From contig NZ_OZ034999.1 of the NCBI RefSeq assembly GCF_964030965.1, positions 1,612,001 to 1,676,000 of the forward strand: a DNA stretch of 64,000 bases. Reading direction: 5' to 3'. Origin of the DNA: Spiroplasma endosymbiont of Amphimallon solstitiale (lineage in GTDB: Bacteria; Bacillota_I; Bacilli_A; Mycoplasmatales; VBWQ01). Positions 1 through 64,000 of this stretch are shown in pieces (position 1 is the stretch's first letter; each line of letters begins with the position of its first letter). Below the pieces are notes generated by a model. That model had not been told where the DNA came from. It saw only the letters and a list, made by a program, of their open reading frames with translations, and searched no databases. The position numbers were made by a program, and so were the translations under genes.

Positions 1-10323: not shown

Positions 10324-12036
10324 ATGAGTGATACACCCACAAAAAATACTATGCCAGTTAAAAAGTTAGTCACGAAAATCTTTGCGCTTGGTGGGCTAGA
10401 AGAAGTTGGAAAAAATACTTATGTAATTGAACAAGATAATGAAATTATTATTATTGATGCTGGAGTAAAATTTGCTGATGCTTCTATGCCAGGAATTGAA
10501 GCAGTAATTCCTGATTATAGTTACCTAAAAGAAAATAAACATAAAATTAAAGGAATATTTATTACTCATGGTCATGAAGATCATATTGGTGGTATACCAT
10601 ACTTATTAAAAGAAATTAGTGATATTCCAGCTATTTATGCTCCTAATTTAGCAGCAGCTTTAATTCGTCATAAAATTAAGGACAAAGGAATAAAATCAAA
10701 AATAAAAATAAATATTGTTGATGGTAATAGTAAAATTAAAACTAACAGATTTATTATTAGTTTTTTTGCTGTCAATCATTCAATTCCTGATGCATATGGA
10801 ATTTGTGTAGAAAATTCAAATGGAACTGTTGTAACAACAGGTGATTATAAATTTGATTGAACACCTTTAGGTCATAAAGCAGATATTGATAAAATGGCAC
10901 AAATGGGTCAAAAAGGAGTAACATTATTTTTAGCAGATTCAACGAATGCTGAAGTACCCGGTTATACAATGACAGAAATGCTTGTTGTTAAAAGAATTAG
11001 TGAAATATTTGCTAAAGCGAAGGGCAGAATTTTAATTTCTACTTTTGCTTCTAATGTACACCGTTTACAACAAATTATTGAAGTTGCAACAAAACATAAT
11101 AGAAAAGTTATTGTTGTTGGAAGAAGTTTAGAAAGAATAGTTAATGTTATTCGTCAAATGGGGCATTTAAAAGTTCGTGATAGTTCATTTATTAAAGCAG
11201 AAGAAGCTAAAAAATATGATAATAATCAAATTGTTATTATTTGTACGGGTTCCCAAGGTGAACCAATGGCAGCATTATCAAGAATTGCTAATCGCGAACA
11301 TCGTCAAATAAAAATTATACCCGGTGATACAGTAATATTCTCTTCATCGGCAATTCCCGGTAACCGTGCTGACGTTGAAAGAGTAGTTAATAAACTAACA
11401 CGACTTAGTGCAATTGTTGAAGAAAATTCACCATTAAATTGATTGCATACTTCTGGTCATGCTTCACAAGAAGAACAAAAACTAATGTTAAATTTAATTA
11501 AACCATCATACTTTATGCCAATGCATGGTGATTATCGAATGTTAAAAGTTCATAAAGAAACAGCTGTATCAATCGGAATCCCTGAAGAAAATATATTTAT
11601 TTGTGCTAACGGTGATCCAATTATTATGGATAATGGTAAATGTTCTTTAAGCGATAAACGCATTGCTGCTGATCCTATTTATGTTGATGGTGGTAAAGAT
11701 ATGTCAGGAGTAACAACTGCTGCAGTAATCCGTGATAGACAAATTCTTTCTAAAGATGGTTTAATTGCAATTGTTGTTTCTATTGATTCACAAAATAATA
11801 AATTATTAGCACCACCAACGTTTATTTCTCGCGGTTCTTTCTATGTTCGCGATGCAGCACCTTTAGTATCTGAAGCAATATCATTACTAACAAAATCTAT
11901 TAATGAAGTATTAAAAAGCGAAAGACCTACTTTTGCCACAATAAAAAATGCTATCAAATCAACATTAGCACCTTATATATTTAAAAAGAAAAGAAGAAAC
12001 CCTTTAATTATTCCTGTTATATTAAATAAAAAATAG
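10324..12036 (+). CDS. Ribonuclease J
   Basis: Metallo-beta-lactamase/beta-CASP ribonuclease (5'-3' exonuclease and endonuclease) of RNA turnover. 570 residues with two Trp-coding TGAs. The start MSDTPTKNTMPVKKLVTKIF leads into GGLEEVGKNTYVIE, the metal-binding HGHEDHIGG, NHSIPDAYG, and the beta-CASP segments ADSTNAEVPG and CTGSQGEPMAALSRIA, with HTSGHAS late. Whether it is the J1 or J2 orthologue cannot be settled here. AAGGAG precedes the start and a terminator follows. Confidence 0.93.
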
Positions 12037-12060
12037 TTTTAAAAACTATTTTTTATTTTT
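12031..12060 (+). terminator. Terminator of rnj
   Basis: The stem AAATAGTTTT / AAAACTATTT overlaps the stop codon and is followed by a T-rich run. Confidence 0.8.
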
Positions 12061-12106
12061 TTGATATATTTTATTAAAATAATTAGCATTGAGTATGATG
12101 TTATTA

Positions 12107-13126
12107 TTAAGGGTTAACTATTAATTCTTCTCCTATAAGAATCATAAATTCACCGATTTTAAATCTAACTGTAATTTTATCATTGGCTATAAAATTACCT
12201 GTTGATTTATCATTTTTTGTTACTAACAATTTTAATGATCCTTTATTTAATAATTTTTGGATTCCAAAGATTGTTTTAACATTATCTTTAGAATTATCTT
12301 TTAATTATGTAGAAAAGTATGGATGACCAAAAATTATTCATCAATTTACACTTAAAATATTATTTTTAATTAAAAATTTGTTAAAAGTAACATTATTTAG
12401 TGTAAAAATTCTCTAAAAATAACACTTTATCATGTATCATTACTTTTCTACAAAATTAAAGGAATTATCTAACATTGAAGTCAAATCACTCTTAATTTGA
12501 AATTTACTTACTGATTGGCCTACTTTAAATTCACTTTGAAAATTACTATTAAAATCTGTTTTTTTAATTGGAAAAATATCATGACCAACTACTCCATTTG
12601 GACTTGTTTTTGTAACTACTTTATATTTATCAGTTTTTGTAACACCATTTGTAAACATTATATTATATGAACCTTTTGCAATATAAAAATCATTTTTCCC
12701 TGTTACTGGATTTAAATCAACATTAATATTTGAAATAATAGTAGTTACATTATTTAATTCTGTTTCATTAAAAATAGCATCTTCTAATTTTGTGCCACTA
12801 TCAATTTTAATATTTAAAACATTTTTTAAAAATTGAAAACTTTCTTCATCTTTAGCTTTTTTATCATTTTTAATCAAATTTATTACTTTAATATTAGTTG
12901 TATTGATTTTTCAAGTTACTTGTGATTTATCATTTTCATCAATATTAATAGTAGGTATTAATAATCCTTCACCAGTAGCATTAGTCAATTTTAAACCTTG
13001 TGAAACTTTTGCATTTAATAAATTTTCTTCGAAATCTTGATTATCACATGCAATAACTGAGCTTGTGCTAACTGTAGTTAAAGCAACTGCCGACATTAAT
13101 CTTAATACCGATTTTATAATATTCAT
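12107..13126 (-). pseudogene. Lipoprotein gene disrupted by a MITE
   Basis: Rebuilt frame of 282 codons. The N-terminal signal MNIIKSVLRLMSAVALTT ends in the lipobox SVIAC, so the mature protein would be lipid-anchored on the cell surface. The body is soluble and beta-rich in appearance (KSQVTWKINTTNIKV, NNVTTIISNINV), with two similar segments of the kind seen in repetitive Spiroplasma lipoproteins. Function unknown. AAGGAG lies upstream of 13126. The MITE at 12300-12461 enters after residue about 221 and gives a premature TAG, leaving the last 60 codons behind. Confidence 0.75.
12300..12461 (+). mobile_element. MITE copy 2 (162 bp)
   Basis: Full-length element flanked by perfect 9-bp duplications GAATTATCT at 12291-12299 and 12462-12470. 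Confidence 0.92.
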
Positions 13127-13275
13127 ATTTTTCTCCTTAATCTTTAAATCTTTTTTTACTATACCTATTATATATAATTTTTGTTATATTACATTAATTA
13201 TTATTTTATTATGATTTGAGTGTTTACTTAATTAATTGAATAAATTTAATCTGTATAATTAAATGAAAATTACCT

Positions 13276-15416
13276 TTATATTTGTAAAGTTTGTTTATTA
13301 TTAATTGTTAAAAAAGTATTATCATCTTCAATTAAATTTATGTTATTTTTAAAATAATCAAAAGCATCAATAGCAACTTCATCAATATCATAATAATAAT
13401 TTATAATATTTAATCTATTTTTATTAGCATTTTTATCTTTTTTATTTAAAGGTTTAATAAAACAAGATTCTTTTCTTGATAATAAATCAATATTTTTTTC
13501 TAAAAATATTCTATCTTCTTCATTTATTTGAACTTTTGATTTAATTGCTAAAGCATTTTCTTTTTTTAGTAACATACAAGCATGATTTCATGCTGAATTC
13601 TCCGAACTATCTTTATAATCAATATCAACTGGTCATTTTATTACTAAATAAGTTACTAATTTTTGTCAATCATTTAATACTGCTATATGCAATAATGAAT
13701 AATTTTCCTCTTCAAATTTTAGACTATTAATAAATTCTTTTTTAAAAAAAGATTTAGTTGTCCATCAATATTTTTGGTTTTTTTATTAATATAATCTTCA
13801 TAATTTTGCAATATTTTAATAAATTTTCTTTCTATTTTTTTTGAATAAATTCTTTCTTTATTTTTAATAAAAATAATATTCATTTTATTTATCATTTTTT
13901 TAACATTTAATAAATTTTCTCTTTTTAAACTATTTACTTCAATAATTATCTTTTTTATCTGTCAATCATTATATTTGGTTGCAAATAATAAAGCAGTATT
14001 GCCATTTACATCTACATCATCAATATTAGCATTATGTGCTAATAAAGTTTTAACTATATCCAAATGTCCATTTTTAGCAGCTCACATTAAAGCATTGCAA
14101 CCTTTTTCATTTATACAATTAACATTTGCACTATTTATTAATAAAGTTTTAACTATATCCAAATGTCCATTTTTAGCAGCAACAATTAAAGCGGTTTCTT
14201 CAACTATATTTTCATGATTAACATTAGCGCCATTTTTTATTAAAGTTTTAACTATTTCTAAATGACCTTTTTCAGCGGCTCACATTAAGGCACTCAAACC
14301 ATTGATAGTTACATGATTAACATTATTTCCATTTTTTATTAAAGTTTTAACTATTTCTAAATGACCTTTACCAGCAGCAGCAATTAAAGCAGTATAACCA
14401 CAAATTTTTGTTATAGAATAAACATTTGCACCTTTATTTAATAACAAATTAACTACTTCTAAATGACCATTCCTCGCAGCTCACATTAAAGGCGTATCAC
14501 CATTTTCATTTATACAATTAACATTAGCTCCCAATTCTAATAAAGTTCTGACTATTTCTAAATGACCATTCCTCGAAGCTCACATTAAAGGCGTATAACC
14601 AAACATATTTTTTCTATTAACATTAGGATAATTTGTTAATAAGGCATTAGCTATTTCTAAATAATTAGATTTAATTGCTAATATTAAAGCAGTATTACCA
14701 TTTATAGAGACATGATTAATATTAGCCCCATTTGCTAGTAAATCATTAACTATTTCTGTATATTCATTTTTAGCAGCCACTAACAAAGCAGTTTCGCCAT
14801 ATCGATTTTCATGATTAACATTAACATTAAGTGTTAATAAAGTTTTAACTATTTCCAAATTTCCATTTTCAGCACTTAAAATTAAAGCAGTATTACCAAA
14901 TTGTTCCTCACAACTAAAATTAGCATTATGTTCTAATAACAGATTAACTATTTTTGTATAATTTTTTTTAACAGCTAAGATTAAAGCAGTATTACCATTT
15001 ACAGATATGTAATTAATATTAGCATTATGTGCTAATAAAACATTAACTATTTCTAGATAACCTTTTTCAGCAGCTCACATTAAAGGCGTATAACCAGTTC
15101 TATCAATATAATCAATATTAATATCATATTTTAATATTTTATTAACTACATCTAACTTTTTATTTTTAATAGCATCTATCATTTTTGCTTCTTTGTTATT
15201 AATATTTATATTTATTCCAAATATTTCCTTTAATTTTGTAGAAAAGTAATGATACATGATAAAGTGTTATTTTTAGAGAATTTTTACACTAAATAATGTT
15301 ACTTTTAACAAATTTTTAATTAAAAATAATATTTTAAGTGTAAATTGATGAATAATTTTTGGTCATCCATACTTTTCTACATAATTAAAAAATATTTCTC
15401 TAACTCATTCAAACAT
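13276..15416 (-). pseudogene. Large ankyrin-repeat protein, MITE-inserted and frameshifted
   Basis: The ancestral frame is about 656 codons: start MFEWVREIFGIN at 15416 with GAAAGGA upstream, then about 13 ankyrin repeats (NGNTALILAVK, YGETALLVAAKN, NGHLEIVKTLIKNGANVN) to about residue 450, then a non-repeat C-terminal part with one more ankyrin-like unit (YSLLHIAVLNDWQKLV). Two lesions: a MITE after codon 9, and one missing T in a T7/A6 tract at about 13,741-13,753 that stops the frame at 13719. The MITE carries its own in-frame ATG (15257), giving MYHYFSTKLK fused to residue 7 onward. The C-terminal piece 13276-13718 remains open. It may still make a truncated repeat protein. Confidence 0.8.
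15228..15389 (-). mobile_element. MITE copy 3 (162 bp)
   Basis: Flanked by perfect 9-bp duplications AAATATTTC (15219-15227 and 15390-15398). Its inner ATG reads in frame into the ankyrin gene. Confidence 0.93.
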
Positions 15417-15469
15417 ATTCTTTTCCTTTCATTGTTTTTAAAAAAACAATGTATTTAAAATATTATTCT

Positions 15470-15913
15470 TTAAAATTTACCTTCATTATATATTTTTTTC
15501 TCCATTTTACAATGTTTAATTCCAGCGTCCAAAAATATTTCAGAACAAACTTTATAACCCAAATTTTTATAAAAATTTAGTGCTTGAATTTGGGCATGAA
15601 GAGATATAACTTTAAATTGATTTTTAATTGCAACTTTTTCCATAAATTCCATTAATTTTTTACCAATACCTAATTTACGATATTCTTGCAATATACACAC
15701 TCTTTCAATCTTTACAATATCTTCAACTTTTCGCATTCTACTAGTAGCTATTGGTTTATTATTATCATCAAAAACTAAAAAGTGAATCGATACATCTTCA
15801 AATTGATCAATTTCTTCTTCAAAAGGAACCTTTTGCTCATTAACAAAAACTTTTTTTCTAATCAAAAATGCTTGTTCTAACATTTCAATATTATTAACTA
15901 TTTCAATTTTCAT
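15470..15913 (-). CDS. GNAT family N-acetyltransferase
   Basis: 147 residues. N-terminal VRKKVFVNEQ-like segment (IRKKVFVNEQKVPFEEEID), then the acetyl-CoA-binding motif RVCILQEYRKLGIGKKLMEF (R/Q-x-x-G-x-G/A pattern) and ALNFYKNLGYKV near the end. The pattern is closest to the ElaA/YjcF type of small GNAT. The substrate is unknown. A strong AAGGAG lies 7 bp before the ATG. It stands alone, with no operon partner visible. Confidence 0.85.
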   Translation of the reverse strand: MKIEIVNNIEMLEQAFLIRKKVFVNEQKVPFEEEIDQFEDVSIHFLVFDDNNKPIATSRMRKVEDIVKIERVCILQEYRKLGIGKKLMEFMEKVAIKNQFKVISLHAQIQALNFYKNLGYKVCSEIFLDAGIKHCKMEKKIYNEGKF

Positions 15914-16025
15914 GTTTTCTCCTTAAATATAAATAATATTTTAAATTAATTATATAATTAATTTTTAAATTTAATTTAACAATTAGTAAATTTTACCAAT
16001 TAATAAGTGAATTTTTAATTAGTGC

Positions 16026-16077
16026 TATAATTTAAGTAAGCGATTTTAAAAAATATTTTTTTTGGGGGGGAATAAAT
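16026..16077 (+). promoter_or_regulatory. Possible promoter with T8G7 tract
   Basis: TATAAT at 16026-16031 is followed by a homopolymer junction of eight T and seven G ending at about 16071. G-runs are rare in this DNA. A slippage-prone tract just behind a -10 box could vary expression of the membrane gene downstream, but no matching start codon is clear. Confidence 0.3.
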
Positions 16078-16099
16078 TTTGGAAGGACAAAAAATTTAA

Positions 16100-16957
16100 T
16101 TTAAAAAATTACGACCGCATAATTTTTTGGGAGGGCAATATTTTGTTTTATTATTTTTTTGAATAATATTTATTACATTACTAATTACTGCATTAGTCTT
16201 ATTTTTAAATGAAAGAACAAGAATTGATAAAGAAAATAATGTTAAAGAATTACTAGAACAAATTGCTAATGCAAAACAGGAAAGTGACAAAACTCCTTTC
16301 TATAAAAAATTAATGGCTATTTATTATCCATTAATTGACTTTTCATTAATGTCATTTATTTTTACTAAACATGATGATGCACCAATAAGTGACTGAGGAA
16401 GTGCATGAACACAACGTTTAAATAACATTAATACTGCTTATTCATATATCTTTATTACAATTTTAATCGCTTTAATTGCTTTACTTTTTTATATTATTAT
16501 CATTATTAAACTTTATCGTCGTCGAGCATTTCAAAGAAAATATGGTTTAACAACTCAATTTGCAAATGATTATCCAATTTATGATATTAAAATGTATCTA
16601 GGTTTTACAGTTAATTTAGCTATTGTTTTTAGTTTTTTCAATTTTCTAACAACTATCATTGTATTAATTTATGGTATTATCTTGATATTAACTTCTTATT
16701 TCTTTTGATATATTTTAAAAATTAAAACAGAAATATTAATTATGCATAAATGATGAAAAACACCAAACTTTGCTTTATTTTTATCTGTTATTTTATTCCA
16801 AAATGGTTATACTTTATTAAAATCAATATTTGCTCAAAAGTTTAATGTTAACTTAGACTTAATTTTATCAATTATTTTACCAATTGGAACAATTACCATC
16901 TTCATTACCTTATTAATCAAAAATATGCTTAATTCACAAGTTACAGCAGTAAAAAAT
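16100..16957 (+). pseudogene. Multispanning membrane protein fragment
   Basis: An open frame of about 286 codons begins after a TAA at 16097 without a good ATG (a TTG at 16127 is possible) and runs into the MITE at 16958. Six to seven hydrophobic helices are visible, for example LLFFWIIFITLLITALVLFL, then FITILIALIALLFYIIIIIK and LALFLSVILFQNGY-like segments, with basic loops such as KLYRRRAFQRK. I do not recognise the family. The 5' end looks truncated and the 3' end is lost to the MITE. Confidence 0.5.
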
Positions 16958-17119
16958 TTTAATTATGTAGAAAAGTATGGATGACCAAAAATTATTCATC
17001 AATTTACACTTAAAATATTATTTTTAATTAAAAATTTGTTAAAAGTAACATTATTTAGTGTAAAAATTCTCTAAAAATAACACTTTATCATGTATCATTA
17101 CTTTTCTACAAAATTAAAG
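16958..17119 (+). mobile_element. MITE copy 4 (162 bp)
   Basis: Full-length, but its flanks GTAAAAAAT and GAAAAATCT are not identical. The duplication has decayed or the two sides come from different events. Confidence 0.85.
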
Positions 17120-17380
17120 GAAAAATCTTTAGAAGACTACATGTTTGTTAGTCAATTGCCAACACTTCTTCGTATACCATTACAAAATAATAGCATTAAC
17201 ACCAAACAAGCAGTAACGCTAATGGCAACTATTGATGAAACAATAATATTTTTTAAAAAACACTTTCATAAACCAAAAGAATTAAACTATATGCTTTTTC
17301 ACTTATTTAATAGAATAACTGATATTGAAGAAATTGAAGAAATCAAAAATAATATTCTTAAAATAGAAAAAAATAATTAA
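17120..17380 (+). pseudogene. 3' remnant downstream of MITE copy 4
   Basis: 86 codons in frame with the MITE's ATG at 17090 (MYHYFSTKLKEKSLEDYMFV...). The sequence is helical, LPTLLRIPLQNN to EEIEEIKNNILKIEKNN, with no recognised domain. It may be the tail of the membrane gene before the MITE, but the frame does not join cleanly. Whether the MITE start is used is unknown. Confidence 0.4.
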
Positions 17381-17487
17381 TCAAAATTTAACAAAAAAGT
17401 TTTAAAAATAGTTAATACCATAGAAAATAATAAAATTTGTTATAATTGAGTAGAGTAATTATGATATGAGGAAAGGAAGTTATATAC

Positions 17488-17628
17488 ATGTGACCATTTA
17501 AAAAAAAGGACAAAACTGGAGAAGCAAAAGATCAAAAAAAATGTGATGGTTGTGGGAAAATGAAAAGTTCATCTGAATGCACTAAAGCAGCAGATGGTAA
17601 ATGTTTGTGTAAAGATTGTGCTAAATAA
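17488..17628 (+). CDS. Tiny zinc-ribbon protein 1
   Basis: 46 residues: MWPFKKKDK start, then CDGCGK and CLCKDC, a four-cysteine zinc-ribbon layout. GAAAGGAAG lies upstream and a strong terminator downstream. Function unknown. It is similar in layout to the next gene, so the two are probably a divergent pair. Confidence 0.7.
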
Positions 17629-17630
17629 AT

Positions 17631-17669
17631 ATATTAAATAAGTGTGTCATTAACACACTTATTTAATAT
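17631..17669. terminator. Strong terminator between the zinc-ribbon genes
   Basis: A perfect 17-bp stem (ATATTAAATAAGTGTGT and its complement) with a 5-nt loop CATTA. Confidence 0.85.
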
Positions 17670-17689
17670 ATTTAGAAAGGAAGGATATA

Positions 17690-17854
17690 ATGAAATGATT
17701 CAATAAAAAAAACAAAAAAACTGATGATGAATCTTTAACAAAAACCGTAAAATGTTTTGATTGCGGAATGATGTTTGAACCTTTTGATATTCTTGATACA
17801 AAAGAAGGAAAATCTTTATGTAAAAAATGTTTCATTAAAGAAGAAGAAAAATAA
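17690..17854 (+). CDS. Tiny zinc-ribbon protein 2
   Basis: 54 residues: MKWFNKKNKK, then CFDCG and LCKKCF, again CxxC-x25-CxxC. AAGGAAGG precedes the start, and a T-tailed hairpin at 17862-17887 follows. It has the same basic N-terminus and metal-ribbon plan as the upstream gene. Function unknown. Confidence 0.7.
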
Positions 17855-17861
17855 ATTAATG

Positions 17862-17887
17862 ATGTGTTTTGCTAAACACATTTTTTA
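17862..17887 (+). terminator. Terminator after zinc-ribbon protein 2
   Basis: ATGTGTTT-TGC-TAAACACAT stem followed by T6. Confidence 0.8.
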
Positions 17888-17890
17888 TTA

Positions 17891-18809
17891 CCTGAATTGT
17901 AAAATTAAAAAGGACACTTATATAAAAATTAAATTGTGTTAATTCTATAATTAAGAAAAGAAAGGAATTAGCACAATGTATAAGTATCTGACTATTGAAT
18001 CAATAATAGCAATAAAAGAATATAAAAGTTATGGATTTTCGATTCGTAAAATAGCAAAAGCCATTGATTATAGTAAATCAACTGTACATAGAGTTTGTAG
18101 ATTATTAAATCAAAACTTATTACCATTAGAAATATTGAATAAAATTCAAAAAAATAAACAAAATGCAGGTAGAAAATTAATAATTTTAACTTTAATAGAA
18201 ATTAATACTATTAATCATTTGTTAATTACTAAAAATTATGCTCTTGATATAATTGCTAATTTTTTAAAGGAAAATAAAATAAAAAGTATTTCAACAAAAA
18301 CTTTATATAACATGTTTAAAACAAATCGAATGGGTTTTGATGAAAATAACTTATTGAGAAAAGGAAAAAATAAACCTCACAAACAAAAAGAAACTAGGGG
18401 CAGAATTAATAATTGTAAGTCTATTCATGAAAGAAATTTAATCATTCCTAATATTAAAAATATAGAAGAATTTTTTAATTATGTAGAAAAGTATGGATGA
18501 CCAAAAATTATTCATCAATTTACACTTAAAATATTATTTTTAATTAAAAATTTGTTAAAAGTAACATTATTTAGTGTAAAAATTATCTAAAAATAACACT
18601 TTATCATGTATCATTACTTTTCTACAAAATTAAAGGAAGAATTTGGTCATTTAGAGGGTGATACTATCATTGGTAAAGATCATAAAAGTTCTATTATTAC
18701 TTTAGCTGATATATGATCAAAAACCACAATTCCTTTAGCAACTAAAAATAATAAATCAGAAAATATTACAAAAAGTATAATAAAATTTATTTCAAAGTTA
18801 CAAAAAGGA
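17891..18809 (+). mobile_element. IS30-family element copy 1, truncated
   Basis: Begins with the IS terminal repeat CCTGAATTGTAAA. Transposase frame 17976-18809 (MYKYLTIESIIAIKEYKSYG start) is split by a MITE at 18474 and then cut off by phage-like element A at 18810, after LQKG. It is inactive: the last catalytic region is missing. Confidence 0.92.
18474..18635 (+). mobile_element. MITE copy 5, inside IS30 copy 1
   Basis: Perfect 9-bp duplication GAAGAATTT on both sides (18465-18473 and 18636-18644). The empty site is visible in the four other IS30 copies. Confidence 0.95.
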
Positions 18810-18847
18810 GGGCGTATCAACTTAATGGTTAGATTTAATAAAAACTT

Positions 18848-18874
18848 AAATGAGAGATAAAACTCTCATTTTTA
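18848..18874 (+). terminator. Hairpin near left end of element A
   Basis: AAATGAGAG / CTCTCATTT stem with an ATAAAA loop and T-tail, 40 bp inside the element. Present identically in B at 54162-54188. It may insulate the element from outside transcription. Confidence 0.65.
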
Positions 18875-19058
18875 ATTGTTAAACAATTATAATTAATTAT
18901 TTTATTAAACCAGCACTTTATTAAAGTAATTAATTATTACATAACTAAATAAAAAATTATTTAGGCTATTGTGCTGAAATTAACCAATAGTAATTTTTGT
19001 CATGCTCTTTGAAAATTTCAGAAATTTTGGTTCCCTTCCCCTAGAACCCCTACCCTCC

Positions 19059-19164
19059 AAGGCTTATGCTACTTACAGTAGCATAAGCCTTACGTATAGT
19101 AAGTAGGTAAGTATTTAGTTAGTAGTATATAAGCCTTTTATCACTGTAGGTGATAAGGCTTATA
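19059..19164. promoter_or_regulatory. Tandem hairpins with TAAGTA-rich spacer upstream of early operon A
   Basis: The first hairpin is a perfect 14-bp stem AAGGCTTATGCTAC with loop TTACA. The second (19128-19164) pairs TATAAGCC...TTATCAC with its complement around TGTA. Between them lies a TAGTAAGTAGGTAAGTA repeat-like spacer. It ends 24 bp before the first early gene. Element B has the same structure (first stem with a 2-base deletion). It could be a replication origin, attenuator or operator; the sequence alone does not decide. Confidence 0.55.
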
Positions 19165-19187
19165 CGTAGAAGTAGAAAGGATTCATA

Positions 19188-19676
19188 ATGATTAATGTTA
19201 ATTTAGATATTAAAAATAAAGTTAGAGAAACAACTAAAGGTATGTTATTAGAAATTGGTGAATATGAAACATGATTTCCTATTAAAGATACTACTATTAA
19301 TAAAAATAATAAAAAAATAACATTAAAAATAATTGAAGATTTTAATTATAAATTAGGTAAAAAATCAATTACAAAAGATATTGAAAGTATTAAAGGTAGT
19401 GATATTTTAAAATATATTAAAAATATTTCAGATATTACTACTACTGAAAATGATTTAATATCTTGTACATTTTATGAACAATATAATGGTTATTATATTT
19501 TTACAAATGATAAAAATCAAGAATGTTTTAAATATAACATTACATGAGAACAAGATATGAAAAGTTTTAAAATAAATAATCCATATAAAGATAATGATAA
19601 ACCAATAAATTATATTGTTACACCAATGAAAGATATAAATACTCATAATGAAAAAATATTTTATTTAAAGTATTAA
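19188..19676 (+). CDS. Element A early protein 1
   Basis: 162 residues, MINVNLDIKNKVRETTKGML start with GAAAGG upstream. The C-terminal block CFKYNITWEQ...FKINNPY...PINYIVTPMKDINTHNEK is shared with the disrupted first gene of element C (26075-28146), showing the elements are related. No known domain recognised. As the first early gene after the hairpins it may have a regulatory or replication role; that is inference. Confidence 0.75.
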
Positions 19677-19688
19677 AGGAAATTAAAT

Positions 19689-19805
19689 ATGTTATTAAAT
19701 GTTGAAAAAATTGAATTAATAAAAAATTTATGTAATGAAAAATTACTTAAAAATAAAAAATATATTGAAATACAAGAAATATTAAAAATTATAGAAAGGG
19801 ATTAA
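19689..19805 (+). CDS. Small early protein 2
   Basis: 38 residues, helical and charged (MLLNVEKIELIKNLCNEKLL). AAAGGAA upstream. Conserved in element B at 55002. Confidence 0.55.
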   Translation: MLLNVEKIELIKNLCNEKLLKNKKYIEIQEILKIIERD

Positions 19806-19807
19806 AA

Positions 19808-19963
19808 ATGGAAGAAAAAGAAAAGAAAGAATTAATAGAACAAAAAATCAAAATAGCAAAAGAACATCAAAAAAAGTGATTAAAAATAAAAATAATTATT
19901 ACTTTAATTTCAACTTTAATTGGATTAATAATTTTATTAATTACTGTAAGTAAATATTCTTAA
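19808..19963 (+). CDS. Small single-pass membrane protein
   Basis: 51 residues: a highly charged N-terminal helix (MEEKEKKELIEQKIKIAKEH) and one C-terminal membrane segment (IIITLISTLIGLIILLITV). GAAAGGG upstream. Also in element B. Function unknown. Confidence 0.6.
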
Positions 19964-19994
19964 TTAAAGGAGTAATATTAAAGGAGTAATATAA

Positions 19995-20132
19995 ATGCTT
20001 AATTTAAAAGAAGATAAAAGAATATATAAAATATTTGGTTCATGTGATATATGTCATAAAAATTCATCATTTGCAAATAGAACTTGTAATAAATGTTTTT
20101 ATAAATTAATAGGTGAAAAAAATGAAATGTAA
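19995..20132 (+). CDS. Small zinc-ribbon protein (element A)
   Basis: 45 residues with CDIC and CNKC pairs, a compact metal-binding ribbon. AAGGAG upstream. Its stop overlaps the next start. In B the first pair is CDIC-N instead of CDIC-H, the only residue change noted. Confidence 0.65.
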   Translation: MLNLKEDKRIYKIFGSCDICHKNSSFANRTCNKCFYKLIGEKNEM

Positions 20133-20304
20133 TATTCATAATGAAAAATATATTTGAATTAGTGAATTAGATAATAGTTATTATTGTAATAAATGTATTA
20201 ATGAAATGATTGAAGAAGATATGTATTTAACAAGTGAGAATTGAGATTACTTATATGAATATTATATTAATGAATTACAATTAGAAAATTTTAAAGGAGT
20301 GTAA
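20122..20304 (+). CDS. Small zinc-ribbon protein 2 (element A)
   Basis: 60 residues. MKCNIHNEKYIW gives a Cys/His pair and YYCNKCINEM a CxxC pair; the rest is acidic and aromatic. It overlaps the previous gene by 11 bp and uses two TGA Trp codons. Element C has a comparable gene at 28118. Confidence 0.65.
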
Positions 20305-20307
20305 AAA

Positions 20308-20514
20308 ATGAATCAATTAGAATTACAAAATGCAATGAAATTAATAGAAAAATTTGAAGAATTACAAGAAGAATTTAATAATAAATATGAAGATTTAGAA
20401 ATTGAAATTGATAATGATGCTGATTTAAAAATTAGTTGTGATTATTTTAATTATAAAAATGTAAATCAATTAGAACAAGTAATTATTGATTATAAAAGAA
20501 TTATTAAAAGTTAA
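20308..20514 (+). CDS. Acidic helical early protein
   Basis: 68 residues, MNQLELQNAMKLIEKFEELQ start, strongly acidic coiled coil then a short beta-like end. AAAGGAGTG upstream. Identical in element B. Function unknown. Confidence 0.65.
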   Translation: MNQLELQNAMKLIEKFEELQEEFNNKYEDLEIEIDNDADLKISCDYFNYKNVNQLEQVIIDYKRIIKS

Positions 20515-20529
20515 AGGAGATGAATATAA

Positions 20530-20694
20530 ATGGTAGCAGCAGCACTTAAAAAACATCAAGATAAATTATTAATTAAAAATTTAAAAATTCGTCTTACTAA
20601 AAATGACCATTATGAATTAAAAACATATTGTTATGAAAGAAATATAACTATGAATGATTTTGTAAGAGATTTAATTAAAAATGCAATTAAATAA
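20530..20694 (+). CDS. Ribbon-helix-helix type DNA-binding protein
   Basis: 54 residues: basic N-terminus, LKIRLTKNDHYELKTYC (beta strand then helix) and NITMNDFVRDLIKNAIK, the strand-helix-helix plan of CopG/Arc repressors (compare 'gxsxsxfvRdli'). A likely repressor of the element's own early genes. AAAGGAGATG lies upstream. The intact copy here contrasts with B, where IS5 splits it. It overlaps the next gene by 14 bp. Confidence 0.7.
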   Translation: MVAAALKKHQDKLLIKNLKIRLTKNDHYELKTYCYERNITMNDFVRDLIKNAIK

Positions 20695-20838
20695 TCAAAA
20701 AAATAATTTAATTTTTAAAAAAGAAACACATCAATATTTTATTCAAAATAAAGAATTAATATCAGTTAGTAAAATACTTGATTATTATTTAGGTAATTCA
20801 TATTGTAAATGTAATAACTGTAAATATTGTTTTAATAT

Positions 20839-21899
20839 CCTGAATTGTAAATATAAATGGGACAGTTTTTTAAAATAATTGTATTAAATCTATTGGTCTT
20901 TTATAAGATAGTGATTTTCTGGGTGTAGAATTAATTTGAAATGCTATAGTATTTAAATCTTTTTGTTTATATGAAGATAGATCTGTAGATTTTGGTAAAT
21001 ATCTTCTTAAAATACCATTATTATTTTCATTTAAACCTCTTTGACAAGGTTTACCAGGATCTGCAAAATAAATCTTAACATTACAATTTTTTTCAATTAA
21101 TTTTCATTTACTAAATTCTTTACCACGATCAAAAGTAATAGTTTTAACTGTTCCTTTTTGTAACTTTGAAATAAATTTTATTATACTTTTTGTAATATTT
21201 TCTGATTTATTATTTTTAGTTGCTAAAGGAATTGTGGTTTTTGATCATATATCAGCTAAAGTAATAATAGAACTTTTATGATCTTTACCAATGATAGTAT
21301 CACCTTCTAAATGACCAAATTCTTCTATATTTTTAATATTAGGAATGATTAAATTTCTTTCATGAATAGACTTACAATTATTAATTCTGCCCCTAGTTTC
21401 TTTTTGTTTGTGAGGTTTATTTTTTCCTTTTCTCAATAAGTTATTTTCATCAAAACCCATTCGATTTGTTTTAAACATGTTATATAAAGTTTTTGTTGAA
21501 ATACTTTTTATTTTATTTTCCTTTAAAAAATTAGCAATTATATCAAGAGCATAATTTTTAGTAATTAACAAATGATTAATAGTATTAATTTCTATTAAAG
21601 TTAAAATTATTAATTTTCTACCTGCATTTTGTTTATTTTTTTGAATTTTATTCAATATTTCTAATGGTAATAAGTTTTGATTTAATAATCTACAAACTCT
21701 ATGTACAGTTGATTTACTATAATCAATGGCTTTTGCTATTTTACGAATCGAAAATCCATAACTTTTATATTCTTTTATTGCTATTATTGATTCAATAGTC
21801 AGATACTTATACATTGTGCTAATTCCTTTCTTTTCTTAATTATAGAATTAACACAATTTAATTTTTATATAAGTGTCCTTTTTAATTTTACAATTCAGG
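20839..21899 (-). mobile_element. IS30-family element copy 2, complete
   Basis: 1061 bp with terminal repeats CCTGAATTGTAAA, inserted in the nuclease gene of A with a 3-bp TAT duplication. Transposase gene is intact (20870-21814). Confidence 0.93.
20870..21814 (-). CDS. IS30-family transposase
   Basis: 314 residues. N-terminal helix-turn-helix (FSIRKIAKAIDYSKSTVHR), then the DDE catalytic core: HLEGDTIIG (first D), TFDRGKEF (second D) and the late ADPGKPCQRGLNENNNGILR (catalytic E), the signature of IS30 proteins. One TGA (Trp) separates the catalytic half. Intact. The start sits 8 bp after GAAAGGAA. Confidence 0.93.
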
Positions 21900-22399
21900 T
21901 ATTTATAATGCAAGAATTCGTGGTAATTGTGTTCATAAAGTAGCAGAATTATATTTTAAAAATATAAATATTAAAAATATAAGTAATCAAATTAAAAATA
22001 TTATTAAAGATTTATTTTCACAAAATTATTTAAATTATTGTTATACATTATTAGATTATTTACCAAATAAATTTATTAATAATAATGAATATATTAGTGA
22101 AAAAATATTTAATTATGATATTGTTGCTGGAACACCAGATTTAATTTATAAAGAAAATAATTTAAATATAATAATAGATTTTAAAACTTATAAAGTTTTT
22201 ACTAAAGAATTATTAGAAAAATCAAAATTACAAATAATAGCATATTATTGATTATTAAAAAATAATAATTATGAATTATCAAATATTCATTTTATATGTT
22301 GAGTTAAAGAAAATGAAATTGAATTAATAAAAGTTGAAATAACAAATAAATTATTACATGAGTGAAATATGGCAATAGCACTTTGAAAGGAAGATAAAT

Positions 22400-23161
22400 A
22401 TGGCAAATTTAATATTACCTAAAACAATTACACAAAATCAAATTAATGATTTTAAAAAATATTATGAAATTACTAAATTAAATGATAAAAAATTATCCAC
22501 ATTTAATCCACAATCATTATTAAATACATTAGCAACTATATTTGAATTAAATTTATCAAATAATCCAATTAAAAAAGAATTAGCATTAATACCTTATGGA
22601 AATGAATTACAAGTACAAATACAAGAAGATGGATTTTTAACTTTATTACAAAGAAGTAATTGTGTTATTGATTTTCAAAGAGAAATTATTACAAATAAAC
22701 ATATTTATAATGATAAAACAAAACGTTGAGAAATTAATCCAGCAAAAATATTTGAACCAAAAGAAATTATTGGTTATTATGGAATGATTTGTATTAAAGA
22801 TTATTTAGGGAAAAATATTACTTTTATTAAGGGTATGACTAAACAAGAATGTGAAGAACATAGAAAAAAATATAGTAAAGCAAATGGTAATAGTCCATGA
22901 AATACTAGTTTTGACCCTATGGCTTTAAAAACAGTTATTAAAGCAATTATTAGAGATATTAATAAAAATCCAAGTATTAAATTAGAAAATCAAAATTTAA
23001 TTAATAAAGCATTACAAGTTGATCAATCAGCAATAATTGATGAAGAAATTGTTTATATTGATAATCCAAATACTAATAATGTACTTGAAAATAATACAAA
23101 TTTTCAACAATTAGAAGAAAATATAAATAAATTAGATAATTTGGTATTTAAAAATGAATAA
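22400..23161 (+). CDS. recT: RecT-family single-strand annealing protein
   Basis: 253 residues. The MANLILPKTITQNQIN start, NPQSLLNTLATIFELNL, ELQVQIQEDGFLTLLQRS and the C-terminal signature NSPWNTSFDPMALKTVIK are typical of RecT/RedB annealing proteins. It binds single-stranded DNA and anneals complementary strands during phage recombination or replication. The start overlaps the nuclease stop by 23 bp, as in exonuclease-annealase pairs. Two TGA Trp codons. Element B carries a nearly identical copy, with FDAMA in place of FDPMA. Confidence 0.88.
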
Positions 23162-23312
23162 AGAAAAATTAAATAATTATTTAATAAATGAGATTAATAA
23201 ATATTATAAATTACCAATAGAAGAAGCATTAAAAAATTATAATTTATCAGCACAACATACTTTAAAAATAATTTATGAAAAAATTAAAAATGGTGAATTT
23301 GATAATGACTAA
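23154..23312 (+). CDS. Small MNKEKL...GEFD family protein (A)
   Basis: 52 residues, MNKEKLNNYLINEIN start and KIKNGEFDND end. Element C has two relatives (29894 and 31122) with the same ends. Overlaps recT by 8 bp and the resolvase by 8 bp. Helical; function unknown. Confidence 0.6.
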   Translation: MNKEKLNNYLINEINKYYKLPIEEALKNYNLSAQHTLKIIYEKIKNGEFDND

Positions 23313-23898
23313 TTATTTACTTTCAATTGACCCAAGTATTAAAAATACTGGATTTACTTTATGAGAAAAGAAAATATATTGTGATACATATACATATATA
23401 TGAAAACCAATATTAATTAGTAGTTGTAGTTTTAAAAAAAATGGTATTGATAATTTTAATAGAGACATGCATTATGTTGTATATGGAACTTTAGAATTAA
23501 AAGATGAATTAACTAATTCTAAAAATAATTTTGATTTAATTATTGAACGTGGTACTTTTCATTCAAAAAATGGAATTGGTTATGAAACACAAGAACATTT
23601 AAGAGGTTTTATTGCTGGACAATTTAATAAATTATTAACAAAAAATATGTTAATAAGTCCTAGAACATGACAAAATTGATATTTAAATCAAGAAAATATT
23701 ATTGATACATTAATCTATAATGAAAATGAAAAAATAGGAATTGCAAATCATCCTAATAATAAATGAAATAAAGATTTATCAATAAAAATTGTTAATTATT
23801 TAACTATTATAAATAATTGAAATATAAAAATATCAAATCATGATGAAGCAGATAGTTTATTAATTGGTTGATATTATTTAAATAAGGAGAATAAATAA
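23305..23898 (+). CDS. RuvC-like Holliday junction resolvase (A)
   Basis: 197 residues, RNase H-fold endonuclease. YLLSIDPSIKNTGFTLW carries the first acidic residue, LIIERG the second, and SNHDEADSLLIGWYY the C-terminal acidic pair, as in phage RuvC/Rap-like resolvases. It likely resolves branched DNA before packaging. The first 20 and last 25 residues match B, while the central part is unrelated or highly diverged (see findings). Five or more TGA Trp codons are used. Confidence 0.8.
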
Positions 23899-24068
23899 TG
23901 TTTATGAATTTTAAATTAAAAAAAATAACAAAAATTAATAAATTATTAGATGAAAGAGCTTCTTTTTTACATATGTATTTACTTTATAGTAATGAACAAA
24001 TTAAAAAAGATATAACTATTATTTATTTAAATAATTACTTAAATAAATTAAATAAGGAGAATAAATAA
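23898..24068 (+). CDS. Small basic helical protein
   Basis: 56 residues (MFMNFKLKKITKINKLL start, LNKENK end). Its last codons contain the ribosome site of the next gene (AAGGAGAATAAATAATG). Identical in B. Function unknown. Confidence 0.55.
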   Translation: MFMNFKLKKITKINKLLDERASFLHMYLLYSNEQIKKDITIIYLNNYLNKLNKENK

Positions 24069-24193
24069 TGATATGTTATTACTGTAATAAAAAAGCAAGT
24101 ATTAAATTAAATAATAGAAAATTAAAAGATAAAGATACTAAATTTGAAATGTATTTATGTAATAAATGTTGAAATAATAAAGATTTTGATTAA
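24068..24193 (+). CDS. Small zinc-ribbon protein 3 (element A)
   Basis: 41 residues: MICYYCNKK and LCNKCW give two CxxC pairs. The start overlaps the previous stop (TAATG). Identical in B. Confidence 0.65.
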
Positions 24194-24279
24194 TAGGAGA
24201 ATAAATAATGCAAATAGCAATTTTAATTATATTTAGTTTAAATACAATATTAACTTTATTAACATTTATTTTATACTTA

Positions 24280-24342
24280 CCTGAATTGTAAATATAAATG
24301 AGACAGTTTTTTAAAATAATTGTATTAAATCTATTGGTCTTT
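24280..24342 (-). mobile_element. 63-bp IS30 end fragment
   Basis: Copies the first 63 bp of the IS30 end (CCTGAATTG to GGTCTTT) and sits directly against the complete end of copy 3. Probably the scar of an IS30 tandem or of a second insertion into the first. Confidence 0.8.
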
Positions 24343-25368
24343 CCTGAATTGTAAATATAAATGGGACAGTTTTTTAAAATAATTGTATTAAATCTATTGG
24401 TCTTTTATAAGATAGTGATTTTCTGGGTGTAGAATTAATTTGAAATGCTATAGTATTTAAATCTTTTTGTTTATATGAAGATAGATCTGTAGATTTTGGT
24501 AAATATCTTCTTAAAATACCATTATTATTTTCATTTAAACCTCTTTGACAAGGTTTACCAGGATCTGCAAAATAAATCTTAACATTACAATTTTTTTCGA
24601 TTAATTTTCATTTACTAAATTCTTTACCACGATCAAAAGTAATAGTTTTAACTGTTCCTTTTTGTAACTTTGAAATAAATTTTATTATACTTTTTGTAAT
24701 ATTTTCTGATTTATTATTTTTAGTTGCTAAAGGAATTGTGGTTTTTGATCATATATCAGCTAAAGTAATAATAGAACTTTTATGATCTTTACCAATGATA
24801 GTATCACCCTCTAAATGACCAAATTCTTCTATATTTTTAATATTAGGAATGATTAAATTTCTTTCATGAATAGACTTACAATTATTAATTCTGCCCCTAG
24901 TTTCTTTTTGTTTGTGAGGTTTATTTTTTCCTTTTCTCAATAAGTTATTTTCATCAAAACCCATTCGATTTGTTTTAAACATGTTATATAAAGTTTTTGT
25001 TGAAATACTTTTTATTTTATTTTCCTTTAAAAAATTAGCAATTATATCAAGAGCATAATTTTTAGTAATTAACAAATGATTAATAGTATTAATTTCTATT
25101 AAAGTTAAAATTATTAATTTTCTACCTGCATTTTGTTTATTTTTTTGAATTTTATTCAATATTTCTAATGGTAATAAGTTTTGATTTAATAATCTACAAA
25201 CTCTATGTACAGTTGATTTACTATAATCAATGGCTTTTGCTATTTTACGAATCGAAAATCCATAACTTTTATATTCTTTTATTGCTATTATTGATTCAAT
25301 AGTCAGATACTTATACATTGTGCTAATTCCTTTCTTTTCTTAATTATAGAATTAACACAATTTAATTT
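24343..25368 (-). mobile_element. IS30-family element copy 3 (major part)
   Basis: Terminal repeat at 24343. The intact transposase frame is 24374-25318 (314 codons, same as copy 2). The element is cut 50 bp upstream of the gene by element C; the missing terminal 35 bp lie at 47199-47233. The outer flanks share TTA (24277-24279 and 47234-47236). Confidence 0.92.
25361..25368. repeat. 8-bp target duplication, left of element C
   Basis: TTTAATTT, repeated at 47191-47198. The undisturbed IS30 copies have a single TTTAATTT here. Confidence 0.95.
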
Positions 25369-25399
25369 GGGAGCGTGACAAAGATGTCGATAACAACTC
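25369..25399 (+). repeat. Left terminal repeat of element C
   Basis: GGGAGCGT is identical to the right end read outward-in; the next 20 bases share GATGT and GATAACAA-like blocks imperfectly. Confidence 0.85.
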
Positions 25400-25539
25400 A
25401 TTTCCCTTAAATAGCTCCTTTCTTTTTTAAACCCTTGAATTAAAAATAAATGACAAAAGACGAGAATAAAAATCTTGTCTTTTTTTTGTAATTGTAAAAT
25501 TTTAAAATTTTTAATAACCGTCTTTAACGCTATTATCAA

Positions 25540-25795
25540 CACGTGTTAGGGAACTAAAAAAGTGAACTACAACACAGTTGTTAAAAATAGTAGCTAGAAC
25601 ATGTGGACTTGCATGGATAAATAAAAAGTGGAGTGATACCTAATAAAATATACTAACCATTAATGGTAATCCTTGGGGTGGAAGCGGATTGGAAACTAGT
25701 ATATATAGACCTGTTGTAGGGACCTATTGTATTAATTCTATTCTTTATTTAACCAACCTTGCCACCCACCCAGTGAGCAAGTGTTGGTTTTATTT
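25540..25795 (+). ncRNA. Candidate structured non-coding RNA with terminator
   Basis: A 250-nt stretch with no ORF, clearly richer in G and C than its surroundings (for example CCTTGGGGTGGAAGCGGATTGG), ends in a long hairpin AACCAACCTTGC...GCAAGTGTTGGTT (25751-25790) followed by a T-rich run. It lies between the left end of C and its first gene. No known RNA family recognised. Orientation is inferred from the terminator. Confidence 0.45.
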
Positions 25796-25820
25796 TTTAT
25801 TTTTTTTGAAAAATTTTTTT

Positions 25821-25966
25821 GGGCGAGAAAATAAATTTCAAACTTTTAAAAAAAATTGAGCGGTGCCGGTTCAATTAAAGTATTAATTTGTTAAACACAA
25901 ATTAAATAAATATTGAATCGAATGCCTCGATTTCTTTTTAAAATTTCACAATTTATTTTTGAGCCC
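25821..25966. other. 146-bp long imperfect inverted repeat
   Basis: Outer arms GGGCGAGAAAATAAATT and AATTTATTTTTGAGCCC pair; inner blocks TTGAGCGGTGCCGGTTCAAT and ATTGAATCGAATGCCTCGA pair imperfectly; the tip is TAATTTGT-TAAAC-ACAAATTA. The whole segment can fold as one rod. It could be a MITE (ends GGGC resemble the element ends) or a phage origin/packaging or RNA element. No clear target duplication. Confidence 0.6.
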
Positions 25967-26025
25967 AGTTTTCATGGAATGAATAAAACGAATAGTAGTA
26001 TTATTAATAATCTAAAAATCAAAAT

Positions 26026-26059
26026 ATATGTTCTTTATGCTACAAGCAACAGAACATAT
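26026..26059. promoter_or_regulatory. Hairpin just upstream of element C early gene 1
   Basis: ATATGTTCT / AGAACATAT stem with a 16-nt loop containing TTATGCTAC, a string also found in the hairpin before early operon A. It ends 15 bp before the start codon. Possible operator or attenuator. Confidence 0.45.
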
Positions 26060-26329
26060 TAGGAAAGGATTATTATGCAAATAGAATTTAAAAAAGAACA
26101 AATTGTAAAAGATAAACCACAATCTATTCTTATTGATTATGGTGAATATAAATTACAATTTCCAAAATGAATGGTTAAAAATAATAGTTTTATTGTTGAT
26201 GATAAATATACATATTGAGTTTTTAATTTAGAAAATATTAAAAGAGAATTAAGTGGTAATGAATTAATAAAATTATTAGAACCATATATTAAAGACCAAA
26301 AAATAACCTTTAATTTTGTAGAAAAGTAA

Positions 26330-27703
26330 GGCAATGTTTAGTAATCTGTGTAACTTACAAAAATAACTATGTTTAATTAATTCTAGTAAATATAATTAAA
26401 TGACTAGAAAGAGTGAGTTACAGATGGCTAAAAAACAAAATATTAATAATAATGATCCAATATCAAAAGCAGTAGATTTATTATTAGAAAATACTGAAGA
26501 TTTAACAACAGTTTTTAAAGAAGGGGGTTTATATAAAGAATTAACAAAACGTTTAGTTGAAAAAATGTTGAATTCTGAAATGCAAAATTATTTAGGATAT
26601 GAAAAAAATCAACATAGTAATACTGAAAATGCTCGTAATGGTACAAGTTCAAAAAAATTAATAACTCAACAAGGTAAAATTGAGATTGATGTACCAAGAG
26701 ATCGCAATAGTGATTTTACTCCTGTAATAGTTGCAAAAAGACAGCGAAGATTTGATGGTTTTGATCAACAAGTGCTTTCACTATATGCAAAAGGTATGAC
26801 TCTATCTGACATTAGAATGCAGTTACAAGAGTTATATCATGGTGCTGATATTAGTGAAAGTGTTATTAGTCAAATTACTGATGATGTTATTGATGATGTC
26901 AAAGCATGACAAAATCGACCATTAGAAAGCATTTATCCGATTGTTTATTTTGATTGTATAGTAGTTAAAGTTCGACAAGATAAACGGATTATTAATAAAT
27001 CAGTTTATATAGCATTAGGAGTTGATTTAGAAGGTAAAAAAGATGTTTTAGGCTTATGAATTAGTGAAAATGAAGGTGCTAAATTTTGATTAGCTAATTT
27101 CACAGAAATGAAAAATCGAGGCTTAAATGATATTTTGATTGCTTGTAGTGATAATTTAACAGGCATGTCAGAAGCAATACAAGCAGTTTATCCTAAAACA
27201 GAACATCAATTATGCATTGTTCATCAAATTCGAAATAGTTTAAAATATGTTTCATACAAACATCGAAAAACTCTAGTTACAGATTTAAAACCAATTTATA
27301 GTGCATGTAGTGAAGAACAAGCAATGCAAGCTTTAGAATCATTTGAAAGTAAATGAAATAAACAATATCCCCAAATTGCTAAATCTTGATATAAAAATTG
27401 AGAAAATTTGATGATTTTTATTAGTTATCCTGCAGAAATCAAAAGAGTAATTTATACAACAAATGCTATTGAATCTGTTAATAGTCAATTACGAAAAGTT
27501 ATTAGAAACAAAAAAGCTTTTCCTAATGATATGTCAGTTTTTAAAATATTTTATTTAGCAATTGAAAATATAACAAAAAAATGAACATTGCCTATTCAAA
27601 ATTGAAATACAGCAATTGCTCATTTTATGATAAAATTTGAAGACAGAATTAATCTGAACTAGTACTTTGTAAAACAAAGATACACAGATTTCTAAAAAGC
27701 CTC
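26330..27703 (+). mobile_element. IS256-family element copy 1, complete
   Basis: 1374 bp. Ends GGCAATGTTTAGTAATCTGTG and GAGGCTTTTTAGAAATCTGTG are imperfect inverted repeats. Target duplication AAAAGTAA (26322-26329 and 27704-27711). Confidence 0.95.
26400..27662 (+). CDS. IS256-family (Mutator-type) transposase
   Basis: 420 residues from the first ATG; an ATG eight codons later (MAKKQNINN) is an equally possible start. Catalytic residues: VYFDCIVVK (first D), [10 protein letters not shown] (second D), C/H region [16 protein letters not shown], and [14 protein letters not shown] (E). Several TGA Trp codons divide the frame in the standard code. Intact, and the same as copies 2 and 3 apart from single bases. 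Confidence 0.95.
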
Positions 27704-28117
27704 AAAAGTAATGATACATGATAAAGTGTTATTTTTAGAGAATTTTTACACTAAATAATGTTACTTTTAACAAATTTTTAATTAAAAATAATATTTTAAG
27801 TGTAAATTGATGAATAATTTTTGGTCATCCATACTTTTCTACATAATTAAAAAAAATAACTGTTAATAAACCAATTATTCCAAAAGAATATTATCTTAAT
27901 GATATAAAACTTGAACCACTAACATTTTATGACCAGCATAATAGTTGATTTATGGGTGAAATAACTGATAACAAAACTAAAATTACTAATCCTTGTTTTA
28001 AATATAACATTACGTGAGAAGAAAACAGAAAAGGTTTTAAAATAAATAATCCATATAATCATAATGATTTACCAATTAATTATATAGTTACTTCTTATAA
28101 GGAAATTTCAACTCATA

Positions 28118-28288
28118 ATGAAAAAGTATTTTTGTTGAACATGTAAACAACATAAATTAGATTATTTATTCTTTAATACTAATGATATAAAAACAAAAAA
28201 ATATTTTTTAAGAGATAACAATAGTAAAGCAATTTGTTCTGACTGTATTTTAAATATTAGGTTAAGTAGGAGGTATAAATATGGATAA
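28118..28288 (+). CDS. Small zinc-ribbon protein (element C)
   Basis: 56 residues, MKKYFCWTCKQHK... and AICSDCIL: two CxxC pairs. Overlaps the end of early gene 1 by 29 bp in another frame and the next gene by 8 bp. Positional counterpart of the A gene at 20122. Confidence 0.55.
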
Positions 28289-28484
28289 AGAATATTTAAC
28301 TAAAAGAGGAACGATTTACATAACGGACAGTGATGATATTGAATTTAAAATAGGACTAATTAAACTGATTGATGATTTAAAAAAAGATAATTTAGTTTGT
28401 GGTCATAAAGAATTTATTGAAGAATGTAAATATTGTTGATGTAATTGTGATTTAGAAATTATTAAAACAATTATTAGAGGTTAA
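28281..28484 (+). CDS. Cys-rich small protein (element C)
   Basis: 67 residues, MDKEYLTKRGTIYITDSDD start and a C-terminal cluster CGHKEFIEECKYCWCNC, a likely metal site. AGGAGG is its strong ribosome site. Function unknown. Confidence 0.65.
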
Positions 28485-28492
28485 CTTAATTA

Positions 28493-28930
28493 ATGCAATA
28501 TGAGTTAATTATCGGTATTGACCCTGCTGGTATTGGTAATAACGGAATTGTTATATATTCAAATGAAACTAATAATATTCTCTTTAATGAAACATTTAAA
28601 ACTAAAACGGTTTTAGAAAGTAAAAATTTGTATAAAGAATACTTTTTATTAATTAAAAAACATTCTGATAATAAAAAAATAATAGTTATTGTAGAAAATT
28701 TCTTTTTAAATTCAAAACAATTATTAACTAATCCATTAGCAACTCCTAAAATTATTGGTGCATTAATGGTATTAGTAGAAGATATTATGAACTGAGATTA
28801 TCAAGAAAGTGAACCAAAAAATAAAACTAAAATAGAAAATTATAAAGGAAATATAAAATTAACAAAACATGAACAAGATGCTTATAAGCATATTCAATAC
28901 TATTTAAGGAATTATAAAAATGAAAGATAA
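28493..28930 (+). CDS. RuvC-like resolvase of element C
   Basis: 145 residues. IIGIDPAGIGNNGIVIY holds the first Asp, IVIVENFFL the second acidic position, and KHEQDAYKHIQYYL the C-terminal acidic/His segment of RNase H-fold resolvases. It is shorter than the A/B versions and not closely similar. Likely processes branched DNA for packaging. Overlaps the next gene by 11 bp. Confidence 0.7.
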
Positions 28931-29213
28931 AGCCAATTATGTCAAATTAACAGTAAAACTGAGTAACACTATTGAAGCAAAATATTATGAAAAAGGTAAT
29001 AAAGAATTATATTATAGTGTTCGAGGTCAATGAAATGGTTTAAACTATGTTACTTTAATTTTTAATAACCCAAAATTTTATAGACGCTGTATTTTATTAA
29101 ACAAAAATGATGAAATTATAGTAACTGGTGAAATCTTTAATAATTGAAATATGAATATAAATCGTGCATTTTGTTCAATTAATGTTAAATGATTTAAAAA
29201 ATGAAAAGAGTAA
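28920..29213 (+). CDS. Possible OB-fold, SSB-like small protein
   Basis: 97 residues with alternating beta-strand pattern (NYVKLTVKLSN, YYSVRGQW, NYVTLIFN, EIIVTGEIFN, FCSINVKWFKKW) and many aromatics. This is the look of a small OB-fold single-strand-binding protein, but no diagnostic motif is present. Lies directly after the resolvase. Confidence 0.45.
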
Positions 29214-29216
29214 AAA

Positions 29217-29378
29217 ATGATATTATGAAAAATTTTATTAATAATACTAATATTAATAACATCTATAACACTAATAATAATTTTAATATTTATTATTAAA
29301 GAGTTAAAAAATGAATATAAAGTATTAAAAATATTAAGCGAATTTGCTAATCAAATTGAAAATAAGGAGAATAAATAA
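29217..29378 (+). CDS. Small membrane protein (element C)
   Basis: 53 residues; one long membrane helix (ILLIILILITSITLIIILIF) then a charged tail ending ENKENK, which contains the next gene's ribosome site. Confidence 0.55.
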
Positions 29379-29602
29379 TGAAATGTTTTCTATGCATGCA
29401 TGGAGAAATATATTCTCCAAAAACCTTGTATAAAATAAAAAAATTGAAAAAAATAATTTACAAAGATAAAGATATTGATAGTGAAGATTTTAAGAAAAGA
29501 TATTCATATCTTTTAAAAAAATTAGGTGATGGTGATACTCAAATTATTTGAATAAATTTATTAATAAAGCAAGAAAAAAATGATAGAAAAGAGAAAAAAT
29601 AA
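29378..29602 (+). CDS. Small basic protein (element C)
   Basis: 74 residues, MKCFLCMHGEIYSP with one CxxC, then lysine-rich helices. The start overlaps the preceding stop (TAATG), after GGAGAATAA. Function unknown. Confidence 0.5.
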
Positions 29603-29706
29603 TGAATAGATGTGAACATGAAGATGTAAGTATTTAATTAGTATTTAGATGTGATAATTGTAAAGCTGTTCAGTTTCAACATCCAAAAAATAATAAGGAG
29701 AAATAA
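29602..29706 (+). pseudogene. Small zinc-ribbon gene with an in-frame TAA
   Basis: MNRCEHEDVSI, then TAA (29635-29637), then in the same frame LVFRCDNCKAVQFQ to a second TAA. The two halves together form a 34-residue ribbon-like protein with CDNC. Confidence 0.5.
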
Positions 29707-29708
29707 TT

Positions 29709-29792
29709 ATGAAAATTTGTAAAGATTGTAAAGAAAATTATAATTGACCAAATTGTGAAAATTGTTTTAAAAATAATGATAATAAAAATTAA
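29709..29792 (+). CDS. 27-residue Cys-rich peptide
   Basis: MKICKDCKENYNWPNCENC: two CxxC pairs in 27 residues; AAGGAG upstream. A minimal zinc knuckle. Short, so moderate confidence. Confidence 0.45.
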
Positions 29793-29901
29793 AAAGAATA
29801 ATAAATGTGGTTATGGTAGAGTTTATGCCCATAAATGTAATAACTTATGTAAGCAAAAACAAAATAAAAGAGTTAGGAAAGAGAGATTAAATTATGAATA
29901 A
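29776..29901 (+). CDS. Small basic Cys-containing peptide
   Basis: 41 residues, lysine/arginine-rich with three Cys (KCGYGRVYAHKCNNLC). Overlaps both neighbours. No clear ribosome site; tentative. Confidence 0.35.
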   Translation: MIIKIKKNNKCGYGRVYAHKCNNLCKQKQNKRVRKERLNYE

Positions 29902-30031
29902 AGAAAAATTACTTAAATATATAAAAGATATAATTAAATGAACTAAAAAAATTAATTATACAAACTCTGATTTTGACAAAAATATTTTAAATTTATTAAT
30001 TGAAAAAATAGAAAAAGGTGAATTTGACTAA
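29894..30031 (+). CDS. MNKEKL...GEFD family protein (C, first)
   Basis: 45 residues, MNKEKLLKYIKDIIK start and IEKIEKGEFD end. Relative of 23154 (A) and 31122 (C). Its stop overlaps the next start (CTAATG). Confidence 0.6.
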
Positions 30032-30276
30032 TGATAATATTACCTACTTTGTTTGAAAATAAAGATGAAATTGAAATATTATCACCATTTCCAAAAGCAA
30101 TTCATACAAGTAATGATATTAGAGCAATTATTTTAAGACAATATCCAAATGTTAAATCAAAACACATAATTGTTTCTGATCCCGAAAGTAATGTTGCATT
30201 AATAGTTGGTGATAATGATGTTTATCAAGGTTGAATTAAAGTAACAGTTAAAAAATTAGAAATTAAAGGAGAATAA
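30031..30276 (+). CDS. Hypothetical late-region protein, 81 aa
   Basis: MIILPTLFENKDEIEIL start; mixed alpha/beta, ends WIKVTVKKLEIKGE. It contains KHIIVSDPESNVALIVGDND. No family recognised. The next gene starts 1 bp after its stop. Confidence 0.6.
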
Positions 30277-30277
30277 A

Positions 30278-31105
30278 ATGCCAAGTATAGAAAATACACA
30301 ATCAAATTATACTTTAACTAAATTAATAAGAACTGGTATAAGTCCTATTTGTGCAATGATTGGTACAAGTGCTTATTATGGTCAAGTAATTGCAAATCCA
30401 ATATTAGGTTCAATTAATAGTTTATTATTTGGTAAAAAATTAGGTTTAGATATTTGAAATTTAAATCAAAGACCAAATACTAAAACTAAATTAATTAATA
30501 GTTCTAAAAAAATAGCATTAGGATTAGGAACAATTGGTTTAGCAAATTATAGTAAATGAACAGAAAATAATATTAATCCTATTATTCCAACAACACCAAT
30601 TCCAGTAACTACTACAACTACAACAGAAGGTCCGCCATGATTACTATTAAATAAACAAGAAAATCAGTCATTAATGGATTGAGATACATATATTAGTTTA
30701 AATGCTTATGGTATTTCAAATCTTATTAGTGGATTAACTGAGTTAATACCTAATAAATTTGAAACAATAAGAAAAATTTGTAATATGGCTACTGGTGGTT
30801 GTTTAATTTCAAGTGGTGTTGCAATGGGTATAAATAATGATTTTAATAATGCTTATGCAGTACCTACCATAATTGCTGGTGCAAGTGAAATAATCCATAA
30901 TTTACTACCTATGGAAACTACAAATCATATTCAAGAAATGCAAGAAACACCATTTAATAATGAAACTGCAAGATTAATTAATGATAATAGATTTTCAATT
31001 AATAGTGAAACAACCAGTCATTATGGTAGTGATAATATGAGCGAAGTACCATTAAATCACGATAATGCTTCATTAAATTGAGATTATAATCACATGAATT
31101 TATAA
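30278..31105 (+). CDS. Putative phage membrane/structural protein, 275 aa
   Basis: Several hydrophobic, glycine-rich segments (ISPICAMIGTSAYYGQ, IALGLGTIGLANY, GGCLISSGVAMGIN), a Pro/Thr linker (PTTPIPVTTTTTTEGPP) and a polar Asn/Ser C-terminus. This looks like a membrane-interacting phage protein, for example of the ejection apparatus, but no domain is recognised. GGAG upstream. Confidence 0.55.
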
Positions 31106-31121
31106 AGGAGGTGAATAATTT

Positions 31122-31280
31122 ATGAATAAAGAAAAATTACTTGAATATTATAATAATGAAATTCAGACATATAAAGAGAGAATGGAACAGTTAAATAAAG
31201 AAATTGCCTTATTAGTAAGCATTATAAGTAATTCAAAATCGATGATTGAAAGAATTAATGGTGGTCAATTTGATGAATAA
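31122..31280 (+). CDS. MNKEKL...QFDE family coiled-coil protein (C, second)
   Basis: 52 residues, MNKEKLLEYYNNEIQ start and RINGGQFDE end; heptad-type helix between. AAAGGAGGTGA is a near-perfect ribosome site. Confidence 0.65.
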   Translation: MNKEKLLEYYNNEIQTYKERMEQLNKEIALLVSIISNSKSMIERINGGQFDE

Positions 31281-31314
31281 TTAAAAAATAAATAATTGAA
31301 AGGAAAATATTCAT

Positions 31315-31503
31315 ATGAAAGAATTTTTACATGAATTAATAATTATTGGAACAAGTGTTGGAACATTAATTTGCAGAGAAATTATTGTTTTATTAAAAAG
31401 ATTTATCACAACTCCAAAACATGTTAGAGCAAATAACAAAATTATCAAACATCAAAAAAAATTAGCAAAATTAAATGAAAAGATTAATAAAGAAAATAAA
31501 TAA
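31315..31503 (+). CDS. Small membrane-anchored basic protein
   Basis: 62 residues: one hydrophobic helix (IIIGTSVGTLICREIIVLL) and a strongly basic tail. GAAAGGA upstream. Might be a holin-like or virion membrane protein; undetermined. Confidence 0.55.
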   Translation: MKEFLHELIIIGTSVGTLICREIIVLLKRFITTPKHVRANNKIIKHQKKLAKLNEKINKENK

Positions 31504-31519
31504 TAAAGTGGTGATGTAA

Positions 31520-31900
31520 ATGTTAGAAAATGAAAATAATGTTCAACAAACAACTGAACCTTTAACTGAAAATAATAACGATTCTTCACAAGAAATAGAA
31601 AATAAAGTTAATGAAGCAGAAAATAAGTTAAATAAACTTAATCAAGAAATTAAAGAAAAAGAAATAATTAATATATTTAAAAAATATCAAGTTAAAACTG
31701 AATTTTATGATTATTTAAAATTTAAAACTAATAATTTAGAAAATTCAAAAATTGAAGAAACTATTAAAAAAATGATTAAAGAACAACCAGTATTTAAAGA
31801 AACAATTAATACAGGTGGCAAACCACAAATAATAATAACAAATCAACAAAATTCAATTAAAAGTACATTATTGGATTATAAAAAAAATAATAATTTATAA
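31520..31900 (+). CDS. Putative capsid scaffolding protein
   Basis: 126 residues: acidic Asn/Gln/Glu-rich N-terminus, a long charged coiled coil (NKVNEAENKLNKLNQEIKEK), then a C-terminal part ending STLLDYKKNNNL. Charge, coiled coil and the position directly before the capsid candidate match phage scaffolding proteins. GTGGTGATG upstream. Inferred from context. Confidence 0.55.
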   Translation: MLENENNVQQTTEPLTENNNDSSQEIENKVNEAENKLNKLNQEIKEKEIINIFKKYQVKTEFYDYLKFKTNNLENSKIEETIKKMIKEQPVFKETINTGGKPQIIITNQQNSIKSTLLDYKKNNNL

Positions 31901-32298
31901 CAGAAAGGAAATCAAAAAATGGCAATACAATTCAATAAAAATTTAGATAATACCGAAAAATTAGTAGAAGCACCAGAATTTATAGAATTTTATAAACAAT
32001 CAAATTCACCATGAGCAAGTTTTTTTCCTATCGAAATGGTTAATTCAACAAAAATTGAATTTATAGTTAAAAAACCAAAAAATTCAGAAATTAAAGTATT
32101 AAAATGAAATGATAAAAGCAAAGGATTAGATGTTAGTTATGCTGAAACTATTAAAATTTTAAAAGAAATTAAAGAAGAAGCAGTTGCGGGTGAAATAATT
32201 GCTAATGTTGATTTAAATGCTGAAAATGGACAAAATTTATTAAATACAATGCAATATGAAGTTGCTAATGACTTAGCAGATTATTTAGCAAATAATGA

Positions 32299-32460
32299 CT
32301 TTAATTTTGTAGAAAAGTAATTATACATGATAAAGTGTTATTTTTAAAGAATTTTTACACTAAATAATGTTACTTTTAACAAATTTTTAATTAAAAATAA
32401 TATTTTAAGTGTAAATTGATGAATAATTTTTGGTCATCCATACTTTTCTACATAATTAAA
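32299..32460 (-). mobile_element. MITE copy 7 (162 bp)
   Basis: Perfect 9-bp duplication AAATAATGA (32290-32298 and 32461-32469), in the capsid gene. Confidence 0.93.
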
Positions 32461-32603
32461 AAATAATGATACAAATGTAATTGCAAAATATGCAACTAAA
32501 ATAGACATTACTGATAAAACACCAGTAGGATATTTAAAATCAATGTTAGATGCTTGAAATACTTTATTTCAACTAAGAAATAGTAATAATTGTCGTTTTT
32601 TTA

Positions 32604-33977
32604 GAGGCTTTTTAGTAATCTGTGTATCTTTGTTTTACAAAGTACTAGTTCAGATTAATTCTGTCTTCAAATTTTATCATAAAATGAACAATTGCTGTAT
32701 TTCAATTTTGAATAGGCAATGTTCATTTTTTTGTTATATTTTCAATTGCTAAATAAAATATTTTAAAAACTGACATATCATTAGGAAAAGCTTTTTTGTT
32801 TCTAATAACTTTTCGTAATTGACTATTAACAGATTCAATAGCATTTGTTGTATAAATTACTCTTTTGATTTCTGCAGGATAACTAATAAAAATCATCAAA
32901 TTTTCTCAATTTTTATATCAAGATTTAGCAATTTGGGGATATTGTTTATTTCATTTACTTTCAAATGATTCTAAAGCTTGCATTGCTTGTTCTTCACTAC
33001 ATGCACTATAAATTGGTTTTAAATCTGTAACTAGAGTTTTTCGATGTTTGTATGAAACATATTTTAAACTATTTCGAATTTGATGAACAATGCATAATTG
33101 ATGTTCTGTTTTAGGATAAACTGCTTGTATTGCTTCTGACATGCCTGTTAAATTATCACTACAAGCAATCAAAATATCATTTAAGCCTCGATTTTTCATT
33201 TCTGTGAAATTAGCTAATCAAAATTTAGCACCTTCATTTTCACTAATTCATAAGCCTAAAACATCTTTTTTACCTTCTAAATCAACTCCTAATGCTATAT
33301 AAACTGATTTATTAATAATCCGTTTATCTTGTCGAACTTTAACTACTATACAATCAAAATAAACAATCGGATAAACGCTTTCTAATGGTCGATTTTGTCA
33401 TGTTTTGACATCATCAATAACATCATCAGTAATTTGACTAATAACACTTTCACTAATATCAGCACCATGATATAACTCTTGTAACTGCATTCTAATGTCA
33501 GATAGAGTCATACCTTTTGCATATAGTGAAAGCACTTGTTGATCAAAACCATCAAATCTTCGCTGTCTTTTTGCAACTATTACAGGAGTAAAATCACTAT
33601 TGCGATCTCTTGGTACATCAATCTCAATTTTACCTTGTTGAGTTATTAATTTTTTTGAACTTGTACCATTACGAGCATTTTCAGTATTACTATGTTGATT
33701 TTTTTCATATCCTAAATAATTTTGCATTTCAGAATTCAACATTTTTTCAACTAAACGTTTTGTTAATTCTTTATATAAACCCCCTTCTTTAAAAACTGTT
33801 GTTAAATCTTCAGTATTTTCTAATAATAAATCTACTGCTTTTGATATTGGATCATTATTATTAATATTTTGTTTTTTAGCCATTTGTAACTCACTCTTTC
33901 TAGTCATTTAATTATATTTACTAGAATTAATTAAACATAGTTATTTTTGTAAGTTACACAGATTACTAAACATTGCC
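32604..33977 (-). mobile_element. IS256-family element copy 2, complete
   Basis: 1374 bp, target duplication TTTTTTTA on both sides. Transposase at 32645-33907. Confidence 0.94.
32645..33907 (-). CDS. IS256-family transposase
   Basis: Intact 420-codon frame, differing from copy 1 by single residues such as VKT for VKA at the end of the first block. DDE residues all present. Confidence 0.93.
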
Positions 33978-34667
33978 TTTTTTTATTACTAATAATCTTT
34001 ATGATAGTATTGTTTATTTAGCTAATAATAAAGGATTAATTACTGATAATCAGATTGCTCAACAATTAAGATTAAATGGAAATGATTTATATATTAAAGG
34101 TGTACTATGTCAAATTGTAATGGATGATTATATGACATTTACTGATAATAATGAAACTAAAATTATGTCTTTTGTTTTAGCAACACCAAGAGCAATGAAA
34201 AGATATATGTTACAAAATACAGTTGTATATGTTCAAGATATTGCTGATGGTAAAGTTGGAAGAAGATATTTAGTTGGTGGAGAAGTAACTGGTGAATCAA
34301 TACCCTATATAACAGATGAAGAAACAACTTCACGTTGAATGCTATGTGCAATTGTTAATAATGATAAAAATGATTTAAAAACTAAGATTACAAATTTAAC
34401 AACTGATATTACTGCAAATGTTAATAACAATAATAGTGAATTAAATACACAAATAAAAAGTACTAATGAACTTAAATCATTAAATCCAAATTTAACAAAT
34501 CCAACTATTAAATATTTTAGTGATGCACAAGGAAAAACTAATGTAAGTAATCAAAAACAAAAAGCAGGTGACTTATACATAGTTATTTCTTCAAATGTTA
34601 ATGATTTAAATTATAAAGGTTCAACAAATCCAATTAAAATAACTCTTAAATAAAGGAAATTAATATC

Positions 34668-35834
34668 ATGCCAATTGGTACAACTAGTACAGCAATACTT
34701 TTAAACATAAATAAACCAAAACATACTAGAACAAGTAACCAACAAGAAAATAAAAGTTTTTGATGAGAAATTTTAGAAATGATTGGTGTACAAGTAATAG
34801 CAGTAGCACTTGCTCCTTTTACTGGTGGTTTAAGTGAAAGTATAGCACTTGGATTAGGTGCAAGTGATTTAATTGCTAGTATTAGTGCTGTTGGTGTAGA
34901 GTTTTTAACTGATTTTACTATTAATCAAGTTTATGATTATTTAAAAGGAAATGTAACACCATTAAATACTTTTTTTAATATATTACCTGCATTTGTTGGA
35001 ATTAATAAAATTAGTCGTGGTTATCGTACTACTAAATTTATTAAGTTAGCACAAAAAACTAAAACATTAGAACAAATTGGTGTTAAAGAAGCAAAAAATT
35101 TACAAGAAATTATTAGTCAAGTAAGTGGAAAAGAAATTTTAACAGATAAAATCATTGGTAATAAACGTTATTTATTTAATTATAGTTTGGCACCTAATCG
35201 TGAAACAATAACACAAAATTTAGGTTATGTTGCTGAAAAACAATTTAAAAATAATTTTAAATCTTTAAAATCACAACAAATAAAAGAATATTTATCATTA
35301 CAAAATACATTAATAAAATTAAGTCCACAATTAACTCCAAAGTTTAAAATTAAAGATATTGAAAAAGCAAATAACTTTTTAAAAAAATATAATACTGAAT
35401 TAAAAGAAGTATTAAAAATGAACCAACATGATTGATTAAATTTAGTTCATACAATACATACAGAGAATAGATATGGAAAAACTTTAATTTTAGATTTACA
35501 AAAAATTCGTGCTAATGCTATTAAATTTAATTTTAAAAATAGTTCAATTCATAAAATTGTTTTAAATGCAAATAAAATTTTTAAGTATTTTGATATTAGA
35601 TTTTATTTAAAAAAAGGTTTAAATAAATTTTGAAAAGATACACCATATTTTGAAAAATTACGAGAAAGTATATATAAATTACAAGAAAAATTTGAAAAAT
35701 TAGAAAAACAAGCATTTGAAAAAATTAATAAATTAAAAGAAAAAGCAACAGATTTATTTACTAGTGCAGAAAAAAGAGCAATTAAACATGCACAATTAAT
35801 TCCACTAAATTCACCAGTATTTATGGGTTGTAAA
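34668..35834 (+). CDS. Late protein with hydrophobic N-terminus and coiled coil
   Basis: 388 residues. Residues about 35-75 are hydrophobic and glycine-rich (VIAVALAPFTGGLSESIALG), followed by a basic helical region and a long Lys/Glu coiled coil (KLQEKFEKLEKQAFEKINK). It may be an internal or ejection-type virion protein. It ends YGL-TAA at 35834; ATG of the next gene lies inside its last codons. AAGGAAAT upstream. Confidence 0.6.
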
Positions 35835-36536
35835 ATTCAACCTTTATCATTAGACAAATGTTTTAATTATGTAGAAAAGTATGGATGACCAAAAATTATT
35901 CATCAATTTACACTTAAAATATTATTTTTAATTAAAAATTTGTTAAAAGTAACATTATTTAGTGTAAAAATTCTCTAAAAATAACACTTTATCATGTATC
36001 ATTACTTTTCTACAAAATTAAAGGACAAATGTGCAATTACTATTTATCATCGTAATCCTAAGTATAAACCAATTACAGTTGTTGATAGTATTCTTAAAGC
36101 AAAAACTTTTGTTACTCAAATACATCCATTTCATTGATATCGTTGATATAGTGGTTGATACATTGGTTATGGTGTTAATCGTAATAAATGATTAAAAGCA
36201 ATAGCATTTACTCCACCAGTGGTGCAACAAGTAATTAGAGATAGTTTTAAAGTATATAGAGAAATATTTAGAACTATTAGAACTTATCATAAAGTTGTAA
36301 ATGTTATTAATAATCCTATTGAAAATATTAATAAATCATTTAAAAGTGTTGGTTTAAAATTTTCAGTTAATACTTTATTTGGTACTGGACTATTACATCA
36401 TTTAGAAAAATTTGCATATAGTCAAGTTGTAGAAAAAGGTAAGAAAAAATTACAAAAAGAAATTATCCATATATCACATAGGAAAACTAAAACAAAAACT
36501 AAACATTATAAAAAAGCATTTTTTAAGGAATGATAA
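35824..36536 (+). pseudogene. Overlapping late gene, split by a MITE
   Basis: Rebuilt 180 residues: MGCKIQPLSLDK start overlapping the previous stop by 11 bp, then AITIYHRNPKYKPITVV, a Trp-rich block FHWYRWYSGWYIGYG and a basic C-terminus. A MITE enters after codon 13. Alternatively the two frames were once a single gene and the extra T at 35820-35823 is a frameshift. Last codon before TAA is a Trp TGA. Confidence 0.55.
35863..36023 (+). mobile_element. MITE copy 8
   Basis: 161 bp by my count; perfect 9-bp duplication GACAAATGT (35854-35862 and 36024-36032). Confidence 0.92.
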
Positions 36537-36539
36537 ATT

Positions 36540-38813
36540 ATGATTAATAAACTTTGAACTGATGTCAGTCTTGAAAATTATAATAACTGATATCCATTAA
36601 CTGGAAAAATTACAGAAACTCCATCTCAATATATAAATACATGACCTAATGTCAAAGACTGATTTACAACTTTTGCTATTCGCGCTCAAAATGATATTAA
36701 TGCTTATCTTGATTTTATTTTATCTAAATTTCCTTTTGATAGTTTTAAAGATGAATTAATTAAAGAAACATTAAGAGATATGGTTTATGTAATGGTTGAA
36801 CATTGAGTATTTAATCGTACACCAATTGAATTTAATGTTGATGCTACTATTCAATTCAATAATGGTACATCATTTAATGCAAGTAGTATTCCTACAATTA
36901 ATGTTTGAGATTTAGCACCAAGTAGAATGAAAATATGAGCAAGATTAACAGAATTAAAACAAGTATTTTCAAATTATAATCAAGATGAAATAGATATTGA
37001 AAAAATTGACTTAAAAGTATTTTATACTAGAAATCAAGTTGATGAATTAATTAAAGAACAAAAAGAATTTACATTATCAAAACAAATAAAATTATATGAT
37101 GATTTAGTTAATGATAACGAAAATGAGATATATAGGGGTCGTGTTACAAACTTTATAAATAAAGGTTATGTTGCAACTGATTATGACCCAAAAACTGAAA
37201 CAATGATTTTAGATTGACCTGATGAAATTGGTACATTACCACCAGAAGCATTACAAAATAATCCACAAATTGGTGATTTTACTCATGCTGCGACTGCTGA
37301 CTTTTCTGCTAAACAACAAAAAAGAATTACTACTAATGAAAATAGTATTAAATTATTAGAAAATAAAGTTGATATTAATAAACAAAATATTGATGATATT
37401 AAAAATAATTGATTTAATATTGAAACTAGTCCTTTATGAAAAAAAGTTAAAAATGAAAATATTAAAACAGATATATGATATATTATTGATTGAACATATT
37501 ATTTTATCGATAGTAAACAACTTATTATAAGTAATAATAAATTAACTAAATCTAATATAAGAATTACTAATCATCAAATAGAAAATAGACAAATAATAAT
37601 TGAAAAAATTGATGTTAATATTGACAAAGTAATGTTATTATATGATGATAATTCAATAAAATTTATTGTTAATAATAGCACAAAAAAGTATACACCAATA
37701 ATTCATAATATATATCAATATCAAGGTACTGGAACACCAACTGAATTTATAGCAGAAGAAAGTACTGAACGTGATTATTATACAAAACTAGAAACTAATA
37801 ATTTATTAGATAAAAAACAAGATAAATTAATTGCTGGTACTAATATAACTATTGATGAAAATAATAAAATTAGTGCTACTGGTCGTAAAACCGATTTAAC
37901 TGATTATTATAAAAAAGAAGAAGTAGATAAAAAATTAGAAGACACAGAAAAAAAGTTTCCAGTAGCATTTCAATTGAATGCTGTAAGTCAAGAAATCCCT
38001 AATTTAGAAACTATTAATAAAACTGTTGCTGGTGCTATTAATGAAAATAAAGCAAATATTGATAAAAAACAAGATAAAGAAATATGAAAAGTAATAAGTA
38101 AAAGTAAAAATAATCGTGAATGAGATACGTTTGAAATTAATTTTAATACTGTATATAGAGTAATTATAACATTAGATGAATTACCAGTAAATCAAGCAAA
38201 TATAAAGCATAAAGTAGAATTTAAAACTGGTAATTATTTAGGTGGAGATTATTTACTTGCAAAATTTAAAATTAAAGATGAAGATGTAATATTAACTTTA
38301 ACTGTTAGAGAAAGTAGTTTTAATTGTAGTTTATATTTAAAAGGTGGAGATATTAATTATGGTGCTATTCTTTCATTAGAAGAATTACAAAATACAATTA
38401 AAGTTGATGTTACACCAAAATTAAAAATTAATTCAAGAAGTTTAAAAACTAATGAAATAGAAGAAAATTATTGAGATATTGAATTACCAGATAATCCAAC
38501 ACCAAGTCCAAATAATCAACAATGAAAAGATGTAGGAACAAGAGAAAAAAATAAATGAGATAATTGACAAATTACTTATGATTTTATAGTTAATAAACAT
38601 TATAGAGTTTATTATTCTTGAAGTATATATAATCCAGTTTATACTATTCAAGAATTTATTATAACGGATAACAAAATTGCTGGTGTACCAATACAAACCT
38701 TTAATGATAGTGTTAATATAGTAATTTTATCAGTTCAACATGCTAAATTGATTACTATTTATAGTGGAAAAGGTAATTTAAAAGGTAATGTATGAAAATT
38801 AGAAGAATTATAG
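36540..38813 (+). CDS. Putative tail fibre / receptor-binding protein
   Basis: 757 residues. Central region has the phage fibre signature YYTKLETNNLLDKKQDKL followed by AGTNITIDENNKISATG and a second copy-like DYYKKEEVDKKLEDTEKK, a repeat style common in host-recognition fibres of Gram-positive phages. The N-terminal 230 residues (NNWYPLTGKITETPSQYINTW) probably attach to the virion; the C-terminal 250 residues are beta-rich with many Trp, consistent with ligand binding. Many TGA Trp codons. Longest intact late gene. Ribosome site is weak (GGAATGATAAATT). Confidence 0.72.
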
Positions 38814-38823
38814 GAATAATATT

Positions 38824-38946
38824 ATGTTTTTTAAAATTATAAAAATTATTTTAGGTTTAATTGGAGTAATTCTATCATCAGCAACTGCTGGTTTAATTAT
38901 ATTTATTATAGTAAAAATTGTATTAAAAATTAATCAAATCTTTTAG
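38824..38946 (+). CDS. 40-residue membrane peptide
   Basis: Almost entirely hydrophobic (IILGLIGVILSSATAGLIIF). Lies between fibre and portal genes; a holin or ejection role is possible but unproven. AGGAATAAT upstream. Confidence 0.5.
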   Translation: MFFKIIKIILGLIGVILSSATAGLIIFIIVKIVLKINQIF

Positions 38947-38962
38947 AAAGGTGGTGAGTATT

Positions 38963-40210
38963 ATGTTAGGTAGATTTTTTAGAAAAGATAAAAGTAATAT
39001 TAGTGATAATCAAAATGAAAAAGTAAAATTTTTAACTAATAAAAATAAAAGTACTCATGCTTCAATTTTAAATTATTTTGGTTTTAATGATTTTAATCAT
39101 GAAACTTATTTTACTGATTTTGTAGCAGAAAATAATGCTAATTTATATAATGCTCCATTAGAAATAAATAATGAAACCATTAAACAATATTTAATTCAAC
39201 AAGAATTTTATAGAAAAAATTGAAATTCTATTTTTAAATTAAGTAAATTAGGAATTAGTGGTTATTTAATTTATATTGCAAATGATGATCTATATTTTCA
39301 ATTAGTAGATATACAACAAAGAATTTATGATATTACTGGTAAATTAATTCAATGTACTATTTTTTATGATAGTTATCAACAAAATGCACAAACTGTAAGA
39401 TTATTTGAAATTTATACACTAAATAATGAACAAGTAACTATTAATCGTGCAATTTATAGTATTAGTGATAATAAAAAACAATTTCCATTAGATTTTAAAT
39501 CATACATTAATAATCCTAATTTAGAACAAGAGCAAATATTAAATATTAATTATATTCCAATAGCAATTATGCGAAATAAAGCAAATGAATTAGCAGATTG
39601 TAATAAAGTAATGGATAAAATTAAAGCACTAGATGTTATTTATGAACAAATTGTTTTAGATACTATTTTAAACTCACCAAAATTTATATTTAGTCAAACT
39701 TATGGTAATGTTCAATCAACATTAGAAGAAGCAGTAAGAATATTGGTTACTAAAAATTATATTTTTAAAAGTGGTGGAGATAATAATGAACAAAATGAAA
39801 ATATTAATATGACAAATAGTAATTTTAAAGGTAAGAATTTAACTGATATATACGATTGAAATGTTAATGAAATATTTAAACATTGTGGAATTCATATACC
39901 AAGTCAAAAGAAATCAGCACAACAATCAGTTCCCGAAAGTACAGCAGTAAATATTTCAACTATTAATTATATTGAACAAAAATTATGACAATTTAATATT
40001 GATATTCTTAAATTTATTCAAATATTAGTAAGCATAGATAAAGATTTATTAAATAGTAAAACATTTAACATTAATGATGAACAAAAAATTAATAATTTAA
40101 CAGTTAAATTAAAATTATTTAATCCAGAAAATAACCAATTAATAGGAGAAAACAATGGAAAAGAACAACAAACCACAAACGAAGTTTCCACAGAAACAGA
40201 AGCAAACTAA
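38963..40210 (+). CDS. Putative portal protein
   Basis: 415 residues. The order fits phage portals of the SPP1/phi29-like types: basic N-terminus (MLGRFFRKDKS), KLSKLGISGYLIYIANDDLYFQLVD, then YIPIAIMRNKANELADCNKVMDKIKALDVIYEQIV and an acidic disordered tail. The portal is the dodecameric ring at the capsid vertex that docks terminase. GAAAGGTGGTGA is a strong ribosome site. Its last 56 bases overlap the next gene in another frame. One internal TGA Trp per half. Confidence 0.62.
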
Positions 40211-42197
40211 ACTTAATCAAGCAGAAGTAGAAAATGATTATTTAATTGATAATATTCCATATGATTTTACTAATCTTATGAGTAGCAAAGGTGACCCTGA
40301 GCTTAAAAGAGCATATGATGAATTTAAACTAAGAACTTTATATATTTATGAAATTGAGCGTTTATTTAAAAATAATGAAAATAATAGTTTAAGATTTTCA
40401 GCAAATACTATTAAAATAGGTTTTATTGATATTGATAAAGTATTAAAAACTACTGCTGCTGAAACATCAGACTTTACTATGCAATTAAATCAAAGAGCAA
40501 GTACTAACATTAATGATAATACAATTGAATATAGTATGACTGATATTAAAAATTTAATTTTTCAAGAAATAAATTTATTAAATCAATTTAAGTTATATGC
40601 AGTATCTATTAATGAACCATTAACTGAAAATAATATTGATAATTTATATATCATTAATAATTATTCACAACCTTATCAAAATCCAAAAACAAGAAGTACT
40701 AAAAGTATAACTATTATTAAAATTAAAGATTTTAAAACAAGAGATGGTTATCCAATTATTATTAAATTACAAAAACCATTAGATAAAGATACAAAAGTTA
40801 TTGGTTTAAAAATTAAAGCTCCTAGAAGTATGATTTTTGGCAATATAAAGGTACTTGGTGAAGTTGACAATATGGAAGTATACCCAAAGTTATTTGTTAA
40901 AGATAAAATAGCATTTCCGCTATTATCAATGCCTATTGAAACTCAACCAAAAGTTAGAATATTACAACAATGATTTAGTGAACAAATATTACCTTGAAAT
41001 TTAGCAAAACAATTTATAGGACAAGAAAAATCAGTTTTAGATTTAATTGCTATTGGTGGTGGCAGTGAACCTAGAAAAGAAGTTATTAATAATGCAAGAA
41101 TAACGTTTACTAATATTGGTAAATATGACGGTGGAGACCCAATACCAAGTAATTTACCTGATTTTAAAATGAAAGAAAATATACCATATTTATTATATAA
41201 TAGCCATAGTCCTAATCCACCTTATCCAAGTAGAAATATTGTAATTGAATTATCTAAAAATTTTAATGATATAGAAATTGAAATAAACGATAAACCACCA
41301 ATTGATAGTTTACAAAAAGTATTATTAGACATGTTAACTTATACATATACTTATAATAGAAACTTTGATGGTGCATCATTAAATCCAACTCAGCCAAATC
41401 AATTAGATAAATTACGAGCAAAATTTGAAGGACAAAAACCAAGTGAAGTAATAACTAATTTGTTTAAACAATGAGAGTTAGATTATCCAAATTATATAAA
41501 TTTACCACAAATACAAATTTTTAAGAAAATAGTTTTGATGATATCAAAAAATATTTATTCAATAATATCAATTAATAATGGTTTAAATGATGATTATAAA
41601 TTATTATTACCATATTATTTTGAATTAAAATCAAATCCTATACATTATACACCCGATGTAGTTTGGGAATTTAAAGATGTAAAAGTAATATTAAAATCTG
41701 TATATTTTGATTTTACTGATGTTAATAACATTAAGCTAAAAAATAATGATATTAGTCAAAATCAATTATTTAAATTAGATGATAACCAATTTAACTGATT
41801 ATCTATTACAAATGAACTTGAAAGTAATAATATTCCATCATTAATTCCAGCAGATTGAACATTAGGAAATGGAGAATATGGAAAGTATTTTACAAGAACA
41901 ATTATTGAAAAAAACAAAATCGAAAACGCTTTAAATTTATATGGTTCTAATAAATCTCAACTATTTTCAAAACTAGAATTTTATAAAGAAATTTCACAAA
42001 TTGATAATGATAACCAATTTGAATTACAAATTGAAAATCCGATTAATAACTTAAATCGGATTGAAATTAGTGGTATTTTTGGTGCTGGAAATTATGATTT
42101 AACTTTAATTACCAATAAGCAAAAAATAAATTTAAAAAATATTAATTTATTTGATAAATACAATGAAAATATTTCATATATTAATATTGAAATTTAG
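40155..42197 (+). CDS. Large late structural protein, 680 aa
   Basis: MEKNNKPQTKFPQKQKQTK basic start, overlapping the portal gene by 56 bp. Body is beta-rich (SANTIKIGFIDIDKVLKTT; KSITIIKIKDFKTRDGYPII; RIEISGIFGAGNYDLTLITN). No domain recognised; perhaps a tail/knob or collar protein. It ends 1 bp from the convergent minus-strand gene. The N-terminal Lys/Gln run derives from the portal's C-terminal coding sequence in an alternative frame. Confidence 0.55.
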
Positions 42198-42198
42198 A

Positions 42199-42496
42199 TT
42201 ACTTATTAAAATATCCATCAGGATATATTCTATCTCATTTTATATCAGCAGAAATTAGCGGTTTATCAATATGAAAATATAAAACTATTTTATGATTATC
42301 ACCGGTTTTATTTGCTCAAATAGTTGTACCATCCCCCCCAGTGAACTTGATAATTTCAATCAAGAAATGATTGATAACCATTAGTTTTATTTTGTGCTAT
42401 TGAACCAATTATTAAACCAGTTACTCCACTTACTGCGCCAGTTAGTGCTAATGCTAATGTTATTTTACTTAAATTTGTTTTTATTCATGTTTTCAT
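42199..42496 (-). pseudogene. Membrane-anchored surface protein gene with G7 frameshift
   Basis: MKTWIKTNLSKITLALALTG start with one signal-anchor helix (LALTGAVSGVTGLIIGSIA). The frame breaks at a run of seven G (42333-42339); with six G it continues WGDGTTIWANKTGDNH to a TAA at 42199, giving about 98 residues. AAGGAG upstream. Either phase-variable, a mutation, or a sequencing error at the homopolymer. Confidence 0.6.
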
Positions 42497-42769
42497 ATTA
42501 AATTACTCCTTTTTTCCTTGATTTTACTTTAAAATTGTACTATTTTTGATTATTTTTACAAGTATACTTTTAAATAAAAAATAAGGCCTAAATTAAAGGC
42601 GTTTATTTCATGAGACCTATACTATTAATTATATTGAAATTGTTTATTATATAGCAAATGTGAAGATACTTTTTTTCACAGTAGCATTATTTTTACCCCT
42701 AATTACATTTTTATATGGATACAGTGCATAAAACAATGCATCATAAGGGTCTTGATGCATATTCTTGTC

Positions 42770-44143
42770 GAGGCTTTTTAGAAATCTGTGTATCTTTGTT
42801 TTACAAAGTACTAGTTCAGATTAATTCTGTCTTCAAATTTTATCATAAAATGAGCAATTGCTGTATTTCAATTTTGAATAGGCAATGTTCATTTTTTTGT
42901 TATATTTTCAATTGCTAAATAAAATATTTTAAAAACTGACATATCATTAGGAAAAGCTTTTTTGTTTCTAATAACTTTTCGTAATTGACTATTAACAGAT
43001 TCAATAGCATTTGTTGTATAAATTACTCTTTTGATTTCTGCAGGATAACTAATAAAAATCATCAAATTTTCTCAATTTTTATATCAAGATTTAGCAATTT
43101 GGGGATATTGTTTATTTCATTTACTTTCAAATGATTCTAAAGCTTGCATTGCTTGTTCTTCACTACATGCACTATAAATTGGTTTTAAATCTGTAACTAG
43201 AGTTTTTCGATGTTTGTATGAAACATATTTTAAACTATTTCGAATTTGATGAACAATGCATAATTGATGTTCTGTTTTAGGATAAACTGCTTGTATTGCT
43301 TCTGACATGCCTGTTAAATTATCACTACAAGCAATCAAAATATCATTTAAGCCTCGATTTTTCATTTCTGTGAAATTAGCTAATCAAAATTTAGCACCTT
43401 CATTTTCACTAATTCATAAGCCTAAAACATCTTTTTTACCTTCTAAATCAACTCCTAATGCTATATAAACTGATTTATTAATAATCCGTTTATCTTGTCG
43501 AACTTTAACTACTATACAATCAAAATAAACAATCGGATAAACGCTTTCTAATGGTCGATTTTGTCATGCTTTGACATCATCAATAACATCATCAGTAATT
43601 TGACTAATAACACTTTCACTAATATCAGCACCATGATATAACTCTTGTAACTGCATTCTAATGTCAGATAGAGTCATACCTTTTGCATATAGTGAAAGCA
43701 CTTGTTGATCAAAACCATCAAATCTTCGCTGTCTTTTTGCAACTATTACAGGAGTAAAATCACTATTGCGATCTCTTGGTACATCAATCTCAATTTTACC
43801 TTGTTGAGTTATTAATTTTTTTGAACTTGTACCATTACGAGCATTTTCAGTATTACTATGTTGATTTTTTTCATATCCTAAATAATTTTGCATTTCAGAA
43901 TTCAACATTTTTTCAACTAAACGTTTTGTTAATTCTTTATATAAACCCCCTTCTTTAAAAACTGTTGTTAAATCTTCAGTATTTTCTAATAATAAATCTA
44001 CTGCTTTTGATATTGGATCATTATTATTAATATTTTGTTTTTTAGCCATCTGTAACTCACTCTTTCTAGTCATTTAATTATATTTACTAGAATTAATTAA
44101 ACATAGTTATTTTTGTAAGTTACACAGATTACTAAACATTGCC
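42770..44143 (-). mobile_element. IS256-family element copy 3, complete
   Basis: 1374 bp in the terminase gene; target duplication TTCTTGTC (42762-42769 and 44144-44151). Confidence 0.95.
42811..44073 (-). CDS. IS256-family transposase
   Basis: Intact 420-codon frame with all DDE residues; reads as copy 1. Confidence 0.93.
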
Positions 44144-45808
44144 TTCTTGTCTGGAATATTAGTTTTTGTTTCATCATAACGTAATTCTTCTAAACATTGA
44201 GTTGTTTTTGGTAAATCATCTTTATTTGCATAAAAGTTTCCATAACTCATAATATTTCTCATTCAAACTACTCTATTAGTTAATCCGGCTTCTTGATTTA
44301 AATTTGAAGCATGTTTAATAGCAGTTTGTGTTATTAAAATAGTATTGTGTTCATCAATTAATTTTTGATTTAATCAATCCATTGCTGTTCTTGCTTTATC
44401 ATCATAAAAATAAATTGCTTGTTCAAAATTTTCAAAATTATCCATTAATCCTAAAATTTCATTAACATAAGCATTAATTTTTTCATTTTCATTAATAAAA
44501 TCATTTGGTGTAACAACTAATTCACAAATAATATAAGCATCATAATAACCAGTATTATTATATTCTTTAAAACCAACTATCATAAATACAGTATGGTCTT
44601 TATGTCCAGTTGCTCAATCAACACCAACTGAATAAAAATCAAATTTATACATATCTTTTTCTTGATTATAAAATTGTTTTAAATCATATGGTTGTCAATA
44701 TTTTACTGTTTTTTGAAATGGAAAAATTGTTGCATCACTATCTAAAAATTCAAAACCATAAAAAACAGTATTAAATTCATCAGGATTACTTTTTTTCATT
44801 TCTAATAATGTTCTTTTTTGAATATCTGGTAATTTATTTCAAAATGGTTGAATAGTAAATCTTAAAACAAATAAACCTAAACCACTAAACATATCTTGAT
44901 TTTCATAATAAATTTTGCCAATTTTTTTAAGATTTTCCATTACTTTATCATTTAATGGTAAAAATGGTGTACAGTATTTTAAATAAAATGGATGATATTT
45001 ATCATAAGGATTGCATGTAAACGTAATGAAAAAACTTTTATAAAAATAACGAGTAATCAATTTTCCAAAAGTAGAACTATATATATTTTTATCAATAAAG
45101 GTTCAGCTTCATTCTTTAATAGGTTCTTTTGATATTTTAATACGATTACTTCTAAACATAGAATTTTGTAATCGTTCATATCGATATGTTAATTGCTTTT
45201 CTGTTAGTGTTTCTTTTTCTTCTGCCATAATAATTTCATCTGTTCTTGAACCTAAAAAACTTGACCCACCTGCTTCTTTTCCAAAAATCTTATTACCATT
45301 AGCATAACCAATAAAGTCAATTTGTTGATTATTAGGAAAAATAATACATCCACCATTCTTAGTTATTTTTCATTTAATACCATGTGGATTATTAGGTAAT
45401 AAATTAATATTATATTCATCTAATAAAACTTGACAAACATTCATTAAAGCACCAATTGTAGTTTCACTATGAGTATTTTCATATCTTCTTACTTCTTGAA
45501 CACTACTATCACTAAAATTACAACATATAAATAAATCAAATGCTAAGCAGTTTCAAGTTTTTCTTGTTCCACGTGCTGTTGGTATAAAACGATAAAAACA
45601 ATTAGTAGTAAAATATTCTGCTCATTCATCACCAACAAATGCTTTAAAAATATCTCAACTAAAACCATAATTATTATCACTAAAATTAAGATTATATTTT
45701 TTATTCAGTTGTGCATAACTACTAATAAAAGCCATATTTTACTCCCTAATTTTTATAAACAATACAATTAAATTATTAACAAACAAAATTTTGAAAGGAA
45801 CATTAAAA

Positions 45809-46969
45809 ATGTTAAAACTACCATTCGCAAATCATTTTGATTGAGACAAACACTATTTTAATCAAGATGAATTAAATTTACAACAAACAGAAGAATTATT
45901 TAAAAAAATAGATGATTATTTATGAAATACATGTGATAAATCTGTATATAAATCATATAGATTTAGAAAAAGAAAATTAAAAACAAAAAAAGGTTTATTA
46001 ACTTATAAACGACGTATTTGTATATATTATAACCCAAAAACACAAAAAAAGGAATTTGTTTCATTGCTAGATAATTATCTTGGTGTTAAAAAATATAGTA
46101 AACTTGCACCTAATGTTATTAAACAAATTTTAAAATATTTTGCTGATGGTAAAAAATATCGTGATGTTTGTGATACTTTTATTGAGGATTTAATAAGTAC
46201 TAGTACAGTTTGTAGAACATATCAAAAATTTCAATTACCAAAAGCTAATATTCCTAAAATACCATTGCAACCAAATCAAACTTTATATATAAATATTGAT
46301 GATGGACATAGAAAATTTAAGTTTAATGAAAAACATAATACTAAAAATTGTAAAAAATGTTCTATGAGATTACTAGTATTTTGTACTGGTAAAAAGAAAA
46401 ATGGAAAATTAATTGATAAAAGAGCTGTATGTAAAATAAGAGTATCAAAAACAGAAATTGGTGCAGAAAAAACAGCTAAATTAATTCAAACATATGGTAA
46501 TTTATATTTTGAAAACTTTGACCAAGCAAATTTAGTAGTTTGTGGAGATAGTGCAAAATGAATTAGAAAAACTGCTCAAATTTTAAATGCTAAATTTATT
46601 TTAGATAAATTTCATGCTTTTCATGTTTTATTTCTTGGAATAATGGCTGGAAGAAGAAAAAATAAAATTGCTAAATTGCACTATGAAAATGCAATAAATT
46701 TATTTGTCAAAGGTCAATATTATGAATTAATTGATTTTTTACAATCATTAACTTTACAATATAAAAAATTAAAAGTTGGTTATTTTATTAATGCAAAAGA
46801 TGGTGTATTAAACCAAGCACTAGTTGAAAATATTGGTTGCTTTACTGAAACTAATATTAAACAAATTTTAAAGCATATGATTGGTGATAGAACATATAAC
46901 ATTGATATGTATACAAAAATGGTTAATTTTAAATGCTATCAAATAAATACAGCCATACAGTTATTATAA
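45809..46969 (+). CDS. UPF0236 / Mbov_0401-type DDE transposase of element C
   Basis: 386 residues. LTYKRRICIYYNPKTQKKEF and SLLDNYLGVKKYSKLAPNVI match the conserved N-terminal part of UPF0236 (ISLre2-related) proteins. Catalytic region: YINIDDGHRKF (first D), LVVCGDSAKWIRKTA (second D), ILDKFHAFH, then the C-terminal segment with VLNQALVENIGC. Proteins of this family act as ICE transposases in mycoplasmas (Mbov_0401 group), where 8-bp duplications are made, as seen here. It lies 221 bp from the right end and is divergent from terminase. GAAAGGAA upstream. Intact, unlike many structural genes. Confidence 0.82.
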
Positions 46970-47011
46970 ATTAAAATTAAAATTTTAAAAAAAATGAAAA
47001 ATAAAATAAAA

Positions 47012-47042
47012 CTTATTAAAGTTTTCTTTAATAAGAATTTTT
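47012..47042 (+). terminator. Terminator after the element C transposase
   Basis: Perfect 10-bp stem CTTATTAAAG / CTTTAATAAG with TTTT loop, followed by AATTTTT. Confidence 0.75.
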
Positions 47043-47190
47043 GAGTTATAAAAGTAAGTATTATTGTTGACTAATATTTGTCAAGTGTTAAGATTAACAT
47101 ACAATTGCATATTGAAGTCTAAATTATTCTCGTCTAACTTTATAATTTTAAGACAAATTTGAATATTATTGACAACATCGATACGCTCCC
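47043..47190 (+). repeat. Right end of element C
   Basis: About 150 bp non-coding, ending in the inverted repeat GACAACATCGATACGCTCCC. The duplicated TTTAATTT follows at 47191-47198. Confidence 0.85.
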
Positions 47191-47198
47191 TTTAATTT

Positions 47199-47233
47199 TT
47201 ATATAAGTGTCCTTTTTAATTTTACAATTCAGG
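47199..47233 (-). mobile_element. Remaining end of IS30 copy 3
   Basis: 35 bp TTATATAAGTGTCC... to CAATTCAGG complete the IS30 copy that begins at 24343. Confidence 0.92.
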
Positions 47234-47280
47234 TTATATATTCTTATTAATTTTAAATTTAGATGAAAGTGAGAAAAATA

Positions 47281-47412
47281 ATGCAAGACTTATTAGAATT
47301 TACTATGAGATTAATATTATTACCAATATGAATAATAATAGCAATAATATGAATAATAATTATGGTTTTTACTGGAAGAAATTGTTTAGAAGATGAAGAT
47401 TTATTTAATTAA
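47281..47412 (+). CDS. Small membrane protein (element A)
   Basis: 43 residues; hydrophobic and Trp-rich (LPIWIIIAIIWIIIMVF). Same gene at 60550 in B. Function unknown. Confidence 0.55.
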
Positions 47413-47426
47413 GGAGAAATTATTTA

Positions 47427-47615
47427 ATGCAAAAACAAAAACAAGAAAAAGTATTATTAAAATGTATTGTTAAAGATTGTAATAGTAAAGTATTAGTTAC
47501 TTTAAAAACTTTAAATATAGAAGATAGTGTAGTTCAATTTTTTAATATGTGTTATTTTCATAAAAAACAATTTAAAAATAAAATAAAAGAAATTAAAAAT
47601 GAATATGAAACCTGA
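47427..47615 (+). CDS. Small Cys protein (A), C-terminus replaced by IS30
   Basis: 62 residues: LKCIVKDCNSKVLVTLKTLN and MCYFHKKQFKNK, a C-x4-C...C-x2-H arrangement. The last codons come from the IS30 end at 47611; B keeps the natural end (KKK) at 60696-60890. AAGGAG upstream. Confidence 0.65.
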   Translation: MQKQKQEKVLLKCIVKDCNSKVLVTLKTLNIEDSVVQFFNMCYFHKKQFKNKIKEIKNEYET

Positions 47616-48671
47616 ATTGTAAAATTAAAAAGGACACTTATATAAAAATTAAATTGTGTTAATTCTATAATTAAGAAAAGAAAGGAATTAGCACAATGTA
47701 TAAGTATCTGACTATTGAATCAATAATAGCAATAAAAGAATATAAAAGTTATGGATTTTCGATTCGTAAAATAGCAAAAGCCATTGATTATAGTAAATCA
47801 ACTGTACATAGAGTTTGTAGATTATTAAATCAAAACTTATTACCATTAGAAATATTGAATAAAATTCAAAAAAATAAACAAAATGCAGGTAGAAAATTAA
47901 TAATTTTAACTTTAATAGAAATTAATACTATTAATCATTTGTTAATTACTAAAAATTATGCTCTTGATATAATTGCTAATTTTTTAAAGGAAAATAAAAT
48001 AAAAAGTATTTCAACAAAAACTTTATATAACATGTTTAAAACAAATCGAATGGGTTTTGATGAAAATAACTTATTGAGAAAAGGAAAAAATAAACCTCAC
48101 AAACAAAAAGAAACTAGGGGCAGAATTAATAATTGTAAGTCTATTCATGAAAGAAATTTAATCATTCCTAATATTAAAAATATAGAAGAATTTGGTCATT
48201 TAGAAGGTGATACTATCATTGGTAAAGATCATAAAAGTTCTATTATTACTTTAGCTGATATATGATCAAAAACCACAATTCCTTTAGCAACTAAAAATAA
48301 TAAATCAGAAAATATTACAAAAAGTATAATAAAATTTATTTCAAAGTTACAAAAAGGAACAGTTAAAACTATTACTTTTGATCGTGGTAAAGAATTTAGT
48401 AAATGAAAATTAATCGAAAAAAATTGTAATGTTAAGATTTATTTTGCAGATCCTGGTAAACCTTGTCAAAGAGGTTTAAATGAAAATAATAATGGTATTT
48501 TAAGAAGATATTTACCAAAATCTACAGATCTATCTTCATATAAACAAAAAGATTTAAATACTATAGCATTTCAAATTAATTCTACACCCAGAAAATCACT
48601 ATCTTATAAAAGACCAATAGATTTAATACAATTATTTTAAAAAACTGTCCCATTTATATTTACAATTCAGG
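47611..48671 (+). mobile_element. IS30-family element copy 4, complete
   Basis: 1061 bp with both CCTGAATTGTAAA ends. Compared with B, the host DNA on its two sides is not contiguous: about 870 bp (60880-61748 in B) is absent. Confidence 0.94.
47696..48640 (+). CDS. IS30-family transposase
   Basis: Intact 314-codon frame, the same protein as copy 2, with HLEGDTIIG, TFDRGKEF and the late Glu region. Confidence 0.94.
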
Positions 48672-48709
48672 AAATATAAAAAGTAATTTTAGTTATGAGG
48701 AGACAAAAA

Positions 48710-49246
48710 ATGATAAATAATTTAAATTTTTTTAAAATTAAAAAAATAAATAAAATTTTAGATATTTATTTAAGCGGGCTTATCATTAAAATTGCCAATG
48801 ATTATTTAGAATTATTAAAAAAAGAAAAAAAGAAAAATAATAATTCAGTTTTTGATTATTTAGATAAATCTGTCTATTTAGCAGATTTAGTTATTAAAAA
48901 AAATAGGATAATATGAATTGAAAAATATTTATCTCCTATGAATAATAGTATTAAAGAAAAAAATGATATTTTCTTAATAGAAAATAATAAATATAAAAAA
49001 ATATATAATGAATTAAGTATTATTTTTAATATTATAAAAAGTAAAAAGTTACAAAAAGAATTGTTTTCATATTTATATGATGAATTTTTAGAATATAAAA
49101 AAATATTGAAAAAAGAAGAAGAAAAAATTACTGAAATTTTCAAAAAAAATATTAAAATAAATTATATTGAAGACATATTAAAAAAAGTAAATATAAATCA
49201 GAATTTATTATACTACTATAATTTTAAACAAAAAGTTACCAATTAA
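48710..49246 (+). CDS. Charged helical early protein, last gene of the operon (A)
   Basis: 178 residues, MINNLNFFKIKKINKILDIY start, mostly Lys/Glu/Asn helices (ILKKEEEKITEIFKKNIK). GAGGAGA lies 6 bp upstream; the in-frame ATG at 48695 overlapping the SD is less likely. No domain recognised. Identical in B at 61787. A terminator follows. Confidence 0.65.
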
Positions 49247-49258
49247 GGTAACTTTTTA
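49228..49258 (+). terminator. Terminator of early operon A
   Basis: AAAAGTTACC-AATTAA-GGTAACTTTT stem and T-tail overlapping the stop codon. Same in B at 62305-62335. Confidence 0.85.
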
Positions 49259-49613
49259 ATTAGGTGCTTACCTAATAATGAAATGAAATAAACTGACATC
49301 TGTAACTTACCTTTTCTAACCCCTTAGGTAAGTATTTTAATATTATACATTAATATTTAAGATTGTGGGGGAATATTATTTTCTTGTTTATCTAAATAAT
49401 TATTTTTAACTATATATGCTATACAAAAAAACAAAATAGAAGTAAAAATAAATACAATACCAAAACCTAATATTATATAACCAAAATTGTTAGATAATTT
49501 TTGATAATCATTAATAGGATTTTTTACAATTATACATGCAGAAGAAATTATACAGCCTATTGTAAAAATCATATACATAGCACTAAATAATGATAATCAA
49601 AAAAAATTTTTTT

Positions 49614-50987
49614 GAGGCTTTTTAGAAATCTGTGTATCTTTGTTTTACAAAGTACTAGTTCAGATTAATTCTGTCTTCAAATTTTATCATAAAATGAGCA
49701 ATTGCTGTATTTCAATTTTGAATAGGCAATGTTCATTTTTTTGTTATATTTTCAATTGCTAAATAAAATATTTTGAAAACTGACATATCATTAGGAAAAA
49801 CTTTTTTATTTCTGATAACTTTTCTTAATTGACTATTAACAGATTCAATAGCATTTGTAGTATAAATTACTCTTTTGATTTCTACAGGATAACTAATAAA
49901 AACCATTAAATTTTCTCAATTTTTATATCAAGATTTAGCAATTTGAGGATATTGTTTATTTCATTTACTTTCAAATGATTCTAAAGCTTGCATTGCTTGT
50001 TCTTCACTACATGCAGTATAAATTGGCTTTAAATCTGTAACTAAAGTTTTTCGATGTTTGTATGAAACATATTTTAAACTATTTCGAATTTGATGAACAA
50101 TGCATAATTGATGTTCTGTTTTAGGATAAACTGATTGTATTGCTTCTGACATGCCTGTTAAATTGTCACTACAAGCAATAAGAATATCATTTAAGCCTCG
50201 ATTTTTCATTTCTGTCAAATTAGATAATCAAAATTTAGCACCTTCATTTTCACTAATTCATAAGCCTAAAACATCTTTTTTGCCTTCTAAATCAACTACT
50301 AATGCTATATAAACTGATTTGTTAATAATGCGTTTATCTTGTCTTACTTTAACTACTATACAATCAAAGTAAACAATCGGATAAACGCTTTCTAATGGTC
50401 GATTTTGTCATGTTTTGACATCATCAATAACATCATCAGTAATTTGACTAATAACACTTTCACTAATATCAGCACCATGATATAACTCTTGTAACTGCAT
50501 TCTAATGTCAGATAGAGTCATACCTTTTGCATATAGTGAAAGCACTTGTTGATCAAAACCATCAAATCTTCGCTGTCTTTTTGCAACTATTACAGGAGTA
50601 AAATCACTATTGCGATCTCTTGGTACATCAATCTCAATTTTACCTTGTTGAGTTATTAATTTTTTTGAACTTGTACCATTACGAGCATTTTCAGTATTAC
50701 TATGTTGATTTTTTTCATATCCTAAATAATTTTGCATTTCAGAATTCAACATTTTTTCAACTAAACGTTTTGTTAATTCTTTATATAAACCCCCTTCTTT
50801 AAAAACTGTTGTTAAATCTTCAGTATTTTCTAATAATAAATCTACTGCTTTTGATATTGGATCATTATTATTAATATTTTGTTTTTTAGCCATCTGTAAC
50901 TCACTCTTTCTAGTCATTTAATTATATTTACTAGAATTAATTAAACATAGTTATTTTTGTAAGTTACACAGATTACTAAACATTGCC
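49614..50987 (-). mobile_element. IS256-family element copy 4 (divergent)
   Basis: 1374 bp; target duplication ATTTTTTT on both sides. Its left half carries many base differences from copies 1-3 (for example IQSVYPK for IQAVYPK), so it is an older or separate lineage. Confidence 0.93.
49655..50917 (-). CDS. IS256-family transposase (divergent copy)
   Basis: 420 codons, apparently intact, DDE residues present; changes are concentrated in the C-terminal 250 residues. Confidence 0.9.
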
Positions 50988-51035
50988 ATTTTTTTTCATA
51001 ATAAACATCCTTTTTTTATTTTTAATTATAACAAA

Positions 51036-54000
51036 TTATCTTGCATTTAAAACTATTTTATTAAAATTTGCTTTAATAATATTTATATATCTCATAGCAT
51101 AACCATTATCATGTACAGACCCTATTATTTGCCCTTTTGCTTCAATTTTAGATAATGCTGATAATAAATATATCTCTCAATTTAGATTATTATTATCTTG
51201 AATAAAAAAATTAATTGATGTTTTATTATTAAATAATAAATCAAATCCTTCCCTATTTCCGTTATCTTTTAATGTTATTTCATAATTATTAATTGAATAA
51301 TTGCTATTTATTTTATAATATGTATAGGATTTACCAGTTAAGTTACCATCTCTTTTATCATAAAGTGCTGACCAATCTATATTTTGAGACCAACTATATT
51401 CTTTTTCTATTATGTTAGTTTTATATTTTTCAAATATTAAATCTTTTAATTCAATTGTTATACTTGTATTTTTAATTTCTTTTGCTGGATTAAAACTTTC
51501 TGTTGTAAAAAATTTAGTTTCTACTCATGTTCTGTCATGATATCCGGAAGCATTTTGAACTTCTTCTTTTGTTTCAATATCATAATCATAATATATAGTT
51601 ATACTTTTATAATATCTTTTTAAATCATTAAAAGTATTAATTAATAATGTAGGGTCTAAATAATCTTTTAAATTAATATTTTTAGAAGAAATTATTGGTT
51701 GATTATTATTAAATCATTCTTCAGTATTTTTAACTCCTCCGCCCTCATAACGTTTTAAAATTGTTAAAGGTATATTATTTGCTGTCATATTAATTTTTAA
51801 ATCTGTATTAATAACAATTGTTTTTGCTATATTTTGTGGACTTGGTGGTAATATTTTTGCTGGATAACTAAAAGTAGTTTCTTCAGTTTCTTCATATTCA
51901 TCATGATTTAATTTATACAAAGTTGTTCAATTAAAAGCATTACCAGTTAAATAACCCATATTATTACTTTAATTTTGTAGAAAAGTAATGATACATGATA
52001 AAGTGTTATTTTTAGAGAATTTTTACACTAAATAATGTTACTTTTAACAAATTTTTAATTAAAAATAATATTTTAAGTGTAAATTGATGAATAATTTTTG
52101 GTCATCCATACTTTTCTACATAATTAAAATATTATTATATCTAAACTGAGCAACTGATATTTCATTATAATCACCTTGATAAGTAAAAGGATTATCACTA
52201 TAAAATGTATGTCTTTCTTCACCTTGATGTAAACTTTGTGTAACAATTGTATCAATAATATAAGCATAATTTGAACCATCAATAACTCCATTACTTGTTG
52301 GATTTCATTGACAATCTTTATCTTCATTTGTAAAAGGACTTGCTATATCTAAAAACTCAGTATCTTCTGCTAAAATATAAACTTTATTATTTTTCTTTTG
52401 TGATAAATCAACTGTACTTATTTGTTCTTTAACTTCTAATTTTTTACCATTGGTAGGGTCTCATGGATAAACACTTACTCTATCACTTAATTTCATAGTC
52501 ATAGCAGTTGTTGAAACATTTGCACCTAATAATTTACCAATAGTAAAATCATTATCATTTGTAAAAGCATTTAATGGAATTAAACCACCATTACCAATAA
52601 TACTTTCTAAATTACTTGTAAAAAATGCTGACATAAAGCCATTAAAATATAACATTTTTTTATATTGTTGAGCATTTTGAGTAATAACTCAACTACTTCA
52701 AATACCTAATGTTAAAGCATTTAATAATTTACCAATTAAAGGAATATCACTTAATGCAAATGGTAATCATTGTTGACTATCATAAGGCATTTGAATTAAA
52801 GGACTAAATACAACTGAATTAAAATTTAATATTGCTGACATATATTTTTGACTTATTTTACTATAATCTACAGTTGGACTTCCTATAATTAAATGTGTAT
52901 CTGGGTCTTTATATTTAAAATTACTACTCATATCAACATTATAATTACCAGTTAAATTATTTATATTTCATTCACTATCTCAAAAGAATTTTGCTTCTCC
53001 TACTGATGTACCATTACTTAATCTTGCTTTATCTTTATCAAATGCTAACATACCTTTAAAATCTTTTGTTACAAATAAATTATCTTGAAAATTTAATGAA
53101 GTTTTTAATCATTCTGTAAAATTTTTAAAATTAGTAAATCCAGTAGGTTGTGCATTCATAATATTATAAAATGTAGTTTCTGGATGACTACTTGTTGTTA
53201 TTTTATCATTTATACCAGCAAGTAAACCACCATTATTTTTAATATTAGTTGTAGATTTTTCATTATTACCAGCAATAAATAATCTTCTTGAAGCAAATAC
53301 TTTATTTTCAAATATTTCTTCATTATTTTGTTGTATAGGTTCTTGACCTTGAATTATTGGTCTTCCATAATAATAACAACTTGTTAATAATTCTAATCCA
53401 TAACTTTGTCTATGACTATATCTTACTCCTATATCACGCATTAAAGTACGATTTAAAGTTACTTTTCCTTTTTCAATAGTAGGGAAAGCATAACCACTAC
53501 CCGGGCTTGCATATTGTACAAAATCAAGTGTATTTTGACCACTTACAACTACTCTATCATTTAAACTACTAAAAGTTAATACTTGCATACTAAATGCACC
53601 ATTATAAGGACTATAATAATTTGTTACATTTGAAATATATAATAATTGTCTATCTTGATTTTTACCACTATTACCACCAATATTTTCATTTTCATCATTA
53701 AATACAACAAAAAATTGTAAATAATCATCAATTGTAATATGTTCTTCAAACATTACTAAAGTATATTGTCTTTTTGTTTGTACTGTTTTAAATATTTGAT
53801 TATTTGGTAAATTACTAAAATCAACACCACTTGTATCATCAATTAAATAAGCATTTCAATAATCACCAATTTTATATTGTTTTGTATAAAATTCATCTTG
53901 TCCACTACGTTTATGAGTTATAGGGTCAATTTTACCTTTATTTTTTTGATATATTTTTGTACTATTTTTTCAAATACATACAACTGGAGTAGTACCAGTT

Positions 54001-54123
54001 AATATTAATTCATATTGTCCAAAATCACTAATTTTACTATTAATTGGTTTATAACCAGTTTCAGTTAAAGGTATAGCACCATTATTAATAATAAATGGAA
54101 ATATTTTTCAATAACTACATCTT
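51036..54123 (-). pseudogene. Large phage structural protein, 5'-truncated and MITE-split
   Basis: About 971 codons visible after removing the MITE. The reading frame is open up to the junction with element B at 54124, so the N-terminus is missing. Aromatic, Asn/Thr-rich and beta-like (LTETGYKPINSKISDFGQYE; YYSPYNGAFSMQVLTFSSLN; MGYLTGNAFNWTTLYKLN), with several LPxxx-rich loops. This style fits a virion tail or tip protein. No domain recognised. Many TGA Trp codons. Followed by the small membrane gene. Confidence 0.6.
51967..52128 (-). mobile_element. MITE copy 9 (162 bp)
   Basis: Perfect 9-bp duplication ATATTATTA (51958-51966 and 52129-52137) in the large late gene. Confidence 0.93.
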
Positions 54124-54161
54124 GGGCGTATCAACTTAATGGTTAGATTTAATAAAAACTT

Positions 54162-54500
54162 AAATGAGAGATAAAACTCTCATTTTTAATTGTTAAACAA
54201 TTATAATTAATTATTTTATTAAACCAGCACTTTATTAAAGTAATTAATTATTACATAACTAAATAAAAAATTATTTAGGCTATTGTGCTGGAATTAACCA
54301 ATAGTAATTTTTGTCATGCTCTTTGAAAATTTCAGAAATTTTGGTTCCCTTCCCCTAGAACCCCTACCCTCCAAGGCTTTGCTACTTACAGTAGCATAAG
54401 CCTTACGTATAGTAAGTAGGTAAGTATTTAGTTAGTAGTATATAAGCCTTTTATCACTGTAGGTGATAAGGCTTATACGTAGAAGTAGAAAGGATTCATA
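54162..54500. promoter_or_regulatory. Leader of element B: terminator and tandem hairpins
   Basis: Same layout as 18848-19187 in A. The first long hairpin has lost two bases in its left arm (GGCTTTGCTAC), leaving the stem imperfect. Confidence 0.55.
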
Positions 54501-54989
54501 ATGATTAATGTTAATTTAGATATTAAAAATAAAGTTAGAGAAACAACTAAAGGTATGTTATTAGAAATTGGTGAATATGAAACATGATTTCCTATTAAAG
54601 ATACTACTATTAATAAAAATAATAAAAAAATAACATTAAAAATAATTGAAGATTTTAATTATAAATTAGGTAAAAAATCAATTACAAAAGATATTGAAAG
54701 TATTAAAGGTAGTGATATTTTAAAATATATTAAAAATATTTCAGATATTACTACTACTGAAAATGATTTAATATCTTGTACATTTTATGAACAATATAAT
54801 GGTTATTATATTTTTACAAATGATAAAAATCAAGAATGTTTTAAATATAACATTACATGAGAACAAGATATGAAAAGTTTTAAAATAAATAATCCATATA
54901 AAGATAATGATAAACCAATAAATTATATTGTTACACCAATGAAAGATATAAATACTAATAATGAAAAAATATTTTATTTAAAGTATTAA
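54501..54989 (+). CDS. Element B early protein 1
   Basis: 162 residues, the same as the A gene at 19188 except NTNNEK for NTHNEK near the end. Homologue of the broken first gene of C. Confidence 0.75.
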
Positions 54990-55001
54990 AGGAAATTAAA
55001 T

Positions 55002-55118
55002 ATGTTATTAAATGTTGAAAAAATAGAATTAATTAAAAAATTATGTAATGAAAAATTACTTAAAAATAAAAAATATATTGAAATACAAGAAATATTAAAA
55101 ATTATAGAAAGGGATTAA
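55002..55118 (+). CDS. Small early protein 2 (B)
   Basis: 38 residues, MLLNVEKIELIKKLCNEKLL; one residue differs from A (K for N). Confidence 0.55.
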   Translation: MLLNVEKIELIKKLCNEKLLKNKKYIEIQEILKIIERD

Positions 55119-55120
55119 AA

Positions 55121-55276
55121 ATGGAAGAAAAAGAAAAGAAAGAATTAATAGAACAAAAAATCAAAATAGCAAAAGAACATCAAAAAAAGTGATTAAAAAT
55201 AAAAATAATTATTACTTTAATTTCAACTTTAATTGGATTAATAATTTTATTAATTACTGTAAGTAAATATTCTTAA
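55121..55276 (+). CDS. Small single-pass membrane protein (B)
   Basis: 51 residues, identical to the A gene at 19808. Confidence 0.6.
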
Positions 55277-55293
55277 TTAAAGGAGTAATATAA

Positions 55294-55431
55294 ATGCTTA
55301 ATTTAAAAGAAGATAAAAGAATATATAAAATATTTGGTTCATGTGATATATGTAATAAAAATTCATCATTTGCAAATAGAACTTGTAATAAATGTTTTTA
55401 TAAATTAATAGGTGAAAAAAATGAAATGTAA
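55294..55431 (+). CDS. Small zinc-ribbon protein (B)
   Basis: 45 residues, CDIC and CNKC pairs; counterpart of 19995. The 13-bp AAGGAGTAATATT duplication seen before the A copy is absent here. Confidence 0.65.
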   Translation: MLNLKEDKRIYKIFGSCDICNKNSSFANRTCNKCFYKLIGEKNEM

Positions 55432-55603
55432 TATTCATAATGAAAAATATATTTGAATTAGTGAATTAGATAATAGTTATTATTGTAATAAATGTATTAA
55501 TGAAATGATTGAAGAAGATATGTATTTAACAAGTGAGAATTGAGATTACTTATATGAATATTATATTAATGAATTACAATTAGAAAATTTTAAAGGAGTG
55601 TAA
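55421..55603 (+). CDS. Small zinc-ribbon protein 2 (B)
   Basis: 60 residues, the same as 20122 in A; overlaps its neighbour by 11 bp. Confidence 0.65.
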
Positions 55604-55606
55604 AAA

Positions 55607-55813
55607 ATGAATCAATTAGAATTACAAAATGCAATGAAATTAATAGAAAAATTTGAAGAATTACAAGAAGAATTTAATAATAAATATGAAGATTTAGAAA
55701 TTGAAATTGATAATGATGCTGATTTAAAAATTAGTTGTGATTATTTTAATTATAAAAATGTAAATCAATTAGAACAAGTAATTATTGATTATAAAAGAAT
55801 TATTAAAAGTTAA
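55607..55813 (+). CDS. Acidic helical early protein (B)
   Basis: 68 residues, identical to the A gene at 20308. Confidence 0.65.
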   Translation: MNQLELQNAMKLIEKFEELQEEFNNKYEDLEIEIDNDADLKISCDYFNYKNVNQLEQVIIDYKRIIKS

Positions 55814-55895
55814 AGGAGATGAATATAAATGGTAGCAGCAGCACTTAAAAAACATCAAGATAAATTATTAATTAAAAATTTAAAAATTCGTCTTA

Positions 55896-56759
55896 GAACC
55901 TGTTTAGAATCTTTTTAATAAAACTGAAATAAATGAAAGAACAACCATTTGTAAACTAGTATTTAGTTTTCTTTCACAATTTTTTCATAATCTTCTGTAT
56001 TTTTCTAATCAAGCAAAGCTTCGTTCTACAATTCATCTTTTTGGTAATACTACAAAAGTATGTAATTCATTACGTTTTATCACTTCAACATTTGCATTTA
56101 TGATTGTTTTGATTTCAGAAGCAAATTTTTCACCAGTATAACCAGCATCTACTATTATTTTTTGAACTGCAGAAAGATTTTCTTTTTCATTTTCAATCAT
56201 TATTATAGCGCTATTACGATCTGTTTTTTCTGCTGTGGTTATGTAAATTGCATGTGGTAAACCTTGAGAATCAACAACAATATGACGTTTTATGCCTGAA
56301 ATCTTTTTACCAGCATCATAACCTTTATTTTCAGTAGTATCTGTATTTTTAACACTTTGCGAATCAATTATACAAAAACTAGTTTGTTCTTTGCGATTAT
56401 TATTGATACGAACTTTTTTAACTAATTTTTTTTAAAATTAATTGCAATACACTAGGTTCTTTACCATTATTTTTACTTCAAATTTGAAAATAATAATATA
56501 CAGTTTGTCATTTTGGAAAATTTTTTGGTAGCATTCTTCATTGACAACCACTTTTTAATACATATAAAATTGCACAAAATACTTCATATAAATCTAAACT
56601 TCTTGGTTTTGTTTTCTTTTTGCTATTTTCTAAAATTGATTTTATGTTCTCAAATTGTTCTTTGGTGACATGACTTGGATAATTTTTATGCATATATACC
56701 TCTTATTTTAAAATATATAATCATTTTACATTATTTTCGAAAAGATTCTAAACAGGTTC
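55896..56759 (-). mobile_element. IS5-family element
   Basis: 864 bp with terminal repeats GAACCTGTTTAGAATCTTTT / AAAAGATTCTAAACAGGTTC and a TTA duplication. The empty site is present in element A. The only copy in this window. Confidence 0.93.
55904..56693 (-). pseudogene. IS5-family transposase in two frames
   Basis: First frame MHKNYPSHVTKEQFENIKS to LQLILKKIS-stop includes SGCQWRMLPKNFPKWQTVYY, typical of IS5 N-termini. The second frame carries IIDSQSVKNTD (D), IIVDAGYTGEKF (D) and RWIVERSFAWLEKYRR (E). They are separated by a +1 step at an A8 run near 56430. This may be programmed frameshifting, known in IS5-family subgroups, or a simple mutation. The stop codon lies within the terminal repeat. 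Confidence 0.85.
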
Positions 56760-57273
56760 TTACTAAAAATGACCATTATGAATTAAAAACATATTGTTAT
56801 GAAAGAAATATAACTATGAATGATTTTGTAAGGGATTTAATTAAAAATGCAATTAAATAATCAAAAAAATAATTTAATTTTTAAAAAAGAAAAACATCAA
56901 TATTTTATAAAAAATAAAGAATTAATATCAGTTAGTAAAATACTTGATTATTATTTAGGTAATTCATATTGTAAATGTAATAAATGTAAATATTGTTTTA
57001 ATATCAATAATGCAAGAATTCGTGGTAATTGTGTTCATAAAGTAGCAGAATTATATTTTAAAAATATAAATATTAAAAATATAAGTAATCAAATTAAAAA
57101 TATTATTAAAGATTTATTTTCACAAAATTATTTAAATTATTGTTATACATTATTAGATTATTTACCTACTAAATTTATTAATAATAATGAATATATTAGT
57201 GAAAAAATGTTTAATGCAGATATAGTTGCTGGAACACCAGATTTAATTTATAAAGAAAATAATTTAAATATAA

Positions 57274-58334
57274 CCTGAATTGTAAATATAAATGGGACAG
57301 TTTTTTAAAATAATTGTATTAAATCTATTGGTCTTTTATAAGATAGTGATTTTCTGGGTGTAGAATTAATTTGAAATGCTATAGTATTTAAATCTTTTTG
57401 TTTATATGAAGATAGATCTGTAGATTTTGGTAAATATCTTCTTAAAATACCATTATTATTTTCATTTAAACCTCTTTGACAAGGTTTACCAGGATCTGCA
57501 AAATAAATCTTAACATTACAATTTTTTTCGATTAATTTTCATTTACTAAATTCTTTACCACGATCAAAAGTAATAGTTTTAACTGTTCCTTTTTGTAACT
57601 TTGAAATAAATTTTATTATACTTTTTGTAATATTTTCTGATTTATTATTTTTAGTTGCTAAAGGAATTGTGGTTTTTGATCATATATCAGCTAAAGTAAT
57701 AATAGAACTTTTATGATCTTTACCAATGATAGTATCACCCTCTAAATGACCAAATTCTTCTATATTTTTAATATTAGGAATGATTAAATTTCTTTCATGA
57801 ATAGACTTACAATTATTAATTCTGCCCCTAGTTTCTTTTTGTTTGTGAGGTTTATTTTTTCCTTTTCTCAATAAGTTATTTTCATCAAAACCCATTCGAT
57901 TTGTTTTAAACATGTTATATAAAGTTTTTGTTGAAATACTTTTTATTTTATTTTCCTTTAAAAAATTAGCAATTATATCAAGAGCATAATTTTTAGTAAT
58001 TAACAAATGATTAATAGTATTAATTTCTATTAAAGTTAAAATTATTAATTTTCTACCTGCATTTTGTTTATTTTTTTGAATTTTATTCAATATTTCTAAT
58101 GGTAATAAGTTTTGATTTAATAATCTACAAACTCTATGTACAGTTGATTTACTATAATCAATGGCTTTTGCTATTTTACGAATCGAAAATCCATAACTTT
58201 TATATTCTTTTATTGCTATTATTGATTCAATAGTCAGATACTTATACATTGTGCTAATTCCTTTCTTTTCTTAATTATAGAATTAACACAATTTAATTTT
58301 TATATAAGTGTCCTTTTTAATTTTACAATTCAGG
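57274..58334 (-). mobile_element. IS30-family element copy 5, complete
   Basis: 1061 bp, both ends intact, TAA duplicated. Confidence 0.94.
57305..58249 (-). CDS. IS30-family transposase
   Basis: Intact 314-codon frame, the same as copies 2-4. Confidence 0.94.
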
Positions 58335-58565
58335 TAATAATAGATTTTAAAACTTATAAAGTTTTTACTAAAGAATTATTAGAAAAATCAAAATTACAAA
58401 TAATAGCATATTATTGATTATTAAAAAATAATAATTATGAATTATCAAATATTCATTTTATATGTTGAGTTAAAGAAAATGAAATTGAATTAATAAAAGT
58501 TGAAATAACAAATAAATTATTACATGAGTGAAATATGGCAATAGCACTTTGAAAGGAAGATAAAT

Positions 58566-59327
58566 ATGGCAAATTTAATATTACCTAAAACAATTACACA
58601 AAATCAAATTAATGATTTTAAAAAATATTATGAAATTACTAAATTAAATGATAAAAAATTATCCACATTTAATCCACAATCATTATTAAATACATTAGCA
58701 ACTATATTTGAATTAAATTTATCAAATAATCCAATTAAAAAAGAATTAGCATTAATACCTTATGGAAATGAATTACAAGTTCAAATACAAGAAGATGGAT
58801 TTTTAACTTTATTACAAAGAAGTAATTGTGTTATTGATTTTCAAAGAGAAATTATTACAAATAAACATATTTATAATGATAAAACAAAACGTTGAGAAAT
58901 TAATCCAGCAAAAATATTTGAACCAAAAGAAATTATTGGTTATTATGGAATGATTTGTATTAAAGATTATTTAGGGAAAAATATTACTTTTATTAAGGGT
59001 ATGACTAAACAAGAATGTGAAGAACATAGAAAAAAATATAGTAAAGCAAATGGTAATAGTCCATGAAATACTAGTTTTGACGCTATGGCTTTAAAAACAG
59101 TTATTAAAGCAATTATTAGAGATATTAATAAAAATCCAAGTATTAAATTAGAAAATCAAAATTTAATTAATAAAGCATTACAAGTTGATCAATCAGCAAT
59201 AATTGATGAAGAAATTGTTTATATTGATAATCCAAATACTAATAATGTACTTGAAAATAATACAAATTTTCAACAATTAGAAGAAAATATAAATAAATTA
59301 GATAATTTGGTATTTAAAAATGAATAA
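58566..59327 (+). CDS. recT: RecT-family single-strand annealing protein (B)
   Basis: 253 residues, the same as 22400 in A except FDAMALKT, the more usual form of the RecT signature. Overlaps the nuclease stop by 23 bp. Confidence 0.88.
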
Positions 59328-59478
59328 AGAAAAATTAAATAATTATTTAATAAATGAGATTAATAAATATTATAAATTACCAATAGAAGAAGCATTAAAA
59401 AATTATAATTTATCAGCACAACATACTTTAAAAATAATTTATGAAAAAATTAAAAATGGTGAATTTGATAATGACTAA
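59320..59478 (+). CDS. MNKEKL...GEFD family protein (B)
   Basis: 52 residues, identical to 23154 in A. Confidence 0.6.
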   Translation: MNKEKLNNYLINEINKYYKLPIEEALKNYNLSAQHTLKIIYEKIKNGEFDND

Positions 59479-60124
59479 TTATTTACTTTCAATTGACCCA
59501 AGTATTAAAAATACTGGATTTACTTTATGAAAACCTGTTTGTAAACATAATAAATCTTGAAATGAAGAATGTAATGTTTTAATTGATAAAGAATGTTTAC
59601 CAAATACTGCTATTCCGGTTTTAATTCTTAGTTATGATTTTAATAAATATCAACATTATGATTTTATAGAAAAAATTATTGAACAATTATCGATAAAAGC
59701 AAGTGAAGATGATAGTCATTATAAATGATCTAAATATAGATATTGAGTAGAAGACTTTGTTGTAGTTATAGAACGTGGATTTAATAATAAATTAAATGCT
59801 CGTAGTATAGAAAAATTGCAATCATTAAGAGGTCATATATTTAGTTTGTTATATCAATATTATATCCCAGAAAAACATGGAATATTGCCTAAACAATGAC
59901 AAAATTGATATTTAAAAGAATATAAAGATGATTTAATAAAATTACTTAAAATTGAATTAAAAACTGATATGACTTATATTACTGTTAAATGAAGTAAAGA
60001 ATTATCAATATTACTATGTAATTTTTTAATTAAACAAAATAACTGAAATATAACAATATCAAATCATGATGAAACAGATAGTTTATTAATTGGTTGATAT
60101 TATTTAAATAAGGAGAATAAATAA
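59471..60124 (+). CDS. RuvC-like resolvase (B, variant core)
   Basis: 217 residues. Same start (YLLSIDPSIKNTGFTLW) and same end (SNHDETDSLLIGWYYLNKENK) as A, but the centre is different: it keeps an acidic VVVIERGFNNK and WQNWYLKEY yet has about 20 extra residues including a Cys pair (CKHNKSWNEEC). Likely the same function with a swapped middle. Confidence 0.8.
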
Positions 60125-60294
60125 TGTTTATGAATTTTAAATTAAAAAAAATAACAAAAATTAATAAATTATTAGATGAAAGAGCTTCTTTTTTACATAT
60201 GTATTTACTTTATAGTAATGAACAAATTAAAAAAGATATAACTATTATTTATTTAAATAATTACTTAAATAAATTAAATAAGGAGAATAAATAA
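60124..60294 (+). CDS. Small basic helical protein (B)
   Basis: 56 residues, identical to 23898 in A. Confidence 0.55.
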   Translation: MFMNFKLKKITKINKLLDERASFLHMYLLYSNEQIKKDITIIYLNNYLNKLNKENK

Positions 60295-60419
60295 TGATAT
60301 GTTATTACTGTAATAAAAAAGCAAGTATTAAATTAAATAATAGAAAATTAAAAGATAAAGATACTAAATTTGAAATGTATTTATGTAATAAATGTTGAAA
60401 TAATAAAGATTTTGATTAA
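60294..60419 (+). CDS. Small zinc-ribbon protein 3 (B)
   Basis: 41 residues, two CxxC pairs; identical to 24068 in A. Confidence 0.65.
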
Positions 60420-60433
60420 TAGGAGAATAAATA

Positions 60434-60550
60434 ATGCAAATAGCAATTTTAATTATATTTAGTTTAAATACAATATTAACTTTATTAACATTTATTTTAT
60501 ACTTATATATTCTTATTAATTTTAAATTTAGATGAAAGTGAGAAAAATAA
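60434..60550 (+). CDS. Small membrane protein, intact copy
   Basis: 38 residues, MQIAILIIFSLNTILTLLTF then YILINFKFRWKWEK. Broken in A by IS30/element C. GGAGAATAAATA upstream. Confidence 0.6.
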
Positions 60551-60681
60551 TGCAAGACTTATTAGAATTTACTATGAGATTAATATTATTGCCAATATGA
60601 ATAATAATAGCAATAATATGAATAATAATTATGGTTTTTACTGGAAGAAATTGTTTAGAAGATGAAGATTTATTTAATTAA
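60550..60681 (+). CDS. Small membrane protein 2 (B)
   Basis: 43 residues, same as 47281 in A; start overlaps the previous stop. Confidence 0.55.
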
Positions 60682-60695
60682 GGAGAAATTATTTA

Positions 60696-60890
60696 ATGCA
60701 AAAACAAAAACAAGAAAAAGTATTATTAAAATGTATTGTTAAAGATTGTAATAGTAAAGTATTAGTTACTTTAAAAACTTTAAATATAGAAGATAGTGTA
60801 GTTCAATTTTTTAATATGTGTTATTTTCATAAAAAACAATTTAAAAATAAAATAAAAGAAATTAAAAATGAATATGAAAAGAAAAAATAA
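60696..60890 (+). CDS. Small Cys protein (B), natural C-terminus
   Basis: 64 residues; the full-length form of 47427. Overlaps the next gene by 17 bp. Confidence 0.65.
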   Translation: MQKQKQEKVLLKCIVKDCNSKVLVTLKTLNIEDSVVQFFNMCYFHKKQFKNKIKEIKNEYEKKK

Positions 60891-60993
60891 AAATTATATT
60901 CCTAAAAGTGAATATGGTTGTTGATATTGTGATTGAAAATTAAGATTAAAAGTATATAAAAATAAAAAACAAAAATTAAAAGAAAAGGAGTAA
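60874..60993 (+). CDS. Small basic CxxC peptide (B only)
   Basis: 39 residues, MKRKNKNYIPKSEYGCWYCD then lysine-rich. Deleted in A. Confidence 0.5.
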
Positions 60994-60996
60994 ATA

Positions 60997-61197
60997 ATGA
61001 ATGAAATAACTAGACTTGAAATATTTAAAGAAAAATTAATAATTGAAAAACATAAAAATGGTAAACAATGTGCTTATTATATTAATGATAAAATTTTAAG
61101 TTATTATACAAAAGATTATTATAAAGGTACAACTCAAAAAATAGAATTTGATTTACAAGATAATAACAAAACTTTAAAAATATGAATTAAGGAGTAA
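60997..61197 (+). CDS. Small beta-rich protein (B only)
   Basis: 66 residues, MNEITRLEIFKEKLIIEKHK start, YYKGTTQKIEFDLQDNNKTL middle. AAGGAG upstream. Deleted in A. Function unknown. Confidence 0.6.
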
Positions 61198-61200
61198 ATA

Positions 61201-61308
61201 ATGGTTTGATGAGAAATATTAACTATAGTATCATTATCAGTTATATTGTTTTTAATGATAATTTCAGTACTAACAGATGTTATAACTAAAATTATTAATT
61301 ATTGATAA
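61201..61308 (+). CDS. 35-residue membrane peptide (B only)
   Basis: MVWWEILTIVSLSVILFLMI: one membrane helix. Deleted in A. AAGGAG overlaps the previous gene's end. Confidence 0.5.
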
Positions 61309-61356
61309 TATAACTAAATTATCTATATTTAATATAGAAAATATGATATAATTAAA

Positions 61357-61403
61357 TAAGAGAAGTTAACCCGTTTCTAATTATTTATAACTTCTCTTTT
61401 TTA
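61357..61403 (+). terminator. Long-loop terminator with leader-complementary loop
   Basis: AAGAGAAGTTA / TAACTTCTCTT stem, T-tail, with the loop containing TAACCCGTTTC. That string is the exact complement of GAAACGGGTTA at the start of the next gene (61443-61453). Confidence 0.7.
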
Positions 61404-61440
61404 TATTTTAATTTATAATATTAAATATAAGTAAAATATT

Positions 61441-61797
61441 ATGAAACGGGTTATTAAAATGAAAGATTGAATTACAGCATTAATATCGTCTTTAATAGCA
61501 ATATTAATTCCAATAATTGGATGAATTTTTAAAATAATTATTAAAAAAATAGAATTAAAAGCAAAAAAAGAAGAAAATAAAATAGAATGAGAAGAATTTA
61601 AAAATTGAGAAAGAGAAAAAATAAAATTAAATCATATAAATGCAAAAGAATTAATGGAATTAGAATTTTATATAAAATCAAGTTTATATGATGAACAAAA
61701 AATAAATATAAAGTATAATTTTAATAAAGATATAATTAAAGAATTTGAAAATATAAAAAGTAATTTTAGTTATGAGGAGACAAAAAATGATAAATAA
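61441..61797 (+). CDS. Membrane-anchored coiled-coil protein (B only)
   Basis: 118 residues from ATG 61441, or six fewer from ATG 61459; neither has a strong ribosome site. A membrane helix (WITALISSLIAILIPIIGWI) is followed by a charged coiled coil (KKIELKAKKEENKIEWEEF). The N-terminal anchor and cytoplasmic rod recall phage spanin-like or superinfection proteins, but this is speculation. Almost wholly deleted in A. Confidence 0.55.
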
Positions 61798-62323
61798 TTT
61801 AAATTTTTTTAAAATTAAAAAAATAAATAAAATTTTAGATATTTATTTAAGCGGGCTTATCATTAAAATTGCCAATGATTATTTAGAATTATTAAAAAAA
61901 GAAAAAAAGAAAAATAATAATTCAGTTTTTGATTATTTAGATAAATCTGTCTATTTAGCAGATTTAGTTATTAAAAAAAATAGGATAATATGAATTGAAA
62001 AATATTTATCTCCTATGAATAATAGTATTAAAGAAAAAAATGATATTTTCTTAATAGAAAATAATAAATATAAAAAAATATATAATGAATTAAGTATTAT
62101 TTTTAATATTATAAAAAGTAAAAAGTTACAAAAAGAATTGTTTTCATATTTATATGATGAATTTTTAGAATATAAAAAAATATTGAAAAAAGAAGAAGAA
62201 AAAATTACTGAAATTTTCAAAAAAAATATTAAAATAAATTATATTGAAGACATATTAAAAAAAGTAAATATAAATCAGAATTTATTATACTACTATAATT
62301 TTAAACAAAAAGTTACCAATTAA
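61787..62323 (+). CDS. Charged helical early protein, last gene of the operon (B)
   Basis: 178 residues, identical to 48710 in A. GAGGAGA upstream, overlapping the previous gene's end by 11 bp. Confidence 0.65.
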
Positions 62324-62335
62324 GGTAACTTTTTA
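62305..62335 (+). terminator. Terminator of early operon B
   Basis: AAAAGTTACC / GGTAACTTTT stem; the T-run is cut by IS256 at 62336. Confidence 0.8.
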
Positions 62336-62771
62336 GGCAATGTTTAGTAATCTGTGTAACTTACAAAAATAACTATGTTTAATTAATTCTAGTAAATATA
62401 ATTAAATGACTAGAAAGAGTGAGTTACAGATGGCTAAAAAACAAAATATTAATAATAATGATCCAATATCAAAAGCAGTAGATTTATTATTAGAAAATAC
62501 TGAAGATTTAACAACAGTTTTTAAAGAAGGGGGTTTATATAAAGAATTAACAAAACGTTTAGTTGAAAAAATGTTGAATTCTGAAATGCAAAATTATTTA
62601 GGATATGAAAAAAATCAACATAGTAATACTGAAAATGCTCGTAATGGTACAAGTTCAAAAAAATTAATAACTCAACAAGGTAAAATTGAGATTGATGTAC
62701 CAAGAGATCGCAATAGTGATTTTACTCCTGTAATAGTTGCAAAAAGACAGCGAAGATTTGATGGTTTTGAT
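62336..62771 (+). mobile_element. IS256-family copy 5, left part
   Basis: 436 bp from the GGCAATG end; the transposase start (62406) is open to FDGFD, where a second IS256 enters. Remainder, if any, lies beyond the window. Confidence 0.92.
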
Positions 62772-64000
62772 GGCAATGTTTAGTAATCTGTGTAACTTAC
62801 AAAAATAACTATGTTTAATTAATTCTAGTAAATATAATTAAATGACTAGAAAGAGTGAGTTACAGATGGCTAAAAAACAAAATATTAATAATAATGATCC
62901 AATATCAAAAGCAGTAGATTTATTATTAGAAAATACTGAAGATTTAACAACAGTTTTTAAAGAAGGGGGTTTATATAAAGAATTAACAAAACGTTTAGTT
63001 GAAAAAATGTTGAATTCTGAAATGCAAAATTATTTAGGATATGAAAAAAATCAACATAGTAATACTGAAAATGCTCGTAATGGTACAAGTTCAAAAAAAT
63101 TAATAACTCAACAAGGTAAAATTGAGATTGATGTACCAAGAGATCGCAATAGTGATTTTACTCCTGTAATAGTTGCAAAAAGACAGCGAAGATTTGATGG
63201 TTTTGATCAACAAGTGCTTTCACTATATGCAAAAGGTATGACTCTATCTGACATTAGAATGCAGTTACAAGAGTTATATCATGGTGCTGATATTAGTGAA
63301 AGTGTTATTAGTCAAATTACTGATGATGTTATTGATGATGTCAAAGCATGACAAAATCGACCATTAGAAAGCGTTTATCCGATTGTTTATTTTGATTGTA
63401 TAGTAGTTAAAGTTCGACAAGATAAACGGATTATTAATAAATCAGTTTATATAGCATTAGGAGTTGATTTAGAAGGTAAAAAAGATGTTTTAGGCTTATG
63501 AATTAGTGAAAATGAAGGTGCTAAATTTTGATTAGCTAATTTCACAGAAATGAAAAATCGAGGCTTAAATGATATTTTGATTGCTTGTAGTGATAATTTA
63601 ACAGGCATGTCAGAAGCAATACAAGCAGTTTATCCTAAAACAGAACATCAATTATGCATTGTTCATCAAATTCGAAATAGTTTAAAATATGTTTCATACA
63701 AACATCGAAAAACTCTAGTTACAGATTTAAAACCAATTTATAGTGCATGTAGTGAAGAACAAGCAATGCAAGCTTTAGAATCATTTGAAAGTAAATGAAA
63801 TAAACAATATCCCCAAATTGCTAAATCTTGATATAAAAATTGAGAAAATTTGATGATTTTTATTAGTTATCCTGCAGAAATCAAAAGAGTAATTTATACA
63901 ACAAATGCTATTGAATCTGTTAATAGTCAATTACGAAAAGTTATTAGAAACAAAAAAGCTTTTCCTAATGATATGTCAGTTTTTAAAATATTTTATTTAG
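62772..64000 (+). mobile_element. IS256-family copy 6, nested in copy 5 (runs off window)
   Basis: Starts with the GGCAATGTTTAG end inside copy 5. Transposase from 62842 or 62866, intact up to base 64000 with all three catalytic regions visible. The left 8 bases of the target are GTTTTGAT. Confidence 0.93.
62842..64000 (+). CDS. IS256-family transposase (3' end outside window)
   Basis: 386 codons visible, reading as copy 1 apart from VYPIVYF for IYPIVYF. Includes [14 protein letters not shown] with the catalytic Glu. Confidence 0.92.

What the first reader, a model, noticed from the sequence alone, without database searches (positions are those of the whole stretch)
25369..47190. A tailed-phage gene set inside a DDE-transposon frame (transposable phage of a mollicute)
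Seen: GGGAGCGT inverted ends, a perfect TTTAATTT duplication in an IS30 whose empty site is visible in sister copies, a UPF0236/Mbov_0401-type transposase near one end, and portal, terminase, scaffold, capsid and fibre candidates between. No tyrosine or serine integrase was found. Known: this transposase group moves mycoplasma ICEs with 8-bp duplications. Inference: it has been adopted as the integration enzyme of a small tailed phage, a Mu-like lifestyle not known to me in Spiroplasma. Whether others have described it I cannot tell.
Basis: partly seen in the sequence, partly recalled or inferred. Interest (0 to 1): 0.9.

Follow-up and report, generated by a model that had tools for sequence, protein, structure and literature searches.

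The report
Transposase-driven tailed phages of Spiroplasma
A dead copy of a small tailed bacterial virus in a Spiroplasma genome belongs to a large virus family that inserts itself with a jumping-gene enzyme instead of a normal phage integrase, and that seems able to swap this enzyme for unrelated ones.

Summary
A 21,822-bp element (25369-47190) sits in the end of an IS30 copy with an exact 8-bp duplication; the uninterrupted site occurs 177 times in the genome. Its last gene is a full-length Mbov_0401/UPF0236 (p-MULT5) DDE transposase. No tyrosine or serine recombinase was detected genome-wide. This copy is broken by IS256 and a small repeat.

Relatives are widespread: the transposase begins beside the terminase gene in 22 of 23 selected same-genus copies, and 15 of 20 end-mapped copies have exact 8-bp duplications. 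TerL is firm, capsid fair, portal unproven.

'Mu-like' is not supported. Four of four tandem arrays have ends separated by 5 bp taken from the left flank. Two GenBank genomes of another tailed Spiroplasma phage with this transposase show the same 5-bp junction. This fits a circular intermediate, as in mycoplasma ICEs. Relatives carry IS481-, IS30- or IS3-like transposases in the same slot, and TerL-less siblings with intact head genes exist. A UPF0236-bearing Spiroplasma phage was already deposited, so what is new is the mechanism and breadth.

The parts
24374..25318 (-). IS30 transposase gene of the target IS copy; the element sits in its noncoding end
25361..25368 (.). left 8-bp target duplication TTTAATTT
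25369..25398 (+). left terminal inverted repeat, GGGAGCGTGACAAAGATGTCGATAAC...
26075..26329 (+). P106 homologue, interrupted by an IS256 copy (26328-27712)
26400..27662 (+). IS256 transposase, a later insertion
28493..28930 (+). RuvC-like Holliday junction resolvase
   Evidence: phrog_1981 7.4e-5, phrog_1770 4.3e-4
28920..29213 (+). P97, conserved small protein of unknown function
30278..31105 (+). P274, conserved protein of unknown function
31520..31900 (+). scaffold candidate (position only)
31919..34653 (+). major capsid protein gene, broken by the small repeat (32299-32464) and an IS256 copy (32593-33992)
34668..36536 (+). P572, conserved, split by the small repeat (35843-36023)
36540..38813 (+). 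fibre candidate: conserved N-terminal part, variable remainder
38951..40210 (+). portal candidate (position only; homology tests negative, AlphaFold model uninformative)
40155..42197 (+). P675, conserved protein, structural or injection candidate
42308..42496 (-). P93, small protein of unknown function
42650..45735 (-). terminase large subunit, interrupted by an IS256 copy (42761-44145); main ORF 44107-45735
45791..46969 (+). Mbov_0401/UPF0236 (p-MULT5) DDE transposase, divergent from TerL, starts 56 bp (TTG) or 74 bp (ATG) from it
47161..47190 (-). right terminal inverted repeat
47191..47198 (.). right 8-bp target duplication TTTAATTT

Best explanation
The element is an inactivated prophage of a tailed-phage family of Spiroplasma and relatives whose integrase is a DDE transposase encoded next to TerL at the right end. 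Shown by sequence: defined inverted ends, 8-bp duplications, and end-to-end junctions with a 5-bp spacer. Inferred: the transposase joins the right end to a point 5 nt outside the left end, giving a circle (or tandem) with a 5-bp spacer; the circle is replicated and packaged by TerL; in a new cell the transposase inserts it at AT-rich, otherwise unspecific sites, duplicating 8 bp. The transposase behaves as a swappable cassette: p-MULT5 in most copies seen, IS481-, IS30- or IS3-like in some relatives.
For: Ends, duplication and 177 empty sites. Full-length Mbov_0401 transposase with invariant D170, D253, D272xxH275 and E353 in six phage transposases (the C/D(2)H signature is described in PMC3942029, passage). 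TerL in 6 of 6 same-genus genomes and 29 of 320 genomes of the order, those six included. Transposase beginning within about 110 bp of TerL in 22 of 23 selected same-genus copies, some of them with one of the two genes interrupted; next to TerL in 10 of 11 closer g32 copies and in the one viral contig found. Exact 8-bp duplications in 15 of 20 end-mapped copies, one of them on a named S. citri plasmid. Tandem arrays: 4 of 4 have a 5-bp spacer equal to the last 5 bp of the left flank. OL689226 and OL689227: ends abutted with ATTTT and ATAAT. No PF00589 or PF00239 in the genome. Purifying selection: dN/dS 0.25 for type-1 transposases, 0.19 for TerL.
Against: 5 of 20 mapped copies lack an exact 8-bp duplication, and in the MaM-like lineage 0 of 3 are exact. 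For eight of the 15 the ends came from a scan that itself required an 8-bp match; of the 12 mapped without that, 7 are exact. All four arrays come from one unnamed assembly (G002). Type-2 transposases show weaker constraint (dN/dS 0.52). No excision, transposition or infection was observed here. Portal unconfirmed; both AlphaFold models useless. One TerL copy (L249) has no transposase nearby.
Confidence: 0.85

Rival explanations
1. A true Mu-like transposable phage: replicative transposition during lytic growth, packaging from integrated copies with host flanks.
For: DDE transposase inside defined ends, many copies at different sites.
Against: 8-bp duplication (Mu's is 5, recalled); no MuB-like protein among the 20 window ORFs scanned with Pfam; tandem junctions and two GenBank phage genomes with 5-bp-spaced abutted ends.
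Confidence: 0.08
2. The transposon merely carries dead phage genes: the transposase moves a passive cargo that no longer makes a phage.
For: The window copy is broken and many copies are degraded.
Against: A copy with all large genes open; dN/dS 0.19 to 0.42 on TerL, portal candidate, P675, P572 and capsid; synteny kept at TerL identities of about 46% and 27%; about 19-kb phage contigs recovered from phage-like particles of S. poulsonii, for a different phage (PMC12453411, passage).
Confidence: 0.05
3. The phage integrates by another enzyme and the transposase is an IS that landed beside TerL.
For: IS insertions are common in this genome; relatives carry IS481-, IS30- or IS3-type genes there.
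Against: The outer ends of the whole phage are the ones duplicated; same place and divergent orientation in 22 of 23 copies; no PF00589 or PF00239 in the genome.
Confidence: 0.02

Closest known systems
Mycoplasma integrative conjugative elements (MICE: ICEA, ICEF, ICEHo) with the p-MULT5 DDE recombinase CDS22
   Same: Same transposase family (NF046004); inverted ends; 8-bp direct repeats; transposase at the 3' end; circular form with a short coupling sequence (6 bp in ICEHo, PMC6813540 passages; 6-10 bp in the group, PMC3942029 passages; PMC7466169 passages).
   Different: Cargo is a tailed-phage gene set, not conjugation genes; spacer is 5 bp.
Spiroplasma phage MaM-2019a (OL689226, OL689227, OL689230), S. 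poulsonii
   Same: About 19-kb tailed phage with TerS and TerL beside a terminal transposase; two of three records carry Mbov_0401 transposases and abutted ends with a 5-bp spacer.
   Different: TerL and portal not alignable with ours; capsid shares only a C-terminal domain; the third record carries an IS30-family transposase. The paper that I take to describe it (Ramirez et al. 2023) is not held.
Transposable phages of the Mu/B3/D3112 kind (recalled)
   Same: A DDE transposase as the integration enzyme.
   Different: Mutator-superfamily transposase, 8-bp duplication, no B protein found, circle-type junctions.
TnGBS / ISLre2 / IS256 (p-MULT 3 and 1)
   Same: Related transposases, circular intermediate, 8-9-bp repeats (PMC3942029 passages).
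   Different: ICE or IS cargo; insertion upstream of promoters not tested here.
phiMFV1/MAV1 and MAgV1 mycoplasma prophages
   Same: Prophages of mollicutes, the first two about 16 kb dsDNA (PMC7466169 passages).
   Different: Our TerL matched none of 50,697 phage records at E 0.01; whether these phages are in that collection was not checked.

Membership tests
Mbov_0401 / p-MULT5 transposase family | full-length match above curated cut-off | tested here: met
   264.7 bits against 162; seven relatives 224 to 294 bits
Mbov_0401 / p-MULT5 transposase family | DDE triad with C/D(2)H signature | tested here: met
   invariant D170, D253, D272xxH275, E353 in 6 sequences; that these are the catalytic residues is inferred from the description in PMC3942029
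Mbov_0401 / p-MULT5 transposase family | 8-9-bp direct repeats at insertion sites | tested here: met
   15 of 20 mapped copies exact 8 bp, 5 not
Mbov_0401 / p-MULT5 transposase family | circular form with 6-10-bp coupling sequence from a flank | tested here: inconclusive
   5-bp spacers equal to the left flank in 4 of 4 arrays; no circle observed
Mycoplasma ICE | conjugation genes | tested here: not met
   none among 20 window ORFs scanned with Pfam
Mu-like transposable phage | DDE transposase as integration enzyme inside the prophage ends | tested here: met
Mu-like transposable phage | 5-bp target duplication and a MuB-type activator (recalled) | tested here: not met
   8 bp; no such Pfam hit in 20 ORFs
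Mu-like transposable phage | virion DNA carries host flanks (recalled) | not testable with these tools
   no virion DNA of this phage; two records of another lineage show abutted ends
Tailed phage (Caudoviricetes) | large terminase subunit | tested here: met
Tailed phage (Caudoviricetes) | HK97-type capsid protein | tested here: inconclusive
   weak PHROG hits of relatives; C-terminal domain shared with the MaM capsid protein; AlphaFold useless
Tailed phage (Caudoviricetes) | portal protein | tested here: inconclusive
   no match by profile or PDB search; AlphaFold useless
Integrase-type temperate phage | tyrosine or serine recombinase | tested here: not met
   no match to PF00589 or PF00239 in the whole genome

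The most novel reading that the evidence does not exclude
Tailed phages of Spiroplasma and relatives, in at least two lineages, have given up site-specific integrases for exchangeable DDE transposase cassettes from at least four families (Mutator p-MULT5, IS481-, IS30- and IS3-like) in a slot beside the terminase genes. They move through a circle with a short spacer taken from one flank, which is what is packaged; and TerL-less siblings with intact head genes and their own transposase are helper-dependent parasites that use the terminase of full copies.
Probability: 0.4. Interest if true: 0.88.

Novelty: new variant of a known kind. Interest (0 to 1): 0.77.

Why it matters
Transposable phages as usually defined are Mu relatives. 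This family shows tailed phages using the integration enzyme of ICEs and ISs, with a circle-type route instead of Mu's. It would explain how these genomes fill with dispersed prophages although no tyrosine or serine recombinase is detectable. Same phage, different transposase is a natural experiment on how integration modules are exchanged, and the 5-bp junction is a prediction that one PCR can test.

Tried and rejected
A pattern for the ends with a wrong gap length found nothing. A viral-contig scan for the junction reported 106 stretches, 80 listed; the pattern is a palindromic hairpin and I took these for noise without looking at them one by one; two more specific junction patterns gave none. 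Viral contigs gave no TerL relative for the single protein, one for the alignment and no portal relative. AlphaFold models of the portal and capsid candidates were uninformative (mean pLDDT 31.6 and 32.3), so no fold search was made. PDB sequence searches found no TerL, capsid or portal.

I took a run of N in OL689226 for a variable circle junction; prophage copies show ordinary, promoter-like sequence there. The real junction lies next to it. For the IS481-type phages the right end is sharp in 9 of 9 places with nine different flanks, but the left end was not found; a 9-bp match in G314 was dropped because the similarity to another copy runs past it. Near-duplications at G002 1262k, G177 1343k and G177 1585k remain unexplained.

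In one search, 6 of the exact 8-bp matches had no resemblance between the two ends and were dropped as chance (24,089 pairs tested). On the S. citri plasmid several weak right-end candidates existed; I used the one closest to the consensus. Regions were selected: 20 of the places, mostly the best ones. Of the genomes with distant TerL, seven loci were fetched; G196, G305, G104 and G054 were not. In the dN/dS run one region labelled TerL-less also holds a TerL-bearing copy.
Full report
WHAT IS THERE. The element runs from 25369 to 47190 (21,822 bp). GGGAGCGT occurs twice in the window, at the two ends and inverted, flanked by TTTAATTT on both sides. It lies in the noncoding end of an IS30 copy, and the same IS30 end without the insert occurs 177 times in the genome. 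The empty site and the 8-bp duplication are therefore certain.

THE ENZYME. ORF 45791-46969 is a full-length member of the Mbov_0401 mycoplasma-ICE transposase family (E 1.4e-78) and matches PF06782. In six phage transposases D170, D253, D272xxH275 and E353 are invariant, which fits the DDE triad with C/D(2)H signature described for the Mutator group in PMC3942029 (passages). No match to PF00589 or PF00239 was found in the host genome.

THE PHAGE. The window's structural proteins match nothing convincing by themselves. Relatives settle part of it. TerL: hhalign 95.6% with a Lactobacillus phage TerL; distant orthologues hit phrog_2 terminase large subunit at 5.9e-10 and 8.9e-7 and Pfam Terminase_3 at 1.2e-6. 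Capsid: proteins at the same position in relatives hit phrog_422 major head protein at 4.8e-4 to 1.3e-3, and the C-terminal domain is shared with the annotated capsid protein of phage MaM-2019a (hhalign 99.7%). The portal assignment stays unproven. The window copy is broken: three IS256 copies (arms of 1,385-1,400 nt, 99-100% alike) and three copies of a 150-167-nt repeat interrupt the P106, capsid, P572 and TerL genes. Copies with all large genes open exist in G002.

DISTRIBUTION. TerL is found in 6 of 6 same-genus genomes and in 29 of 320 genomes of the order, those six included and two at E above 1e-4. A portal search gave S. ixodetis SHM and the Danaus chrysippus symbiont (18 loci); TerL searches gave eight S. 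citri plasmids. In 22 of 23 selected same-genus copies (20 regions, two with two copies, plus the window; five genomes) the transposase starts within about 110 bp of TerL and diverges from it; in one it is 2.5 kb off. Some of these genes are interrupted. Two transposase types, about 43-46% identical, occupy this place. G003 has only TerL fragments and was not inspected. In g32, 10 of 11 closer TerL copies have an Mbov_0401-type gene or fragment next to them; L249 does not. Of seven loci with a distant TerL, three (L236, L237, L240) have one, two have an IS3-like gene or remnant, and in two I found neither.

ENDS AND DUPLICATIONS. Of 20 copies with both ends mapped, 15 have an exact 8-bp duplication, two are near (G002 1262k, 6 of 8; G002 391k, offset by one), and three have none (G004 C1 202k and the two TerL-less arrays). 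One exact case is eight As; one has its left end uncertain by one base. Eight of the 15 came from a scan that required the match, with resemblance of the ends as second criterion; of the 12 mapped without that requirement, 7 are exact. The S. citri plasmid NZ_CP046372.1 carries a copy with ATATTTTT on both sides, its transposase annotated UPF0236.

HOW IT MOVES. One genome (G002) holds four tandem arrays. Within each array the copies are identical over a whole period (17.6, 17.6, 15.3 and 15.6 kb), and the internal junction reads right end - 5 bp - left end. The 5 bp (CTTTT, ACTTT, TATAT, TTACT) equal the last five bases of the left flank in 4 of 4; a 5-base match has a chance of about 0.004 each. 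Two GenBank genomes of a different tailed phage with this transposase family show the same kind of junction: ATACGACC-ATTTT-GGTCGTAT in OL689226 and CATACAACC-ATAAT-GGTCGCAT in OL689227. The ends used in the first were read independently from chromosomal copies (four right ends, three left ends); those of the second match a right end in G176 and both ends of a copy in G181. That these records stem from particles I infer from their clone names and sizes and from PMC12453411 (passage). Circular forms with 6-10-bp spacers from one flank are described for this transposase group (PMC3942029, PMC6813540 passages). I infer a circle made by attack of the right end 5 nt outside the left end, then packaging of circle-derived DNA. 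In the MaM-like lineage no mapped copy (0 of 3) has an exact duplication.

SWAPPED ENZYMES. In three g49 genomes TerL (about 62% identical) has an IS481-like transposase (370 aa when whole) next to it in 9 of 9 loci, in eight within 500 bp, often truncated. Its IS481 score, 152.9 bits, is under the curated cut-off of 224; its best PHROG is transposase phrog_8463, 1.1e-64. The right end of these phages is sharp, with nine different flanks. In G183 an IS3-family transposase (218 bits, cut-off 160) stands 40 bp from TerL, and in G198 an rve remnant; these two are single loci and could be ISs that landed there. The third MaM-2019a record carries an IS30-family transposase (197 bits, cut-off 80) where the other two carry Mbov_0401.

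TerL-LESS SIBLINGS. Thirteen of 14 type-2 transposase loci fetched for this in the own genome have phage genes beside the transposase and no TerL in between. Two of the four G002 arrays are of this kind, with the other large genes present. They have their own end sequences and two exact duplications. dN/dS is 0.25 for the portal candidate and 0.26 for P675 in these loci, but 0.54 for their transposase. Whether they use a helper's terminase is untested.

WHAT IS KNOWN. Ten full-text searches, of which I saw listings of at most 20 papers each and passages of seven papers, showed no account of a transposase-integrated tailed phage in Spiroplasma; no held paper has both 'Spiroplasma' and 'UPF0236'. 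Most subscription papers, and all bioRxiv preprints, are not held. The paper that I take to be behind the MaM-2019a records (Ramirez et al. 2023) could not be read; PMC12453411 (passages) reports its ~19-kb contigs and a related contig with terminase and transposase-like genes. The transposase is annotated in GenBank; whether anyone proposed it as the integrase I cannot tell.

Noticed in passing
own genome G000: No match to Phage_integrase (PF00589) or Resolvase (PF00239) in a 2.1-Mb genome, so not even a XerC/D-type recombinase was detected.
   Followed up: partly
own genome G000: The uninterrupted IS30 end occurs 177 times, a very heavy IS30 load.
   Followed up: no
window 27704-27870, 32299-32464, 35843-36023: A 150-167-bp repeat, possibly a MITE, present three times inside the prophage, twice in structural genes.
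   Followed up: no
G002 C1 near 85k and 894k; 13 of 14 G000 loci: TerL-less copies of the same phage with their own transposase.
   Followed up: partly
L233:7196-8566, L203:5670-6896, L074:8747-9928: Capsid proteins with dissimilar N-terminal parts share one C-terminal domain; the OL689226 annotation notes a weak spiralin match for its capsid protein.
   Followed up: partly
L382 near 18895: OL689230 (IS30-type transposase) has TTTACAATTTACA-AAA-TGTAAACTGTAAA beyond the transposase gene, perhaps abutted ends with a 3-bp spacer.
   Followed up: no
G177 1343k and 1585k, G002 1262k: Left and right flanks agree only in the last five of eight bases, or would agree with a one-base indel, instead of an exact 8-bp duplication.
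   Followed up: partly
G005 L267, L269: A third, more distant transposase type (about 27% identical to the window's) lies near a MaM-like TerL (33-35%) in the same genus.
   Followed up: no
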